DNA of 64,000 nt from Euzebyella saccharophila (lineage in GTDB: Bacteria > Bacteroidota > Bacteroidia > Flavobacteriales > Flavobacteriaceae). The notes under the pieces were generated by a model, which saw nothing but the letters and a program-made list of their open reading frames with translations, was not told the origin of the DNA and searched no databases. How positions within the stretch are numbered: position 1 is the first letter of the stretch; every line of letters begins with the position of its first letter. This document shows positions 1-64,000 of the stretch, in pieces. A program made the position numbers and the translations under genes. The stretch lies in assembly GCF_014855495.1 (NCBI RefSeq), contig NZ_JACYFJ010000001.1, positions 372,001 through 436,000 of the forward strand, written 5' to 3'.

Positions 1-2
1 AC

Positions 3-80
3 ACAACACTTTGGGAAGCTTATGGGCATGGTACTTCTTTAAAACGAATCATCGAATGTAGAGAAACTACTTCCAAGTAA
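3..80 (+). CDS. Possible C-terminal tail of a gene cut by the window edge
   Basis: The frame starting at base 3 is open from the window edge to a TAA at 78-80, giving about 25 residues ending in ECRETTSK. If real, it would meet the helicase gene tail to tail with a 14-base overlap. I do not recognise the protein. Two other plus frames are also open for 40-60 bases here, so the choice of frame is uncertain and this may not be a gene. Confidence 0.2.
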   Translation, partial: TTLWEAYGHGTSLKRIIECRETTSK

Positions 81-2709
81 CCGCCTTAGTGGCGTTATCT
101 GAAACATGTTGCATAATATGGGCCATTCTTGCTTTTAGCAGCTCTTTTCTACCCGCTAAAGTTCTAGTATATATCAGTTTTGAGCGCCCAACATACTTTA
201 TCCAACTACGGTGGTATAGTATGGCATCCGATTTTCTTTTGCCAAAATCCCCTGGTACCACGTAATAATTTCTAATACCCAACTTTCTTTTAAACCAGTT
301 GGTACTTTTCACCAAATACCTAGGGTTTTCTACGGGATTAATAATTTCTTGTAAGTAATTGACAAACAGACTGCTTTCATGGTTGTTTGCTCCACTTAGA
401 TAACAGGCGAACGAACCATTCTCAAAGCGCTCCACCTTAACGTCCTCTCTCCTAATTTTTGGATTTACCAACTTATATTCTTTTAAAACCTCCAACAAGC
501 ATCGTCCTATTTTATAGGTCTTCTTAAAAGTGTTTCCAAAAAGCATATACAATTTTAGAGCCTTCCATGTCTTTGGCGCAAAACCCAAAAAAATCCCTGC
601 TAGTAGCAAATAAATAAAGTACAGAGCACCTTTATTCAACAATGTGCCTATGTTCTTGAGTACAAATTCTGGCAAGAAAAAAGCGATTCCAGTAAGGACC
701 TCAATGAGCAAAAACTTGGTAACGTTAACAGTAAGCAGCCTTTTAGCTTTGCTGTAAGGCATGTGGTCTTTGTACGCGACCTTAACTTCCTGAACCAATA
801 CCCTACCAGAAGAAATTGCCTCTGTCCATTTCCCAGCCAATTTATTCCTTTCCTTGGCCCGTAGTAATGCTTTATCATTGTGAGCATCAATCTCTGTAAA
901 GCCTACAGAACTTTGTATTAGATGTAAGCGTTCAATGCCATTCTCAATGTAGGTGCTATCAGAATATGAAATACCACAAAAAGCATCAAATCTTCTGTTC
1001 AAATTAAGAATATCATCTCCTCCATCTTCCCTCGAAGGATCCACACAACCTAAATGCCATATATTACCCGTTTTATTTTCGTTGGCCGGATTTATTCTAA
1101 TAGCCCTACCCCGCATTTGATTGGAAGACACAAACGAGCCAACATATGAAGCTAGAACCAGGGTATTGATGGAAGGCGCATCCCAACCTTCTCCCAGCAA
1201 GGCCTTGGTACCAATTAGCATTTTAATTAAACCCTGTTCAAAAAGTTCCGTAATGATTGCAACTATTCTATTCTTATAACTTCCTTGAATGTCTATTTTT
1301 AAAAAATCGGGATCAGTTTCAAGTTCGCTTTTAACGATTGAACCCTGCTCTAAAAGGCCTTCCAATACCTTTAAAAGCTTTTTATGAAGAATAATCAAAG
1401 AACCCGTCAAAACCGCCATATCAGCTTTATTGACATTTCCCTTTATCCTGAGAAATTGAAAAACGGGCACAACCCCTAATTGATTGATCAGGTCCGTGTC
1501 TTCATCCGAAAAACTTAAAAATTCCTTCCTAATAAAATCGGTTAAAACCACTGCCCGCAAGCCTGAGGTAAGCGAAGCACTTTCCTGTTTTAGGATTTCA
1601 TTAATGCTATTTAATTTACTAGGGCTGGTGGTCAGCGATTTATACAATTCTTGGTTACCTACAAAATCGACTTTATTTTTCTGAAATACACCAATTTTCC
1701 TTAAGGTAGACTCCAACTTGCCTAATAATTCCTCATCATTTACGAACCGTTCACGGTCTACAACCAAAATATCCTGCAGCAAGGTTTCTAACCATTGGTA
1801 ATTCAATTTGGGGAAGATGACTTTCTTTTCCTGAACACCCAACACTTCTAGTTTATCCTTTTCAATGACTATACCTACTTCATTCAAAAAAATAAGAATG
1901 GACGCAAATACTGAAGGTCGCTCATAAATTTCCTCCAAATACTTTTGTGTACTGGTATAAAAGGGATGTGCCAAGAGAAAATCTATGAAGCTTTGGTTCG
2001 CTACCAGAGAGTTAAAAAATACAAGGCACTTCTGCCTATATTCCAAAATAAATTGAATCTGCTTTTCAGAGGGGCGGGAAAGGTACACATAGTCTTGATG
2101 GGGGCAGAGGTTTTTATTTTTCACTAACTCAGGGACCGCAATTTCTTCATCAATGGGTCCACATAAATCAAAATATTTGTTCAACTCTACACTAGAACTA
2201 TCATAAGGTGGGGTAGCGGTTAATGCAATAACCGTTATTCCAGGAATAGCCTTTAGGGAAATCAAGCAATTATACCATTCGTTTTTAAGGTGGTGTGCCT
2301 CATCCAGAACGAGTGTCTCAATTTTGTTATTTTTAAAAAAGGCAAACAAAGACTCACCAGAATCATTTAAGCGTTTATCAAGTGCGTGTAGTGATTGATA
2401 GGTACTAAATGTAAGTGCTGAGGGACTGTATATTTCAGTGGAAAAAGCTTTAAAGGAACTATCCTCGATAAAAAATTCTTCCAACCGATTCTTCCATTGG
2501 TTTCTAACAGTTAAAGTAGGAGCAAGAATCAGGGTTTTTTTATCTACCCTACGAACCATTTCAAGTCCTAACACTGTTTTTCCAGAGCCCGGTGGCGCCA
2601 CCACATGCAAATGGTCATCTTCCTTATGGGATTCAAAATTTTCAAGAAACTTTTCTTGGTAACTACGCCATGAAAATTTAAATGATAGCTTTTTTTGAAG
2701 ATGTAGCAA
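67..2709 (-). CDS. SF2 DEAD/DEAH-box helicase with predicted membrane segments
   Basis: An 880-residue superfamily 2 helicase/translocase. Seen: Walker A (APPGSGKT, about residues 37-44), a DEAH box (LVLDEAHH, near 134), motif III (ALTATPP, near 161), and a second RecA lobe with motif V (GTKALLGEGWDAP) and motif VI (QMRGRAIR, near 530). More than 300 residues separate the two lobes. Residues about 665-683 and 693-712 are strongly hydrophobic and look like two membrane helices, followed by about 165 basic residues. The start is TTG at 2709: no in-frame ATG precedes Walker A and the frame closes with a TGA about 50 bases upstream. It sits divergently beside hemB with no partner methylase or nuclease. 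ATP-driven action on nucleic acid is a family inference; the exact role is unknown. Confidence 0.75.
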   Translation of the reverse strand: MLHLQKKLSFKFSWRSYQEKFLENFESHKEDDHLHVVAPPGSGKTVLGLEMVRRVDKKTLILAPTLTVRNQWKNRLEEFFIEDSSFKAFSTEIYSPSALTFSTYQSLHALDKRLNDSGESLFAFFKNNKIETLVLDEAHHLKNEWYNCLISLKAIPGITVIALTATPPYDSSSVELNKYFDLCGPIDEEIAVPELVKNKNLCPHQDYVYLSRPSEKQIQFILEYRQKCLVFFNSLVANQSFIDFLLAHPFYTSTQKYLEEIYERPSVFASILIFLNEVGIVIEKDKLEVLGVQEKKVIFPKLNYQWLETLLQDILVVDRERFVNDEELLGKLESTLRKIGVFQKNKVDFVGNQELYKSLTTSPSKLNSINEILKQESASLTSGLRAVVLTDFIRKEFLSFSDEDTDLINQLGVVPVFQFLRIKGNVNKADMAVLTGSLIILHKKLLKVLEGLLEQGSIVKSELETDPDFLKIDIQGSYKNRIVAIITELFEQGLIKMLIGTKALLGEGWDAPSINTLVLASYVGSFVSSNQMRGRAIRINPANENKTGNIWHLGCVDPSREDGGDDILNLNRRFDAFCGISYSDSTYIENGIERLHLIQSSVGFTEIDAHNDKALLRAKERNKLAGKWTEAISSGRVLVQEVKVAYKDHMPYSKAKRLLTVNVTKFLLIEVLTGIAFFLPEFVLKNIGTLLNKGALYFIYLLLAGIFLGFAPKTWKALKLYMLFGNTFKKTYKIGRCLLEVLKEYKLVNPKIRREDVKVERFENGSFACYLSGANNHESSLFVNYLQEIINPVENPRYLVKSTNWFKRKLGIRNYYVVPGDFGKRKSDAILYHRSWIKYVGRSKLIYTRTLAGRKELLKARMAHIMQHVSDNATKAVTWK

Positions 2710-2747
2710 GACTTCCTTAGTTTTCCTGTTAGTACGGCGATTATAAG

Positions 2748-2755
2748 TAACTTTG
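2748..2755 (+). promoter_or_regulatory. hemB -7 promoter element
   Basis: TAACTTTG matches the Bacteroidota -7 consensus TAnnTTTG exactly. Transcription would begin near 2759, leaving a leader of about 19 nt before hemB. No good -33 TTTG is seen. Confidence 0.5.
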
Positions 2756-2777
2756 AAAATTCAAAATTAGGCAAACT

Positions 2778-3767
2778 ATGTACCCCTTACGCAGAAACCG
2801 CAGATTAAGAGCAAACGAATCCATCAGAAATTTAGTGCGCGAAACCGTATTGACTCCCAACGACTTTCTAGTACCCCTTTTTGTAGTGGAGGGAAAAAAT
2901 ATCAAGGAAGAAATTCCTTCCATGCCCAATTACTATCGGTTAAGTTTGGACAATTTGGCTTTGGAAGCAAAAGAACTCTGGAAAATGGGTTTAAAATCAG
3001 TACTTCTCTTTGTAAAGGTCGATGATGATTTAAAAGACAATAAAGGTACCGAAGCGTTGAATCCTGATGGTTTAATGCAAAGAGCCATTAGAACGGTGAA
3101 ATATGCTTGTCCTGATATGTTGGTAATGACCGATGTGGCCCTGGACCCGTTTTCTAGCTACGGTCATGACGGAATTATCGAAAACGGACAAGTATTGAAC
3201 GATGAAACTTCCGAGGTTTTGGCAGAGATGAGTGTTTCCCATGCCGAAGCAGGAGCAGATGTTGTAGCCCCAAGTGACATGATGGACGGGCGTATTTTAA
3301 CCATCCGTGAAGCTTTGGAAGATGAAGGCTATTACAATACTGCCATCATGAGCTATAGCGCTAAATATGCCAGCGCATTCTATGGTCCGTTTAGGGATGC
3401 CCTTGATTCCGCTCCCGTGGACGTAAAGGACATTCCAAAGGACAAGAAAACCTATCAAATGGATTATGCCAACAGGTATGAAGCCATTAAGGAAACCGAA
3501 ATGGATATCGATGAAGGGGCTGATATCGTCATGGTGAAACCGGGACTTTGCTATTTGGATATTGTCAGGGAAATTAGAAACGACGTGGACATTCCAGTGG
3601 CCGTTTACCAAGTCTCCGGGGAATATGCCATGTTAAAGGCTGCTGCCGAGAAAGGATGGTTAGACCACGATGCCGTAATGCTTGAGCAGTTATACGCCAT
3701 TAAACGGGCGGGCGCCAATATCATCGCCACCTATTTTGCCAAAGATGCTGTAAAGCTCTTGGGTTAA
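2778..3767 (+). CDS. hemB: Delta-aminolevulinic acid dehydratase (porphobilinogen synthase)
   Basis: Condenses two 5-aminolevulinate molecules into porphobilinogen, the second common step of tetrapyrrole (heme) synthesis, in the cytoplasm. The 329-residue length is normal for the family. The Schiff-base lysines are visible as K196 (MSYSAKYAS) and K254 (VMVKPGLCYLDI). The active-site metal loop reads DVALDPFSSYGHDG near 119-132, with aspartates where zinc-dependent enzymes have cysteines, so it is of the non-cysteine type. The ATG start lies 19 nt after a predicted transcription start. The hydrolase gene follows 29 bp downstream on the same strand and may be co-transcribed. Confidence 0.97.
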   Translation: MYPLRRNRRLRANESIRNLVRETVLTPNDFLVPLFVVEGKNIKEEIPSMPNYYRLSLDNLALEAKELWKMGLKSVLLFVKVDDDLKDNKGTEALNPDGLMQRAIRTVKYACPDMLVMTDVALDPFSSYGHDGIIENGQVLNDETSEVLAEMSVSHAEAGADVVAPSDMMDGRILTIREALEDEGYYNTAIMSYSAKYASAFYGPFRDALDSAPVDVKDIPKDKKTYQMDYANRYEAIKETEMDIDEGADIVMVKPGLCYLDIVREIRNDVDIPVAVYQVSGEYAMLKAAAEKGWLDHDAVMLEQLYAIKRAGANIIATYFAKDAVKLLG

Positions 3768-3796
3768 ATAGAAGTTTACCCACCAAACCACCAACC

Positions 3797-5107
3797 ATGA
3801 AAAATATAATACTAAAAGGTATTTTACTGTTTTTTGGCTTTACCAGCCAGTTGTTTGCCCAAAATAACGATGTACTTACCTATGCTTCCCCAGAAGAAGT
3901 GGGGCTAGATTCCAAAATGATTCACCAGCGTGTAGATTCTATCATCTCCAACGGTATTCGAGAAGAAGCCTTTCCTGGAGCTCAGGTGTTGGTCGCCAAA
4001 AACGGAAAAATAATCTTTCACGAAGCTTACGGCTTTCACACCTATGACAGTATTCAGCGCGTAGCTACCAATGATATTTACGATTTGGCATCGGTTACTA
4101 AAGTGACGGCAGCCCTTCCTGCTATTATGAAATTAGTGGATGAGGGCAAAATAGACTTGGACCGACCCTTTAGCGATTACTGGACCCGCTGGAAAAAAGT
4201 AGAGAGTAAAAAGGATTTGACCCTTCGGGAGATACTGGCCCACCAAGCAGGTTTGGTTCCTTATATCATCTTTCTTAACGAAGTTTTGGACGGTAATGGC
4301 ACACCAAAAACAAAATACATCAGGAACGCACCCTCAAGAAAATTTTCCAATCAGGTATACGACCATCTGTATATTAAAAACAACTTTTTCAAAAGGATGT
4401 ACCGATTGATTGACAAATCAGCTGTTTCGGATGAGAAAAAGTATAAGTATTCAGGACTTACCTTTTTGATTTATCCTGAGTTGGTGAAACAACTCACCGG
4501 GAGTTCTTATGATTACTATCTGGAGAAGAATTTTTACTTGCCTTTGGGCGCGCCTACCATGGGTTTTACTCCCTCTAAAAAAGGCTTTTCCAATGCAATT
4601 GTTCCCACGGAAGTGGACACCTTATTCCGCCACAGTCTGACCAAAGGATGGGTACATGACGAAAATGCCTCCCTTTTGGGTGGGATTTCCGGTAATGCCG
4701 GGCTATTCGCCAAAGCAACCGACTTGGCCAAATTGATGCAGATGTATATGCAATATGGTGTTTATGATGGTAAGAGATATTTCTCCGAAGCAACCGTGAA
4801 AGAATTTATTAAGGTGCAATATCCAGAAAACGACAATCGCAGGGGATTAGGTTTTGATAAGCCCTTACTGAACAACTCAGAATTAAATCTAGAAGATGCA
4901 TATCCCGCTCCAGAAGCAGGTAAAAGCAGCTTTGGGCATTCCGGCTTTACGGGCACTTTTGTATGGGCGGACCCCAAAAACCAGTTGGTATATATTTTTC
5001 TGAGCAATAGGGTCAATCCCTCACGTGACCATAGAAAACTGTACAGTTTAAATATCAGGTCTGCCGTTCAGCAAGTTTTTTATCAGTCCACATTAGCTAG
5101 CGAATAA
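3797..5107 (+). CDS. Secreted serine hydrolase of the beta-lactamase/transpeptidase-like family
   Basis: A 436-residue class C beta-lactamase-like protein (Pfam Beta-lactamase). An N-terminal signal peptide of about 21 residues ends LFAQ. The catalytic SxxK is S99-V-T-K102 (LASVTKVTA). A tyrosine motif appears as KYSGLTF near 218 and the KTG-equivalent as GHSGFTGTF near the C-terminus. Members include esterases, D-aminopeptidases and peptidoglycan-acting enzymes; true beta-lactamase activity is not implied. It probably acts in the periplasm. It follows hemB by 29 bp. Substrate unknown. Confidence 0.85.
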   Translation: MKNIILKGILLFFGFTSQLFAQNNDVLTYASPEEVGLDSKMIHQRVDSIISNGIREEAFPGAQVLVAKNGKIIFHEAYGFHTYDSIQRVATNDIYDLASVTKVTAALPAIMKLVDEGKIDLDRPFSDYWTRWKKVESKKDLTLREILAHQAGLVPYIIFLNEVLDGNGTPKTKYIRNAPSRKFSNQVYDHLYIKNNFFKRMYRLIDKSAVSDEKKYKYSGLTFLIYPELVKQLTGSSYDYYLEKNFYLPLGAPTMGFTPSKKGFSNAIVPTEVDTLFRHSLTKGWVHDENASLLGGISGNAGLFAKATDLAKLMQMYMQYGVYDGKRYFSEATVKEFIKVQYPENDNRRGLGFDKPLLNNSELNLEDAYPAPEAGKSSFGHSGFTGTFVWADPKNQLVYIFLSNRVNPSRDHRKLYSLNIRSAVQQVFYQSTLASE

Positions 5108-5158
5108 GATCAAAAGGTTGTTCAAATATTGGTATATTCGTGCGTAAACAACCAATAT

Positions 5159-6283
5159 ATGGGTCTGCTCATTTTTTACGCCGTTATATCCATTTTTTTC
5201 TCCTTTCTGTGCTCTGTTCTAGAAGCAGTTCTTTTAAGTATTACACCCACCTTTATCAATGTTAAAAAGAAGGAAGGCAAGGCCTATGCGGTCTTGTTGG
5301 AGGAACTAAAGCAAGATGTGGACAAACCATTGATTGCTATTCTTACCCTTAACACCATAGCCCATACCGTGGGGGCCATTTTGGTTGGGGTACAGGCCAA
5401 AGTTGCTTACACCCAACTCTACGGGAGTACGGAAAGAACGATTCTTGGCGTCTCCTTTACAGAAGATTTGATGGTTGGCATCGTTTCTACAGTTATGACC
5501 ATTCTTATTTTAGTGGCTTCGGAAATCATACCTAAAACCATAGGAGCCACCTATTGGAAAGGCTTGGCCAACTTTACGGCAAAAACACTTCGTATTATGG
5601 TTTTGGCCTTAAAATATACTGGGCTGCTTTGGTTGCTTCAACTCTTTACCAGATTGGTAGGCGGAAAAGGTCACGAAGGAAGTGTGCTGAGCCGGGAAGA
5701 TTTCACGGCCATGACAGAAATTGCCCATGAAGAAGGTGTTTTTGAAAAATCGGAATCTACGATTATTAAAAACTTACTACGTTTTGATGAAGTTTTGGTG
5801 AAGGATATCATGACCCCAAGGGCGGTGATGAAAATTGCCCCCGAAAAGAAATCCATACGCGAATTTTTTGAAGACAACCCTAAAATGCGCTTTTCCAGAA
5901 TTCCCGTTCACGGGGATAAAATGGACCATATTGATGGCTTTGTTCTTAAGGACAATATTTTGGAGGAAATGGTCAACGAAAATGGCGATATGCCCCTTTC
6001 CGAAATCAAACGGGAGATTTTAGTTACCGAACGAAAAACCCCTATTCCGAAATTATTCGAGACCCTTATCGCAAAAAGGGAACATGTAGCTTTGGTTGTG
6101 GATGAATATGGGTCCGTAAGCGGATTGGTTACCATGGAAGACGTTATCGAGACCCTTTTAGGCCTCGAAATTATGGATGAAAGTGACAACGTTGCCGATT
6201 TGCAGGATCTAGCGCGCAAGAACTGGGAAAACCGTGCACAACGTGCCGGCATTTTAGAAAAACGCATCGACCCTAAAAAATAA
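5159..6283 (+). CDS. CNNM/hemolysin-C-type membrane protein (DUF21 plus CBS pair)
   Basis: A 374-residue integral membrane protein: an N-terminal DUF21 domain with about four hydrophobic helices (first about 170 residues), then paired CBS domains (about 200-330; motif VKDIMTPRAVM opens the first, VDEYGSVSGLVTMEDVIE closes the second). CNNM/CorB relatives take part in magnesium homeostasis; the role here is inferred. The C-terminal CorC_HlyC domain of longer relatives is absent. I chose ATG 5159 over an upstream TTG at 5129 because the protein then begins directly with its first hydrophobic helix. Its stop overlaps the next start (TAATG). Confidence 0.85.
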   Translation: MGLLIFYAVISIFFSFLCSVLEAVLLSITPTFINVKKKEGKAYAVLLEELKQDVDKPLIAILTLNTIAHTVGAILVGVQAKVAYTQLYGSTERTILGVSFTEDLMVGIVSTVMTILILVASEIIPKTIGATYWKGLANFTAKTLRIMVLALKYTGLLWLLQLFTRLVGGKGHEGSVLSREDFTAMTEIAHEEGVFEKSESTIIKNLLRFDEVLVKDIMTPRAVMKIAPEKKSIREFFEDNPKMRFSRIPVHGDKMDHIDGFVLKDNILEEMVNENGDMPLSEIKREILVTERKTPIPKLFETLIAKREHVALVVDEYGSVSGLVTMEDVIETLLGLEIMDESDNVADLQDLARKNWENRAQRAGILEKRIDPKK

Positions 6284-6756
6284 TGGAAACGGCTTACATT
6301 TCAACTCCTTTGGGCACCGCTAAATTGGAAGGTAATTTGGACGGTATTACTGCCATCACCCTTTCAGACAAAACACCAACTGAAGTTGAAAAGGTTCCTG
6401 ATAGTTTGAAACCCGCCGCTGCGCAGCTTAAAGAGTACTTTTTAGGTAGGCGAACGGAATTCGATTTAAAGTTGAATCCCCAAGGTACGGACTTCCAAAA
6501 AAAAGTTTGGGAAGCACTGCTAGACATTCCTTTTGGAAAAACCGTCTCATACCTTGACCTTTCCAAAACCTTGGGCGATGTAAAGGCCATTAGGGCGGTA
6601 GCCTCCGCCAACGGAAAAAATCCCTTATGGATCGTGGTCCCCTGCCATCGGGTAATTGGCAGTGATGGTTCTTTAACCGGCTATGCGGGCGGTCTGCACC
6701 GTAAAAAATGGCTTTTGGAACATGAAAACCCGGTAAAACAACAAAGTTTGTTCTGA
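6283..6756 (+). CDS. ogt: Methylated-DNA-[protein]-cysteine S-methyltransferase
   Basis: Repairs O6-alkylguanine (and O4-alkylthymine) in DNA by irreversible transfer of the alkyl group to its own cysteine. The acceptor is C121 in the hallmark PCHRVIG motif; downstream GYAGGLHRKKWLLEHE is typical. At 157 residues it is a single-domain Ogt/MGMT-type protein without the Ada N-terminal domain. The ATG shares one base with the preceding stop (TAATG), implying translational coupling to the CNNM-like gene. A short inverted repeat (ACCAAC/GTTGGT) near 6763-6780 lies just downstream without a T-run. Confidence 0.95.
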   Translation: METAYISTPLGTAKLEGNLDGITAITLSDKTPTEVEKVPDSLKPAAAQLKEYFLGRRTEFDLKLNPQGTDFQKKVWEALLDIPFGKTVSYLDLSKTLGDVKAIRAVASANGKNPLWIVVPCHRVIGSDGSLTGYAGGLHRKKWLLEHENPVKQQSLF

Positions 6757-6972
6757 TATTTACCAACTACCCGGTTGGTAGAGACAATATTCCCCCTAAA
6801 TAAAAGTTTCTTTTTTGCATCTTACAGAACAAAAATGCAGGTCGTAGAAGAAAACGTAATGGCAGAAAAACTGTAAACCGACCAAGAGGTCTTTTTGCTT
6901 ACCTTACTTCTGATTAACACGTTTTTGCCTAAAATCCCTTTTTACAGGGATAAATGACCAGTTTTGGTGCTA

Positions 6973-6980
6973 TAATTTTG
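6973..6980 (+). promoter_or_regulatory. -7 promoter element upstream of DUF4153 gene
   Basis: TAATTTTG fits the TAnnTTTG consensus exactly; predicted transcription start about 6984, 15 nt before the ATG at 6999. The rest of the 242-bp gap holds a small hairpin (ATCCCT/AGGGAT, about 6938-6955) and no recognisable gene. Confidence 0.5.
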
Positions 6981-6998
6981 TGAGTAAATCTTCATGTT

Positions 6999-8816
6999 AT
7001 GCAGTTACCATCGATTAAAGAAATTACGAGTAAGGCCCAAATTGCCTTTAACCGATTCCCAGTCACCCTAGTATGGGCCATTCTAGGAAGCTTCTACATC
7101 ATGCACCTTATCGGACTAAGCTCTGGGACCGATATTGAAGATAAATTCAATATCATTCTCACTTTGATTCTTGGAATCAGTTGGCTTATCGGGACTCAAT
7201 TTTTCATAGAACAACAAAGGCCTTCCAATAAGTGGATTATCATGAAATTGATAGTTCTGGTTCTTTTGTTTCTTTTTTATTGGCACTTACCAAACGGCAA
7301 AGACCTAGATGACAATCCTGTTTATATTGTACGATTCTTTCTTTACCTGATCGCCGGGCATTTGTTCCTATTATTTGCACCCTTCGTAAAATATTGGAAT
7401 AAAAGTGCCTATTGGAACTACCTTAAATCTGTAGGTATTGCCATTACCCGCAGCGCACTCTTTTCAGGTGTTCTTTACTTGGGCCTAGTTTTGGCACTAT
7501 TAACAATTGATGCCTTATTTGAAACCCATATCAAAGGGGAACGTTACGGTCAGCTTTTTATATTCTGTTTGGGTACGGTAAACACATGGATTTATCTATC
7601 CGATTTTCCGAAAAAAGTTAGAAACCAAACCGAAATACATTTTGAGAAGGCACTGGAAGTGTTTGTGAAATTCATCTTGATTCCTTTGGTCATCCTCTAT
7701 ATACTCATTCTATATGCCTACGGAGCCAAAATTCTTATAGAGTGGCAACTTCCTAAAGGTTGGGTTTCTTATTTAGTGACCGCCTTGGCCCTTATTGGTT
7801 ATTTGGTGCAAATAATCATCAATCCCATTCAAAAAAACGCCTCGGCATGGACTATAAGAAGGTTTTATCCTTGGTTCTATTATGCCCTGTTACCACTAAT
7901 AGTATTACTCTTTGTGGCCATTTTTAGAAGAATTAGCGATTATGGAATTACAGAGAACCGCTACTTCGTAGTTCTGATTGCCATTTGGATATTTGCCATG
8001 GCACTCTATCTTTTACTTGCTAAAAAACGACGGCTGATTATACTTCCTCTTTCGTTGTTTACTTTGGCTATTTTGTCCTCTTTCGGTTTTTGGGGTGTTT
8101 TTTCGGTATCCAACAGAAGTCAGGCCAACGAATTTGAAAAAGTGTATAAAAAAGTAATGGTAAACAAAGGCCTTGCCTCCTATAATGAATTCAATCAGTT
8201 AACCTCCATTATTGAATATTTAGAAGACCGAAGCGAAATTTCCAGACTGGATGCGGTAACCGGAATCAATATGAATTATGCCATGAACGATACTGTTTCG
8301 AGCAAATGGAGGAGCTATAATTGGGTAGATACCAACACTGTACTTGATTCTTTGGGCATAAGTATAGACCCTAAAGACAACCTAAACATCGCCCAAAATT
8401 ATGGCACACACTATTCTTTCTATGAAAATGATGGCAACAATCAATTGATGGATGTATCCGGTTATTCCCATTTTTTGCCTGTTCACATTTACAATCGATC
8501 ATATCAGAATTCTAAAAGCGATGGATACATTTTAGAATATTATCCAATGGACCTTTGTTTGAAGGTAGTTAACAAGGAATGGGATGAAAAGCCTTTGCAA
8601 ATAGAGTTGCATTCCTTCTTACATGAACTTTCAACAAGAGGGCCTAACCTAAACGATATTTCAGTTGACGAAAGAAGTGTATTTTTAGAAAACGGAACCA
8701 TAAGAGCAAAACTTGTTTTTTACAACCTAAGCTTTACGGTACATTCCAAAGACTCGCTCGACCTACACAATGGATCGGCTTATATGTTTATCAAAAATAA
8801 GAACGATGCTGAATAA
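6999..8816 (+). CDS. DUF4153 multi-pass membrane protein
   Basis: A 605-residue protein. Roughly the first 370 residues form a series of about ten hydrophobic helices beginning with RFPVTLVWAILGSFYIMHLIG; the last 230 residues are soluble with several short strands. It resembles the DUF4153 family common in Bacteroidota, whose function is not known. It has its own predicted promoter and overlaps the next gene by 11 bp, so the two are probably co-transcribed. Confidence 0.75.
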   Translation: MQLPSIKEITSKAQIAFNRFPVTLVWAILGSFYIMHLIGLSSGTDIEDKFNIILTLILGISWLIGTQFFIEQQRPSNKWIIMKLIVLVLLFLFYWHLPNGKDLDDNPVYIVRFFLYLIAGHLFLLFAPFVKYWNKSAYWNYLKSVGIAITRSALFSGVLYLGLVLALLTIDALFETHIKGERYGQLFIFCLGTVNTWIYLSDFPKKVRNQTEIHFEKALEVFVKFILIPLVILYILILYAYGAKILIEWQLPKGWVSYLVTALALIGYLVQIIINPIQKNASAWTIRRFYPWFYYALLPLIVLLFVAIFRRISDYGITENRYFVVLIAIWIFAMALYLLLAKKRRLIILPLSLFTLAILSSFGFWGVFSVSNRSQANEFEKVYKKVMVNKGLASYNEFNQLTSIIEYLEDRSEISRLDAVTGINMNYAMNDTVSSKWRSYNWVDTNTVLDSLGISIDPKDNLNIAQNYGTHYSFYENDGNNQLMDVSGYSHFLPVHIYNRSYQNSKSDGYILEYYPMDLCLKVVNKEWDEKPLQIELHSFLHELSTRGPNLNDISVDERSVFLENGTIRAKLVFYNLSFTVHSKDSLDLHNGSAYMFIKNKNDAE

Positions 8817-9519
8817 GATTAATTTAGAGAACATTTTGTTTTTAGACATTGAAACTGTACCGGAAGAGGAGCATTTTCAAGGCTTATCCGAAGAAAAAAA
8901 AGAACTATGGGAACAAAAATCCCAATACCAGCGTAAAGATGAATACACCGCCGAAGAATTTTATGAAAGAGCGGGTATTTGGGCAGAGTTCGGAAAAATC
9001 ATCTGTATTTCCGTCGGGTATTTTCATTTGAAAGGTGACATACGCTCATTTAGGACCACCAGTTTTCACGGGGATGAAATCCAACTTTTAAAAGAATTTA
9101 AAAATTTACTAAACGGCCATTTCAGCGCGCCCAAAAAACTATTATGTGGTCATAATGCCAAAGAGTTTGACTTCCCTTATATTGCCAGAAGGATGATCAT
9201 TCACGGTATAGAACTACCTTACAAACTCAACTTATTTGGTAAAAAGCCTTGGGAAGTTCCGCATCTAGACACCATGGAACTCTGGAAGTTTGGCGATTAC
9301 AAGCACTTTACCTCCCTTAAGCTATTGGCCAATATTTTAGGAATTCCGTCTCCCAAACAAGATATAGACGGCAGTATGGTTCGTGAAGTATTTTACAAGG
9401 AAAAAGACCTCGACCGTATTATTACTTATTGTGAATTGGATGTGATAACAACCGCCCAAGTATTTCTGAGACTACGTGGCGATGAATTGTTGAACGACAA
9501 TGAAATCAAAAAAGTATAG
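8806..9519 (+). CDS. Predicted 3'-5' exonuclease (PolB-like DEDD fold)
   Basis: A 237-residue protein of the predicted PolB-like 3'-5' exonuclease family (Pfam DNA_pol_B_exo2). Seen: an ExoI-type motif FLDIETVPEE at residues 8-17, a central CGHNAKEFDFPYIARR (ExoII-like), and a C-terminal YCELDVITTAQVFLR (ExoIII-like), giving the DEDD acidic residues. I chose ATG 8806, which overlaps the DUF4153 stop, over an earlier TTG 36 bases upstream, because it places ExoI close to the N-terminus. Nucleic-acid substrate unknown. Confidence 0.8.
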   Translation: MLNKINLENILFLDIETVPEEEHFQGLSEEKKELWEQKSQYQRKDEYTAEEFYERAGIWAEFGKIICISVGYFHLKGDIRSFRTTSFHGDEIQLLKEFKNLLNGHFSAPKKLLCGHNAKEFDFPYIARRMIIHGIELPYKLNLFGKKPWEVPHLDTMELWKFGDYKHFTSLKLLANILGIPSPKQDIDGSMVREVFYKEKDLDRIITYCELDVITTAQVFLRLRGDELLNDNEIKKV

Positions 9520-9562
9520 CAGTAATCATCAGATTCCCTAAATTTACGTTTTAAACATTATT

Positions 9563-10033
9563 ATGAAATATTTACTTCTCCCCCTATTTTTTCTTTCCTT
9601 GGTTTCTTGTCTTGACGATAACGGGAATAACGAACAACCAGAACCCATTGATTATACGGCACAGAATGATGAGGATATCCAGATTTACTTGGAACAAAAT
9701 GAGCTAACCGCAGTAAAAACAGATACTGGACTTTACTATATCATTAACGAACAAGGCGATGGTGCCCAACCTACTTCCTCATCCGATGTGACCGTTGCTT
9801 ACAAAGGCTATTTTTTAAACGGCTCCGTTTTTGACCAGAGTAGCGAATCTGGAATCACTTTCAATTTACAGCAAGTAATTCCTGGGTGGACCGAAGGCAT
9901 CACTTATTTTAACGAAGGCGGCAGCGGTATGCTTTTAATTCCCTCTCATCTAGGCTATGGTAGTTTTGACTACAATGGTATACCTGGCGGCTCAGTGCTT
10001 ATTTTTGATATAAACCTCATAAGCGTCAACTAA
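9563..10033 (+). CDS. FKBP-type peptidyl-prolyl isomerase lipoprotein
   Basis: A 156-residue lipoprotein: signal peptide with lipobox LSLVSC (lipidated Cys16), an acidic linker, then an FKBP domain (about 60-156; VTVAYKGYFLNGSVFDQS and QVIPGWTEGITYFNEGGSGMLLIP are characteristic). It catalyses proline isomerisation to help fold exported proteins, in the periplasm or at the outer membrane. It follows the exonuclease by 43 bp. Confident as to family; client proteins unknown. Confidence 0.9.
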   Translation: MKYLLLPLFFLSLVSCLDDNGNNEQPEPIDYTAQNDEDIQIYLEQNELTAVKTDTGLYYIINEQGDGAQPTSSSDVTVAYKGYFLNGSVFDQSSESGITFNLQQVIPGWTEGITYFNEGGSGMLLIPSHLGYGSFDYNGIPGGSVLIFDINLISVN

Positions 10034-10050
10034 TTATCCAATCGGTATAT

Positions 10051-11025
10051 CTAGGTGTTATATTTTAAATGAATGTACACCGGAAAATGGTCGCTTAACC
10101 CTCCTAAATATTTACGCCCCGCGTAGGTTCTAAAAGGGGAGCCTTTATACTTGCCCTTAAATTCAGTAAGAAAATAATCATCAAAAATATTGGCATGGGA
10201 AAAGCTGTGGGTGCCTTTTTCATAATTGAGAAAGCTGTGCGAGATTAAAATCTGGTCAAAAAGCATCCAACGGCCTTTGTAAGTGGCACTCCCCCGGTTG
10301 GGCGTCAGTAGTTTTTCCATGGGATTGTATAGCCCGTTTTCCTGTTTTAAATGGCGCAAGCTATTTGATTTGGGCCCATCATTAAAATCCCCCATAACAA
10401 TGCAGTTCATTTGCGGTTCCTTTTCCTGTAAACGGGCAATAAATTCGCTGAGGGTTTGGGCGGCTTTCATTCGTTTGGGGCTTGTAACCGTACCCCCATC
10501 CCTTCTGGATGGCCAATGATTTACGAATATGTGCAGGGTTTCATTTTTCATTGTTCCCTTTACATATAAGATATCCCTAGTACGGTCTATGCTTCCATCC
10601 GTTTGATGAACTTTTAAATGAATGGGCTCTGAACTGATCAATTTAAAGTACTCTTTATTATATATCAAAGCGCAATCAATGCCCCGCTCATCAGGGGAAT
10701 CATAATGCACAATTCCGTAAGCTTCATTTTTGAGGGGTTCCGTAGCAATTAAATCCTCTACTACTTGCCTATTCTCCACTTCACATATGCCTACCACAAT
10801 GGGTGCCATATAACCATCGTTAAGTCCTACCCTGGAAATAGTATTCGCCAATTTTCTTAATTTCTTTTCGTATCGCTTCGGTGTCCATTGTTTTATTCCG
10901 TTAGGCGTAAAATCATCATCAAGAGTCAGATGATCATCGTTCGTATCGAACAAATTTTCAAGATTATAAAAGGCAATAGTATGTAATTGTCTTTTTCCGT
11001 GTTTCTTCCAAAAAGAAAAATTCAT
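10051..11025 (-). CDS. Endonuclease/exonuclease/phosphatase (EEP) family protein
   Basis: A 324-residue EEP-fold hydrolase. Seen: TIAFYNLENLFDTNDD at the N-terminus (metal-binding N and E region), VGICEVEN, HIFVNHWPSRRDGG, a central GDFNDGPKSNSLR and C-terminal LSDHFPVYIHL catalytic histidine motif. There is no signal peptide, so a cytoplasmic location is likely. EEP members cleave phosphodiesters in DNA, lipids or nucleotides; the substrate cannot be assigned. It converges with the FKBP gene (17-bp gap) and diverges from hflX. Confidence 0.85.
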   Translation of the reverse strand: MNFSFWKKHGKRQLHTIAFYNLENLFDTNDDHLTLDDDFTPNGIKQWTPKRYEKKLRKLANTISRVGLNDGYMAPIVVGICEVENRQVVEDLIATEPLKNEAYGIVHYDSPDERGIDCALIYNKEYFKLISSEPIHLKVHQTDGSIDRTRDILYVKGTMKNETLHIFVNHWPSRRDGGTVTSPKRMKAAQTLSEFIARLQEKEPQMNCIVMGDFNDGPKSNSLRHLKQENGLYNPMEKLLTPNRGSATYKGRWMLFDQILISHSFLNYEKGTHSFSHANIFDDYFLTEFKGKYKGSPFRTYAGRKYLGGLSDHFPVYIHLKYNT

Positions 11026-11080
11026 ATGATATTGTAATTGGTCTATTAAAATAACGTATATAGGTAGCCCAGTATTTTTT

Positions 11081-11088
11081 AAATTTGC
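11081..11088 (+). promoter_or_regulatory. hflX -7 promoter element
   Basis: TAAATTTG is an exact TAnnTTTG match; transcription would begin near 11092, about 10 nt before ATG 11103. A TTG start at 11085 would lie inside this element, which favours the ATG. Confidence 0.55.
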
Positions 11089-11102
11089 AATTTACGCTCT
11101 CT

Positions 11103-12323
11103 ATGATAGAAAAGAATACCATTGAACATGAAAAGGCAGTATTGATCGGTGTGATCAATAGGGAACAAAATGAGGAAAAAGTTACCGAGTACTTGGATGA
11201 GCTCGAATTTTTGACCTATACCGCCGGTGGGGAAGTTATCAAGCGTTTTGTACAGCGTGTTGATGTACCTAACCCCAAGACCCTTATTGGGAGCGGAAAA
11301 ATGCTGGAAGTAGAAGAATTCGTGAAAGAAAATAAGGTAGGCTCCGTCATCTTTGATGACGAACTTACACCTGCCCAACAGCGCAACATTGAAAAACAGC
11401 TACGTTGTAAGATTGTAGACCGTACCAGTCTTATCCTCGATATTTTTGCCCAAAGAGCCCAAACAAGTTATGCCAGAACACAGGTAGAACTGGCCCAATA
11501 CGAATATTTACTCCCGCGTTTAACCGGTCTTTGGACACACTTAGAAAGGCAACGAGGGGGAATTGGAATGCGCGGACCTGGGGAAACGGAAATTGAAACC
11601 GATAGGCGTATTGTTCGTGACCGTATCACCTTATTAAAAAAGAAACTCGAAAAAATAGACCGCCAAATGGAAACACAGCGCGGTAATAGGGGCGCCTTGG
11701 TTCGTGTCGCTTTGGTAGGTTATACCAACGTTGGTAAATCTACCCTAATGAACGTAATTAGTAAAAGTGAGGTTTTTGCGGAGAATAAATTGTTCGCAAC
11801 TTTGGATACCACGGTACGTAAGGTAGTTTTGGGCAACCTGCCATTTCTTCTAAGTGACACCGTAGGTTTTATTAGAAAATTACCTACTCAACTCGTAGAG
11901 AGCTTTAAAAGTACGCTTGATGAGGTTCGTGAGGCCGATTTGCTATTGCACGTGGTGGATATTTCCCATCCGCAATTTGAAGAACATATTGAATCTGTCA
12001 ATCAAATTTTAGATGAAATCCATAGTGCCGATAAAAACACCATTATGGTCTTCAATAAAATTGACAAGTACAAACATGCCGAAATTGATGAAGATGATTT
12101 AGTTACGGAAAGAACAGAAAGGCATTTTACAATTGAAGAATGGAAACGCACCTGGATGCAACGCGTAGGCGATAAAGCTTTGTTCATTTCGGCCCTAAAT
12201 AAAGAGAATCTTGATGAGTTCAGAAAAAGGGTGTACAATGAAGTAAGGGATATTCATGTGACGAGATTCCCATACAATAACTTTTTATACCCTGAGAATT
12301 TAGATGAATATCAAAGTCAGTAG
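11103..12323 (+). CDS. hflX: GTPase HflX, ribosome-associated
   Basis: A 406-residue TRAFAC-class GTPase that splits or rescues stalled ribosomes after stress. N-terminal HflX domain (EEFVKENKVGSVIFDDELTPAQQRN), a coiled helical linker with the GIGMRGPGETEIETDRR signature, then the G domain: G1 GYTNVGKST, G3 DTVGFIRKLP, G4 NKID. The C-terminus has a short extension. Start chosen at ATG 11103 because the promoter covers the upstream TTG. A candidate small-RNA locus begins 5 bp after the stop. Confidence 0.96.
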   Translation: MIEKNTIEHEKAVLIGVINREQNEEKVTEYLDELEFLTYTAGGEVIKRFVQRVDVPNPKTLIGSGKMLEVEEFVKENKVGSVIFDDELTPAQQRNIEKQLRCKIVDRTSLILDIFAQRAQTSYARTQVELAQYEYLLPRLTGLWTHLERQRGGIGMRGPGETEIETDRRIVRDRITLLKKKLEKIDRQMETQRGNRGALVRVALVGYTNVGKSTLMNVISKSEVFAENKLFATLDTTVRKVVLGNLPFLLSDTVGFIRKLPTQLVESFKSTLDEVREADLLLHVVDISHPQFEEHIESVNQILDEIHSADKNTIMVFNKIDKYKHAEIDEDDLVTERTERHFTIEEWKRTWMQRVGDKALFISALNKENLDEFRKRVYNEVRDIHVTRFPYNNFLYPENLDEYQSQ

Positions 12324-12327
12324 TACC

Positions 12328-12424
12328 GTTCATCGAAGATTTCAAACTACTTGTACTATTCACAACAAATGGGAGGCACTTCACAACAATAATTTAGCCA
12401 GTACCAAAGTCTGGCGTAGATTTA
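12328..12424 (+). promoter_or_regulatory. Promoter and direct-repeat operator, small-RNA family copy 1
   Basis: In order: GTTCATCGAA at 12328-12337; TTCACAACAA at 12359-12368 and again at 12380-12389 (21 bp apart, both perfect); a degenerate -33 TTTAG at 12393-12397; and -7 element TAGATTTA at 12417-12424, 37 bp from the start of the second box. With a start near 12428 the boxes span about -69/-60 and -48/-39, where an activator would sit. The same spacing recurs at three other loci in the window. Confidence 0.7.
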
Positions 12425-12427
12425 CAT

Positions 12428-12574
12428 TGTAATTAAGTGATAGAGCAAATCCCAAATCGCCCTGTGAACTTAACCTAAATTAGAAAAGTTTCGAATCCCA
12501 AATCCGATATTTAAAGAACTTAACCTCGAACCTACTTATTAAAAAAATCACCCTCTCCCCAAGAGGGTTTTTTT
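12428..12574 (+). ncRNA. Candidate small RNA, family copy 1
   Basis: A predicted transcript of about 147 nt with no open frame of useful length. It holds a twice-repeated core: TCCCAAATC at 12450-12458 and 12496-12504, each followed by GAACTTAACCT at 12466-12476 and 12516-12526. The 3' end has CCTACTTA then A-rich bases, then a Rho-independent terminator: stem CCCTCT (12551-12556) with AGAGGG (12562-12567) and T7 to 12574. The first third is nearly identical to copy 3 at 36.6 kb. It fills much of the 550-bp gap after hflX. Function unknown; the RNA is inferred from promoter, conservation and terminator. Confidence 0.65.
12551..12574 (+). terminator. Terminator of small-RNA copy 1
   Basis: Hairpin CCCTCT-loop-AGAGGG followed by seven T. 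It also bounds any read-through from hflX. Confidence 0.8.
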
Positions 12575-12624
12575 ATGCCAAAATGCGAAGCCAACTAGCT
12601 TGAAAAAAAGAGCATATTGCATCC

Positions 12625-12721
12625 GTTCATCGAAAAAATTGACGTTTTAACGTATTTCACAACAACAAATGACCTCTTCACAACAAAATTTTCAGCTTCT
12701 ACCAGTGTAAACTTAAATTCG
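12625..12721 (+). promoter_or_regulatory. Promoter and direct-repeat operator, small-RNA family copy 2
   Basis: GTTCATCGAA at 12625-12634; perfect TTCACAACAA boxes at 12656-12665 and 12677-12686 (21 bp apart); -7 element TAAATTCG at 12714-12721, again 37 bp from the second box. The GTTCATCGAA-to-box distance is 31 bp, the same as in copy 1. The locus lies about 50 bp downstream of copy 1's terminator, in tandem. Confidence 0.68.
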
Positions 12722-12724
12722 AAA

Positions 12725-12854
12725 TGTATTTGAAATTTAGTGTTAGTCCCAAAGACAAAAGAACTTGACCTAGGTTTGATTTTTATTGACTGTACCAAAT
12801 TACCGACCCTACTTAACAAAAAAATGCCCCAACGATTGTTGGGGCATTTCTTTT
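12725..12854 (+). ncRNA. Candidate small RNA, family copy 2
   Basis: A predicted transcript of about 130 nt, the most divergent in the body: one core only (TCCCAAA then GAACTTGACCT), then CCCTACTTAACAAAAAAA and a strong terminator. No open reading frame. It converges on the DUF3078 gene and shares its terminator with it. Confidence 0.58.
12822..12854. terminator. Bidirectional terminator: small-RNA copy 2 and suf operon end
   Basis: A perfect 12-bp stem, AAATGCCCCAAC (12822-12833) and its complement (12838-12849), loop GATT, with A-run on the left and T-rich sequence on the right. It can end both the plus-strand RNA and the minus-strand DUF3078 gene. Confidence 0.85.
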
Positions 12855-12873
12855 ATTTACTTATTTCTTATTC

Positions 12874-13806
12874 TTAGAAAGAGTAGTTCAAACCTAGCAA
12901 GTAGTAACTTTGTAGATCGTTATCAATGTTATCAAAAGTCGGTGTGGGTCTAATTGCAGGCTCAACAGCTAAAGCGTTTGCCAAAGTCTCTTGCTTATTA
13001 CCTCTCAATCCAAATTCAAAACCTACACCAATATTCTTCCATAGGGTATAACCGAAGGAGTTGATCCACGTCCAGTTAGATAAGTCACCATCTTTATAAC
13101 TCTGGAAAGTAGAGAAATTGGTCTTAAAACTTACTGCACCTAATTGTTTGGTATAATCAACCACAATCTTGGCACCCGCAGATGATTCGTAAGCCGTGTC
13201 ATTGTCAGCAAATACAAAGTTGTAGTTTAATGGATGGATAACTACTACCATATCCTTAATTGGTGTCCAGGTGGCACCTACTCCAAGGTCTAAATAACCA
13301 GGGTCATTAAAGTTGTTAATGATTGAAGTACGGTACTCACCCAAAGCTGAAATAGCAAATTTAGAGTTCAATTTATACCCGTACAGCGATGTAATCGTGA
13401 AAACATCGGTAGTACCGGTAAACCCTTCCTCATCGGTAGGATCGTCCTTGTCATCAATTTTCACCCATTGAAGGTTGACAATGCCAGAGTTTCTCCAAAA
13501 GAACTTCTCTCTGTCCAAATTGGCAAAACCATTAACGGTAACGCCAATATTACCTGATGAGTTGTTGGGTACACCCTGGGAATACCAGTTGTTGAACTTG
13601 GAAAGATTGGCACCTATGGTACCGAACGCTCCGGTCTTCCATCCGGGAAAGGCATCAATTTTACCTTGAAGGGCATCGACTCTACCCTGAATAGCTTTGA
13701 TGGAGTCTTTCTTAACCGCTTGCTCAGCTTTTAACTCCTCGATTGTTTGCGCAAATCCCGCTGAAAATGCGAGCATGGCAATACAAGAAATTACTAATTT
13801 CTTCAT
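12874..13806 (-). CDS. DUF3078 outer-membrane beta-barrel protein
   Basis: A 310-residue exported protein. A signal peptide of about 19 residues ends SAGFAQ, then a short helical stretch (IEELKAEQAVKKDSIKAIQGR), then alternating aromatic/polar strands typical of an outer-membrane barrel, ending in a terminal aromatic (LGLNYSF). It matches the DUF3078 family seen in flavobacteria. Last gene of the minus-strand suf cluster, 79 bp after the DUF2480 gene. Function unknown. Confidence 0.8.
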   Translation of the reverse strand: MKKLVISCIAMLAFSAGFAQTIEELKAEQAVKKDSIKAIQGRVDALQGKIDAFPGWKTGAFGTIGANLSKFNNWYSQGVPNNSSGNIGVTVNGFANLDREKFFWRNSGIVNLQWVKIDDKDDPTDEEGFTGTTDVFTITSLYGYKLNSKFAISALGEYRTSIINNFNDPGYLDLGVGATWTPIKDMVVVIHPLNYNFVFADNDTAYESSAGAKIVVDYTKQLGAVSFKTNFSTFQSYKDGDLSNWTWINSFGYTLWKNIGVGFEFGLRGNKQETLANALAVEPAIRPTPTFDNIDNDLQSYYLLGLNYSF

Positions 13807-13885
13807 AATGTTAATGTTAGTGAATAAGTGTTTATTAACTGCAAAGTTAACGACGTCAACATTTAATAAACAAGTTTATCAACGA

Positions 13886-14401
13886 TTATTTTCTTTTAAA
13901 GAGGGGAACGGAAGAGCAGGCCTCACCGTACATGAGCGATTTTACGATAGGTTGTAACTGTTGGGTTATCAACAAATAAGCACTTAAAGGCACCGGTTTA
14001 TTACTACACCCTTTTACAATAACCATTTTATCCTGAAATTCGGAAATATCCAAATTTTCTAAAACCGATTGGTATAAAGATGTCTCTAAAACTTCTAAGC
14101 TACCTTGAATCACTTTTTTGGCAAAGGCGGATAATTTCACCGTCAATAACATATATGCCCAGCCGGGTACAATGGCATCTGTTTTGCAGGTTAAGGCAAC
14201 GTAGGTGCCTGTATATTGCGACCAATCATGCCCCTCAACAGCTTCCCTGAATTCCTTTTCCCTTAAAATTAGGCCTTCATACAGCCACTCTGAAATATCA
14301 AAAAGAATTCTTTTACCCGTAGGATAATAATCTTCCAAGTTAAAAGTAACTAACTTGCTTTGTGCAACCCGGTTAATAATTACATCTTCTTCCTTAGACA
14401 T
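13886..14401 (-). CDS. DUF2480 family protein
   Basis: A 171-residue soluble protein resembling DUF2480, a family largely restricted to Bacteroidota and repeatedly found beside Fe-S assembly genes. Features: basic N-terminal region, DISEWLYEGLILREKEFREAVEGHD, a conserved CKTDAIVPGWAYML, and a late VKGCSNKPVPLSAYL. Two cysteines (in the CK and GCS motifs) could bind a metal or cluster, but that is speculation. It starts 10 bp after the DUF59 gene, so is almost surely in the same transcript. Confidence 0.8.
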   Translation of the reverse strand: MSKEEDVIINRVAQSKLVTFNLEDYYPTGKRILFDISEWLYEGLILREKEFREAVEGHDWSQYTGTYVALTCKTDAIVPGWAYMLLTVKLSAFAKKVIQGSLEVLETSLYQSVLENLDISEFQDKMVIVKGCSNKPVPLSAYLLITQQLQPIVKSLMYGEACSSVPLFKRK

Positions 14402-14411
14402 AGTAGGGCAA

Positions 14412-14744
14412 TTAAAGTAAACCTAGCTCTAACTTGGCTTCCTCGCTCATTAATTCTTGGGTCCAAGGGGGATCGAACGTAATTTCCACTTCAGCATCCT
14501 TTACCAAGTCCAAAGACTTCACTTTTTCCTCCACTTCCGCTGGCAAAGACTCGGCCACGGGGCAATTGGGTGATGTAAGTGTCATTAGAATACAAACCTC
14601 ATTATCTTCATTAACGAGCACGTCGTAAATTAATCCTAGTTCATAAATATCTACCGGTATTTCTGGGTCATAGATAGTCTTAAGGACCTTTACTATTTTT
14701 TCGCCCAATTCACCGGTTTCAACTGTTTCAATATCGTCGTTCAT
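14412..14744 (-). CDS. DUF59/MIP18-family Fe-S assembly protein (SufT-like)
   Basis: A 110-residue MIP18 (DUF59) domain protein. Seen: YDPEIPVDIYELGLIYDV and the cysteine motif TLTSPNCPVAESLP, the hallmark of this family, then DPPWTQELMSEEAKLELGL at the C-terminus. Family members (SufT, Cia2-type) help mature Fe-S proteins or load clusters. It lies 35 bp after sufE and 10 bp before DUF2480 in the suf cluster, which supports the role. Confidence 0.9.
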   Translation of the reverse strand: MNDDIETVETGELGEKIVKVLKTIYDPEIPVDIYELGLIYDVLVNEDNEVCILMTLTSPNCPVAESLPAEVEEKVKSLDLVKDAEVEITFDPPWTQELMSEEAKLELGLL

Positions 14745-14779
14745 GTAGTTCTTTTTTAATTTAGAAACCCGAGTTTCTT

Positions 14780-15202
14780 TTAGTTAAGTTGCGTCTGGTA
14801 CGCTATGGCATATAACTTCAGCTGCTTGATCATGCTTACCAAACCATTCGCTCGTGTTGGAGAAAGATGTTCCTTAAGTCCAATTTCATCGATAAAAGCA
14901 GTATCCGCATCAATAATATCCTGCGGTTTTTGATTGCTGAAAGCTCTGATTAAAATAGCAATAATACCTTTTGTTATAATGGCATCGCTATCTGCGGTAA
15001 ATACCAATTTTTCATTATCCAACTCCGCATGTACCCACACTTTGCTTTGGCATCCCTTAATAATGTTATCCTCTGTTTTGTACTGCTCATCTATTAACGG
15101 AAGGGACTTGCCTAGCTCAATCATGTATTCATAACGCTGCATCCAATCATCGAACATGGAAAACTCGTCTACTATCTCCTCCTGTATTTCCTTAATAGCC
15201 AT
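14780..15202 (-). CDS. sufE: SufE sulfur-acceptor protein
   Basis: A 140-residue SufE. It accepts persulfide sulfur from SufS and passes it to the SufBCD scaffold. The acceptor is Cys51 in IIKGCQSKVWV, in the expected surface loop. It follows sufS by 75 bp in the same orientation, as in many suf operons. Confidence 0.95.
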   Translation of the reverse strand: MAIKEIQEEIVDEFSMFDDWMQRYEYMIELGKSLPLIDEQYKTEDNIIKGCQSKVWVHAELDNEKLVFTADSDAIITKGIIAILIRAFSNQKPQDIIDADTAFIDEIGLKEHLSPTRANGLVSMIKQLKLYAIAYQTQLN

Positions 15203-15277
15203 ACTTCTTTATTTTCAGCAAAAATACAATAAGAATCCCTGCTTATCAATTCTTTAAGCCAAAGTTGGGAAGCCTTG

Positions 15278-16492
15278 TTACAGCAACATATTTCGCGCAC
15301 GTTTCACCCCTTCCACCAGTACATCTACCTCTTCTTTGGTATTATAAAAGCAGAAACTAGCTCTAACCGTACCGGGAATTTTATAGAAATCCATAATAGG
15401 CTGGGCACAGTGGTGACCCGTACGAACGGCAATACCCAATTTATCCAAAATGGTACCGATATCATACGGATGTACTCCTTCAATATTAAATGAGATTACC
15501 GAAGTCTTTTCTTGGGCCGTACCATATATTCTAAGGCCTTCAATACTTAACAATTGCTCGGTTGCGTACTTAAGTAATTCATGCTCGTAGGCTGCAATTT
15601 TTTGGAAACCAATGGAATTCATATAATCCAAAGCAGCTCCAAAGGCAATTCCGCCGCAAATATTGGGCGTACCTGCCTCAAACTTATGTGGTAGGTCTGC
15701 GTATGTAGTTTTTTCAAAAGTTACCTCAGCTATCATCTCCCCGCCACCTTGATAGGGAGGCAACTTGTTCAACCATTCCTCTTTTCCATAGAGCACGCCA
15801 ACACCTGTGGGTCCACACATTTTATGGGCGGAAACGGTGTAAAAATCGACATCAAGCGCTTGCACGTCCGCTTGAATATGCGGTGCGGCCTGTGCCCCAT
15901 CAATTAATACTGCTGCACCCACATTATGAGCGCTATCAATTATTTCCTTAATAGGGTTTATGGTGCCCAATGCATTGGAAATATGGTTACAAAAAACCAA
16001 TTTGGTTTTAGCACCTAGCAAGTCGTGAAAAACATCCATTATAAGCTCTCCCTCCTCATTCATGGGAATCACCTTAAGAACGGCACCGGTACGTTCGGCT
16101 AACATCTGCCATGGAACGATATTACTATGATGTTCCATAGCCGAGACCAATATCTCGTCGTCCTTTTGTAAGAGGGAAGAAAAACCGTTCGCTACCAAAT
16201 TAATACCATGGGTAGTACCCGAAGTAAAAATGATTTCATGGCTTTTTTCGGCATTAAAATGCTTTTGTATTTTCTGTCTTGCCTGTTCGTATTTATCGGT
16301 AGCTTCTTGTGATAGAAAATGTACCCCCCGATGAATGTTGGCATTGTAATTTTGGTAATAATCCACGATAACATCAATGACCTGTTGAGGGGTTTGAGAG
16401 GTAGCGGCATTATCTAAGTAAACCAAGGGTTTACTGTTCACTTCACGATTTAATATGGGGAAATCCTTACGGATTTTTTGCACATCTAGCAT
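15278..16492 (-). CDS. sufS: Cysteine desulfurase SufS
   Basis: A 404-residue PLP-dependent class V aminotransferase-fold enzyme converting L-cysteine to L-alanine and enzyme-bound persulfide for Fe-S assembly. PLP lysine K224 lies in TVSAHKMCGPTG; catalytic cysteine C362 in RTGHHCAQPIMD, matching group II (SufS/CsdA) desulfurases. Its partner sufE follows directly. Unusually, it is separated from sufD by two outer-membrane genes. It lies 105 bp downstream of the nearer of these; no clear promoter was seen in that gap. Confidence 0.97.
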   Translation of the reverse strand: MLDVQKIRKDFPILNREVNSKPLVYLDNAATSQTPQQVIDVIVDYYQNYNANIHRGVHFLSQEATDKYEQARQKIQKHFNAEKSHEIIFTSGTTHGINLVANGFSSLLQKDDEILVSAMEHHSNIVPWQMLAERTGAVLKVIPMNEEGELIMDVFHDLLGAKTKLVFCNHISNALGTINPIKEIIDSAHNVGAAVLIDGAQAAPHIQADVQALDVDFYTVSAHKMCGPTGVGVLYGKEEWLNKLPPYQGGGEMIAEVTFEKTTYADLPHKFEAGTPNICGGIAFGAALDYMNSIGFQKIAAYEHELLKYATEQLLSIEGLRIYGTAQEKTSVISFNIEGVHPYDIGTILDKLGIAVRTGHHCAQPIMDFYKIPGTVRASFCFYNTKEEVDVLVEGVKRARNMLL

Positions 16493-16597
16493 AGTGTTCT
16501 GATTGAACTACAAAGATACCTATATGAACGATAAACAAAATGAATGATTCAGGGATTTTATAAAGGCTCATAACAATTAAATTTTATATTTACCCTA

Positions 16598-17236
16598 TTA
16601 AAAAATTACATATCCCGCGGATAATTGCAACGATCTATGATAGTTTTTATATGATGAAGAGAATCGACCATCAATAAGATTGTTAAGGCCGTAATAATAA
16701 TCTAATTGTAAAAATATTCGACTAATTACCTTACAACCTAAACTTAGTAGGCCTCCATATTCAAATTTGAAATCTCCGGAGGAAGTAATTTTTTTTGCAC
16801 CTGGATTAAAGGTTTCTTCAAACTTCCCCACTCTATTTAATAAAAATGATACTTGAGGCCCTATACCAAATGACAAACTACTCAATTGATGTGAAAAACT
16901 TAAAGGTATGGAAAGGTAGTTATACCTATCAACATACTCTACCTTTTCTTCGAATTCATGAGGGGACATAATGTTGAAATCGGTAACATCATATTTATTA
17001 AGATTACCAACAGAATTGTATAACAAACCGGTATTGAAGTAAAATCTATCTGACAAACCAATCTTAGCAAAACCACCAAGCTGGTAACCTATTCTAGTAC
17101 TGTGAATCTCAGAAAAATCTCCGGAAACATTGGAAGCATTTAAGCCTCCCTGTAAACCGAAAAGAGAATTCTGAGCCTGAGTAATATTTATAAAGAGAAT
17201 AAATATAAATACTGAACAAAATATTCTCATGATCAT
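16598..17236 (-). CDS. Outer-membrane beta-barrel protein (porin family)
   Basis: A 212-residue protein with a signal peptide ending ITQAQNS and repeated amphipathic strands (LFGLQGGLNASNVSG, IGYQLGGFAKIGLSDRFYFNTGLLY, LQLSAGYVIF), typical of PorT/OMP_b-brl_2 barrels. It ends in an aromatic residue, as outer-membrane proteins do. Start may be M1 or M3. Lies between sufD and sufS with the next gene, also a barrel. The gap to its left neighbour gene (17237-17344) shows no clear terminator. Confidence 0.7.
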   Translation of the reverse strand: MIMRIFCSVFIFILFINITQAQNSLFGLQGGLNASNVSGDFSEIHSTRIGYQLGGFAKIGLSDRFYFNTGLLYNSVGNLNKYDVTDFNIMSPHEFEEKVEYVDRYNYLSIPLSFSHQLSSLSFGIGPQVSFLLNRVGKFEETFNPGAKKITSSGDFKFEYGGLLSLGCKVISRIFLQLDYYYGLNNLIDGRFSSSYKNYHRSLQLSAGYVIF

Positions 17237-17344
17237 AATAGGAAATTTTATTTATTGAAACAACTACAACGATTTCACGAATTACATATTGCGATTTCGC
17301 CTATAATTTTTATACAAAAAACATCACAGTATCCTTTGCCATAG

Positions 17345-17941
17345 TTAAAACCGAAAACCAACCCCAGCCTTAAAAACATTCATGGTATTCCACTTTGTTT
17401 CGTACCGATAACTGTTTGGGCCATCAGCGTTGATCAACCACCTTTGACGATGATTTAAATAGTCGTACTGTATTTTTACAAAAAATCTATTGGTAAGGTC
17501 GTAAGACAGTCCTAAATTGGCATTAAAGGCTCCCCAGCTATCGGTTTCATTATAACCAACTTCTGCCTGCTTGTGGTCAATATCGTCATAAAGATAAGAG
17601 TAGCCAACCCCCGCGCTGGGTTTTAACTTTGCCAAACCGGGAATACTAAATTCCGCAAAAACGGTTGGCTGAACAAGTATCCGTTTCCATTTATAGTCAA
17701 GTTCTATATTGGAATCGTAAATATAGTTTTCACGATCACTAAATAGAGCGGTGCCAAGACCAGCACCCAATTGCACAATACCTAAATCTACAAAGCGATA
17801 TTTAACCCCAACGTCAAGAACACCGTTCAACTGATCTTCATCTGTAATAGGATAATTTGCCTCAATGCTCCATTTCTTATCTTGGGCGAAAAGGCTAAAC
17901 GTAACTAAGAACAAGGCGCAAAAAAGTAGTTTTGAATTCAT
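17345..17941 (-). CDS. Outer-membrane beta-barrel protein
   Basis: A 198-residue exported barrel: signal peptide ends TFSLFAQ, then strands such as WSIEANYPITDEDQLNGVLDVGVKYRF, a middle VQPTVFAEFSIPGLAKLKPSAGVGYSY and a terminal VFKAGVGFRF. Its function is not recognisable. It starts 128 bp after sufD ends. With the previous barrel it breaks the usual sufD-sufS adjacency. Confidence 0.7.
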   Translation of the reverse strand: MNSKLLFCALFLVTFSLFAQDKKWSIEANYPITDEDQLNGVLDVGVKYRFVDLGIVQLGAGLGTALFSDRENYIYDSNIELDYKWKRILVQPTVFAEFSIPGLAKLKPSAGVGYSYLYDDIDHKQAEVGYNETDSWGAFNANLGLSYDLTNRFFVKIQYDYLNHRQRWLINADGPNSYRYETKWNTMNVFKAGVGFRF

Positions 17942-18069
17942 CTAAAATGTTTTAAGGTTGAAATTGTTTTCGACCAAATTAGACGAATTACCGTGTAGGA
18001 AAACACAACAACTTGTTAATAGTTCGTCAAGAACTTGCTAAATTTTTAAGGACTATCTTAAAGGCTTTT

Positions 18070-19386
18070 TTACAGGTCAAAACCCAAACTAACCCCTAAC
18101 TTTTTGGCAATCAACTTGTTGATTCTCGCTTTTACTTCGGGTATACGCACACTTTCCAACACGTTATTGGCAAAGGCATACATTAACAAAGCTCGAGCTT
18201 CTTTTTGAGGTATTCCCCTGGACTGAAGATAGAATAGTGCATCCTCATCCAATTGACCAATGGTACAACCATGGGAACATTTTACATCGTCCGCAAAAAT
18301 CTCCAACTGAGGCTTTGTATTGATTGTTGCTTTATCACTTACCAAAATGTTGTTGTTCTGCTGAAAGGCATTGGTTTTTTGGGCAATCTTATCCACTATA
18401 ATCTTACCATTGAAAACTCCGGTTGCATTCTCTCCGTAGATTCCCTTGTAATCTTGGTGGCTTTCACAGTTAGGTTCAATGTGATGAACTAGGGTGTGGT
18501 GATCTACATGCTGTTTGTTACCAAGAATAGTAACTCCCTTCATGGTAGATTCTATATGCTCCCCATTCTGATAGAAGTTTAGGTTGTTCCTAATCAATTT
18601 ACCTCCAAAAGAGAACGTATGTACGCTTACATTACTTTTTCCTTTTTGGTCAATATAGGTGTTATCTATCAAAGAAGCATTCTCAGAATCGTTCTGAATT
18701 TTATAATAATCGACAATAGCACTATCCGCAGCAAAAATTTCCGTTACGCTATTTGTCAGTACTTCATTGGAAGTAAGGCTTTGATGACGCTCAATTACCT
18801 GCAGCTCTGAATTTTCTTCGGCAATAATCAGATTTCTAGGTTGCAACATCAAAGATGCCTCATTTCCGGTAGCAAAATGAATGATTTCTACCGGTTTTTT
18901 AGGCATTTTATTTTTGGGTATATAAATATAGGCACCTTCCCTACTAAACGCGGTGTTCAAGGTAGTAAGCGACTCATCTTTGGATGCCACTTTGTTAAAA
19001 TATACGTCAACCACCGGTTTGTACATGGGCTTGGTAAGAGCGGAGCTCATCAAACAAATATCAACGCCATCATGTGTGGTTTCAGACAGATAGGAACTGT
19101 AAATACCGTCTATAAATACAATTTTATAGGTATCTACCTCATGTAAAAAGTACTTTTTTACCTGCTTGTATTCCAAGGCGTTCTCTTCCTTTGGAAAGAT
19201 GCTAAAATCGACTTTTTGAAGGTTCTTAAGGCTGGTATACTTCCAAGCTTCCTCCTTTTTGGAAGGAAACCCCTTCATTTCAAAATTCTTCATCGCCTCT
19301 GTACGAACATCGTGCACCGGGTGCTCGATATCCACATTACTCTCAAAAGCCATGAAAGACGATATCAACTTATCCTTTAAATCCAT
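18070..19386 (-). CDS. sufD: Fe-S cluster assembly protein SufD
   Basis: A 438-residue SufD subunit of the SufBCD scaffold complex, needed for iron entry and cluster assembly. Shares the SufB/D beta-helix core: HVDHHTLVHHIEPNCESHQDYKG and VSDKATINTKPQLEIFADDVKCSHGCTIGQLDEDALFYLQSRGI are family signatures. Located 54 bp after sufC. Confidence 0.96.
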   Translation of the reverse strand: MDLKDKLISSFMAFESNVDIEHPVHDVRTEAMKNFEMKGFPSKKEEAWKYTSLKNLQKVDFSIFPKEENALEYKQVKKYFLHEVDTYKIVFIDGIYSSYLSETTHDGVDICLMSSALTKPMYKPVVDVYFNKVASKDESLTTLNTAFSREGAYIYIPKNKMPKKPVEIIHFATGNEASLMLQPRNLIIAEENSELQVIERHQSLTSNEVLTNSVTEIFAADSAIVDYYKIQNDSENASLIDNTYIDQKGKSNVSVHTFSFGGKLIRNNLNFYQNGEHIESTMKGVTILGNKQHVDHHTLVHHIEPNCESHQDYKGIYGENATGVFNGKIIVDKIAQKTNAFQQNNNILVSDKATINTKPQLEIFADDVKCSHGCTIGQLDEDALFYLQSRGIPQKEARALLMYAFANNVLESVRIPEVKARINKLIAKKLGVSLGFDL

Positions 19387-19440
19387 ACTGTTCTTTTTGC
19401 AATAAACGATTGACGTATTCGTAATATTTCCTCAATGGGA

Positions 19441-20193
19441 TTATACTACCGCTTCGTTTTTAATCCAATCGTACCCTTTTTCCTCCAATTCCAGTGCTAA
19501 TTCCTTTCCTCCGGATTTTACAATTTTACCGTTGTGCAATACATGTACAAAATCTGGCACGATATATTCCAACAATCGCTGATAGTGTGTAATAACAATT
19601 ACCGCGTTGTCCTTACTTTTAAGCTTGTTTACACCGTTGGCGACAATTCGCAAAGCATCGATATCCAAACCGGAATCGGTCTCATCCAAAATAGCCAATT
19701 TTGGTTCCAACATGGCCATTTGAAAGATTTCATTACGCTTCTTTTCACCTCCCGAAAATCCCTCGTTCAAAGAACGGGAAAGGAATTTACGGTCTATATC
19801 CAATAACTCACTTTTCTCACGAATCATTTTCAACATCTCGTTGGCCGGCATTTCCTCAAGACCACGAGCTTTTCTTGATTCGTTGATGGCCGTTTTGATA
19901 AAGTTGGTTACGGATACTCCGGGGATTTCAACCGGGTATTGAAAAGAAAGAAACACCCCTTTATGAGCGCGTTCCTCCGGGGCAACTTCGTCCAGATCAT
20001 CACCGTCCAACTCCACCGAACCTTGCGTAACTTCAAACTCTTCCTTACCGGCAATAACAGCGGACAATGTACTTTTACCGGATCCATTAGGTCCCATAAT
20101 GGCGTGTACCTCACCTGCTTTTACCTCAAGGTTGATTCCCTTTAATATTTCTTTATCGTCTATACTTGCGTGTAAGTCTTTTATCTTAAGCAT
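19441..20193 (-). CDS. sufC: Fe-S assembly ATPase SufC
   Basis: A 250-residue ABC-type ATPase that powers the SufBCD complex. Walker A GPNGSGKST near residue 35, ABC signature GFSGGEKKRNEI near 145, Walker B LAILDETDSGLD near 165, followed by the switch histidine in VITHYQRLL. Starts 55 bp after sufB. Confidence 0.97.
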   Translation of the reverse strand: MLKIKDLHASIDDKEILKGINLEVKAGEVHAIMGPNGSGKSTLSAVIAGKEEFEVTQGSVELDGDDLDEVAPEERAHKGVFLSFQYPVEIPGVSVTNFIKTAINESRKARGLEEMPANEMLKMIREKSELLDIDRKFLSRSLNEGFSGGEKKRNEIFQMAMLEPKLAILDETDSGLDIDALRIVANGVNKLKSKDNAVIVITHYQRLLEYIVPDFVHVLHNGKIVKSGGKELALELEEKGYDWIKNEAVV

Positions 20194-20248
20194 ATCTTTA
20201 TCTTAACTTCTTCATGCGGACTTCTTGATTACCGCACCCATTTAATTT

Positions 20249-21694
20249 TTATCCTACGGAACCTTCTAGGCTTATTTCCAATAATTTTTGTGCTTCTACG
20301 GCAAATTCCATCGGTAATTTGTTCAATACCTCCTTACTAAAACCATTTACGATAAGTGCTATGGCCTTTTCTGTATCAATACCCCTTTGGTTGCAATAGA
20401 AAATTTGGTCCTCCCCAATCTTACTTGTGGTGGCCTCGTGTTCTATTTGAGCCGATTTATTCTTTGCCTCTATGTAAGGGAAGGTATGTGCGCCACATTC
20501 GTTCCCCATTAAAAGGGAGTCGCATTGTGAAAAGTTACGCGCGTTTTCAGCACGGCTGTTTACCTGTACCAACCCACGATAACTATTTTGCGATTTACCT
20601 GCGGAAATACCTTTCGAGATTATGGTACTACGGGTGTTTTTTCCCAAATGGACCATTTTAGTACCCGTATCTGCCTGTTGAAAATTATTGGTTACGGCAA
20701 TGGAATAGAACTCCCCAATAGAATTATCTCCTTTAAGCACACAGGAAGGATATTTCCATGTAACGGCGGAACCTGTTTCTACCTGGGTCCAAGAAATCTT
20801 GGCGTTTTTCTCGCACAGCCCTCTTTTGGTCACAAAATTGAAAACCCCACCTTTACCCTCTTTATCTCCAGGGAACCAGTTCTGTACCGTTGAGTATTTT
20901 ATTTCAGCATCATCAAGGGCAATCAGCTCCACCACTGCTGCGTGCAATTGGTTTTCATCCCTAGAAGGTGCGGTACAACCTTCTAAATAACTCACGTAGC
21001 TTCCCTCATCCGCAATGACAAGTGTACGCTCAAACTGACCTGTACCGGCTTGATTGATCCTAAAATAAGTTGAAAGTTCCATAGGACACCTTACACCTTT
21101 TGGTATATAACAGAATGACCCATCTGAAAACACCGCTGAATTCAGCGCTGCGTAAAAGTTGTCGCGCTGAGGTACCACGGTACCGATATATTTTTTCACC
21201 AATTCCGGATGTTCTTTAATCGCTTCAGAAATAGAACAAAAGATGATTCCTTTTTCGGCCAATGTCTTTTTGAAAGTAGTAGCTACGGATACGGAATCCA
21301 TCACGATATCAACTGCCACACCGGCCAATTTCTTTTGCTCATCCACCGAGATACCCAGTTTCTTAAAGGTTTCCAATAATTCAGGGTCTACCTCATCCAA
21401 ACTGTTGTACTTGGGTTTCTTATTTGGCGCCGAATAATATGAAATTGCTTGGAAATCCGGTTTTTTGTAGTGAACATTCGCCCAATCGGGCTCCTCCATT
21501 TCCTTCCAATGTTTGAAGGCTTCCAAACGCCAAGCGGTCATCCAATCCGGTTCTTCCTTCTTTTTGGAAATCGCTATGATAATTTCCTCGTTAAGACCAA
21601 CGGGAAGGGTATCAGATTCTATATCAGTATAAAATCCGTATTCATACTCCTTGGTCTCGAGTTCTTTTTTTAACTCTTCCTCAGTATATGCCAT
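20249..21694 (-). CDS. sufB: Fe-S assembly scaffold SufB
   Basis: A 481-residue SufB, the scaffold on which clusters form. Clear motifs: [50 protein letters not shown], a C-terminal [41 protein letters not shown]. The cysteine of EGCTAP is the known sulfur-binding position. Follows the A-type carrier gene by 9 bp. Confidence 0.97.
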
Positions 21695-21703
21695 AGTGTT
21701 GTT

Positions 21704-22033
21704 TTACAATGAAAAACTTTCCCCGCAGCCGCAGGTACGTTGTGCGTTGGGATTATTAAAAACGAATCCCTTTCCATTTAGCCCACCGGAATATTCCAAA
21801 GTGGTACCCACTAAATAGAGAAAGCTCTTTTTATCTACAATGATGCGCACATCGTTATCTTCAAAAACTTTATCGGTCTCATTTACCTGCTTATCAAAAT
21901 CAAGCTCGTATGAAAGTCCGCTACAGCCACCGCTTTTTACACCCACGCGCACGTAGTCCGTGGTGGCGTCAAATCCTCCTTCAGACATAAGGTCTTTCAC
22001 CTTTTTTCTAGCCGACTCAGATACCTGTATCAT
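21704..22033 (-). CDS. A-type Fe-S carrier protein (SufA/IscA/ErpA family)
   Basis: A 109-residue HesB/IscA-type carrier that ferries clusters to target proteins. The three conserved cysteines are visible: C37 (SGGCSGL), C101 and C103 (RTCGCGESF). First gene of the suf operon; a -7 element lies about 30 bp upstream. Whether it is strictly SufA or ErpA cannot be settled from sequence alone. Confidence 0.93.
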   Translation of the reverse strand: MIQVSESARKKVKDLMSEGGFDATTDYVRVGVKSGGCSGLSYELDFDKQVNETDKVFEDNDVRIIVDKKSFLYLVGTTLEYSGGLNGKGFVFNNPNAQRTCGCGESFSL

Positions 22034-22061
22034 TGCATGTTTCTTTTAACTAAATAGTCCA

Positions 22062-22069
22062 CAAATATA
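22062..22069 (-). promoter_or_regulatory. suf operon -7 promoter element
   Basis: On the minus strand this reads TATATTTG, an exact TAnnTTTG match. Transcription would start near 22058, leaving a leader of about 25 nt before the A-type carrier gene. No -33 TTTG is clear, which would fit a regulated promoter. Confidence 0.5.
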
Positions 22070-22251
22070 CGTCATTAGTAGGGTTTAACCATAAGAACTA
22101 ACATTATTATAACGAATCTATGTATAGTTGATTTCTATTGCTCTCTTACCCCTCTAAACTGTGCATTCCCCTATCGTTTTAATCCTTACCTTTGATAAGG
22201 ATTCTTATTCTTTTTCAATTTTTAATAGCCAAACTCGATTCTTTTATTTTT

Positions 22252-23208
22252 ATGGGCCTAGAGGATATCAATGCTTTTTATTACGCCAAAAATTTTGGAA
22301 GGAATGCACTCCCGAAATCCTATTTTAGAATGTATTTCAAAAAATTGATGGAGTATAAAAAAACGGTTGACCCAGATCTTCTCCAAAAAAGGGTAGATTA
22401 CTATCTAAAAGGAAATAAGAATTTTCAGATTCCAGAAGCGGCCGTGGCGGTAAAGGACTTTAAAAAAACCAAGGGAACCGGGTATTACCTAGATTTAAAG
22501 GAGTTTTTACATTACTTTAATCCTCAGGTGAAATTTGCCTACCATTTTGGCGATGAGTTGCATATAAATCCTTATCCCACCCTATTTAAAGCACGCATGC
22601 TTGAGGTGGACAATGCAAATTCCGTTCTTTTTAAACTGAACAAGCGAAGACATTTTAAGTGGGTAGAAGATGCTACCCCATTTGGCAAAAAGAACAAAAA
22701 GGTGGTGTGGCGCGGCAGGGCCCACCAAAAGCAACGAAGGGATTTTGTGGAGAAATTTTGGGAGCACCCTCTTTTTGATGTAGGATTGATTACTCCAAAA
22801 CAAAATGACCTTCCATTACATAAAGGTTTTATGGACATTCCGTCCCAGTTGGGTCATCAGTTTATTGCTTGCATTGAAGGCTTTGATGTGGCTACCAATC
22901 TTAAGTGGGCCATGAGCTCCAATTCTCTCTGCATTATGCCAAAACCTACTTGTGAAACTTGGTTTATGGAAGGCACTTTAAAAGCTGGAATTCACTATGT
23001 AGAGGTAAAAGACGATTTTTCGGATATGGAAGAAAAAGTAACGTACTTTTCTGAACATGCGGAAGACTCCAAAGAGATTATAAAGAACGCTCACCAACAT
23101 GTTGCCCAGTTCAAGAACAAAAAACTTGAAGACCTACTATGCTTTTTAGTACTTGAAAAATACGCCCAACTTTCGGGCCAGGAAGACTATCTGCGTTTTA
23201 AATCCTGA
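22252..23208 (+). CDS. Glycosyltransferase family 90 / CAP10-like protein
   Basis: A 318-residue protein resembling CAP10/GT90 glycosyltransferases, which add sugars to lipopolysaccharide or capsule. Seen: KKVVWRGRAHQ (the WRG motif), DIPSQLGHQFIACIEGFDVATNLKWAMSSNSLCIMPKP, and TWFMEGTLKAGIHYVEVKDDFSDM. The ATG at 22252 begins MGLEDINAFYYAK; an upstream TTG at 22192 would add 20 hydrophobic residues, less likely. It stands alone on the plus strand between the suf operon and the peroxidase gene. The acceptor is unknown. Confidence 0.75.
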   Translation: MGLEDINAFYYAKNFGRNALPKSYFRMYFKKLMEYKKTVDPDLLQKRVDYYLKGNKNFQIPEAAVAVKDFKKTKGTGYYLDLKEFLHYFNPQVKFAYHFGDELHINPYPTLFKARMLEVDNANSVLFKLNKRRHFKWVEDATPFGKKNKKVVWRGRAHQKQRRDFVEKFWEHPLFDVGLITPKQNDLPLHKGFMDIPSQLGHQFIACIEGFDVATNLKWAMSSNSLCIMPKPTCETWFMEGTLKAGIHYVEVKDDFSDMEEKVTYFSEHAEDSKEIIKNAHQHVAQFKNKKLEDLLCFLVLEKYAQLSGQEDYLRFKS

Positions 23209-23210
23209 TT

Positions 23211-24284
23211 CTATGGTTTAAAATCAGGGCTGGCAATAAATTGATGATCAGAAAGGGTCAGTAAAAATGCGATTAAATCCTGCTTATCCTTTTCTGTCAG
23301 CAGGACACCTCCTTGAGCTATTTTTTTCATCAATGGGTCAATTGTCTCCGAAGGTTGAAGTCCTTCGCTATAAAAATCTATTACCTCCCGCAATGTTTCA
23401 AATCTTCCATCATGCATATAGGGCGCTGTAAAGGCCAAGTTTCTGAGTGAAGGTGTTTTAAATTTTCCATTATCCGCAGGATCACCGGAAACTTTACCTA
23501 GTCCTAAATCTACAAAGACACTATCCAAACCATTGTTGTGAAAAATATTATCTGTCCATAAAGGGTTGTTTGGATTGCCGTGGCAATGAAAGCAGTCTCC
23601 CCTAGTTTCATCTAAAAAAACGGCCAGTCCGTTTTCCTCCTCTTGGGTCAATTCTATTTCTCCCCTTAGACTTTGATCAAACTTGGAATTGGAAGAAATC
23701 AAGGTACGCTCAAATTGTGCAATGGCACGAGAAACCTTTGTACTGTCTATTCCTTCTTCACCAAACGCTTTCTGAAACAAAACCGGATATTCTTTAGACC
23801 CCGCCAAATCGTTTACTACTCTTTGCCAAGTGTTGCCCATCTCCTTAATGTCCGTAACCGGATGAAAGACTTGACGCTCCAAACCAAAGGCCGAACCATC
23901 CCAAAAAAAACGCTCGTCATAGTTCCAAGCAAGATTGAACAACGGCATGGAATTACGCGTTCCCTTTGCCCCTGCTACTCCCTCACTAAAAGTTTCTTTA
24001 TCCGTAAAGGCGTTTATGGGCATATGACAATCTGCACAGGATATAGATTGGTCAACCGAAAGCAAGGGGTCAAAGAACAGCTTTTTTCCTAAAGCTATTC
24101 CCTCTTTTGTAAGTGGATTGTTTGGGGGGATAACCGGGTCTACTATGGCGCTGCTAAAAAACTCTGGAATATCCAAGGATACTGGGATTGGCTCATATAC
24201 CACATATTCCTCTTCAGGCTCACCTTGATCCCTAGAGCAAGCCATCACAACCAAAACTCCTATGTAGCAAATTACCCTTTTCAA
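23211..24284 (-). CDS. Di-heme cytochrome c peroxidase-like lipoprotein (MbnH/MauG family)
   Basis: A 357-residue exported protein. Lipobox VVMACS (Cys16), then two CXXCH heme sites, SCADCH near residue 85 and DCFHCH near 220, and the TPSLRNLAFTAPYMHDGRFETL motif of the CcpA/MauG family. Family members reduce peroxide or oxidise protein tryptophans. The adjacent MbnP-like gene points to an MbnH role: heme-driven conversion of an MbnP tryptophan to kynurenine. Last of four minus-strand genes; starts 19 bp after mbnP. Confidence 0.88.
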   Translation of the reverse strand: MKRVICYIGVLVVMACSRDQGEPEEEYVVYEPIPVSLDIPEFFSSAIVDPVIPPNNPLTKEGIALGKKLFFDPLLSVDQSISCADCHMPINAFTDKETFSEGVAGAKGTRNSMPLFNLAWNYDERFFWDGSAFGLERQVFHPVTDIKEMGNTWQRVVNDLAGSKEYPVLFQKAFGEEGIDSTKVSRAIAQFERTLISSNSKFDQSLRGEIELTQEEENGLAVFLDETRGDCFHCHGNPNNPLWTDNIFHNNGLDSVFVDLGLGKVSGDPADNGKFKTPSLRNLAFTAPYMHDGRFETLREVIDFYSEGLQPSETIDPLMKKIAQGGVLLTEKDKQDLIAFLLTLSDHQFIASPDFKP

Positions 24285-24303
24285 AAAAATAATATTATAC
24301 CGT

Positions 24304-25074
24304 TCAATCCCCTTTTAAAGCGAATACATTCTGGCCGTTATGAAACATCATCACCTGGGCATCAAAATTTGGCATCATCATGGAATGCAACTCGTTTAAA
24401 TCCCATTGAACAGGATTATTAAACCATTCCGAAACATCCATGGATACTTGCAATTCTTCTTCCCCCTCGATAGTAACAGACCCAAGATCAACTGTAAAAA
24501 ACGTATCCTGAAATACCGGTTCATCCCCAGAAATATCCACCGCTTTGATAGCGTGGTATTGGTATCCTATTTCCTCCTGACTTTCATCTAAAAACTTACC
24601 TTCCAATTGCATAAAGTGATACCCACCACCTAACATTTCTGGCACATTCCATAGAGCAGCATTCAAATCTGGATAAACACCCGAAAGATTGTCTTCATTG
24701 TCAAACCCAAATGTGAAAGAAATATTCTTATAGGTATCAGGAGGAATACTATCGGATATTTCAAAAACCATAGTTTCCTCCTTGGATACATCAATCAGAT
24801 AATAATCCTCCAAGGCTATAAAAGTTCCATCTTCCTTTTCGAGAGTGACATCACTTATCAAATACCGAAGCCGTTCTACACTCATTTTTTCACCATTGGC
24901 ATTTTCATACTTAATGGTATTTAAATCTGATAAAGTAATTGACTCCCCGTCCCAACTATGTTGCATCCTAAGAAAAAGTGATACATAGCTCTCTTTATCT
25001 ATTAAATCTTCATCATTACTGCAACCAAACATCAACAAACAACCCAATGTGCAGTATAAAATAAATTTTCTCAT
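24304..25074 (-). CDS. MbnP-like lipoprotein, partner of the di-heme enzyme
   Basis: A 256-residue lipoprotein: lipobox LLMFGCS (Cys18) and an MbnP-like domain (Pfam MbnP-like). Typical segments: LRYLISDVTLEKEDGT, FTFGFDN, and ALWNVPEMLGGGYHFMQLEGKF, where the tryptophan near the GGYHF core is a candidate for modification. In methanotrophs MbnP binds copper after an MbnH partner oxidises a Trp; that biochemistry is carried over here by homology. No methanobactin precursor is visible. Confidence 0.78.
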   Translation of the reverse strand: MRKFILYCTLGCLLMFGCSNDEDLIDKESYVSLFLRMQHSWDGESITLSDLNTIKYENANGEKMSVERLRYLISDVTLEKEDGTFIALEDYYLIDVSKEETMVFEISDSIPPDTYKNISFTFGFDNEDNLSGVYPDLNAALWNVPEMLGGGYHFMQLEGKFLDESQEEIGYQYHAIKAVDISGDEPVFQDTFFTVDLGSVTIEGEEELQVSMDVSEWFNNPVQWDLNELHSMMMPNFDAQVMMFHNGQNVFALKGD

Positions 25075-25084
25075 CCCTGAAGTA

Positions 25085-26503
25085 TTAATCTATAACATTC
25101 TCCTTTATAGTAATTAACAAGGCATCTGTAAAACCCTTATTAACGCCTACATCGCCATCATTGCTAGCGGACTCTCCCACAACTACTACATTTCCATTCT
25201 GTAAGTGAGCCACATCATAAGCAACATCTATTTGCGAACCTCCAATACTTTTTTGCCATACCACATCCCCAACCTCATCAATTTGAATTATCCATGCATC
25301 ATTTTGGCCTTTGTTTTCTTGTAAATCCCCATCTGCACTTCTGGAACTTCCGGTAATTAGAAATCCTACTTCATTAGTCTTTGAAATACTCCTGGCCGCA
25401 TCAAAACCACTGCCACCATAGGTGCGTTCCCATATCAAATCTCCTTCCAAATTAATTTTTATGGCCCATACATCTGCGGCCCCTTTATTGCTAGTCACCT
25501 GTTGATCGTTGCTGCGGGTATCGCCTACGATTAGATAGTTACCGTCATTTGCAGCCACGATCGCATGCGGCTCATCTATTTCACTACCTCCGTAATTCTT
25601 CTCCCAAATTAATTCGCCGATTTCAGATATATGAACCACCCAAAAATCATAGGCACCCCTATTAGTTGAAATATCCACATCAAAACTATCGGATGAGCCG
25701 GCAATTAAAAAACCGCCCTCTTCTAATTCTAAAACAGCATTGGCGGTATCTGTAAATGTTCCGCCATAAAAATGACTCCATTGTAATTCTCCGAGCGCAT
25801 CCAATTTTACCGCCCAATAATCACCTCCCGCATGATTTTTTGCAGAACGTATTCCCTGACCTTCAGAGGCGGTAACATCCAATACTCCCACCAACATAAA
25901 GCCACCGTCCTTAGTTTCTATGATAGAAATACCTTCATCCCTACCTTTAAAGCCATAAGATTTCTGCCACTGCAAGTTGCCATCAGCATCAGTCTTTACC
26001 AGCCAATAATCTAAAGAACCAGCATTTGAGGTAGCGTCCCCATCCGAACTTTCACTAAATCCCAATAATAAGAACCCCCCGTCTTTTGATTGTATTATTT
26101 CGTTTCCCCGATCATTTAGACTACCTCCAAAGGATTTTTGCCATTGTAACTCACTATCTGTATTGAACTTTAGCAACCAGTAATCAAAATCCGTCGTTTC
26201 TTTGTTAACTACATCGCCATCATTACTTTGCACATAGCCAAATACCGCAAAACCACCATCTACGGTGGCTACAATTGATTTTAAATTTTCATTTAGACTT
26301 CCTCCGTACGTATTCACATTCACCGTACGCTGAGCGACGGGTTCCGGTTCGGGCCCTGAATTCACCCCAGTAGTATCACCTTCATCAGACGAACAGGAAA
26401 CCGAGAGAATAAGGATAACATATATGAATCCAATCACACCGAACATCCATTGGTTAAATCTTGAAGGAAGGTTTTTATATGGAAAAAGAACGTCCTTAGG
26501 CAT
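25085..26503 (-). CDS. Lipoprotein with tandem beta-propeller-like repeats
   Basis: A 472-residue exported protein. N-terminus MPKDVLFPYKNLPSR then a hydrophobic segment with lipobox VSCSS. About seven repeats of roughly 55 residues follow, each with DGGFLLLG-like, DYWLVK-like and LQWQKSYGG-like strands, as in delta-60/SBBP-type propeller repeats. Starts at ATG 26503, sharing bases with the preceding stop (TGATG), so translation is coupled. No function is recognised; such proteins are often surface proteins. Followed by the MbnP-like gene after 10 bp. Confidence 0.7.
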   Translation of the reverse strand: MPKDVLFPYKNLPSRFNQWMFGVIGFIYVILILSVSCSSDEGDTTGVNSGPEPEPVAQRTVNVNTYGGSLNENLKSIVATVDGGFAVFGYVQSNDGDVVNKETTDFDYWLLKFNTDSELQWQKSFGGSLNDRGNEIIQSKDGGFLLLGFSESSDGDATSNAGSLDYWLVKTDADGNLQWQKSYGFKGRDEGISIIETKDGGFMLVGVLDVTASEGQGIRSAKNHAGGDYWAVKLDALGELQWSHFYGGTFTDTANAVLELEEGGFLIAGSSDSFDVDISTNRGAYDFWVVHISEIGELIWEKNYGGSEIDEPHAIVAANDGNYLIVGDTRSNDQQVTSNKGAADVWAIKINLEGDLIWERTYGGSGFDAARSISKTNEVGFLITGSSRSADGDLQENKGQNDAWIIQIDEVGDVVWQKSIGGSQIDVAYDVAHLQNGNVVVVGESASNDGDVGVNKGFTDALLITIKENVID

Positions 26504-27765
26504 CAATCACTTTTAGCAACTACAAACAAACCCGAATTTATATCACTGATCAAAATTTTGTTGCTTTCAAAATAAGGGTAGGTACTCCAAACCCCATTGA
26601 AGCTCGCAGAATTATTATTTGGATAGGTATCAAAGAAACCAGTTTCTACCATGGATTCTTCTCCAATTCTCGATATGTCCAAAACCCGTAATCCCGCAGT
26701 ATAATTTGCAAGAAAAAAGCTTTCTCCCTTCACATAACCGTTATGGTCAATAGCGTCTGTGGGACCGGTATAACTAGTGTGCAACACGGGATTATCTAAA
26801 TCTAACAAATCAAAAACCAAGGTTCTGGTAGGAAATCCAAAAGCTTGCTCGTCCAGCTCATCGCCAAGTATGAAATAACGCTGATCTTCAGTAAACCAAC
26901 CTTGATGGGTATACCTGGTATTGGAATATTGAATGGTGCTAATTTCAAAAGGAGCATTTTTATCGGTAAAATCTGCAATAACCACTTCATTCTCATTTGC
27001 TCCTATGAAAATTTCCCTACCCATATAATCCGAATCGGGACCTTGATAGGTGACCACTTGTGCATCATGACAATATCCACTTTCACTGTAACCACCAGAA
27101 CCTATGGGATTTTTAGGATCGGATACATCAATAAAATGGGCGCCGCCCATATAGACATCATTACGGGCCGTACCCACAGGATAGGCAAAACCACTGTCTT
27201 CATTAATCACAATATTGTGTGCATTTCCAAAACCGGTGTACCGGGCATCGGATTCAAATTCTACAGGAGGGTTGTTGACCTCCCTCAATTTAGTAAGGTC
27301 AAATACCTGCATTCCATGGGCGGTTGCTTCCGAAACTATAAACGCATGATTTGAATACACTTTTATATCCCTCCATGTGCTAGATTCCGTAGCCGTGGGC
27401 AACTTCCCCAAATAAAGGAGATTATCCGTATCCGAAACATCAACAAAGGCCGTTCCGTCATCCAGCCCCATTATGGCGTATTCCTTACCAGTTTCAGAAT
27501 CGGTCCATCCCCATACATCATTACCAAAAGAGGCATCAAATTCCTCCATGGAAATGGTACCCAATAAATCATATCCGTTACAGGGGTATATACCGGCCAT
27601 ACCGTTATCACAAGGGGTAAAGCCTTCCACTTGCTGATCTGGAGTAGGAGTTTCCCCCTCCATCATTTCATCGGGAAATACCCCATCTACATTATCATTA
27701 CTGGAACAACCTATTTGGAAAACCAGAGAAAAGACCAAAATAAAAAGTGTAAATATTCTTTTCAT
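26503..27765 (-). CDS. Choice-of-anchor B family lipoprotein (LVIVD repeats)
   Basis: A 420-residue lipoprotein with lipobox IGCSSN (Cys20). It contains several LVIVD-like repeats (TAFVDVSDTDNLLYLGKLP, MQVFDLTKLREV, VRFIDVSDP-type segment, LRVLDISRIGEE) and an N-terminal CDNGMAGIYPCNGYDLLG, typical of choice-of-anchor B proteins. First gene of the operon with the repeat lipoprotein, MbnP-like and di-heme genes. Function unknown; probably cell-surface. Confidence 0.78.
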   Translation of the reverse strand: MKRIFTLFILVFSLVFQIGCSSNDNVDGVFPDEMMEGETPTPDQQVEGFTPCDNGMAGIYPCNGYDLLGTISMEEFDASFGNDVWGWTDSETGKEYAIMGLDDGTAFVDVSDTDNLLYLGKLPTATESSTWRDIKVYSNHAFIVSEATAHGMQVFDLTKLREVNNPPVEFESDARYTGFGNAHNIVINEDSGFAYPVGTARNDVYMGGAHFIDVSDPKNPIGSGGYSESGYCHDAQVVTYQGPDSDYMGREIFIGANENEVVIADFTDKNAPFEISTIQYSNTRYTHQGWFTEDQRYFILGDELDEQAFGFPTRTLVFDLLDLDNPVLHTSYTGPTDAIDHNGYVKGESFFLANYTAGLRVLDISRIGEESMVETGFFDTYPNNNSASFNGVWSTYPYFESNKILISDINSGLFVVAKSD

Positions 27766-27821
27766 GGCAACTTTATTTTTTATAAAGATATTACTTAGCC
27801 TTAAGCAATCTATAAAATTCT

Positions 27822-27878
27822 AACCAATTGTAGTCCAATGGATACCCACAATAACTATTCCTAAAACTACAATTGGTT
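27822..27878. promoter_or_regulatory. 12-bp perfect inverted repeat between divergent operons
   Basis: AACCAATTGTAG at 27822-27833 is matched by its exact complement CTACAATTGGTT at 27867-27878, 33 bp apart, between the minus-strand MbnP/MbnH-like operon and thiL. A minus-strand -7-like TAGTTTTA (27862-27869) overlaps the right arm. An operator for the minus-strand operon is the simplest reading; in RNA the arms could also pair. Confidence 0.4.
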
Positions 27879-27898
27879 TCTACAATATAAATTAACTG

Positions 27899-27906
27899 TA
27901 CTTTTG
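27899..27906 (+). promoter_or_regulatory. thiL -7 promoter element
   Basis: TACTTTTG, an exact TAnnTTTG match, lies only 4 bp before ATG 27911. Predicted transcription would begin at or one base before the start codon, so the thiL mRNA may be leaderless. Confidence 0.45.
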
Positions 27907-27910
27907 TGCC

Positions 27911-28960
27911 ATGTTAGAAGATAAAGAACAAAAGAGAACTTCTCTGGATAATCTTGGGGAGTTTAGACTTATAGAACACTTGACGGAAAATTTTAATCTA
28001 AACCATTCTTCTTCCAAAGTAGGGATTGGCGATGATGCCGCAGTTTTGGACTATACGGATAAAAAAACCGTCCTAACTACCGACATGTTAGTGGAGGGTG
28101 TTCATTTTGATTTGAGTTACATGCCTTTAAAGCATTTGGGATATAAGGCCGTAATGGTAAATCTTTCCGATGTTTATGCCATGAACGCTGTGGCCACCCA
28201 AATAACCATTTCTATAGCCGTGAGCAACCGTTTTCCTTTGGAAGCCTTGGAAGAACTGTATTCTGGTATCGCCTTGGCCTGCAAACTTTACAATGTGGAC
28301 TTAGTAGGAGGAGATACCACTTCCTCAACAAAAGGCATGCTCATAAGCGTTACCGCTCTAGGTCAGGCCCAAGACCACAAAATTGCCTACCGATCGGGTG
28401 CAAAGCCCAATGACCTTTTGGTAGTAAGTGGTGATTTGGGCGGAGCCTATCTTGGGCTTCAAGTTTTAGAGCGGGAAAAGGAAGTTTTTAAAGTAAACCC
28501 CAATAATCAGCCAGACCTTTCCCCTTATACCTACATCGTAGAAAGACAATTAAAGCCTGAGGCTAGAAAAGATGTGGTAGAGTTACTGGAAAAGCTTGAG
28601 GTGCAACCTACTTCCATGATCGATATAAGCGATGGACTCTCTTCAGAGATTTTACACTTGAGCAAAAGCAGCAAGGTTGGTTGCAATCTTTTTGAGGATA
28701 AAATTCCCTTGGATCCAACGGTAATTTCTGCCTGTGAGGAATTTAAAATGGACAGTACCATGGTAGCACTTAGCGGAGGTGAAGACTATGAACTGCTATT
28801 CACAATTGACCAAAATGACTTTGAAAAGATTAAGGGCAACCCCCATTTCACGGTTATTGGTCATATGACCGAAGAAAAAGAAGGCAATCATTTAATTACG
28901 AGGGCAAACACTAAAATTCCTATTAGCGCTCAGGGATGGAACTCTTTTAAGGGAGAATAA
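27911..28960 (+). CDS. thiL: Thiamine-monophosphate kinase
   Basis: Phosphorylates thiamine phosphate to thiamine pyrophosphate. A 349-residue AIR-synthase-like protein with GIGDDAAVLDYTDKKTVLTTDMLVEGVHFD, DLVGGDTTSS, and MIDISDGLSSEILHL, GGEDYELLFTID in the C-terminal half. The ATG is 4 bp after a promoter element. A structured-RNA candidate follows downstream. Confidence 0.96.
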   Translation: MLEDKEQKRTSLDNLGEFRLIEHLTENFNLNHSSSKVGIGDDAAVLDYTDKKTVLTTDMLVEGVHFDLSYMPLKHLGYKAVMVNLSDVYAMNAVATQITISIAVSNRFPLEALEELYSGIALACKLYNVDLVGGDTTSSTKGMLISVTALGQAQDHKIAYRSGAKPNDLLVVSGDLGGAYLGLQVLEREKEVFKVNPNNQPDLSPYTYIVERQLKPEARKDVVELLEKLEVQPTSMIDISDGLSSEILHLSKSSKVGCNLFEDKIPLDPTVISACEEFKMDSTMVALSGGEDYELLFTIDQNDFEKIKGNPHFTVIGHMTEEKEGNHLITRANTKIPISAQGWNSFKGE

Positions 28961-28983
28961 ACCAAAAGGTACAAAACAAAAAA

Positions 28984-29063
28984 ATTCCCGAAAAGGCAAA
29001 CCTAACATACTGTTGTGGGGCGAACGACAGTGGAGAACGAGGTTGCTACTATTTTTCGGGAAT
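28984..29063 (+). ncRNA. Candidate structured RNA downstream of thiL
   Basis: An 80-base element folding into one long arm. Stem A: 11 bp, ATTCCCGAAAA (28984-28994) with its complement (29053-29063). Stem B: GGCAA-CCT (28995-29003, one bulged A) with AGGTTGCT (29040-29047), leaving a 5-nt bulge on the 3' side. Stem C: ACTGTTG (29009-29015) with CGACAGT (29025-29031), loop TGGGGCGAA. No coding frame and no U-run directly after. A second 9-bp hairpin (AAATCCTGA/TCAGGATTT, 29070-29098) follows. The strand is not certain because stems also form on the complement. I cannot match it to a named RNA family. Confidence 0.4.
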
Positions 29064-29137
29064 AAGTGTAAAATCCTGAAACCCTAGAGCTCAGGATTTG
29101 GGTGCCAAAGCATAGTTAACGCTGAATCAAGTTCAGG

Positions 29138-29356
29138 TTAGGCTGCATGTTTTGCTGCCCTATGTCTCTTCTGGAATATATTTTCCAATGTTTTATTAAT
29201 ATCTTGAAGCTCCGGTGTTAGATTGGACAAATTGCCGCTTACATCTGTTGTTACCTCTTTTCCACAATGAATGCATTTATACTCCTTAATGTGCAATGTC
29301 ACTTCTTTTGAAACCGCGTAGTGGTGGCCAAATAGGCTGCAAAAAATTTTTTTCAT
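29138..29356 (-). CDS. Small zinc-ribbon-like protein
   Basis: A 72-residue protein beginning MKKIFCSLFGHHYAVSKEV, with a CIHCGKE knuckle at about 33-39; together C6/H11/H12 and the CxxC could bind zinc. It resembles DUF1660-type small proteins and conserved short flavobacterial proteins of similar sequence. The rest is a basic amphipathic helix (LTPELQDINKTLENIFQKRHR). Function unknown. Located alone on the minus strand. Confidence 0.65.
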   Translation of the reverse strand: MKKIFCSLFGHHYAVSKEVTLHIKEYKCIHCGKEVTTDVSGNLSNLTPELQDINKTLENIFQKRHRAAKHAA

Positions 29357-29619
29357 GGTTGTAGGTTTAAAAATGCATCAGTGGCCTTTGGGGTAACCGC
29401 TTGGTGCTTTTGGTCAAAAATTTGGTCGATAAACAAAGTGGTTTTAAACACTTTCTATCAACAACGCCCTCTCTTCTTTTTTTATTGGATATATTATTTA
29501 AGTTTCATCACATTTTCGATGAACTACACAAATAATAGGGGTTCGGAAAGATTTTTCCGACAAAATGTATGCTTCGACCTTGAAATTAAACTCAGGTGTT
29601 TATCATCAACATTCTAAAG

Positions 29620-29627
29620 TATATTTG
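29620..29627 (+). promoter_or_regulatory. brnQ -7 promoter element
   Basis: TATATTTG, an exact -7 match; predicted start about 29631, 14 nt before ATG 29645. The other part of the 288-bp gap upstream shows nothing identifiable. Confidence 0.5.
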
Positions 29628-29644
29628 CTTCTTTATACTATACG

Positions 29645-30931
29645 ATGGAATTAAAAATATCAACCAAGGAAACGCTTGTAACTGCCTTTGCCTTGTTTTC
29701 CTTATTTTTTGGAGCGGGTAACCTCATTCTACCCCCTCTTCTTGGTTTTAATTCGGGAGGTGTATGGTGGTTGGTTACGATAGGATTCTGTGTGTCGGCC
29801 GTATGGGTACCCATGCTAGGTATTTTGGCTCATGCCAAATTACAAGGCACCATTTTCGACTTTGGTAAGAAGGTATCGCCAACATTTAGTTTGGTCTACT
29901 CATTTTTGATTTACGCCATTTCCGTTAGTCTACCCTCACCAAGAACAGCATCGGTAACGCATGAAATGGCAATTGCTCCTATTTTCAACACTCCATCTTG
30001 GGTAACAAGTGTGATTTATTTTTCACTGGTCTTTGTGTTTGTCATCAATCGGTCTAAACTACTGAATATTTTGGGCAAGGCGCTCACCCCTGCTATCATC
30101 ATTATCCTACTAGCAATCATTGGAATTGCTTCCTTTGGTCTGGAGTTTAATTTTGGTAATGTAGTTTTGGAAAGTCCGTTTTCGGAGGGTATTTTGGAAG
30201 GTTATCAAACTTTTGATGCCATTGGAGCGGTAGTAGTGGGTGCAGTTGTAATTATCTCGATAAAACTTCAGAAAAGAGATGCTCCCTATGAAGAAAAGAA
30301 AATCCTCATTAGAAGGGCAGGTTTTCTGGCAGGCTTGGGACTTTTCCTATTGTATGCGGGACTCATTTTTACCGGTGCAATTATGCATGGTTCTTTTGAA
30401 TCTACCGTTACGCGTACAGCCCTGTTAAATGGCATAAGTTTAAAGACCTTGGGAAGCATTGGTCAATTGTCTCTAAGTATTTTAGTGAGTTTGGCTTGTT
30501 TTACTACCGCAGTTGGAATTGTTACGGGTACTTCAGATTTTCTTCAATCGAGGTTTACGGGTTCCACCTATGTTTATAAAATAACGGCGTTTACTGGATG
30601 TGTTTTAGGAGTTTTAATGGGACAGTTTAATGTGGCCTATATTATTGCCGTGGCCTTTCCAGCGCTTATGTTCATTTACCCCATTACCATTGTTCTAATA
30701 TTACTGAATGTAGTGCCGGACAGGTATGCGTCTGCCACGGTATTTAGGGCCGTTGTAATTACCACTATACTTTTAAGTATACCGGATTTCCTTGCAAGCT
30801 TGGGCTTAAAAGAATCCTTAATCAGTTTACAGGGCTACATTCCATTAAGTACCTATAGTTTGGGATGGGTGTTACCCTCAGTAGTTGTTTTCCTATTGAG
30901 TAATTTATTGAGCAGTCCACCTAAAAGTTAA
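29645..30931 (+). CDS. brnQ: Branched-chain amino acid carrier (LIVCS family)
   Basis: A 428-residue inner-membrane transporter of the BrnQ family, importing leucine, isoleucine and valine with sodium or protons. About twelve hydrophobic helices are visible. Family signatures: FSLFFGAGNLILPPLLG near the N-terminus and TFDAIGAVVVGAVVI in the middle. It meets the small membrane-protein gene tail to tail: its TAA ends at 30931 and the next gene's stop codon begins at 30932. Confidence 0.95.
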   Translation: MELKISTKETLVTAFALFSLFFGAGNLILPPLLGFNSGGVWWLVTIGFCVSAVWVPMLGILAHAKLQGTIFDFGKKVSPTFSLVYSFLIYAISVSLPSPRTASVTHEMAIAPIFNTPSWVTSVIYFSLVFVFVINRSKLLNILGKALTPAIIIILLAIIGIASFGLEFNFGNVVLESPFSEGILEGYQTFDAIGAVVVGAVVIISIKLQKRDAPYEEKKILIRRAGFLAGLGLFLLYAGLIFTGAIMHGSFESTVTRTALLNGISLKTLGSIGQLSLSILVSLACFTTAVGIVTGTSDFLQSRFTGSTYVYKITAFTGCVLGVLMGQFNVAYIIAVAFPALMFIYPITIVLILLNVVPDRYASATVFRAVVITTILLSIPDFLASLGLKESLISLQGYIPLSTYSLGWVLPSVVVFLLSNLLSSPPKS

Positions 30932-31102
30932 TTAAGGCTGTCTACCTTTCCTTTTCTTAGAATAATAATAGAATAGATAGGCAACTGCCACCAAAACCAC
31001 AAAAGGTAAGAAGGTTCCAATAACCACCCCAATTTCATAGGAGCTATCTGGCGCTTCTTCCATCTTTTTCTGTATTTCCGAAACATCTTGAAGAGCCAAC
31101 AT
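30932..31102 (-). CDS. 56-residue single-pass membrane protein
   Basis: A short gene with ATG at 31100-31102 and TAA at 30932-30934. The product has an amphipathic acidic N-terminus (MLALQDVSEIQKKMEEAP), one transmembrane helix (about 24-47, IGVVIGTFLPFVVLVAVAYL then aromatic) and a basic tail (SKKRKGRQP) that would face the cytoplasm. It sits 10 bp downstream of xth on the same strand and end to end with brnQ. The hydrophobic/charge pattern and tight packing support it as real. Function unknown. Confidence 0.7.
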   Translation of the reverse strand: MLALQDVSEIQKKMEEAPDSSYEIGVVIGTFLPFVVLVAVAYLFYYYSKKRKGRQP

Positions 31103-31112
31103 ATAGAGGAAA

Positions 31113-31883
31113 TTAAATATCTATTTCGAGGCTAATTGGGCAATGATCGCTTCCCATGACCTGATCATGGATTTCAGCCGATTTCACCTTGGACCAAAGA
31201 TTTTCACTCACCAAGAAATAATCGATTCGCCAGCCTACGTTTCGTGAACGGGCCCCACCACGCATACTCCAAAAAGTATATTTATCAAACGTATCTGGAT
31301 GAAGGGTTCTAAAGCTATCCACAAGATTTAAGGTTTTCAGCATATGCTCAAATCCGTCAATTTCCACTTGGGTAAATCCGGAAGTTTTATTGTAATTACT
31401 TTTAGGATTAGCCAAGTCATTTGCGGTATGGGCCACATTAAAATCGCCGGTTACTATAATGGGTTTCTTTTTCTGAAGCGCTAAAAGATACTGGGTAAAA
31501 TCATTGTCCCATATAGCTCTGTAATCCAATCTTTTAAGTCCATTACCACTATTAGGCACATATACGTTGACCAAATAAAAAGAGTCATATTCCGCATAGG
31601 AAATCCTACCCTCCATATCATGGTCCTCAATGCCCATATCGCTACCAAAAGAAATGGGTTTCTGCTTTGATAAAATTCCTGTTCCGGAATACCCTTTTTT
31701 CTCCGCGCTATTGCTGAAAAGCTCATACCCCGTTACTTCCTTTAAAGCTTCGGACACCTGATCGTCCTGTGCTTTAGTCTCCTGTATACAGAAAATATCC
31801 GCATCAAATTTGGAAACCACCTCCTCAAAACCTTTCTTTACCGAAGCCCTAATCCCATTTACGTTCCAAGAAACTATCTTCAT
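31113..31883 (-). CDS. xth: Exodeoxyribonuclease III
   Basis: A 256-residue AP endonuclease/3'-5' exonuclease for base-excision repair. Motifs: WNVNGIRASVKKG, IFCIQETKAQD, GDFNVAHTANDLANPK, and the terminal GSDHCPISLEIDI with catalytic DH. Follows pepP by 23 bp and precedes the small membrane protein gene by 10 bp. Confidence 0.96.
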   Translation of the reverse strand: MKIVSWNVNGIRASVKKGFEEVVSKFDADIFCIQETKAQDDQVSEALKEVTGYELFSNSAEKKGYSGTGILSKQKPISFGSDMGIEDHDMEGRISYAEYDSFYLVNVYVPNSGNGLKRLDYRAIWDNDFTQYLLALQKKKPIIVTGDFNVAHTANDLANPKSNYNKTSGFTQVEIDGFEHMLKTLNLVDSFRTLHPDTFDKYTFWSMRGGARSRNVGWRIDYFLVSENLWSKVKSAEIHDQVMGSDHCPISLEIDI

Positions 31884-31906
31884 TGTAGTTGCATTTTTTT
31901 CAAAAA

Positions 31907-33199
31907 CTATTTATTCATTAACTCTTCAATCTCCGCTACCTCGATAGGAATATTGGCCATAAGATTAAAAGGTTCCCCGTTTTCTTGAATAACTACGTCA
32001 TCTTCTAAACGAACACCCATCTTTTCTTCAGGAATATAAATTCCCGGTTCAACGGTAAATACCATATTGGCTGCCATTGGCGATTTCAGTTCCCCGTAAT
32101 CATGGGTGTTAAGGCCTATATGATGACTCGTACCATGCATAAAATATTTTTTATAGGCAGGCCAGTTCTTATTCTCATTTTGAACATCGGCTTTGTCCAA
32201 AAGACCAAGTCCCAATAATTCCGAAGTCATTAATTTACCACATTCAACATGGTATTCTGCCCAAACGGTACCTGGCACCAACATTTTGGTTGCTTCGTTC
32301 TTTACCCTAAGTACAGCTTCATATACCTGTTTCTGCCTAGGGGTAAATTTACCGTTTACCGGAATGGTCCTTGTAAGGTCGCTGGAATAGTTGGCATATT
32401 CGGCCGCCGTGTCCATCAAAATCATTTGACCATCAAGACAACGTTTATTGTTTTCCAAGTAGTGCAAGACATTGGCATTATTCCCCGCCGCGATTATGGG
32501 TGGGTATGCAAATCCTTTGGAGCGGTTGCGCACGAACTGATGCAACAGCTCCGCTTCTATTTCATATTCCCAAACCCCGGGCTCTACAAATTCCAGTACC
32601 CTTCTAAACCCTTTTTCGGTAATATTACAGGCCGTCTGCATCAATTCTATTTCTTCAGGCTCCTTTATCCCTCGAATTTTTTGGAGAATAGGATTGCTTT
32701 TAGCTACCTGATGGGCCGGGAACTTCTGTTTGCAATCTAAAATAAAACGGTCTTCTCTAGTTTGGGTTTCTACAGCTTGCCTATAGTGTTCATTGGTATT
32801 GAAGTAAATAGTATCTGCCTCTGTCATCAAATCAAAGAAAATCTTTTCAAAATCCTGAAGCCAATAGACCGTTTCAATTCCTGAAACTTCGGTAGCCTTT
32901 TCCTTGGTTAGTTTTTCACCTTCCCAGACTGCTATATGCGGGTTGGTCTCTCTTACAAATAGTATTTCCCTGTGATTTTTATTCATCGCATCAGGAAAAA
33001 GTAACAAACGGGTTTCCTCCTGATCCGCTCCTGAGAGATAAAATAAATCCCTATGTTGCTCAAAGGGCATTACGCTGTCTGCCCCAATTGGATAAATATC
33101 ATTGGAATTAAAAACCGCAATGCTTTTTGGCTTCATTTGGGCCATGAATTTGCTTCGGTTCTTGATGAACAAGGAATTACTTATTTGCTCGTATTTCAT
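31907..33199 (-). CDS. pepP: Xaa-Pro aminopeptidase (M24B)
   Basis: A 430-residue metallopeptidase removing N-terminal residues before proline. Dimetal-binding residues lie in ILMDTAAEYANYSSDLTRTIPVNG, GTSHHIGLNTHDYG, FTVEPGIYIPE and VRLEDDVVI. The N-terminal AMP_N domain (first 170 residues) is present. First gene of a likely pepP-xth-small protein transcript. No signal peptide. Confidence 0.95.
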   Translation of the reverse strand: MKYEQISNSLFIKNRSKFMAQMKPKSIAVFNSNDIYPIGADSVMPFEQHRDLFYLSGADQEETRLLLFPDAMNKNHREILFVRETNPHIAVWEGEKLTKEKATEVSGIETVYWLQDFEKIFFDLMTEADTIYFNTNEHYRQAVETQTREDRFILDCKQKFPAHQVAKSNPILQKIRGIKEPEEIELMQTACNITEKGFRRVLEFVEPGVWEYEIEAELLHQFVRNRSKGFAYPPIIAAGNNANVLHYLENNKRCLDGQMILMDTAAEYANYSSDLTRTIPVNGKFTPRQKQVYEAVLRVKNEATKMLVPGTVWAEYHVECGKLMTSELLGLGLLDKADVQNENKNWPAYKKYFMHGTSHHIGLNTHDYGELKSPMAANMVFTVEPGIYIPEEKMGVRLEDDVVIQENGEPFNLMANIPIEVAEIEELMNK

Positions 33200-33372
33200 A
33201 GAGATTTTATTTTGATTTAAAACAGCTGAAATGGCTCTCTAAAAAGTGAACCTACAGCTAATAACTGCATATTCTTTTCAGCGTATTCACATTTTTCAAA
33301 AGTAGGGATTTAAGAAAAGAACAAAGAATATAGGTATCTTAATTTACATTGTGAGGGGGAACTTTGAACCAC

Positions 33373-33459
33373 AAAAAAAGAGGCCTATTTCTAGGCCTCT
33401 CCCTCTCAATTAAAGTTGGTTATGTTATTCTTCTAGTTTGAGGTAGTTTTTCTTTGTTA
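33373..33459 (-). ncRNA. Candidate orphan small RNA between pepP and the BNR gene
   Basis: On the minus strand: a promoter-like pair TTTTG (33492-33496) and TAATTTAG (33463-33470, one mismatch to TAnnTTTG), 21 bp apart, then about 87 nt of sequence without an open frame, ending in a terminator (33379-33400) with a T-run. No minus-strand gene lies between the promoter and the terminator, so the terminator has no other client. It would run towards pepP, whose start is about 170 bp further on. This is the main content of the 374-bp gap 33200-33573. Confidence 0.45.
33379..33400 (-). terminator. Rho-independent terminator of the orphan RNA
   Basis: Perfect 9-bp stem AGAGGCCTA (33379-33387) and TAGGCCTCT (33392-33400), loop of 4, then a run of seven A on the plus strand (T on the minus transcript). 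Confidence 0.75.
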
Positions 33460-33573
33460 GGCCTAAATTAACAAAATATTAAGTTGTTGTACAAAACCCT
33501 TCCGTTTATTTTTAAGCTTTAAATGAATAAAGCATATGTCTCTTATCCCTAAAATTCTGAAAGACTGAACCTT

Positions 33574-36420
33574 ATGAGGACCTTACTTCCACTCCTATTT
33601 TTTGCTTCTATTCTGGCTGCTCAAGCACAGCCTTCTCCAACTAGTTCGGAGCAGCTGAAAAACTCGTTGCAAGCCAAATTAAAGATGGAAGAACAAAGCT
33701 TGCTCAAGAATATTCCTTTGAAGAGTATTGGCCCAAGTATTATGAGCGGGAGAGTAGTAGACTTAGATGTAAACCCCAAAGACCCAACTGAATTTCTGGT
33801 TGCCTACGCTTCTGGGGGGCTATGGTATACCCAAAACAATGGCACTTCCTTTACCCCTCTCATGGATGAGACCCCTACACAAAATATGGGTGATATAGCG
33901 GTACACTGGCCTAGCAAAACCATTTGGGTCGGGACAGGAGAAAACAATGCCTCTAGATCATCTTACGCAGGTATAGGAGTTTTAAAGTCCTCGGATTTTG
34001 GCCGTACCTGGCACCATGTAGGTTTGGAAGACTCCCACCATATTGGACATATTTTAATCAACCCAGAAAACGAGAACGAGGTAATTGTAGGTGTTACCGG
34101 CCATTTATATTCCAGCAATGAGCAACGTGGCATTTATAAGACCAGCGATGGTGGAAAAACGTGGAAACAGACCTTATTCATTAATAAGGATACCGGAATT
34201 ATTGACTTGGCCTCCACTCCAAACAATTTTAATGTCATTTATGCCGCAGCTTGGGAAAAGGACAGAAAGGCATGGGATTTTTTGGGCAATGGGCCCAATT
34301 CAGGAATCTATAAAAGTACGGATGGAGGTCAAAATTGGAAAAAACTTTCCGTTGAAGGAAGTGGTTTTCCTACTGGCGGCCATGTTGGTAGAATTGGTCT
34401 AGCCGTTTATGACCAACATACCATATACGCGCTTTTGGACAATCAAGGGCATAGAGAAAAAGTAACAGATAAGAAATCCAAAAAAGGTTTGGCTCCTAGG
34501 GATTTTGAGCGAATGGATTTGGAAGAATTTTTGAAGATGGATGACAAAAAATTGAATTCATTTCTTAAAAAGAATGGCTTCCAAGAAAAATATAGAGCTG
34601 AAAATGTAAAGCAAATGATCCGCAGCGGTGTTTCCAAACCAGCGGATATTACCAAATACTTGGAAAATGCAAATTCCATGCTTTTTGACACTCCAGTAAT
34701 TGGCGCCGAGGTATATAAAAGTACAGATGGCGGACTTACATGGAAAAAACAGAACCAAGACTATATTGACGACTTTTATTATAGCTATGGTTATTACTTT
34801 GGGGAAATAAGAGTAGATACCAACGACAGTGACAAGATTTACATTGGCGGCGTGCCACTCCTAAAATCTTCCGATGGTGGCGCTACATTTGAGTCTATAA
34901 GCAAGGAAAACGTTCACGCCGATCATCAGGCCCTATGGGTCAACCCAAATAAACCAGGACATTTGATTAATGGAAATGATGGTGGTGTAAACATTTCGTA
35001 CGATGATGGTGAACACTGGATGAAGAACAACTCTGCCAAGGTGGGCCAATTTTACGCTATCAATGTGGATAACAAAGAACCCTATCACGTCTATGGAGGG
35101 TTACAGGACAACGGAGTATGGGCAGGTCCCTATAATTCCATGGAAGATGTAGAATGGCATCAAATGGGCGAATATCCATGGAAATCACTAATGGGTGGGG
35201 ATGGAATGCAGATTGAAATTGACAAAAGAAATTCTAACATTGTTTATACCGGCTATCAATTTGGCAATTACTATCGGATCGATAGAGCGGATAACTCTAG
35301 AAAATATATACAGCCAAAACATGAATTGGGCGAAGTCCCATATCGTTTTAATTGGCAAACCCCTATTTTACTTTCGGAACACAATCAAGATATTCTTTAC
35401 TTAGGCAGCAATAAACTGCATAGATCCATGAACCAAGGAGATGATTGGGAGGTCATATCAATAGATTTAACACAAGGAGGCAAAAGGGGCAATGTAGCCT
35501 ATGGAACTTTGACCACCATTTCTGAATCTCCTTTACTATTTGGTTTGTTATATACTGGAAGTGATGATGGATTAGTGCATATTAGTAAAGATGGCGGACA
35601 TCATTGGGAACTAATATCAAATACTTTTCCCAAGAATTTATGGGTCAGTAGGATTGTGGCGTCCAAACACAAAAAGGAAAGAGTTTACTTGGCCTTGAAC
35701 GGCTATCGCTGGGATGATTTTACCACCTACCTTTTTAAAAGTGAGGATTATGGGCAAACTTGGACGGATATTTCGGGAACTATTCCAAGTTCACCCGTAA
35801 ATGCTTTCGTGGAGGATTTAGAGAACGAACAGCTGCTTTTTGTAGGTACCGATAACGGACTGTATGCTTCTTTAGATCAAGGTTCATCTTGGGAAGCGCT
35901 AAAAAAGGGGATACCATCAGTGGCCATTCACGATTTGGTCATTCAAACTAAGGAAAAGCATCTTTTGGTGGGGAGCCATGGACGTAGCATCTATTTGGCC
36001 GATATAAAACATCTACAAAAACTATCCAAAGAAGTTTTTGAAAAGGAGCTATTTATTTTTGAATTGGACACCATAGAACACTCCAATAATTGGGGTAAAG
36101 CATCCGGAACATGGCAAAGGGCCAACACCCCGGGCCTTGACATCACGTTTTATTCAAAGCAAGACTCCAAAATTTCCGTTGCCGTAAAAAACGAACAGAA
36201 CATTACCGTTAGTTTTACTGAAACGGATGCCGATAAAGGGATAAATATTCTCTCTTACGACCTGGCTTTTTCGGAAAGTGGAAAAGCCCACTATCAAAAG
36301 AAAACAAAAGATGCTCGATCAACGAGCGAAGATGGCAAAACCTACCTGCCCAAAGGGAGCTATACGGTTCACCTTTCGAATAAAAATTATAAGACTCATG
36401 GAACATTTGAGATCAAGTAA
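33574..36420 (+). CDS. Large secreted BNR/sortilin-type beta-propeller protein
   Basis: A 948-residue exported protein; signal peptide of about 18 residues ends LAAQAQ. It carries many BNR/Asp-box repeats (YKTSDGGKTWKQTLF, YKSTDGGQNWKKLS, YKSTDGGLTWKKQN, HISKDGGHHWELIS, FKSEDYGQTWTDIS, YASLDQGSSWEAL), arranged as two propellers, like VPS10/WD40-YVTN-BNR proteins. The last 100 residues form a separate domain. Such proteins are often annotated as glycosyl hydrolases, but no catalytic residues are evident. No promoter seen. It ends just before the bidirectional hairpin at 36442-36457. Confidence 0.85.
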   Translation: MRTLLPLLFFASILAAQAQPSPTSSEQLKNSLQAKLKMEEQSLLKNIPLKSIGPSIMSGRVVDLDVNPKDPTEFLVAYASGGLWYTQNNGTSFTPLMDETPTQNMGDIAVHWPSKTIWVGTGENNASRSSYAGIGVLKSSDFGRTWHHVGLEDSHHIGHILINPENENEVIVGVTGHLYSSNEQRGIYKTSDGGKTWKQTLFINKDTGIIDLASTPNNFNVIYAAAWEKDRKAWDFLGNGPNSGIYKSTDGGQNWKKLSVEGSGFPTGGHVGRIGLAVYDQHTIYALLDNQGHREKVTDKKSKKGLAPRDFERMDLEEFLKMDDKKLNSFLKKNGFQEKYRAENVKQMIRSGVSKPADITKYLENANSMLFDTPVIGAEVYKSTDGGLTWKKQNQDYIDDFYYSYGYYFGEIRVDTNDSDKIYIGGVPLLKSSDGGATFESISKENVHADHQALWVNPNKPGHLINGNDGGVNISYDDGEHWMKNNSAKVGQFYAINVDNKEPYHVYGGLQDNGVWAGPYNSMEDVEWHQMGEYPWKSLMGGDGMQIEIDKRNSNIVYTGYQFGNYYRIDRADNSRKYIQPKHELGEVPYRFNWQTPILLSEHNQDILYLGSNKLHRSMNQGDDWEVISIDLTQGGKRGNVAYGTLTTISESPLLFGLLYTGSDDGLVHISKDGGHHWELISNTFPKNLWVSRIVASKHKKERVYLALNGYRWDDFTTYLFKSEDYGQTWTDISGTIPSSPVNAFVEDLENEQLLFVGTDNGLYASLDQGSSWEALKKGIPSVAIHDLVIQTKEKHLLVGSHGRSIYLADIKHLQKLSKEVFEKELFIFELDTIEHSNNWGKASGTWQRANTPGLDITFYSKQDSKISVAVKNEQNITVSFTETDADKGINILSYDLAFSESGKAHYQKKTKDARSTSEDGKTYLPKGSYTVHLSNKNYKTHGTFEIK

Positions 36421-36434
36421 CATTGACTTAAAAT

Positions 36435-36602
36435 AAAAAAAGCCCTTTTGCAAGGGCCATTTTTTGTTAAGTAGGTACAAGGTTAATTTGGTTCCGATTT
36501 GGGTCGGATAATCTTTTGTAGGTTCTAGTTTTAAGTTTGGGTTTAAAACTAATTAGGTTAAGTTCAAAGTGCGATTTGGGATTGCTCTATCACTTAATTA
36601 CA
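36435..36602 (-). ncRNA. Candidate small RNA, family copy 3
   Basis: Predicted minus-strand transcript of about 168 nt. The first third is almost identical to copy 1 over more than 25 bases (CATTGTAATTAAGTGATAGA and on). It carries TCCCAAATC (complement at 36573-36581) followed by GAACTTAACCT (36555-36565), and a degenerate second core with CCCAAATC (36496-36503). Then TACCTACTTAACAAAAAA and the terminator. No useful open frame. It occupies the 367-bp gap 36421-36787 with pfpI's own terminator. Confidence 0.65.
36442..36457. terminator. Bidirectional terminator: small-RNA copy 3 and BNR gene
   Basis: Stem GCCCTT (36442-36447) with AAGGGC (36452-36457), A-run on the left and T-run on the right, so it can end both the minus-strand RNA and the plus-strand BNR gene. 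Confidence 0.75.
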
Positions 36603-36605
36603 ATG

Positions 36606-36701
36606 TAAAACTAAGGCATCCATTTGAGCTACCTAAATTTATGTTGTGAAGTATGCCATCTCTGTGGTGAAAAAGGGGTATGATTTTTTTCTTCGATGAA
36701 C
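36606..36701 (-). promoter_or_regulatory. Promoter and direct-repeat operator, small-RNA family copy 3
   Basis: Read on the minus strand: GTTCATCGAA (36692-36701), TTCACCACAG (36662-36671, the most degenerate box), TTCACAACAT (36641-36650), 21 bp apart, degenerate -33 TTTAG, then -7 TAGTTTTA (36606-36613) 37 bp from the second box. Same order and spacing as copies 1 and 2 (30 rather than 31 bp from GTTCATCGAA to the first box). Confidence 0.68.
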
Positions 36702-36742
36702 GGTATCTTTTTTTATCAAAGTTGAAAGTATGAAACAAAAAA

Positions 36743-36765
36743 AATCCCGGCGGGGGGCCGGGATT
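36743..36765 (-). terminator. pfpI terminator
   Basis: Stem AATCCCGGC (36743-36751) and GCCGGGATT (36757-36765), loop of 5, with an A-run on the plus strand before it (T-run in the minus transcript). It separates pfpI from small-RNA copy 3. Confidence 0.8.
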
Positions 36766-36787
36766 ATTAAGATTTGGAATGTTTCAA

Positions 36788-37333
36788 TTATGCATGTTGT
36801 TCTTCATGCTTACCTTCTTTGATTTCCTCAATCAACTTATCGTTAAAAGCAGGTAAATCGTTCGGATTTCTACTGGTTACAAAGCCTTGGTCTACTACAA
36901 CCTCTTGGTCTACCCAATTGGCACCGGCATTTACCAAGTCGTCTTTGATGGAACTGAAAGATGTTAATTTTCTTCCTTTTACTACGTCGGCACTGATTAA
37001 GATTTGTGGTGCGTGGCAAATGGCCGCTACAGGCTTTTCTTGTTTGAAAAAGTCTCTCACGAATACCAGAGCGTCTTCGTTTCTCCTTAACATATCAGGA
37101 TTGATTACACCGCCCGGTAACATCAGGGCATTATAATCGTTCGCACTAACTTGATCCAACGTTTTATCAACTTTATAGGAATTTGACCAGTTTCCATCGG
37201 CCCATCCTTTAATTTCTCCAGCTTCCGGACTTACGATTTCTACGTTAAATCCTTCTTTTTCCATCGCTTCTTTTGGCGACTTCAATTCACTTTCTTCAAA
37301 TCCATTTGTAGCTAAAATTGCTATCCTCTTCAT
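36788..37333 (-). CDS. DJ-1/PfpI-family protein (YhbO-like)
   Basis: A 181-residue class I glutamine-amidotransferase-like protein. Nucleophile cysteine in AAICHAPQIL with preceding E in NGFEESEL, as in PfpI/YhbO proteins, which act as stress proteins (proposed protease, deglycase or holdase). Own terminator; C-terminal His-rich tail GKHEEQHA. Predicted cytoplasmic. Confidence 0.88.
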   Translation of the reverse strand: MKRIAILATNGFEESELKSPKEAMEKEGFNVEIVSPEAGEIKGWADGNWSNSYKVDKTLDQVSANDYNALMLPGGVINPDMLRRNEDALVFVRDFFKQEKPVAAICHAPQILISADVVKGRKLTSFSSIKDDLVNAGANWVDQEVVVDQGFVTSRNPNDLPAFNDKLIEEIKEGKHEEQHA

Positions 37334-37427
37334 TTGTATATTGTTTTATATGATTAATAATTAATTACATTACAAATATACCCCGCTAAGGCCGCCCGGA
37401 TCAACGGTAAACAAGAGGATATTTGCT

Positions 37428-37898
37428 CTATTGCTGAAGCTGTAGGTGCACCAATACTTCTTTTAGGCATCGATCTAGTTCTTTCTTTATTTCCGTTTCC
37501 CAAAACCTAAAAACTTTATAGCCTTGTCTGTCTAATTCTTCATTTACCTCAGCATCCCTTTGCATGTTCCTTTCAATTTTAGCAATCCAAAATTCCCGAT
37601 TGGTCTTAATCTTGGGTTTACGCTCTTCCCAATTGAAACCATGCCAATACTCCCCATCAATAAAGATGACGGTTCTATATTTTTTCAGGACGATGTCCGG
37701 CTTCCCGATCAGCTTCTTATAATCAACCCGGTATCTGTATCCCGCTGCATAAAGTGCCTTTCTAAAAGCAAGTTCAGGTTTGGTATTCTTACCGCGGATC
37801 TTACTCATTATTTTGGAACGCTTGGGTGTCGTATAAAAACCAGACTCCTCATTAAAACGTGGAACCTTAATACGTTCTTCAGGATATTTCTTTGACAT
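37428..37898 (-). CDS. vsr: Very short patch repair endonuclease-like protein
   Basis: A 156-residue Vsr-family endonuclease, which nicks at T:G mismatches from 5-methylcytosine deamination. Seen: MSKIRGKNTKPELAFRKALYAAGYRYR, the catalytic Asp in KPDIVLKKYRTVIFIDGEYWHG, and EFWIAKIERNMQRDAEVNEELDRQGYKVFRFWE. The structural-zinc motif HGCFWH of E. coli Vsr is DGEYWHG here, so zinc binding is probably altered. No cytosine methylase gene lies next to it. Sits between pfpI and the sdh operon. Confidence 0.85.
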   Translation of the reverse strand: MSKKYPEERIKVPRFNEESGFYTTPKRSKIMSKIRGKNTKPELAFRKALYAAGYRYRVDYKKLIGKPDIVLKKYRTVIFIDGEYWHGFNWEERKPKIKTNREFWIAKIERNMQRDAEVNEELDRQGYKVFRFWETEIKKELDRCLKEVLVHLQLQQ

Positions 37899-37913
37899 GC
37901 TTTAAAATAAAAA

Positions 37914-37946
37914 AATCCCGCATTCCTTTCATTGGAATACGGGATT
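37914..37946 (-). terminator. Terminator of the sdhCAB operon
   Basis: Imperfect 13-bp stem AATCCCGCATTCC (37914-37926) with GGAATACGGGATT (37934-37946), one mismatch, preceded by a run of A on the plus strand (T in the minus transcript). It lies 56 bp after sdhB and just before vsr. Confidence 0.8.
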
Positions 37947-38001
37947 GATTTTATCCTGTTAACTAAAGAAATTGATTCATGAGAATCAACCCTTGGGTTT
38001 G

Positions 38002-38757
38002 CTATCCTTTTATACTAGCAGTTAAATACTCTCGGTTCATGCGTGCAATGGTCTCCAAGGAAATGCCTTTTGGGCATTCTACCTCACAGGCACCAGTATT
38101 GGTACAGTTACCAAAACCTTCCAAATCCATTTGCTTTACCATATTCTGAACCCTTTCCGTGGCCTCTACTTGCCCTTGTGGCAATAAGGCGTATTGGGAA
38201 ACCTTGGCTCCAACAAATAACATCGCCGAAGCATTTTTACAGGTAGCCACACACGCACCACATCCAATACAAGTAGCGGCATCCATTGCTTTATCCGCTG
38301 CTTCCTTTGCAATGGGCAATGCGTTCGCATCTTGTGTGTTTCCGGAAGTATTCACGGAAATGTAGCCTCCCGCATGTTGTATGCGATCAAAGGAGGACCT
38401 GTCTACCACCAAATCTTTCATTACAGGAAAAGCTTTGGCCCTAAACGGTTCTATGGTGATAGTGTCTCCATCCTTGAACATACGCATGTGCAATTGGCAA
38501 GTGGTCACTCCCCTATCAGGGCCGTGTGCCTCTCCGTTAATGAACATGGAACACATACCACAGATACCTTCGCGACAGTCGTGATCGAAAGCTACCGGGT
38601 CTTCTCCTTTGTTTATAAGCTGTTCATTTAAAACATCCATCATTTCCAAGAAAGACATGTGCTCAGAAATATCGGATACTTTATAATCAACCATTTTACC
38701 CTTACTTTTTGAGTCTTTTTGCCTCCAAATTTTAAGTGTAAGATTCATGTTGCTCAT
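38002..38757 (-). CDS. sdhB: Succinate dehydrogenase iron-sulfur subunit
   Basis: A 251-residue Fe-S subunit passing electrons from SdhA to quinone. The 2Fe-2S site is [10 protein letters not shown] and a downstream cysteine; the 4Fe-4S and 3Fe-4S sites are [11 protein letters not shown] and [15 protein letters not shown]. Last of the sdhC-sdhA-sdhB set, 10 bp after sdhA, and ended by a terminator. Confidence 0.96.
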
Positions 38758-38767
38758 ATCCTTAATT

Positions 38768-40783
38768 TTATTTGTACGAACGTTGTTTCAGTTCGATATC
38801 GTTAAATTCTAATTCTTCTTTGTGTAAAACCGCATCGGCAGGTTCTCCTGTATATTCCCAAGCGGAAACAAAAGCAAAGTCCTCGTCATTACGCTTGGCC
38901 TCTCCTTTTTGCTCACCATCAAGCTCTACGGATTCTTCCCTAAAATGACCTCCACAAGATTCCTCCCTAACAAGTGCATCCTTGGCAAACAGTTCACCTA
39001 ACTCCAAGAAATCTGCTACTCTACCGGCTTTCTCCAATTCTGGATTTAGCTCATCCATTTTCCCGGGAACGGAGACATTTTTCCAGAAGTCTTCACGCAA
39101 TTCCTTTATCTCTGCTATAGCCTCTTTAAGACCTTGAGCGTTTCTGGACATACCGCATTTCTCCCACATGATATTACCCAATTTCTTGTGGTAATAGTCA
39201 ACAGAATGTTCGCCCTTGTTATTCACGAAAAAGCTCAAGCGTTCTCTTACTTCCTTCTCAGCTTCTTCAAACTCCGGGCCTTCGGTTGAAATTCTACCCG
39301 TTCTAATATCACCTGACAGGTAATCCCCAATCGTATATGGCAAAACAAAATACCCATCTGCAAGTCCTTGCATCAATGCCGAAGCTCCCAACCGGTTGGC
39401 ACCATGATCGGAGAAATTCGCCTCCCCAATACAATATAGGCCGGGTACGGTAGTCATTAGGTTATAATCTACCCAAACGCCACCCATGGTATAGTGCACC
39501 GCAGGATAAATCATCATTGGGGTTTCATACGGATTTTCATCGACGATTTTCTCGTACATCTGAAACAAGTTTCCATATTTTGCCTCTACGATTGCTTTAC
39601 CTAAATCATATATTTTAGAGGCCGATGGATTGCTGATATTCTGAATTTTTGCCTGTTCCTTACCATAACGGGTAATTGCCGAAGCAAAATCCAAATATAC
39701 CGCCTCCCCTGTAGCATTTACTCCGTAGCCGGCATCACAACGCTCCTTTGCTGCCCTAGAAGCAACATCTCTAGGTACAAGGTTACCAAAGGCAGGATAA
39801 CGTCTCTCCAAGTAGTAGTCTCTTTCTTCCTCAGAAAGATCTGTTGGTTTCTTACGCCCCTCCCTAATAGCTTTTACATCTTCCATATTTTTGGGAACCC
39901 AAATACGACCATCATTCCGAAGGGACTCCGACATTAGTGTCAATTTGGACTGGTAATCCCCAGAACGAGGTATACAGGTTGGGTGTATTTGAGTATAACA
40001 AGGATTGGCAAAGAAAGCCCCCTTTTTATGAATTTTCCAACCCGCGGAAACGTTAGACCCCATCGCGTTGGTAGAAAGGAAGAAAACATTTCCATAACCA
40101 CCAGAAGCTATCACTACGGCGTGAGCCGAGTGGCGCTCAATTTCACCGGTCACTAGGTTACGGGCAATAATTCCTCGTGCCTTTCCGTCAATCTTTACAA
40201 CATCAAGCATTTCATGACGGTTGAACATTTCAATCTTACCACGGGCTATTTGCCTGTTCATGGCCGAATAGGCCCCTAGTAGCAATTGCTGACCTGTTTG
40301 CCCCTTGGCGTAGAAAGTTCTTGAAACCAATACCCCTCCAAAAGAACGGTTATCCAGAAGACCACCGTAGTCACGGGCGAATGGAACCCCTTGGGCCACG
40401 CATTGGTCAATTATATTCGCTGAAACTTCCGCCAAACGGTAAACATTGGCTTCCCGTGAGCGGTAGTCACCCCCTTTTACAGTATCATAAAACAATCTGT
40501 AAGTGGAGTCGCCATCTCCCTGATAGTTCTTTGCAGCGTTAATTCCCCCTTGAGCAGCAATGGAATGTGCTCTCCTTGGGGAATCTTGATAACAAAACGC
40601 CTTCACGTTATAGCCCAATTCTGCCAAAGTAGCGGAGGCAGAACCGCCAGCAAGACCTGTACCCACCACAATTACGTCTATAAGACGCTTATTGGCAGGG
40701 TTAACAAGATTAATATGATTTTTATGGTTTGTCCACTTATCTTTCAATGGACCTTTAGGTACTTTAGAATCCAATACTGCCAT
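38768..40783 (-). CDS. sdhA: Succinate dehydrogenase flavoprotein subunit
   Basis: A 671-residue subunit carrying covalently bound FAD and the dicarboxylate site. FAD-binding [19 protein letters not shown] near residue 40, His-flavin site [13 protein letters not shown], and catalytic region with the [26 protein letters not shown] and C-terminal [18 protein letters not shown] motifs. Length and the lone 222-residue cytochrome match the class B succinate:menaquinone type. Starts 4 bp after sdhC. Confidence 0.97.
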
Positions 40784-40787
40784 ATAT

Positions 40788-41456
40788 TTAATGTGTTATT
40801 GGGTTAAGATGATGGTATAAAGCGATAAATATGAATCCCAAAGGAATAACAATCGCATATACTTTTGTAAAAGTTTGTATGGCCGATTTGTATTTATTGT
40901 TCACACCCATACTTTGAAATGAGGAAGCAAATCCATGCCAAAGGTGCAATGCCAATAGGACAAAGGAAATTACATAGATAACCGTACGCCAAAAAGGTTC
41001 AAACTTTTCAACCGTTTCCTCATAATACCTTGTAGGGTCTTCTGGGTTACCCGCAATGTATTTATAGCTCATTTCATGTACCCAAAAATCATAAAAATGA
41101 AGACCCAGGAACGCCAACACTACAAGACCTGTAATGATCATGTTTCTTGACATCCAAGAGGCATTGGCACTTCCGTTGTACTTGTTGTATTTGATGGCCC
41201 TTGCATTGTTGTTTTTAATTTCCAAGGCAATTCCCATAACAAAATGAACTATCACCCCTGCAATTAATATGGGCTGAAGTACAAATTGCACCAATCCGTT
41301 GTAGCCCATAAAATGGGACCACTCGTTAAAGGTATCGGGCGCAATGACCGATGTAATGTTTATGGTAAAGTGTTGGGCCAGAAAAAAGACCAAAAAAAGA
41401 CCCGATAAGGCCATAACGACTTTTCGGGCTATCGAAGATTTTATCAATCCGCTCAT
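40788..41456 (-). CDS. sdhC: Succinate dehydrogenase cytochrome b subunit
   Basis: A 222-residue membrane anchor with about five helices, binding heme b and reacting with menaquinone. Conserved histidines lie in [53 protein letters not shown] and IALYHHLNP. First gene of the operon; a strong promoter lies 32 bp upstream. Confidence 0.93.
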
Positions 41457-41487
41457 TATTAAGTTTCAATTAGTTTTAGACCGTCTA

Positions 41488-41519
41488 CAAAAATAGTTCA
41501 TAGACGCCGCTTTAACAAA
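41488..41519 (-). promoter_or_regulatory. sdhCAB promoter
   Basis: On the minus strand: -33 TTTG (41516-41519), 20 bp, then -7 TATTTTTG (41488-41495), an exact TAnnTTTG match. Predicted start near 41484, giving a leader of about 28 nt. The 319-bp gap 41457-41775 also holds CCGC/GCGG arms (41507-41531) around the -33 element that could be an operator, and a weak rimK -7 (TATTTTTA, near 41739). No gene or RNA seen in it. Confidence 0.65.
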
Positions 41520-41775
41520 CTTTGAACGCGGTATCCAAGGTTATTTAGACCCATTATAATCAAGACGTTTTAGCTGTTTAATCTCTCTATAAAAAACACC
41601 GCTTTTTGAGGTAAAAAATTAAACAATAACACATCTAACCAAATAAAATTATAGCCTCCTAAAACCTCTCAATTATCTTAATTTCATCTATTTAAGACCT
41701 ATTTTACCATTCTACGAATAACAATCCGTAACAAATTGTATTTTTAGAACGTTCAAAATCAACTAGCACATAAGC

Positions 41776-42669
41776 ATGGATATTGCCCTGCTCTCCGTGA
41801 GCAATAACGTTTATTCAACGCAAAGAATAGCCCAAGAAGCTCAAAACCTAGGCCATTATATTGAACAGGTTGACCATACCCAATGCTCAGTAAAACTTGG
41901 TGGCGAATCTCCCGCAATTTATTTAAGGGAAGAAAATATCACCAACGAATTTGATGCTATCATTCCTAGAATTGGCGCTAAAGTAACCAAGCACGGAGTA
42001 GCCATTGTTAAACAATTTGAAATTAATGGTACGTTTAGTTCCGCACGATCACTGAGCATTGCAAGGGCGAGAAATAAGATAAGGTCCCTGCAGCTTATGT
42101 CACAAAAGGGTATTCCCATTCCTGAAACCTTATTTTCCATTGACCCTGATACTATTGAGGAACAAATAAAAATACTTGGTGGCGCACCTGTTATCATAAA
42201 AATCCAAGAAGGGACCCACGGTTTGGGCGTTATTCTTGCCGAATCCCAAAAGTCTGCAAAATCCATTATTGATACGTTCTATAAAATGGATACCAGCATT
42301 TTACTCCAGAAATATATAGCGGAAAGCAATGGTGAGGACATTCGCATTTTTGTGGTGGGCGATAAAGTGGTAGCAAGTATGAAGCGCATAAGTTCCCAAG
42401 ATGAATTTAGAAGCAATGTGCACAGGGGCGGTAAAACAGAAAAAATAAAACTCACCAAAAAAGAAGAGGAAATTGCCATTAACGCGGCCAAACATATAGG
42501 GCTGGGAGTTGCAGGAGTTGACCTTATAAGATCCAATAAAGGCCCTTTATTGATAGAAGTCAACGCCTCCCCAGGACTACGAGGTATTGAGGCTGCCACA
42601 GGAATAAATGTAGCAAGGGAAATTGTTCTTTACGTAGAAAAAAATTGCAAAAAGAAACGATGGAGATAA
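41776..42669 (+). CDS. rimK: RimK-family ATP-grasp glutamate ligase
   Basis: A 297-residue ATP-grasp enzyme; family members add glutamate to ribosomal protein S6 C-termini or make related gamma- or alpha-linked peptides. Signatures: TFSSARSLSIARARNKIRSLQ, PVIIKIQEGTHGLGVILAES, EDIRIFVVGDKVVASMKRIS, GVAGVDLIRSNKGPLLIEVNASPGLRGIEAATG. Its stop lies 10 bases inside the next gene. Confidence 0.92.
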   Translation: MDIALLSVSNNVYSTQRIAQEAQNLGHYIEQVDHTQCSVKLGGESPAIYLREENITNEFDAIIPRIGAKVTKHGVAIVKQFEINGTFSSARSLSIARARNKIRSLQLMSQKGIPIPETLFSIDPDTIEEQIKILGGAPVIIKIQEGTHGLGVILAESQKSAKSIIDTFYKMDTSILLQKYIAESNGEDIRIFVVGDKVVASMKRISSQDEFRSNVHRGGKTEKIKLTKKEEEIAINAAKHIGLGVAGVDLIRSNKGPLLIEVNASPGLRGIEAATGINVAREIVLYVEKNCKKKRWR

Positions 42670-43649
42670 ACCACAATAAGGAGATTACCATTGGGGGCAC
42701 TACCGTAAAGCCAGGTCAAAATAAGCTTGTAAACATAAGTATTGACCGACTGCCAACCGGAACACTAATCGATATACCGGTATATGTGTTCAATGCAAAA
42801 AAACCCGGTCCCGTTGTCTTGGTTCAGGCGGGATTACATGGAGATGAGGTAAACGGTGTAGAAGTGGTAAGAAGAATGCTGGCCGAAAAGCAATTGCAGG
42901 TCTCAAAAGGAGCTGTTATTGCAGTGCCCATTCTTAATATTTTTGGTTTTATACATTTTTCTAGGGACGTACCAGATGGGAAGGATGTGAATAGAAGTTT
43001 TCCGGGGACTAAATCAGGTTCTATGGCCAGTAGAATAGCTTTTCATTATACCCGTGAAATACTTCCGCATATAGATTTTGGCATTGACCTACATACTGGT
43101 GGAGGACAAAGACATAACTTTCCTCAAATAAGATTTACCCAAGAAGACAAAAATAGTAGGGAGCTAGCTAAGTTATTCAATGCCCCGTTATGTTTTCCTT
43201 CCAGTCTAATTAAAGGCTCCTTTAGAAAAACGGCATTTAACCTTAACAAACCGATCATCGTGTACGAAGCAGGTGAAAGTATGCGATTTGATGATTTTTC
43301 CATTTCAGAAGGAATCCAAGGAGTTTTAAATATCCTTAAACATTTTGGAATGACGGAAACGGAAATTAAAATAAAACCACCGAGCTCACTTTATTTAGAG
43401 GATCGAAAATGGCTACGTGCTCCCACTGCCGGAATGTTTGTACCTAAAGTTAAAAATGGCGGCCCTATAAAAAGTGGTGAATTAATGGGATTGGTTTCGG
43501 ACACTTTTGCCAAACGAACCAAAAAGATAAAAGCTCCTTATGATGGAGTGGTTATTTGTATAAATCATCAGGCCGTAGTGAACCAAGGCGATGCTCTTTT
43601 TCATATTGGAAAGAAAATGCAACAGACTGATCAGTATGTTCTTAACTGA
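42660..43649 (+). CDS. AstE/aspartoacylase-family zinc hydrolase
   Basis: A 329-residue M14-type zinc carboxypeptidase-fold protein. Zinc ligands in QAGLHGDEVNGVEVVRRML (H and E) and GIDLHTGGGQRHN, and a YEAGESMRFDD catalytic region; a C-terminal beta-barrel domain follows. Family includes N-succinylglutamate desuccinylase and aspartoacylase. Start chosen at ATG 42660 overlapping rimK; an upstream TTG is less likely. Co-occurrence with rimK suggests a linked amidation/deamidation pathway. Confidence 0.85.
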   Translation: MEINHNKEITIGGTTVKPGQNKLVNISIDRLPTGTLIDIPVYVFNAKKPGPVVLVQAGLHGDEVNGVEVVRRMLAEKQLQVSKGAVIAVPILNIFGFIHFSRDVPDGKDVNRSFPGTKSGSMASRIAFHYTREILPHIDFGIDLHTGGGQRHNFPQIRFTQEDKNSRELAKLFNAPLCFPSSLIKGSFRKTAFNLNKPIIVYEAGESMRFDDFSISEGIQGVLNILKHFGMTETEIKIKPPSSLYLEDRKWLRAPTAGMFVPKVKNGGPIKSGELMGLVSDTFAKRTKKIKAPYDGVVICINHQAVVNQGDALFHIGKKMQQTDQYVLN

Positions 43650-43748
43650 GGAACTCAGCAATTTTTCATCGTTTGTGCCGTTTACCGATTTTAAGTCTAG
43701 CTTAGTCCCGTTTTACAGGACTTTGCATCCACTTTAAGAACTGCCTAC

Positions 43749-43766
43749 ACCGACTCGTTAGTCGGT
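43749..43766 (+). terminator. Possible terminator after the AstE-like gene
   Basis: Hairpin ACCGACT/AGTCGGT with loop CGTT, followed by only three T. Between convergent genes; the T-run is weak. Confidence 0.4.
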
Positions 43767-43795
43767 TTGAATGATTGTAGCTCACTTAGATATTT

Positions 43796-44185
43796 TCAAC
43801 CCTCCATATCTTCCAACTGAATGGAAAGGGCCTTCGTTGATAGCTGTACTTCGATAAATGATAATACTAAACTGACCATTAAAGCCAACAGACTGATACC
43901 AAAAACCAGATTGGCCCAAAATCGCTGTTCGATATAAATTAACGACATGGTGATAACCGCCAATAAAAAACTAAAGATAGCGGTGGCCTGCATGTTTTTG
44001 ATGATGGTCAGCCGTTTTCGGAGTTTTCTAACTTGTAATGCTATGGTGCCCGATTCTGTTTCTTGGTATTTTTGGTGCAATTGCCTGATCAAGGCCGCAA
44101 TGGCCAAATACCTCGCATTGTAGGCCAACATAGTCAAGGAGATGGCCGGGAATAAAAGTGCCGGAATGCTAAGGGTCAATTCCAT
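43796..44185 (-). CDS. DUF2721 membrane protein
   Basis: A 129-residue protein of the DUF2721 family. Helix 1 (residues 1-25, IPALLFPAISLTMLAYNARYLAI) and two C-terminal helices (AIFSFLLAVITMSLIYI, NLVFGISLLALMVSLVLSF) with a central charged coiled helix containing REIR-like RKLRKRL. Function unknown. It abuts ThuA: its ATG ends at 44185 and the ThuA stop begins at 44186. Confidence 0.8.
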   Translation of the reverse strand: MELTLSIPALLFPAISLTMLAYNARYLAIAALIRQLHQKYQETESGTIALQVRKLRKRLTIIKNMQATAIFSFLLAVITMSLIYIEQRFWANLVFGISLLALMVSLVLSFIEVQLSTKALSIQLEDMEG

Positions 44186-45160
44186 CTACTCTAGGAATTT
44201 TACAGAACTTGACTTTTCTGCCGTTGGAAAGTTATCCGGAATTTCTTGGGTCACCTTTCCTGTGGCGGCCCATTCGCTGCCCCGTAACATACTCACCATA
44301 AAACCAACGCTCTCAACAGAATAATCGGCATGGCCCATGATATTGTGGAAAATTCGGCCTTTGCCATAATTCAATACCATTAAAGCTGGTTCGTGCCTAG
44401 CCGTACCTTTATACTCTTCCGAAGAATAAGCGGTTGCCAAAACTTCCATATTTTCGGCAGGGCCTCTTAAACAATCATAGAGTTCATCTTTGGCATGCAA
44501 CCATTTTTTGGGCATACCTTTTGTAATGGGGTGGTCAAAATTGCGAACCTGAATCTGGTATTCATGTTGTGGACCATGGGAACCGGCATGACCGGGAGAA
44601 TTATCCCTTATCAATTTTCCTTCATCGTTGTAATATACGTACGGACCGTCTTTTTCGTTTCTGTCTCCCCATCCACCTAGTCCAATCATTTGGTTGTAGG
44701 CTTCCCATTCAGGAAAGGAGTTATCAGCGGCATGAAAAACGACAAGTCCGCCCCCTTTTTTGATAAACTTTTCAAACTCTTTTTTGGTTTCCTCTGGCCA
44801 TGGTGCGGCATTCCATCCAAAATTACAGACAATCAAATCGTATTTTGAGAATTTTGGTGCGTAAGCAGGATCCGCCTTGGGTTTCTCAAAAGCTTCAGTT
44901 CCTTCCGTTCCTGCAATACTATAATCTTCTAAAAATTGTTCTCCCTGCCAGGTGTAGGCAGAACGGGCGACATCCACAGAAAACAACCCTGTTTTCTCCA
45001 TTTCCGCCTTTAACATATATGTAATCTTAGGCCAATGTTCGTGATTGTTTTGCCCATCTACAATAAGCGTTTTAATTGATTTTTCTGAGGATTGGGAAAT
45101 ACCGAGGCTACAAATCATAGTGGCCAAAACTGTGAGAATAATACGTGGTTGAGTCTTCAT
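44186..45160 (-). CDS. Secreted ThuA-domain protein
   Basis: A 324-residue exported protein: signal peptide ends LGISQS, then a ThuA (trehalose-utilisation, glutamine-amidotransferase-like) domain. Seen: IVDGQNNHEHWPKI, IVCNFGWNAAPWPEETKKEFEKFIKKGGGLVVFHAADNSFPEW, HEPALMVLNYGKGRIFHNIMGHADYS. ThuA-like proteins occur in sugar catabolism clusters; the reaction is uncertain. It is immediately upstream of DUF2721 with no gap. Confidence 0.85.
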   Translation of the reverse strand: MKTQPRIILTVLATMICSLGISQSSEKSIKTLIVDGQNNHEHWPKITYMLKAEMEKTGLFSVDVARSAYTWQGEQFLEDYSIAGTEGTEAFEKPKADPAYAPKFSKYDLIVCNFGWNAAPWPEETKKEFEKFIKKGGGLVVFHAADNSFPEWEAYNQMIGLGGWGDRNEKDGPYVYYNDEGKLIRDNSPGHAGSHGPQHEYQIQVRNFDHPITKGMPKKWLHAKDELYDCLRGPAENMEVLATAYSSEEYKGTARHEPALMVLNYGKGRIFHNIMGHADYSVESVGFMVSMLRGSEWAATGKVTQEIPDNFPTAEKSSSVKFLE

Positions 45161-45265
45161 ATTTCATTTTTGCCCTATAAATATAATAGATTACCTAGAA
45201 GAATTTATAGTAAGAGGGAACAATCTAGGTGATTCGTTGTAAATTCACTTTCTCTTTGCCGAATT

Positions 45266-46426
45266 ATGAACGTGAGAATTAAACCACCAAAAAGCAAACT
45301 TCCGGAAGTAAAGACAACCATTTTTTCTACTATTGGAGTATTGGCCCGAAAGTATAATGCGACCGACCTATCACAAGGTTTTCCGAATTTTGAAATAGAT
45401 CCTGAACTTATTAGGCTAGTTAATGAATCGATGCACTTTGGATACAATCAATATGCGCCCATGCAGGGTCATTTGGGTTTACGGGAAGCCATATCGGAAA
45501 AAATTGAAAAGCTACATAAAACCCGCTACCATGTGGATGATGAAATTACCATCACCGTAGGTGCTACCCAAGCTATTTACACCTCCATTGCTGCCTTTGT
45601 ACACCCCGGAGACGAAGTGATTATTCTTAAACCTTCTTACGATAGTTACGAACCTTCCATTTTGGCCAATGGAGGTACTCCTGTTCCTGTTCAAATGAGC
45701 AAAGGCGATTACCAAGTGGATTGGACTGAACTTAAGGAAAAAATTTCAGGGAAGACTAGAATGATGATTATCAACACGCCCCACAACCCAAGTGGCAGAG
45801 TCTTCAGTAAAGAGGAAATGCTTCAACTGCAAGAAATTTTGAGACCCACCAACATTATACTTATTAGTGACGAGGTATACGAACATATTGTTTTTAACAA
45901 TTATGAGCATCAAAGTGCGTCCAGATTTGAAGATTTGGCCCAACGCAGTTTTGTTTGTGCCTCCTTTGGCAAAACCTTTCATGTTACAGGGTGGAAAGTT
46001 GGTTACTGTGTGGCCCCAAAGGACTTAATGGCGGAGTTCAGAAAAGTGCATCAATTTGCAGTTTATTCCATACATCACCCCATTCAAAATGCTTTGGCAA
46101 CCTATCTAAAACAAGAAACGAACTATTTAAATCTACGAAAATTCTATCAGGATAAAAGGGATTTGTTCTTAAGTGCTTTGGCCGGTTCCAAATTTAAGTT
46201 CACACCAACCCAAGGAACTTATTTTCAGTTATTGGATTATACAAATATTACTTCTGAAGACGATGACCTTTTAGCGGAACGGCTTATAAAAGAACATCAA
46301 TTGGCCAGTATACCCATTTCATCGTTTAATATAGACCGCCGGCAAGATGGCGTTCTACGATTCTGTTTTGCCAAAAAGAAAGAGACCTTGTTAAAAGCAG
46401 CGGAGATTCTATGTAGTCTAAAGTGA
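45266..46426 (+). CDS. PLP-dependent aminotransferase (methionine/kynurenine type)
   Basis: A 386-residue class I/II aminotransferase like YbdL/kynurenine-oxoglutarate transaminases; methionine to 4-methylthio-2-oxobutyrate is a plausible reaction. Motifs: LSQGFPNF near the N-terminus, TVGATQAIYTSI, NTPHNPSGRVFS, the PLP lysine in CASFGKTFHVTGWKVGYC, and RLRFCFAKK-type end. It has no clear operon partner; GNAT converges 2 bp downstream. Confidence 0.9.
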   Translation: MNVRIKPPKSKLPEVKTTIFSTIGVLARKYNATDLSQGFPNFEIDPELIRLVNESMHFGYNQYAPMQGHLGLREAISEKIEKLHKTRYHVDDEITITVGATQAIYTSIAAFVHPGDEVIILKPSYDSYEPSILANGGTPVPVQMSKGDYQVDWTELKEKISGKTRMMIINTPHNPSGRVFSKEEMLQLQEILRPTNIILISDEVYEHIVFNNYEHQSASRFEDLAQRSFVCASFGKTFHVTGWKVGYCVAPKDLMAEFRKVHQFAVYSIHHPIQNALATYLKQETNYLNLRKFYQDKRDLFLSALAGSKFKFTPTQGTYFQLLDYTNITSEDDDLLAERLIKEHQLASIPISSFNIDRRQDGVLRFCFAKKKETLLKAAEILCSLK

Positions 46427-46427
46427 T

Positions 46428-46961
46428 TTAAACTGCAAGGTCGTACCTCATCAACCAATCAGTTTGCTTATCATCTCCCACTATATATGGATGAGTGCCA
46501 AATTTATAGAAGCCGTTTTTCTCATAGAACTTGATGGCACTGTGATTTTCTTCCCAGACCCCTAACCAAATAAAATTTTTATCTCTGTTCTTGGCAATGG
46601 TCTTCACTTCTTCTATCAGGTGCGCTCCAATTCCCTTTCCTTGATAATTTTGCAGCACATATATTCTCTCCAACTCCAAGGCCTCATCAATTTTCAAATC
46701 TGATTGTGCCCCAAATTCATTGACTTTAATATAACCTGCAAGTGCATCTCCATCCCATAAAAAGTAGAAAGAAGCGTGTTTTTGATTCAGTTCCTTTTTT
46801 AACCGATCTGCCGAAAAAGCTTCGGACATATACTTTTCAAAATCGACAGGGTCATTCTGCTTTTCAAAAGCAGCACGAAAGGTCTCACTTGAAATTTTCA
46901 CCAAGTTATCCAAATCACTTGATTGACATTTTATTAGACGGTACCGATGCTGTTCATCCAT
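46428..46961 (-). CDS. GNAT-family N-acetyltransferase
   Basis: A 177-residue GNAT acyltransferase. The acetyl-CoA loop is YQGKGIGAHLIEEVKTIA, followed by GVWEENHSAIKFYEKNGFYKFGTHPY. The start is ATG 46961 (MDEQHRYRLIK); an in-frame upstream start would add a hydrophobic stretch lying under the small-RNA terminator. Substrate unknown. Converges on the aminotransferase gene. Confidence 0.85.
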   Translation of the reverse strand: MDEQHRYRLIKCQSSDLDNLVKISSETFRAAFEKQNDPVDFEKYMSEAFSADRLKKELNQKHASFYFLWDGDALAGYIKVNEFGAQSDLKIDEALELERIYVLQNYQGKGIGAHLIEEVKTIAKNRDKNFIWLGVWEENHSAIKFYEKNGFYKFGTHPYIVGDDKQTDWLMRYDLAV

Positions 46962-46984
46962 GGTCCAATTTAAATAAAAGGCAT

Positions 46985-47017
46985 AAAAAAAGAGCAACCT
47001 TTGGGGAAATTGCTCTT
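46985..47017 (-). terminator. Terminator of small-RNA copy 4
   Basis: Stem AAGAGCAA (46990-46997) and TTGCTCTT (47010-47017) with a T-run on the minus strand at 46985-46990. It lies 24 bp upstream of the GNAT start and so also separates the two transcripts. Confidence 0.75.
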
Positions 47018-47040
47018 ACATTTTATTCTTTCAAAAAGTA

Positions 47041-47142
47041 TTATAGCATAAATAACTTTTTGGTCAATAACACAATACCGCTTAGAAATTCATAGCGATA
47101 TACTTGGATGTCTTCTTTAGTTTGGTTCATTTGGGCTTCCAT
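47041..47142 (-). CDS. Possible 33-residue peptide inside small-RNA copy 4
   Basis: ATG at 47140-47142 to TAA at 47041-47043. The peptide has a charged N-terminus (MEAQMNQTKEDIQVYRYE) and a hydrophobic C-terminal half (FLSGIVLLTKKLFML). It sits about 70 nt inside the predicted transcript. A frame this short can occur by chance, and the other copies have no equivalent, so I mark it as a hypothesis. Confidence 0.3.
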   Translation of the reverse strand: MEAQMNQTKEDIQVYRYEFLSGIVLLTKKLFML

Positions 47143-47214
47143 AGGCTGTAGGTTTAGTTCAATTTTACAATTGGATTTGGGTTTATAAAGTAGTTCTTGC
47201 AATTAATTATATCC

Positions 47215-47280
47215 TAAAACTACAATAGAATTCAACAGTAGTAAAATACTTGTTGTGAACAGCCTAAAATTTGTTGTGAA
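47215..47280 (-). promoter_or_regulatory. Promoter and direct-repeat operator, small-RNA family copy 4
   Basis: On the minus strand: TTCACAACAA at 47271-47280 and 47250-47259 (both perfect, 21 bp apart), then -7 TAGTTTTA at 47215-47222, exactly 37 bp from the second box. The upstream GTTCATCGAA element of copies 1-3 is not found at the expected distance. Confidence 0.68.
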
Positions 47281-47350
47281 AATGAACAAGCCCTTAGATT
47301 TTCAAAATATTCAAGATTCTACTTACAATCGTACTATAGGAATGTAGGAA

Positions 47351-48004
47351 TTAGATGGTCATTTCGGTGATGTCACCTTCGATAATCAATGTACCCTCTG
47401 TTGCTGCTTTTATCTCCTCAACAGAGACTCCGGGAGCTCTTTCTTTCAATTCAAAACCTCTTGAGGTTACTTCAATCACGGCCAAGTTGGTCACAATTTT
47501 GGTCACACAGCCCACTCCTGTTAAGGGCAGCGAACATTTCTTCAGCAACTTGGACTCTCCAGCTCTATTGGTATGCATCATAGCAACGATGATATTTTCT
47601 GCGGAAGCTACCAAATCCATGGCACCCCCCATACCTTTCACCATTTTCCCAGGTATTTTCCAGTTGGCTATATCGCCATTTTCTGCCACCTCCATGGCAC
47701 CAAGAATAGTTAAGTCTACATGTTGCCCCCTTATCATTCCAAAACTCGTGGCCGAATCAAAAAAAGAGGCTCCCGGAAGCGTGGTAATGGTTTGCTTACC
47801 GGCGTTGATTATGTCTGCATCTTCTTCCCCCTCAAAAGGAAACGGCCCCATGCCCAAGACGCCGTTCTCACTTTGAAACTCCACACTAATATCGTCCCTC
47901 ACAAAATTGGCCACCAAAGTGGGAATACCTATTCCGAGGTTTACATAATAACCATCTTTTACTTCTTTAGCTATTCTTTTTGCTATTCCGTTTTTATCCA
48001 ACAT
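47351..48004 (-). CDS. scoB: 3-oxoacid CoA-transferase subunit B
   Basis: A 217-residue subunit B of succinyl-CoA:3-ketoacid CoA-transferase (ScoB/AtoA type). N-terminal YVNLGIGIPTLVANF and the catalytic glutamate in FQSENGVLGMGPFP are clear. It pairs with subunit A for ketone-body or short-chain ketoacid use. The genes are separated by 170 bp (48005-48174), where they usually abut; no extra gene or terminator is visible in that gap. Confidence 0.94.
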   Translation of the reverse strand: MLDKNGIAKRIAKEVKDGYYVNLGIGIPTLVANFVRDDISVEFQSENGVLGMGPFPFEGEEDADIINAGKQTITTLPGASFFDSATSFGMIRGQHVDLTILGAMEVAENGDIANWKIPGKMVKGMGGAMDLVASAENIIVAMMHTNRAGESKLLKKCSLPLTGVGCVTKIVTNLAVIEVTSRGFELKERAPGVSVEEIKAATEGTLIIEGDITEMTI

Positions 48005-48174
48005 GATACTCTTAATTTTCTACTTTGTTAATTTGAAAATTGGGACAATTACCATTTCTCGCTCGTTGAAAAAATTTTCGAGACAAACAAAATCGTTTAG
48101 TGTAGATTTTTCAATAGGTTTTCATTTGTCTGCATCAGCCAATTATCACCTTAGAACATTTTCAAATCTATATT

Positions 48175-48876
48175 TTAACTACGTTTACGAACCGTTTTCT
48201 GCTCAATTCGCTTTTCGTAATCCTTCCCTTGAAATATGCGTTGCACAAATATACCGGGCACATGAATTTGATTGGGGTCCAATTCCCCTGCAGGCACTAA
48301 TTCCTCAACTTCGGCAACCGTAATTTTAGCAGCTCCACACATACAGGGATTGAAGTTTCTGGCCGTACCTTTGAAAATTAGGTTCCCTGCTTCATCTCCC
48401 TTCCAAGCTTTTACAAATGAAAAGTCAGCCTTAAAGGCTTCTTCCAGTACGTACATTTTTCCATTGAATTCCCTCGTTTCCTTGCCCATAGAAACTTCTG
48501 TTCCATAACCTGCGGGAGTGTAAAATGCCGGAAAACCGGCTTGGGCGGCCCTACATTTTTCTGCCAAAGTACCTTGGGGGGTCAGCTCTACTTCCAATTC
48601 ACCACTAAGCATCTGTCGCTCAAACTCATCGTTTTCACCCACATAGGAAGAAATCATTTTCTTTATCTGATGTTTTTGTAACAACAAGCCTAGACCAAAA
48701 TCATCCACCCCGGCATTGTTTGAAATGCACGTAATATTCTCAATGCCTAGTTCAACCAATTGGGCAATGGCATTTTCTGGAATGCCACAGAGACCAAAAC
48801 CTCCCAGCATAAAGGTCATTCCGCTCTCGACTCCTTGCAAGGCTTCTTCTACACCAGCTACTTTTTTAAGAATCAT
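48175..48876 (-). CDS. scoA: 3-oxoacid CoA-transferase subunit A
   Basis: A 233-residue subunit A (ScoA/AtoD type). Features: [43 protein letters not shown], and the [26 protein letters not shown] region of this family. It is the first gene, with subunit B downstream. Upstream lies the PBP1A terminator. Confidence 0.94.
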
Positions 48877-48920
48877 ACAATTAAAATTGAGTTTGTTGAA
48901 TTTACAATTTTATCCATAAA

Positions 48921-48956
48921 AAAACCCTTAACGCTTTATAAAGGTTAAGGGTTTTT
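48921..48956. terminator. Terminator of the PBP1A gene (likely bidirectional)
   Basis: Perfect 12-bp arms AAAACCCTTAAC (48921-48932) and GTTAAGGGTTTT (48944-48955), loop 11, flanked by A- and T-runs. Ends the minus-strand PBP1A transcript before scoA. Confidence 0.85.
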
Positions 48957-48974
48957 ATGAATTATTTAAAACTT

Positions 48975-51320
48975 TTAGAAGTCTAAATCGTCAAGGTCGT
49001 CTTCTAATTCAATGTCATCCTGTTCTTCTTCTGCAGGTTGCGTACAATCTACGCGAATGGACAGGTCTTCTGGTTTCTCAAAAGCTCCGTCCGATATACC
49101 CAAATCTTTATTTTCATAATTCTTTTTCATGTACATACCCCAGATAGGTAAAGCCATGGATGCTCCTTGACCATAAGTAATGCTTTTAAAGTGTACGGAC
49201 CTTTCTTCGCCACCTACCCAAACACCTGTCACCAGATTTGGGACCATTCCCATAAACCAACCATCACTTTGGTTTTGGGTAGTTCCTGTCTTACCGGCGA
49301 TCGGATTGGTAAATCCGTAGGGGTAGCCTGTAATAATCTCTTTGTATTCCGTAGCATTCTTTTTATAACTATGTCGCAATCTAGTTCCTGAACCACCTTG
49401 TGTAACCCCTTCCATAAGGTTGACCATAGCGTATGCCACATCTTTGCTAAGTACATCTTTAGTCTCAGGAACATACTCGTAAAGAACCGTACCGTTCTTA
49501 TCCTCAATACGTGTGACCATCACCGGCTTTACATACACCCCTTGGTTGGCAAATGCCCCATAGGCACCTACCATTTCATACACATTAAAGTCCGGGGTTC
49601 CCAAGGCAATTGAGGGAACTTCGAGAATTTCACGGTCCAAACCTAAATTTTTTACAATGGATACCACCGATCGTGGCCCCACTCTATCTATTAATTGCGC
49701 CGTTACAGTATTAACGGAATTGGCCAACGCGTCTTTTAAGGTGTAATCCTTTCCAGAGTACCTGCCGTCTGCGTTTTTAGGGCACCAAGGCTCTAAATTC
49801 CCATGCTTATTGGCTTCAATGCAATATTGAGTGTCGGGCAATACATCACAAGGAGATAACCGCAATTGGTCAATTGCTGCCGCATATACAAAAGGTTTAA
49901 AGGTAGAGCCTGCCTGTCTAGCACCTTGAATTACATTGTCATATTGAAAATGCCTGTAATCAATACCTCCAACCCAAGCTTTTACATGCCCCGTTTGTGG
50001 TTCCATGGACATCATGGCCGCCCTTAAAAAGGTTTTATAATACCTAATGGAGTCCATAGGGGTCATAATGGTGTCTTTTTCACGTCCATCACTTCTCCAA
50101 TCAAATACGGTCATTTCGGCCTTCTTGGTAAAAGATTCCCTAATCTGCTTTTCAGATTTTCCTTGATCTTTCATTTTTCTCCATCTCTCCGAGGTCCTCA
50201 TAGCCCTTTCCATAATGGAATTAATTTCAGATTTGTCCAAATCCAGAAATGGGGCTGTAGGATTTCTGTCCGGAGTGTTTTGGTGAAAGAACTCAGCTTG
50301 CAGTTTGGTCATGTGCTTGCGCACGGCATCTTCGGCGTTCGCCTGCATCCTAGAATCTATAGTGGTATATATCCTTAAACCATCTAACCAAAGGCTCCAT
50401 TTATCCCGGGCACCATCTATGGCTGGTTTTGGATTATTCTCGATCCATTTGTTCATGAATCCCTGTAAGTACATTCTAAAGTACGTGGCAAGACCTTCCC
50501 TGTGCGATTCCGGATTATAGTTAATATCCATTTTAAGAGCCTGCAACGAGTCCTTTTCCTTTTCTGAAATATATCCGTATTTGGCCATCTGGCCCAAAAC
50601 GGTATTCCTACGGTTGGTAACCAACTCTTCCCTTCTAATGGGGTTAAAATACGAGGAGTTTTTAAGCATCCCCACCAGAACGGCAGATTCTTCCGTCTTC
50701 AATTCTTGCGGTTCCTTACCAAAGTAAATTTTGGAGGCAGAACGGATTCCATCGGCATTATTAAGAAAATCATACTGATTTAAATACATGGCGATGATTT
50801 CCTCCTTTGTATACTGTCTCTCCAACCTCGTTGCCAAGACCCACTCCATTATTTTTTGCCTAATGGCCTCTACCTTATTTTTAGAACGTACCCCAACAAA
50901 TAACTGCCTGGCCAACTGTTGGGTTATGGTACTTGCACCGCCTTTACTTCCCAGATAGGCAACCGCCCTCATTACGCCATAGGCATCAATACCGGAGTGG
51001 TCATAAAAACGTGCATCTTCCGTGGCTACCAGCGCATTTACCAGGTTTTCCGGCAAACTATCATAAGGCACGGGAGTACGGTTATCATCCAAGTAGAATT
51101 TTCCCAATGTCTTTCCATCAGAGGAAATAATTTCTGTTGCTAGATTTGTTTGTGGATTCTCCAGGTATTCATATTCTGGCATATCAATACCCAACATGCC
51201 CCATGAAGCCAATAAGAAGATTAGCGTGGCCACCAAAATTCCGGAGGCAAATAAAATCCAAAACCATTTAACAAATTTGAAAAAACCGGTTGGCTTTTCC
51301 TTTTTAGCAACCTTGGCCAT
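48975..51320 (-). CDS. Bifunctional penicillin-binding protein 1A-type
   Basis: A 781-residue peptidoglycan synthase. One N-terminal membrane anchor (about 17-40). Glycosyltransferase domain with EDARFYDHSGIDAYGVMRA and GGASTITQQLARQLF; transpeptidase domain with the serine motif GSTFKPFVYAA, SVN in ANSVNTVTAQ, and KTGTT in AGKTGTTQNQSDGWFMG. The C-terminus is very acidic (EEEQDDIELEDDLDDLDF). Starts 3 bp after gldH's stop, so gldH and it are one transcript with ricT. Confidence 0.95.
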   Translation of the reverse strand: MAKVAKKEKPTGFFKFVKWFWILFASGILVATLIFLLASWGMLGIDMPEYEYLENPQTNLATEIISSDGKTLGKFYLDDNRTPVPYDSLPENLVNALVATEDARFYDHSGIDAYGVMRAVAYLGSKGGASTITQQLARQLFVGVRSKNKVEAIRQKIMEWVLATRLERQYTKEEIIAMYLNQYDFLNNADGIRSASKIYFGKEPQELKTEESAVLVGMLKNSSYFNPIRREELVTNRRNTVLGQMAKYGYISEKEKDSLQALKMDINYNPESHREGLATYFRMYLQGFMNKWIENNPKPAIDGARDKWSLWLDGLRIYTTIDSRMQANAEDAVRKHMTKLQAEFFHQNTPDRNPTAPFLDLDKSEINSIMERAMRTSERWRKMKDQGKSEKQIRESFTKKAEMTVFDWRSDGREKDTIMTPMDSIRYYKTFLRAAMMSMEPQTGHVKAWVGGIDYRHFQYDNVIQGARQAGSTFKPFVYAAAIDQLRLSPCDVLPDTQYCIEANKHGNLEPWCPKNADGRYSGKDYTLKDALANSVNTVTAQLIDRVGPRSVVSIVKNLGLDREILEVPSIALGTPDFNVYEMVGAYGAFANQGVYVKPVMVTRIEDKNGTVLYEYVPETKDVLSKDVAYAMVNLMEGVTQGGSGTRLRHSYKKNATEYKEIITGYPYGFTNPIAGKTGTTQNQSDGWFMGMVPNLVTGVWVGGEERSVHFKSITYGQGASMALPIWGMYMKKNYENKDLGISDGAFEKPEDLSIRVDCTQPAEEEQDDIELEDDLDDLDF

Positions 51321-51323
51321 ATT

Positions 51324-51809
51324 CTATTGATTACTTTTTTCTATTTCAAAACCTACATCGGTGACACCTTGAAGGCTTTCAACCCCGTTTACACTACCAT
51401 TTCTGCGCATGGCATGAGACAAGCTCAAGTTATATACGCCAGAAGTAGGAAAAACGATGTTCTCCTTGTACCATAATTTGTTTTCCTTGATGCTGCCGTA
51501 GCCTTTTCCTAACCAAGTCCCGTCTGGTAAAGCCATTTCATACTCTAAAGTATCCTTCACCGTTTCCCCAGATGGAAATTCCAATTCTGCAATAAGGAAC
51601 AAGTTGTTATAAGGAAAGGAAGCATCATTGCGCACCGTTATGAACATATGGTGTTTTTGTATCGTATCTATTTCTGAAAAGGAAAATTGATAGATACTGT
51701 CCTTGTTCCAAGCCCCATTTTTAGTGGCTTGAAATTCTGATTTCACCAAATTTTCATTGCAAGAAAAAAGTAAGGCTATACTAAAAAGTGCGCCCCAATA
51801 TTTACCCAT
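51324..51809 (-). CDS. gldH: Gliding motility lipoprotein GldH
   Basis: A 161-residue lipoprotein matching GldH, required for flavobacterial gliding. Lipobox LFSCNEN (Cys16) follows a short hydrophobic signal. The domain carries NGAWNKDSIYQFSF, MFITVRNDASFPYNNLFLI and LPDGTWLGKGYGSI. I chose ATG 51809 because it gives a normal lipoprotein signal; the longer frame upstream is the other reading of the ricT tail. It overlaps ricT by 8 bases. Its presence supports a gliding bacterium. Confidence 0.92.
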   Translation of the reverse strand: MGKYWGALFSIALLFSCNENLVKSEFQATKNGAWNKDSIYQFSFSEIDTIQKHHMFITVRNDASFPYNNLFLIAELEFPSGETVKDTLEYEMALPDGTWLGKGYGSIKENKLWYKENIVFPTSGVYNLSLSHAMRRNGSVNGVESLQGVTDVGFEIEKSNQ

Positions 51810-53091
51810 TTTTCTGTTGCCTTTTGTTATTGTTCCTGCGTTTCTTTTGGTTTGGCCTACCGCTATTTTGCCGGTTGTTTTTTGGCTGATTATCCTTTGA
51901 TTGGTTTTTAGCATTCCCACGGGACCTTGTTTTGGAATCGCCATTTTTGCTTTTGGACTTATTGCGGTTGCGCTTCCTGTTTCTTGACTTTTTGGGCCTA
52001 TCAAAACGGGTTAAGCTATCTTGCCCCACTACATTTTCAAAAACGGTCTCCTTTTCTTCATTAACGAAGTTTTCCGTGGTATATTCCTCTAAACTTGCAA
52101 CTTTTTCCTTTTTCTTATTCTTCTCCAATATTTCCTGTACTTGCCCTTTGTTAAGAACATACCAATTGGAAGGGTCGTCCTTGTAGGAGAACCACAAAAG
52201 TTCTTTGAAAATATCTGTCTTTTGGCAGAATGCAAGCCCTTTTTCAGTAAACAATTTTGTATCGGAAGCGGGAAAATCCTTAAGTGCTTCCAAATACATA
52301 TCAAGCTCGTAATTTAGACAGCATTTTAGCTTACCGCATTGACCGGCCAGTTTTTGGGGATTTAAGGATAATTGCTGGTAACGGGCCGCGGATGTAGAAA
52401 CGGATCTAAAATCCGTTAGCCAAGTGGAGCAACAAAGCTCCCGGCCACAAGAACCAATTCCTCCTAGTCTCTGGGCTTCTTGGCGGTAACCTATTTGCCG
52501 CATCTCTATGCGAATACCAAAGGCCTTGGCCATGTCCTTGATCAACTGCCTAAAATCTACTCTTTCCTCAGCGGTGTAATAAAAGGTGGCTTTAGAACCA
52601 TCGCCTTGAAATTCCACATCGGAAATTTTCATTTGCAGTTTAAGAATGATGGCTATTTCCCTGGCGCGTTTTTTAATCTCCTCTTCGCGGTCCCGGCATT
52701 TTTGCCATTTATCTATGTCATTTTGAGTCGCCTTCCGGTAGATTTTAGGAATGGCCTTATCCTTGAAATCCACTTTTTTGCGCTTCATCTGCACCTTGAC
52801 CAGTTCTCCCACCAAGGTAACCATGCCAATATCATGACCAGATTGGGCCTGAGTGGCAATTACATCACCAATGGAGAGGGTTAAGTTCTCCGTATTCCTA
52901 AAAAATTCTTTTCTGCTATTCTTAAAGCGTACTTCCACACAATCAAAAGGTTTTTCACCCCCAGGAAGCGACATATTGGAAAGCCAATCAAAGACCGTTA
53001 ATTTATTACAACCATCGGTACCACAAGTTCCGTTGTTCTTGCATCCACGAGGTTGTCCGTCCTTTGCGGTCGAACAACTGCTACAGCCCAT
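51802..53091 (-). CDS. ricT: PSP1/RicT-family protein with low-complexity basic tail
   Basis: A 429-residue protein. The N-terminal cysteine cluster MGCSSCSTAKDGQPRGC and internal GSCGRELCCSTWL plus CGKLKCCLNYE are typical of PSP1/YaaT (RicT) proteins, which in other bacteria hold 4Fe-4S clusters and act with Y-complex partners on RNA processing. Residues about 355-429 are a K/R/N/Q-rich, disordered tail. First gene of ricT-gldH-PBP1A. The tail is unusually long. Confidence 0.9.
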   Translation of the reverse strand: MGCSSCSTAKDGQPRGCKNNGTCGTDGCNKLTVFDWLSNMSLPGGEKPFDCVEVRFKNSRKEFFRNTENLTLSIGDVIATQAQSGHDIGMVTLVGELVKVQMKRKKVDFKDKAIPKIYRKATQNDIDKWQKCRDREEEIKKRAREIAIILKLQMKISDVEFQGDGSKATFYYTAEERVDFRQLIKDMAKAFGIRIEMRQIGYRQEAQRLGGIGSCGRELCCSTWLTDFRSVSTSAARYQQLSLNPQKLAGQCGKLKCCLNYELDMYLEALKDFPASDTKLFTEKGLAFCQKTDIFKELLWFSYKDDPSNWYVLNKGQVQEILEKNKKKEKVASLEEYTTENFVNEEKETVFENVVGQDSLTRFDRPKKSRNRKRNRNKSKSKNGDSKTRSRGNAKNQSKDNQPKNNRQNSGRPNQKKRRNNNKRQQKNG

Positions 53092-53213
53092 ATTTTATAT
53101 CTTGATCCCTAAACTAGGTGATACTCACCTTATGGGATTGGGTTCATATTAATCTTAAACGTAAAGGTAATGAAATTTTGATGCGATGTAAAGCGAACAA
53201 TTTTACCTGCCGC

Positions 53214-54245
53214 TTATTGCTTGAACTTCAATACTTCCGATCGTCCTTTTTTGAATATCTTATTACTCGCACCTTTACCCTTTCTAAGCTTTTTCTGTTC
53301 TTCATAGGGTAATGCATTTACTTTTTTGCAATCATCGCTACAGCAATTATCCATTTGGGCAGCGCATTCATCGCATTGTATAAAAAGAAGATGACAAGCT
53401 TCATTGGCACAGTTTACATGCGTATCACAAGGTTTACCACATTGATGGCAATTGGAAATTATATCTTCCGATATACGTTCGCTGCGCCTATGGTCAAACA
53501 CAAAATTTTTACCCAAGAACTTGTTTTCCAACTTATTGTTCTGTACTTGGCGGGTGTAATCAATAATACCGCCCTCTAATTGATATACTTGTTTAAAGCC
53601 TTTGTGCTTGTAGTAGGCACTGGCTTTTTCACAACGAATACCTCCCGTACAGTACATAACCAGTTTTTTATCCTCCTTATGTTCCTTAAGGTCGTTTTCT
53701 ATAATATCCAACGAATCTCGAAACGTATCTACATCTGGCGTAATGGCATTCTTAAAATGACCTATCTCACTTTCGTAATGATTGCGCATGTCTACCAAGA
53801 TGGTATCCGGGTCTTCAATAAGTTCGTTGAATTTTTCTGCACCTACATGAATACCTTTATTGGTAACATCAAAAGTAGCGTCGTTAAGACCATCTGCCAC
53901 TATTTTGTTCCTAACTTTTACCTTCAGCTTTAAAAAAGACATATTATCCTGTTCAATGGCAATGTTAAGCCTAACATTTTCCAAGAATGAAATGCTGTCC
54001 AGATGTTCTTTAAAAGCTTCAAAATTTTCTGCCGGAACGGAAAGTTGGGCGTTGATACCCTCATTGGCCACGTAAATTCTACCTAAAACATCCAATTCAT
54101 TCCAAGTGATGAAAAGATGGTTCCTAAAAATCTTGGGATTACCAATATGTGCATATTTGTAGAAAGAGATGGTAAGGCGTTCTTGCCCCGCCTCTTCAAT
54201 AAGGGCGGCTCTCTCTTTTGCACTTAAAGTGTTGTACAGTTGCAT
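53214..54245 (-). CDS. trhO: tRNA U34 hydroxylase TrhO (rhodanese-fold)
   Basis: A 343-residue TrhO/YceA enzyme making 5-hydroxyuridine at tRNA wobble U34 with oxygen. Rhodanese active-site loop VMYCTGGIRCEKAS, preceded by DMRNHYESEIGHFKNA. The C-terminal cysteine-rich block (SNCHQCGKPCDTHVNC and CHLLFIQCDECAAQMDNCCSDDC) is also present in E. coli TrhO. It is preceded by a gap with a possible RNA and orphan terminator. Confidence 0.93.
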   Translation of the reverse strand: MQLYNTLSAKERAALIEEAGQERLTISFYKYAHIGNPKIFRNHLFITWNELDVLGRIYVANEGINAQLSVPAENFEAFKEHLDSISFLENVRLNIAIEQDNMSFLKLKVKVRNKIVADGLNDATFDVTNKGIHVGAEKFNELIEDPDTILVDMRNHYESEIGHFKNAITPDVDTFRDSLDIIENDLKEHKEDKKLVMYCTGGIRCEKASAYYKHKGFKQVYQLEGGIIDYTRQVQNNKLENKFLGKNFVFDHRRSERISEDIISNCHQCGKPCDTHVNCANEACHLLFIQCDECAAQMDNCCSDDCKKVNALPYEEQKKLRKGKGASNKIFKKGRSEVLKFKQ

Positions 54246-54320
54246 GCTATACCTACGTTTTAAGTTAAAAAAAGAATACTAATTTTTTTGCAAAACTACG
54301 TAAAATAGAGGGTATACCAA

Positions 54321-54520
54321 TAAAAAAAGAGCCCTGATGGACTATCAAGGCTCTTCAATGGCCATTCCATTGACTCTTTTTCATAGCAGTCTTTAAAAAA
54401 CACTAAATAGGAATGGGCCTGTGTTGCCCTCCATATATAGCTATCTGGAGGATGATGTTTGAGTTAGTTCCCGATAAATCGGATGTCGTGTTTCTAACAA
54501 GATACCGTTTCCCATAAAAG
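54321..54520 (-). ncRNA. Possible structured RNA between trhO and recA
   Basis: The 474-bp gap 54246-54719 holds a set of complementary segments: CCTCCA/TGGAGG (about 54429-54451), CCGAT/ATCGG (about 54471-54482), GTTAG/CTAAC around it (54463-54498), closed by ATGGG/CCCAT (about 54413-54515), and hairpin CAATGG/CCATTG (54356-54372). They sit upstream of an orphan minus-strand terminator (54327-54355). Stems also form on the complement, so direction rests on the terminator. It may be a small RNA or an attenuator for trhO. No family recognised; boundaries are guesses. Confidence 0.3.
54327..54355 (-). terminator. Orphan minus-strand terminator upstream of trhO
   Basis: Stem AAGAGCC-TGAT (54327-54338, one mismatch) with ATCA-GGCTCTT (54344-54355), with seven A on the plus strand before it. 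About 80 bp before the trhO start and with no gene behind it. Confidence 0.7.
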
Positions 54521-54705
54521 GTTGCGTCTCTAGTATAAAAAAGTCGATTCTTCTTAAACAAGATGTTTGGCGTCATTAAAGAAAGTCTATAAACAGTGAC
54601 CCTTCTAAAAACTTATAAACATTTGAAGTTCAAACATCCCAAGTTAGGTCAAAATCCAATTTTAGCAACTGGTTTTGTGCAAAAGAAATGGTAATTTAGC
54701 AATCC

Positions 54706-54713
54706 TAATTTTG
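54706..54713 (+). promoter_or_regulatory. recA -7 promoter element
   Basis: TAATTTTG, an exact TAnnTTTG match, ending 6 bp before ATG 54720. Predicted leader only about 3 nt. A second weaker TAATTTAG lies 14 bp upstream (near 54692). Confidence 0.45.
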
Positions 54714-54719
54714 AAAAAT

Positions 54720-55727
54720 ATGAGCTCGGAAAAAGACGCCAAACTTAAGGCATTAAAATTAACGTTAGACAAACTGGATAAAACATACGGAAAAGGCGCG
54801 GTCATGAAAATGGGTGATAGCGTAGTAGAAGATGTAGATGTAATCCCTTCCGGTTCCCTAGGTCTAGACATTGCCTTAGGGGTAGGTGGTTATCCCCGTG
54901 GCCGGATCATTGAGATTTACGGTCCAGAATCCTCCGGTAAAACTACTCTTACCTTGCACGCCATGGCAGAAGCACAAAAAAAGGGAGGTATTGCCGCTTT
55001 TATTGATGCAGAACATGCTTTTGACCGTTTTTACGCGCAGAAATTAGGGGTTGATATAGATAATCTTATCATCTCCCAACCTGATAATGGGGAGCAAGCT
55101 TTGGAAATTGCGGATAACCTCATTCGTTCAGGAGCCATTGATATTGTGATTATTGACTCCGTTGCTGCCCTTACCCCAAAAAGTGAAATAGAAGGTGAAA
55201 TGGGTGATTCCAAGATGGGGCTTCACGCAAGATTAATGTCCCAGGCTTTGCGTAAACTAACGGCCTCTATAAGCAAAACCCATTGTACCGTAATTTTCAT
55301 TAACCAATTGAGGGAAAAAATTGGGGTGATGTTCGGAAATCCGGAGACCACCACTGGTGGTAACGCCTTGAAGTTTTACGCATCGGTTAGATTGGACATT
55401 AGAAGATCTACCCAAATAAAAAATACCGATGGGGATGTACAAGGTAACAAAACCCGTGTGAAGGTGGTTAAAAACAAGGTGGCACCACCCTTCCGTACCA
55501 CAGAATTTGATATCATGTATGGAGAAGGAATATCAAAAGTAGGTGAAATCATAGACCTTGGAGTACAATATGAGATTGTAAAGAAAAGTGGTTCATGGTT
55601 TAGCTACGGAGACACCAAACTAGGCCAAGGCCGTGATGCCGTTAAATCCCTTCTATTGGATAACCCTGAATTATTTGAAGAACTGGATGGTAAAATTAGA
55701 GATGCCATTAACGTACTTTCTGAGTAA
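54720..55727 (+). CDS. recA: Recombinase RecA
   Basis: A 335-residue RecA catalysing homologous strand exchange and LexA-type co-protease function. Walker [10 protein letters not shown] near residue 66, [17 protein letters not shown] and [12 protein letters not shown]2/L1 loop regions, C-terminal domain present. Start ATG 54720 ([15 protein letters not shown]) was chosen over a longer frame from 54675 because a promoter element lies between them. A strong terminator follows. Confidence 0.98.
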
Positions 55728-55749
55728 AGCGAATAAATAACCTTTGTAT

Positions 55750-55800
55750 ATCGCTTGTTTTGGTGCAAATAGTTAAATATTGCCCAAAACAAGCGATTTT
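55750..55800 (+). terminator. recA terminator
   Basis: A perfect 14-bp stem, ATCGCTTGTTTTGG (55750-55763) with its complement (55784-55797), with an inner GCA-ATA/TATTGC extension, followed by TTTT. One of the strongest hairpins in the window. Confidence 0.85.
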
Positions 55801-55872
55801 CATTTCAACTCTTCCCAAAGAACGCAACCCTTACGTCTCTTTTTCATCTTATGAAAAAAAATTGACGTAGTT

Positions 55873-56298
55873 ATGAAGCGATTGTTTTATCTAGTATCTT
55901 CGGTAGCTGTCGCATTTGCAATTGGATCATGTAGTTTGGACGATGATGGAGCCAATTTTCATTACACCCCCTTGCAAATTGTGAACGCACAAGTTCCGGA
56001 TACCTTTGAATTTGGCAGAGTCTATACGATAAATGTAGACCTTTTAAGACTCAATGACTGTATGTTGGCAGATAGGTTTGAAGTTAAGCCCTCTACCACA
56101 GACTCTACCAATGTAAGAACGGTATCCCACATAGGTATTGAACTCGAAAAGGATGCATGTGCCGAAATTGCACAAGAAATAAGGGATTCTTTTCAGTTTG
56201 AAGTAATCTATACAGACCCGTATGTGTTTAAATTTTATTCAGGGGACGATACAAACGGCAATCCTGAATTCATAGAATTAATTGTGCCGGTAAAATAA
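55873..56298 (+). CDS. Small lipoprotein of unknown function
   Basis: A 141-residue exported protein: lipobox IGSCSLD (Cys20), then an all-beta domain of about 120 residues with two cysteines (NDCMLADR, KDACAEIAQ) that could form a disulfide. I do not recognise the family. Upstream of the sigma-factor gene by 33 bp, so it may be in that operon or simply neighbouring. Confidence 0.65.
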   Translation: MKRLFYLVSSVAVAFAIGSCSLDDDGANFHYTPLQIVNAQVPDTFEFGRVYTINVDLLRLNDCMLADRFEVKPSTTDSTNVRTVSHIGIELEKDACAEIAQEIRDSFQFEVIYTDPYVFKFYSGDDTNGNPEFIELIVPVK

Positions 56299-56331
56299 AT
56301 TAGCTTAAACCTTTCTTAATCTAACCAAAAT

Positions 56332-56901
56332 TTGAGTCTGGACGAACTCATAAAAAACTGTAAAAAGGGAAATAGACAGGCACAAGAACAATTATACCGA
56401 AAATACTCCCCGGTATTATATGCCATATGCCTTAAATATTCCCGAAACAAAACCGAGGCAGAAGACAATCTGCACGACAGTTTTATGGTCATTTTTGACA
56501 AAATAGACCAGTTCAAGTCCAAAGGCTCTTTTGAAGGTTGGTTGAAGAGAATAACGGTAAATACAGTATTGCAAAAATACCGAAAGGAAGAATACATGAC
56601 AGTGGTTACGGACAGTACCGAGTCCGAAACCGAAATTGATAGTGGTTATGCAGATATTAGTTTGAACACCCTTTTGGGCTACATACAAGATTTGCCCCAT
56701 AAATATAGGCTAACCTTTAACCTGTACGTGCTTGACGGCCATACACATAAAGAGATTGCAGAAATGCTGGGAACATCAGCAGGCACCTCCAAATCCAACT
56801 TGGCCCGGGCAAGACAGATATTAAAAGACCGAATAGAAACAACACAGAATAAAGCCATAATTGGGCTATTGCTTTTTTTCATTTTGGAAATATGGCCTTA
56901 A
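56332..56901 (+). CDS. ECF-type RNA polymerase sigma factor
   Basis: A 189-residue sigma-70 family ECF protein: region 2 with LKYSRNKTEAEDNLHDSFMVIFDKIDQFKSKGSFEGWLKRI and region 4 with LPHKYRLTFNLYVLDGHTHKEIAEMLGTSAGTSKSNLARARQIL. The start is TTG at 56332, unusual but the only codon giving the normal N-terminus. C-terminal end is hydrophobic (IIGLLLFFILEIW). The next gene encodes a membrane-anchored protein that may act as its partner. Confidence 0.88.
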   Translation: MSLDELIKNCKKGNRQAQEQLYRKYSPVLYAICLKYSRNKTEAEDNLHDSFMVIFDKIDQFKSKGSFEGWLKRITVNTVLQKYRKEEYMTVVTDSTESETEIDSGYADISLNTLLGYIQDLPHKYRLTFNLYVLDGHTHKEIAEMLGTSAGTSKSNLARARQILKDRIETTQNKAIIGLLLFFILEIWP

Positions 56902-56953
56902 CCCAATTAGAAAACATCAAAAGACTAAGAACACCGTACCTAAGACATTAAAA

Positions 56954-58495
56954 ATGAGTAAAAAAAACCTTGACAGCCTCTACCAAGAGAAGTTCAAGGG
57001 CTTTAAGGAAGTACCAGACGAAGCGGTCTGGCAAAAAATTGAAGCATCTTTGGACAAAAGAACTAAAAAGCATGTAATTCCCTTATGGTGGAAACTTGGT
57101 GGTATTGCCGCTGCCTTAATTTTAGGCTTTTTGGTATTTAGACCCTCTTCCATCCCTTCAGATACTATACCTACAGTATCCAACACAAAAGGTGAGCCCA
57201 ATAATTATGATAATTCAGAAAATGAAAATCAGCTTAACACAGACAACGAAATAAATACTGCGGTAGTTGAAGCAAATACTGATAAAGAAGACGAAAGCAA
57301 AAATGCAAATGTTATTGATAGGGAGGTTACTACATCCTCTGGAACGACCAATCGCGATAAAATTCAGAAAAGCATAGTCCCTAAAAAAGAGGAAGGTATT
57401 ACTGCTAGATCAAAATTTGGCAAAAGTAACAATACCAAAGAATCTGGGAATACTCTTTTTCAACCACAAGAAAAGAAAGAATCCGACGCTACTATTTCCA
57501 AGCTCGCCACTAATTTTGAGCCTGAAAATGCAAACCTAGAAAACAACGTGATTTCTAAAAATGAGAAGTCTTTAGAAAATCAAAATTCAGACAACTCGGA
57601 GTTTAGTAGGTCTAACATGGAGAACAATGCGCTTGCGGCAGAGGATACGGAGGAACTAAAACCAAGTGCGCAGGACAAAGAATCTAAAAAATCCATTCTG
57701 GACGCCATCGCGGAACAAAACAAAGAGGATGTAGAGGTTGTTGAATCTACCGAAGGACGTTGGAGTGTAGGGCCCAGTGTGGCTCCCGTTTATTTTGATG
57801 CGGTTGGTGAAGGATCACCCATACATTCCGCATTTAATCAAAATACGAAATCAGGAAATACCAACTTGAGCTACGGCGTTTCCGTAGCGTACCAAGTGAA
57901 CAAAAAGTTCAAGGTGCGCTCCGGTATCCATAAAGTTAATTTTGGGTACGACACGGATAATGTTGCCTTTGCCTCTTCCTTAGATGCTTCAAGTTCCAAA
58001 AAGATATCAAACATAAATTATAGTCAATCTGCAAAGAACATCATCGTAAATAGTGAAACGGCTACTTTTTCCAGTCTTTCTTCCCCATTGGAAGAATTGG
58101 CAATGGAGGTTAGGGATGCCAATGACTTTTCCAGAACGGGCGCCATGGCTCAACAATTGGGCTATCTTGAAGTTCCTTTGGAATTGGATTATTCCCTTAT
58201 TGACAAAAAGATTGGCCTTAATCTAGTAGGAGGTTTTAGTTCCTTGTTTTTACTTGACAATTCTGTTACGCTTACCTCCGGGGATTTAACTACGGAAGTG
58301 GGGGAAGCTAACAATATCAACGAGGTTAACTTTAGCACCAACGTTGGTTTTGGGGTTAACTACAAGTTTACACCCATGATTCAATTGAACGTTGAACCTG
58401 TTTTCAAATACCAATTGAACACTTTTTCTGAAGTTTCAGGTGATTTTAGGCCTTTTAGTGTTGGTGTCTATAGTGGACTCAACTTTAAGTTTTAA
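56954..58495 (+). CDS. Membrane-anchored protein with C-terminal outer-membrane-like barrel
   Basis: A 513-residue protein: a soluble N-terminus (MSKKNLDSLYQEKFKGFKEVPDEAVWQKIEASL), one helix (about 40-58, WWKLGGIAAALILGFLVF), a long acidic, repetitive, Asn/Glu/Lys-rich linker to about 290, and a C-terminal barrel-like domain ending FSVGVYSGLNFKF. Start chosen at ATG 56954 over upstream in-frame codons. Placed after an ECF sigma gene, its N-terminus may bind the sigma factor; no zinc anti-sigma motif is visible. Low-complexity linker is notable. Confidence 0.72.
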   Translation: MSKKNLDSLYQEKFKGFKEVPDEAVWQKIEASLDKRTKKHVIPLWWKLGGIAAALILGFLVFRPSSIPSDTIPTVSNTKGEPNNYDNSENENQLNTDNEINTAVVEANTDKEDESKNANVIDREVTTSSGTTNRDKIQKSIVPKKEEGITARSKFGKSNNTKESGNTLFQPQEKKESDATISKLATNFEPENANLENNVISKNEKSLENQNSDNSEFSRSNMENNALAAEDTEELKPSAQDKESKKSILDAIAEQNKEDVEVVESTEGRWSVGPSVAPVYFDAVGEGSPIHSAFNQNTKSGNTNLSYGVSVAYQVNKKFKVRSGIHKVNFGYDTDNVAFASSLDASSSKKISNINYSQSAKNIIVNSETATFSSLSSPLEELAMEVRDANDFSRTGAMAQQLGYLEVPLELDYSLIDKKIGLNLVGGFSSLFLLDNSVTLTSGDLTTEVGEANNINEVNFSTNVGFGVNYKFTPMIQLNVEPVFKYQLNTFSEVSGDFRPFSVGVYSGLNFKF

Positions 58496-58590
58496 GTCTA
58501 GCTACTAAATGGATTTGTCTATGGTAACATAAATAAATTGGTGTATTTTGCTTCATGCAGATCATTGGCCAACCAACGTACTAATCGTTC

Positions 58591-59475
58591 ATGAAGCATA
58601 AATACCAAATTTTTAAGGCCGTTGCACATCATGCAAGTTTTACCAAAGCCGCAGAACAACTTTTTATTTCGCAACCTGCCGTGTCCAAAGCCATCCGAAG
58701 CATTGAAGAGGAATACAAAACCACTTTTTTCCTTCGGAAACGAAACTCCATAGAACTTACCGAAAATGGCCAAGCTTTCTTAGTTTACGTTAATCGTATC
58801 CTTGAACTCCTTTCCGAAGTTGAAAATCAGTTTTTACATCAACAGGAGAGCGTTCCGAGTCTTATCAATTTTGGCGCCAGTACTACTATCGCCAATCACG
58901 TGGTTCCTGAAATAATCGCCAAGTTTAGGAAGCAACATCCGCAAACGACATTTGAAATAAAAAGTGAAAACTCAGAAGAAATTGAGCAACTCATTTTAAA
59001 TCAGCAAATCGACTTTGGTATCACTGAAGGAACAAATACCCACAAGAAATTGCAGTATCATAAATTTATTAAAGACGAAATTGTATTGGTTACCGGGACA
59101 AGTAACACCCGGTATAAACAAAATTCCGTTTCCCTTGATAGGCTAGCCAAACTTCCATTGGTAGAGAGGGAAATCGGTTCGGGCACCCGTGACATTATAT
59201 ACGACAAACTAAAAGAAACTTCCATCAAAAGACTAAATACTCTTGTGACCCTCAGCAGCACGGAAGCTATTAAAAACTACCTCTACCATTCCAATACCTT
59301 TGCCCTCCTTTCCATTCATGCCGTTTCCAACGATTTGCTTTTAAACAAACTTAAAGTAGTAGAAATAAAGAATTTCTCTATTGACAGGTGGTTTTACTTT
59401 GTTTCCAGAACCGGTTATCAATCTGCCGTGATGGATTATTTTGAGAAATTCGCCAGAAACAACTATAACTTTTAG
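58591..59475 (+). CDS. LysR-family transcriptional regulator
   Basis: A 294-residue LysR regulator: N-terminal winged helix (AVAHHASFTKAAEQLFISQPAVSKAIRSIEEEY, residues 8-41) and a periplasmic-binding-like effector domain. The yeiH-type gene follows 71 bp downstream on the same strand, the same pair as in many bacteria, so it is likely its regulator. A 95-bp gap upstream shows no clear operator. Confidence 0.93.
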   Translation: MKHKYQIFKAVAHHASFTKAAEQLFISQPAVSKAIRSIEEEYKTTFFLRKRNSIELTENGQAFLVYVNRILELLSEVENQFLHQQESVPSLINFGASTTIANHVVPEIIAKFRKQHPQTTFEIKSENSEEIEQLILNQQIDFGITEGTNTHKKLQYHKFIKDEIVLVTGTSNTRYKQNSVSLDRLAKLPLVEREIGSGTRDIIYDKLKETSIKRLNTLVTLSSTEAIKNYLYHSNTFALLSIHAVSNDLLLNKLKVVEIKNFSIDRWFYFVSRTGYQSAVMDYFEKFARNNYNF

Positions 59476-59546
59476 TTATTTCAGATATCAAAATAGATTC
59501 CGTATAAGCAATACAAATCAGCTAATTTTACCAACAAATTCAAGTT

Positions 59547-60476
59547 ATGAAGTTGGTATTCAAAAGGTTTGCATTTATTCTGTTGGCCATTCTTATTTTA
59601 ACAGGATGGGTTGGCAGTCCCATTGCCCTATTAGCAGGGTTCGGCTTCAGCCTTCTTTTTGACAACCCCTTTAAAAGATTTTGTCATAAATCCATTCAAT
59701 TATTGCTAAAGGTATCGGTGGTAGGTCTTGGTTTCGGGATGTTCATTAATGAAACCATAGAAGCAGGAAAAGAAGGATTCTTATTGACATTTTTATCCAT
59801 TCTACTTACGGTCAGTTTAGGTTTTTTATTGACTAAATTGCTTGGTTTAGACAAAAAACTTGGGCACCTGATTACCTCGGGCACCTCCATTTGTGGTGGC
59901 AGTGCCATTGCTGCTATTTCTCCCGTAATCAATGCCAGAAGCAAAGCCATAAGCATAGCCTTGGCCGTGGTTTTTTTACTTAACTCCATAGCCTTGTTCG
60001 TCTTTCCGGCTGTAGGTCATTTTTTTGGGTTGAATCAACATCAATTCGGTCTTTGGTGTGCAGTGGCCATTCATGATACCAGCTCGGTAGTGGGCGCAGC
60101 CTTGGAATATGGTGACGAAGCCCTGCAGGTGGCCACCACCGTAAAACTTTCAAGAATGTTATGGATTTTGCCCTTATCCGTTCTATCAATGTTTGTGTTT
60201 AAAGCGAAGGGCGAAAAGATAAAAGCGCCGTACTTTATTCTTTTTTTTATCGGTGCCATCATCATCAACAGTTACCATTTATTGCCCGAAACACTTACGA
60301 AAACCTTGGTTATCACCTCAAAACATTTGTTGTTGTTGACGCTGTTTTTAGTAGGCTCTACCATATCTATTTCAGAATTGAAGCAGACCGGCATTAGACC
60401 TTTGGTTATGGCATCAAGCCTTTGGATTTTCATCTCGGTGCTCTCCTTGGGTTTAATTATATACCAACTTGTATAA
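59547..60476 (+). CDS. YeiH/UPF0324 family membrane protein
   Basis: A 309-residue protein with about ten hydrophobic helices of the UPF0324 (YeiH) family, called putative sulfate exporters in some annotations. Motifs: ITSGTSICGGSAIAAISPVINAR and AVAIHDTSSVVGAALEYGDEALQVATTVKLSR. Substrate is not established. The 60484-60506 hairpin lies just after it. Confidence 0.88.
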   Translation: MKLVFKRFAFILLAILILTGWVGSPIALLAGFGFSLLFDNPFKRFCHKSIQLLLKVSVVGLGFGMFINETIEAGKEGFLLTFLSILLTVSLGFLLTKLLGLDKKLGHLITSGTSICGGSAIAAISPVINARSKAISIALAVVFLLNSIALFVFPAVGHFFGLNQHQFGLWCAVAIHDTSSVVGAALEYGDEALQVATTVKLSRMLWILPLSVLSMFVFKAKGEKIKAPYFILFFIGAIIINSYHLLPETLTKTLVITSKHLLLLTLFLVGSTISISELKQTGIRPLVMASSLWIFISVLSLGLIIYQLV

Positions 60477-60483
60477 AAAAGAA

Positions 60484-60506
60484 AGAGTGGTGCACTGCAC
60501 CACTCT
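60484..60506 (-). terminator. katG terminator
   Basis: Hairpin AGAGTGGTG (60484-60492) with CACCACTCT (60498-60506), loop of 5, and a T-rich stretch on the minus strand. It lies between convergent yeiH-type and katG genes. Confidence 0.7.
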
Positions 60507-60533
60507 TGTACCATTAGAAATCACTCTAAATGG

Positions 60534-62807
<2,274 letters not shown>

Positions 62808-62922
62808 TTACCAAAAAACGAATTGGAAAAGACACGCAAAAATTTGAATTAAATTATTCCTGTATTGATTTTTCTTATACCAACTGTCAGCCAGAAAAGA
62901 TATTTCTAATAGTTAGGCATGT

Positions 62923-63672
62923 TCATGAGCTTTCTGCCCTTTGTAACTCATGATAAATTATACCACGCACTTTTTCCCGCAATTCTGCTTTGTTTTCTTC
63001 CTTAAATTTTTTGGTCTTAAAAAACGAATGTACCGTAGCTCTAGTAACACCCGGTCCGCCGCTAAAAAAGGTAAACGAAAAACGTTTTTTATTATCGATA
63101 AAAGTCATGGGAACCACGGGTATTTTATGGGCAATGGCCATTTTAAATGCTCCATCTTTAAAGTGATCTAAAATGATAGATTCATCATCTGGCACGCCAC
63201 CCTCCGGAAAAATACAAATACTCAACCCCTGGTTCAAGCGTCGCTGGGCACGTCTGTAGACCCCCGTTCTGCTTTTGGTATCTTCCCTATCTACCATAAT
63301 GCACACCCTTTTATAAAAAAAACCGAAAATGGGAATTTTCACCAATTCCTTCTTACCGACAAACACAAAAGGATTTTTGCTAATATGAAGCATCAACATG
63401 ATATCCAACATACTGGTATGATTGGCCACCAGCATATAACTCTTCCCTTTTTTTAGACGTTCTTCCCATTTTACTCGTGGTGGGCAGCCCATACCATATA
63501 AAATGGGCCTGGCCCAAAGATTCCTTGCCAACCAAAAGAATTGGGGATACCACTTTTCCGAAAGGGTGGTCACCAGCAAAAAAGGAAAAAATAGAATGAT
63601 GGGAAAAGCTACCAGAATGTAAAACCAAATTCTATAAAGTGTCTGGCCTACTTTTTTGATGAGTGCAAACAT
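62923..63672 (-). CDS. plsC: 1-acyl-sn-glycerol-3-phosphate acyltransferase
   Basis: A 249-residue lysophosphatidate acyltransferase of membrane phospholipid synthesis. Two membrane segments at the N-terminus. The catalytic HX4D is ANHTSMLDIM, and FPEGGVPDDES the substrate motif; PVVPMTFIDNK follows. It is divergent from trpS with a gap of about 70 bp. Confidence 0.93.
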   Translation of the reverse strand: MFALIKKVGQTLYRIWFYILVAFPIILFFPFLLVTTLSEKWYPQFFWLARNLWARPILYGMGCPPRVKWEERLKKGKSYMLVANHTSMLDIMLMLHISKNPFVFVGKKELVKIPIFGFFYKRVCIMVDREDTKSRTGVYRRAQRRLNQGLSICIFPEGGVPDDESIILDHFKDGAFKMAIAHKIPVVPMTFIDNKKRFSFTFFSGGPGVTRATVHSFFKTKKFKEENKAELREKVRGIIYHELQRAESS

Positions 63673-63745
63673 GAAATCAAAAATAACAATTTACCCTAGC
63701 TTTTTTAGTACTTTCTTTATCTTTGGCCTCTTTGAAACCATTGTC

Positions 63746-64000
63746 ATGCCAAGAATACTAACAGGAATACAAAGTACCGGAACACCACATTTAGGAAATA
63801 TTTTAGGGGCGATTATGCCAGCCATAAAAATGGCCGAAAAGCCAGAGAATGATTCTTTCCTTTTTATTGCGGATATGCATTCGCTTACGCAAATTAAAGA
63901 TGCTGAATTACTTAAACGAAATACGTATGCCATTGCAGCTACGTGGTTGGCATTTGGTTTGGACATAGACAAAACGGTTTTCTATAGACAAAGTGATGTT
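63746..64000 (+). CDS. trpS: Tryptophan-tRNA ligase, N-terminal part
   Basis: A partial gene running off the right edge. ATG 63746 begins MPRILTGIQSTGTPHLGNILG, in which TGTPHLGN is the HIGH-type ATP-binding motif, followed by FLFIADMHSLTQIKDAELL, typical of TrpRS. 85 codons are seen. It charges tRNA-Trp with tryptophan. The gene is divergent from plsC. Confidence 0.92.
   Translation, partial: MPRILTGIQSTGTPHLGNILGAIMPAIKMAEKPENDSFLFIADMHSLTQIKDAELLKRNTYAIAATWLAFGLDIDKTVFYRQSDV

Follow-up and report, generated by a model that had tools for sequence, protein, structure and literature searches.

Closest described systems

Small RNA (sRNA) sponges have been worked out mainly in Proteobacteria and in a few Firmicutes. 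CrfA of Caulobacter crescentus is a signal-induced sponge which pairs with four sibling sRNAs, SisA to SisD (PMC12559287), and RosA of Bacillus subtilis is a sponge of RoxS and FsrA (PMC8216469). Among the Bacteroidota, FopS and GibS of Bacteroides thetaiotaomicron represent a multicopy sRNA family with a 5′ seed and a terminator; their partner is the protein RbpB, a sponge is not mentioned in the accessible text, and FopS is said to be deposited in Rfam (PMC11697453). Rfp18 of Flavobacterium psychrophilum is a conserved flavobacterial sRNA which is strongly structured and whose third stem-loop is the pairing region (PMC9723704). With regard to transcriptional control, LytTR regulators recognize direct repeats of 9 bp, in most cases separated by 12 bp and lying just upstream of the promoter, and are autoregulated, the letters of the repeats being poorly conserved while length, spacing, and place are retained (PMC6193735).

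The window, i.e., the entire 64,000-nucleotide stretch of Euzebyella saccharophila DNA analyzed here, harbors four loci (copies 1 to 4) which share one operator. The explanation that we consider likely from the sequence is that copies 1 and 3 specify sponges of T, a predicted sRNA of approximately 73 nt, in a circuit regulated by a LytTR protein. As in the CrfA/SisA-D system, a signal-induced sponge RNA would face a family of four sibling sRNAs, with the differences that there are several sponge genes, each of which has two modules, that the siblings form a tandem array, that the host belongs to the Bacteroidota, and that the proposed activator is a LytTR two-component regulator (PMC12559287). 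The predicted sponges resemble RosA in being stand-alone sRNAs with their own transcriptional control, whereas the partner sRNAs differ and RosA is under carbon catabolite control rather than that of a LytTR regulator (PMC8216469). The predicted T resembles FopS and GibS in copy number, 5′ seed, and terminator, and Rfp18 in being conserved among flavobacteria (PMC11697453; PMC9723704). Neither the window nor four loci carrying T or the regulator produced an Rfam match at curated scores.

Operator and promoter architecture

The operator, TTCACAACA-N12-TTCACAACA, is followed by a −7 element which starts 37 bp past the start of box 2, so that its fixed 21-bp period adjoins a promoter of the Bacteroidetes type. 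This geometry, which the first-pass annotation had described as box pairs 21 bp apart with a −7 element at 37 bp, was recovered in all four loci, box 1 of copy 3 being the variant TTCACCACA. Also borne out were the terminators assigned to the end of every copy, as sequence reading and folding located terminator-like hairpins with T runs at all four ends. The promoter elements are as follows.

12325..12334 (+), distal element ACCGTTCATC of copy 1 (sequence reading)
12359..12388 (+), operator of copy 1, both boxes exact TTCACAACA, period 21 bp (motif search)
12417..12424 (+), −7 element TAGATTTA of copy 1
12622..12631 (+), distal element TCCGTTCATC of copy 2 (sequence reading)
12656..12685 (+), operator of copy 2 (motif search)
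12714..12721 (+), weak −7 element TAAATTCG of copy 2
36606..36613 (−), −7 element TAGTTTTA of copy 3, starting at 36613
36642..36671 (−), operator of copy 3, TTCACCACA-N12-TTCACAACA with box 2 exact
36695..36704 (−), distal element ACCGTTCATC of copy 3 (sequence reading)
47215..47222 (−), −7 element TAGTTTTA of copy 4, starting at 47222
47251..47280 (−), operator of copy 4 (motif search)

The three exact operators of the window (copies 1, 2, and 4) compare with an expectation of zero from 100 shuffles. The search of this genome and its relatives that had been suggested for the pattern returned six exact pairs in E. saccharophila and occurrences in 10 of 60 genomes, its own included, and in none of the 60 with the reversed control. 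A literature search retrieved no published description of the operator.

Among the matches listed, at least 194 exact operator sites were present; removal of 55 that form tandem arrays and of 30 that lie outside the Bacteroidota left 109 for analysis; a few of these 109 are labeled merely Bacteroidetes or Bacteroidia, and the sorting of L128 to L165 was first performed by the look of the sequence, with which the record titles later agreed. TAnnTTTR occurs at offset 37 in 64 of the 139 non-tandem sites among these matches (loci of this genome and of the genome collection), at offset 58 (37 + 21) in 4, and at any further offset in no more than 3 each; all 64 lie within the 109 Bacteroidota sites, and none is found among the 30 others. 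Many sites are mutual homologs, and neither site nor genome counts are corrected for kinship. A distal element, CCGTTCATC, starts 32 to 33 bp upstream of box 1 in copies 1 to 3, and [GT]TT[CT][AG]TC starts 30 to 32 bp upstream of box 1 in 18 of 27 class A sites. This element, like the operator-bearing non-sRNA genes elsewhere, was not part of the first-pass annotation.

A LytTR regulator as the probable activator

A candidate regulator gene, placed outside the window as had been anticipated, is located on contig C14 of this genome (G000:C14, about 291458-292210), and its product matches the REC (1.6e-20) and LytTR (7.2e-18) domains. Its neighbors encode a TPR-HisKA_2-HATPase kinase, UbiA, and an enolase-superfamily protein, the latter two suggesting that this is probably a menaquinone locus. 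Two operators, one exact and one with two mismatches, are situated between the regulator and kinase genes, whose order is kept in relatives. This regulator is encoded in 9 of the 60 genomes, all 9 of which possess the operator, as opposed to 1 of the 51 regulator-less genomes, with a single site (Fisher test, 6.8e-10). Among the matches listed, 30 non-tandem sites lie outside the Bacteroidota, and in 6 of these the same operator is followed by a REC-LytTR gene, namely L062, L089, L095, and L126 (Lachnospiraceae), L132 (Roseburia faecis), and L145 (Eubacterium sp.).

Because of the 9-bp boxes with their 12-bp spacer, the regulator-kinase synteny, the co-occurrence, and the operators ahead of Clostridia REC-LytTR genes, the operator is most likely recognized by a LytTR response regulator. 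Both the 9+12+9 direct repeat close upstream of the promoter and the linkage of a REC-LytTR gene to operators, in this genome as in relatives, are of the LytTR type (PMC6193735). The proposed targets differ from those of the published systems in including sponge RNAs, and the box differs too, being TTCACAACA here as opposed to the ACCNCTTAT type (PMC6193735). The earlier remark that the box does not fit the LytTR consensus was correct, as a by-eye comparison with the published half-sites confirmed. This dissimilarity to half-sites such as ACCACTTAT is what favors ownership of the operator by another activator family (AraC or OmpR), with the LytTR regulator merely co-traveling in the genomes. 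We regard such a scenario as very unlikely, as it conflicts with the operators between the regulator and kinase genes, the agreement of presence in 9 of 9 genomes, and the Clostridia sites, while LytTR repeats vary in their letters and keep length, spacing, and place (PMC6193735).

Predicted pairing of copies 1 and 3 with the T array

The predicted T genes form a four-copy tandem array at C8:648010-648669, beyond the window and thus out of sight of the first-pass annotation. Among the fetched loci, a T run follows each of 42 distinct T copies, and TAnnTTTR is positioned at −22/−23 in 27 of them. The 31-nt core of T is identical in most of the matches listed. Multiple T copies are present in 50 of 53 genomes with the regulator and in 7 of 196 without it; T occurs in 40 of the latter, as a single copy in 33 of these, and is missing from three genomes with regulator matches (58%, 43%, and 43% identity). 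Literature searches returned no published description of the T core and no matching paper on flavobacterial sRNAs in tandem or multiple copies.

The transcribed features of the four loci are listed below.

12428..12578 (+), predicted sponge RNA of copy 1, with terminator (T duplex energy)
12451..12477 (+), T-complement module 1 of copy 1 (CCCAAATC ... TGAACTTAACCTA)
12497..12539 (+), T-complement module 2 of copy 1 (CCCAAATC ... GAACTTAACCT ... AACCTACTTAT)
12725..12855 (+), predicted sRNA of copy 2, of a divergent class and not pairing significantly with T
36440..36602 (−), predicted sponge RNA of copy 3, with terminator (T duplex energy)
36468..36503 (−), T-complement module 2 of copy 3
36554..36580 (−), T-complement module 1 of copy 3
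46980..47211 (−), small-protein mRNA of copy 4, with terminator
47041..47142 (−), conserved 33-aa small open reading frame MEAQMNQTKEDIQVYRYEFLSGIVLLTKKLFML; relatives have homologs that follow the same operator
47174..47181 (−), leader motif CCCAAATC of the 33-aa gene, together with AACCTAC before the start codon a possible T target

Copies 1 and 3 form one class, copy 2 is a divergent class, and copy 4 is a small-protein mRNA, so that the four loci do not constitute the single sRNA family that had been claimed. Nor does the statement that none lies inside a protein gene hold for copy 4, given its conserved 33-codon frame. From the multi-copy sRNA regulon under one activator, the shared activator-type operator stands, while its restriction to sRNAs does not, as copy 4 is an mRNA and protein genes are included among the operator-bearing genes.

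Complementarity to the T seed exceeds chance in copies 1 and 3 and not in copy 2. The copy 1-T duplex reaches −35.6 kcal/mol (shuffled mean −18.8, standard deviation [SD] 2.9) and the copy 3-T duplex −36.5 (shuffled mean −20.3, SD 2.9). Across 11,244 windows, representing 424 kb of the 4.46-Mb genome (mean −18.3, SD 3.3), only the T antisense strand is a better partner of T than the windows of copy 3 and, next, copy 1; their lead is small, 2 to 3 kcal/mol, because the next unrelated windows reach −33.4 and −33.0. The body of copy 1 (12428-12535) is no more structured than shuffles (z, −0.68), and that of copy 3 (36474-36602) is somewhat structured (z, −2.44).

With class labels assigned by a simple script, 22 of 27 class A sites among the matches listed rank at ≤1 of 100 shuffled T sequences, compared to 0 of 8 leaders of VSIDYHRR genes with the same operator; 14 of 39 sites labeled "other" also do so, 12 of which are by eye of class A type and 2 small-protein leaders. 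CCCAAATC is present behind 40 of the 109 operators among these matches, against 1.5 expected. Copy 2 (L030 at 1798) ranks 12 of 100, and T pairing of copy 2 and its relatives (ranks 6 to 18) is no better than that of shuffles; pairing is also absent in the class B RNA on C14 of this genome and in 12 of 18 kinase-leader RNAs. The kinase-leader RNA of L086 carries a single 16-nt perfect T complement.

Alternative readings of the RNAs

Short C-rich pairing motifs are common in trans-acting sRNAs. Since the complementarity is symmetric and class A bodies are multicopy and pair via such motifs, the roles might be swapped, with copies 1 and 3 acting as the working regulators, whose C-rich seeds pair with G-rich sites in mRNAs, and with the T array as their antagonist. 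That arrangement appears unlikely in view of the wider distribution of T, including its presence, mostly as a single copy, in genomes without the regulator, of its near-invariant core, and of the class A bodies, which diverge between genera yet keep pairing. The same persistence of pairing across diverged bodies, together with the fact that copies 1 and 3 each have two modules and that T copy number follows regulator presence, speaks against an ordinary regulon of unrelated sRNAs in which T complementarity is a functionless remnant of a duplicated opposite strand of the T array. Antisense T sequence could indeed have given rise to class A, and wider T targets could not be shown at 360 translation starts or among long complements genome-wide; we nevertheless judge a remnant to be highly improbable.

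A further possibility is that the repeated CCCAAATC, ACTTAACC, and CCTACTT motifs are sites for an RNA-binding protein, the RNAs serving as decoys like RsmY/CsrB or as RbpB-like RRM ligands. Decoy function was the initial idea and was ranked second once the T array had been found. It draws on the repetition of short motifs and the excess of CCCAAATC behind operators, but protein binding leaves unexplained that the three motifs are ordered and joined as one contiguous T complement, and L086 has its single perfect complement instead. We therefore assign little probability to protein decoys.

Proposed sponge circuit

In the LytTR-regulated sponge circuit, the regulator, presumably phosphorylated, would bind the direct repeat, which adjoins the −33 region on its upstream side, and activate several promoters, those of copies 1 to 4 included. 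Transcription of copies 1 and 3, as well as of a third locus at C8:787 kb, would then yield RNAs whose two modules are complements of the 5′ portion of T, and their pairing with T would relieve T repression of target mRNAs. Of this scheme, the sequence itself displays the operator, the promoter geometry, the synteny and co-occurrence of the regulator, the T array, and the complementarity, whereas binding, activation, transcription, the direction of sponging, and the targets are predictions. As the 33-aa mRNA of copy 4 combines the same operator with T complementarity in its leader, activator and sponge are proposed to form a feed-forward loop.

On a broader scale, we lean toward a joint proposition for marine Flavobacteriaceae, in which a LytTR system drives both two-module sponges that titrate the T array and small-protein mRNAs that T would repress, T array size and the sponge layer evolved together, and the class B sRNA pairs with both ends of certain DUF6747 mRNAs; a literature search found no description of such a circuit. 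If true, this would provide a tractable post-transcriptional circuit for algae-associated marine Bacteroidota, in which Zobellia and Maribacter are among the cultivable genera, and the near-invariant 31-nt core of T, with a copy number tracking the regulator, would render sponge/target co-evolution directly testable.

Candidate T targets

Across 360 translation starts, no clear excess of T pairing was apparent (best −27.5, compared to −23.9 to −29.8 for the best of shuffled seeds), and long contiguous T complements in the genome numbered 45 against 97 in the control, or 15 against 14 elsewhere than in T. DUF6747 leaders as general T targets were dropped, although 5 of 7 operator-driven leaders pass: by eye, an operator pair is present in the 5′ stretch of only 3 of 27 loci, and eight MGT-type leaders rank 1 to 16 of 100. 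When CCCAAATC and GATTTGGG were counted close to ATG across 18 genomes, both counts were higher where the regulator is present, and neither was used, in the case of GATTTGGG because the excess perhaps stems from Asp-Leu-Gly codons. The leader of the 33-aa gene of copy 4 may be a T target, as its duplex with T reaches −27.1 (shuffled mean −18.2, SD 2.6; best of 200 shuffles, −27.2) and ranks 1 of 100 shuffled T sequences.

Operator geometry

Exact pairs of the box, TTCACAACA-N12-TTCACAACA, occur three times in the window versus none in 100 shuffles; the operator of copy 3 has a single-base change in one of its two boxes. In each of the four copies a -7 element, weak in copy 2, lies 37 bp downstream of the start of box 2, and TAnnTTTR is found at this offset in 64 of at least 139 non-tandem exact sites, the box and -7 geometry described in the first-pass annotation thus proving right. 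The 64 sites all belong to the 109 Bacteroidota sites among the matches listed. A second promoter geometry, displaced by one 21-bp period, exists (offset 58, four sites), and every other offset accounts for at most three. The annotation had also proposed a search of other genomes, in which the exact pair was present in 10 of 60 (own genome counted) and the reversed control pattern in 0 of 60; carriers among the matches listed include Maribacter, Zobellia, Arenibacter, Allomuricauda, and Eudoraea.

RNAs and genes behind the operator

The four loci had been regarded as one small-RNA family, a view which holds for copies 1 and 3, both of class A, but not for copy 2, a divergent class of operator-driven RNA, or for copy 4, a small-protein gene.

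Operator-driven loci and regulatory genes of E. saccharophila
Window 12.33-12.57 kb, plus strand: copy 1, class A
Window 12.63-12.85 kb, plus strand: copy 2, divergent RNA class
Window 36.44-36.70 kb, minus strand: copy 3, class A
Window 47142-47041, minus strand: copy 4 small-protein gene, 33 codons, homologues behind the same operator in several relatives
Contig C8, 787 kb: class A
Contig C14, L235:6458-7210: REC-LytTR regulator gene, adjoining UbiA and enolase-superfamily genes
Contig C14, L235:7711-9789: TPR-HisKA_2-HATPase kinase gene, same neighbourhood

The three class A members share CCCAAATC-like, GAACTTAACC, and ACCTAC motifs followed by a terminator. No conserved open reading frame was seen in them; the C8:787 kb copy contains a 52-codon frame which continues beyond the terminator. 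Structure in the copy 1 body is at shuffle level (z -0.68), and the copy 3 body is more structured than its shuffles (z -2.44). Further operator-driven features of this genome are a gene (L021) whose 123-aa product matches no Pfam family, a gene which, as read from sequence, resembles the leucine-rich-repeat gene of L087, and a short RNA on C14. RNAs of the copy 2 type (window 12725-12855) recur in relatives (L025, L031, L058, and L138), and a degenerate operator with two mismatches (L011, C14:340839) precedes a frame resembling, by eye, an ECF sigma factor.

A candidate LytTR regulator

The regulator was traced by listing the genes downstream of the operator, among which a protein of approximately 653 aa recurs; it is a TPR-HisKA_2-HATPase kinase, whose gene is directly preceded by that of a REC-LytTR response regulator. 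On C14, the interval between the two genes harbors an exact operator and a second one carrying two mismatches. At a threshold of E<=1e-45, the regulator was present in 9 of 60 genomes, and the operator occurred in 9/9 of these versus 1/51 of the remainder (Fisher 6.8e-10). LytTR sites described previously consist of 9-bp repeats with poorly conserved letters and a spacer of mostly 12 bp, immediately upstream of the promoter; the operator agrees in repeat length, spacing, and promoter-proximal position but differs in its box letters (PMC6193735).

A REC-LytTR gene also lies behind the operator, immediately so in a flavobacterial MAG (L097) and, among the matches listed, at 6 of 30 non-tandem sites outside the Bacteroidota (L062, L089, L095, and L126, Lachnospiraceae MAGs; L132, Roseburia faecis; L145, Eubacterium sp.), the latter representing an independent line for the LytTR link. 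In a Clostridia MAG (L136), the operator stands in front of AgrB, a REC-LytTR gene being located upstream. The Clostridia TTCACAACA sites perhaps constitute an agr-like regulon. Pairs of TTCACAACA were also observed before a FlxA-like gene (L157, Clostridia) and upstream of a gene whose product matches FliD_C (L105, 'Bacterium D16-51').

The T array and its predicted pairing with operator-driven RNAs

A search of 424 kb of the genome with the class A motifs pointed to an array at C8:648 kb, in the intergenic region flanked by a purF-like gene and superoxide dismutase; this array encodes the predicted sRNA T. The array comprises four copies of CCATAGCATAAGTAGGTTAAGTTCATGGTAAGATTTGGGG, the class A motifs reverse-complemented and joined in one piece, each followed by a terminator, the last copy carrying two changes. 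The 31-nt core (<=3 mismatches) was found in 13 of 60 genomes, with 0 control matches. Among 42 distinct copies from fetched loci, TAnnTTTR is located at -22/-23 in 27 and a T run follows all 42; the predicted fold joins a weak hairpin at the 5' end (-4.1 kcal/mol, z -0.10) to a strong terminator. Among the matches listed, array-end copies (e.g., C8:648639) often bear the same two changes in different genera, AAGTTTATGG ... GGGA, and may represent a distinct sibling.

Predicted T duplexes reached -35.6 kcal/mol for copy 1 (shuffled targets -18.8, sd 2.9), -36.5 for copy 3 (-20.3, sd 2.9), and -40.1 for the C8:787 kb copy (-21.7, sd 2.8), as against only -25.0 for copy 2 (-19.7, sd 2.9); the copy 4 leader gave -27.1 (-18.2, sd 2.6), and the class B RNA of C14 gave no signal (-14.4 kcal/mol). 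When both strands were scanned over 424 kb of this genome in 11,244 windows of 150 nt, the best partners after the T antisense strand were those over copies 3 and 1, by a small margin over the next unrelated windows (-33.4 and -33.0). Among the matches listed, 53 of 109 Bacteroidota operator sites ranked <=1 against 100 shuffled T sequences: 22/27 for class A, 5/7 for DUF6747 leaders, 6/10 for small-protein leaders, 6/18 for kinase leaders, 14/39 for others, and 0/8 for VSIDYHRR gene leaders. A sponge role for copy-2-type RNAs is unsupported (rank 6 to 18 of 100 shuffled T). No clear excess of T targets was apparent at 360 translation starts, nor did any long T complement stand out elsewhere in this genome.

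Operator-bearing DUF6747-type genes for small proteins were noted in relatives (L061, L067, L070, L072, L084, L088, and L090), with CCCAAATC immediately upstream of the start codon in L067 and L070. A short terminator-ended stretch lacking a TTCACAACA pair (L278, C12:367254), much of whose 5' part appears T-complementary by eye, is a possible further anti-T RNA.

A proposed circuit

Of 249 genomes from the family, 53 carry the regulator and 90 carry T. T occurred in 50/53 regulator-positive genomes, at two to seven copies each, and in 40/196 regulator-negative genomes, 33 of these 40 having a single copy. Multicopy T was thus found in 50/53 versus 7/196 (Fisher 5e-41, genomes being taken as independent despite kinship). 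Based on sequence comparison, the LytTR regulator probably activates two outputs simultaneously: it would switch on the predicted sponge RNAs and also small-protein mRNAs whose leaders carry T complementarity. The finding of T alone in other genomes suggests that T arose first as a regulator and that the sponge layer was added to it.

CrfA is reported to be a sponge against the sibling sRNAs SisA-D, a likeness to the present case (PMC12559287), RosA is a known sponge RNA (PMC8216469), and FopS offers the likeness of a multicopy sRNA in Bacteroides (PMC11697453). Sponges of sibling sRNAs and multicopy sRNAs are already known; their combination here appears to be new, no description of a sponge, multicopy sRNA, and regulator together having been found in the literature searched.

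A second short RNA and a shared upstream element

A class B short RNA with the seed TTTTCATTTTCATATAGTGTTCTC lies behind the operator at C14 ~292331-292445 (L010) and C16 ~146660-146766 (L013), its seed being predicted to pair, in DUF6747 small-protein genes of the MGT type, with the 3' stretch and with the region of the start codon. Among 27 DUF6747 loci, five (L322, L326 in this genome, L327, L328, and L329) showed this pairing at each of the two ends with rank 0 against 100 mononucleotide shuffles.

An element, CCGTTCATC / CGTTCGTC, was observed at window positions 12325, 12622, and 36704 (minus strand) and in the T promoters of L236-L269; it resembles the AlgR-type LytTR site and is a possible site of a second regulator common to sponge and T. 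The word [GT]TT[CT][AG]TC begins 30-32 bp upstream of box 1 in 18 of 27 class A sites and, among the 42 T copies, is positioned relative to the core at -60 in 8 and at -80 to -82 in 15.
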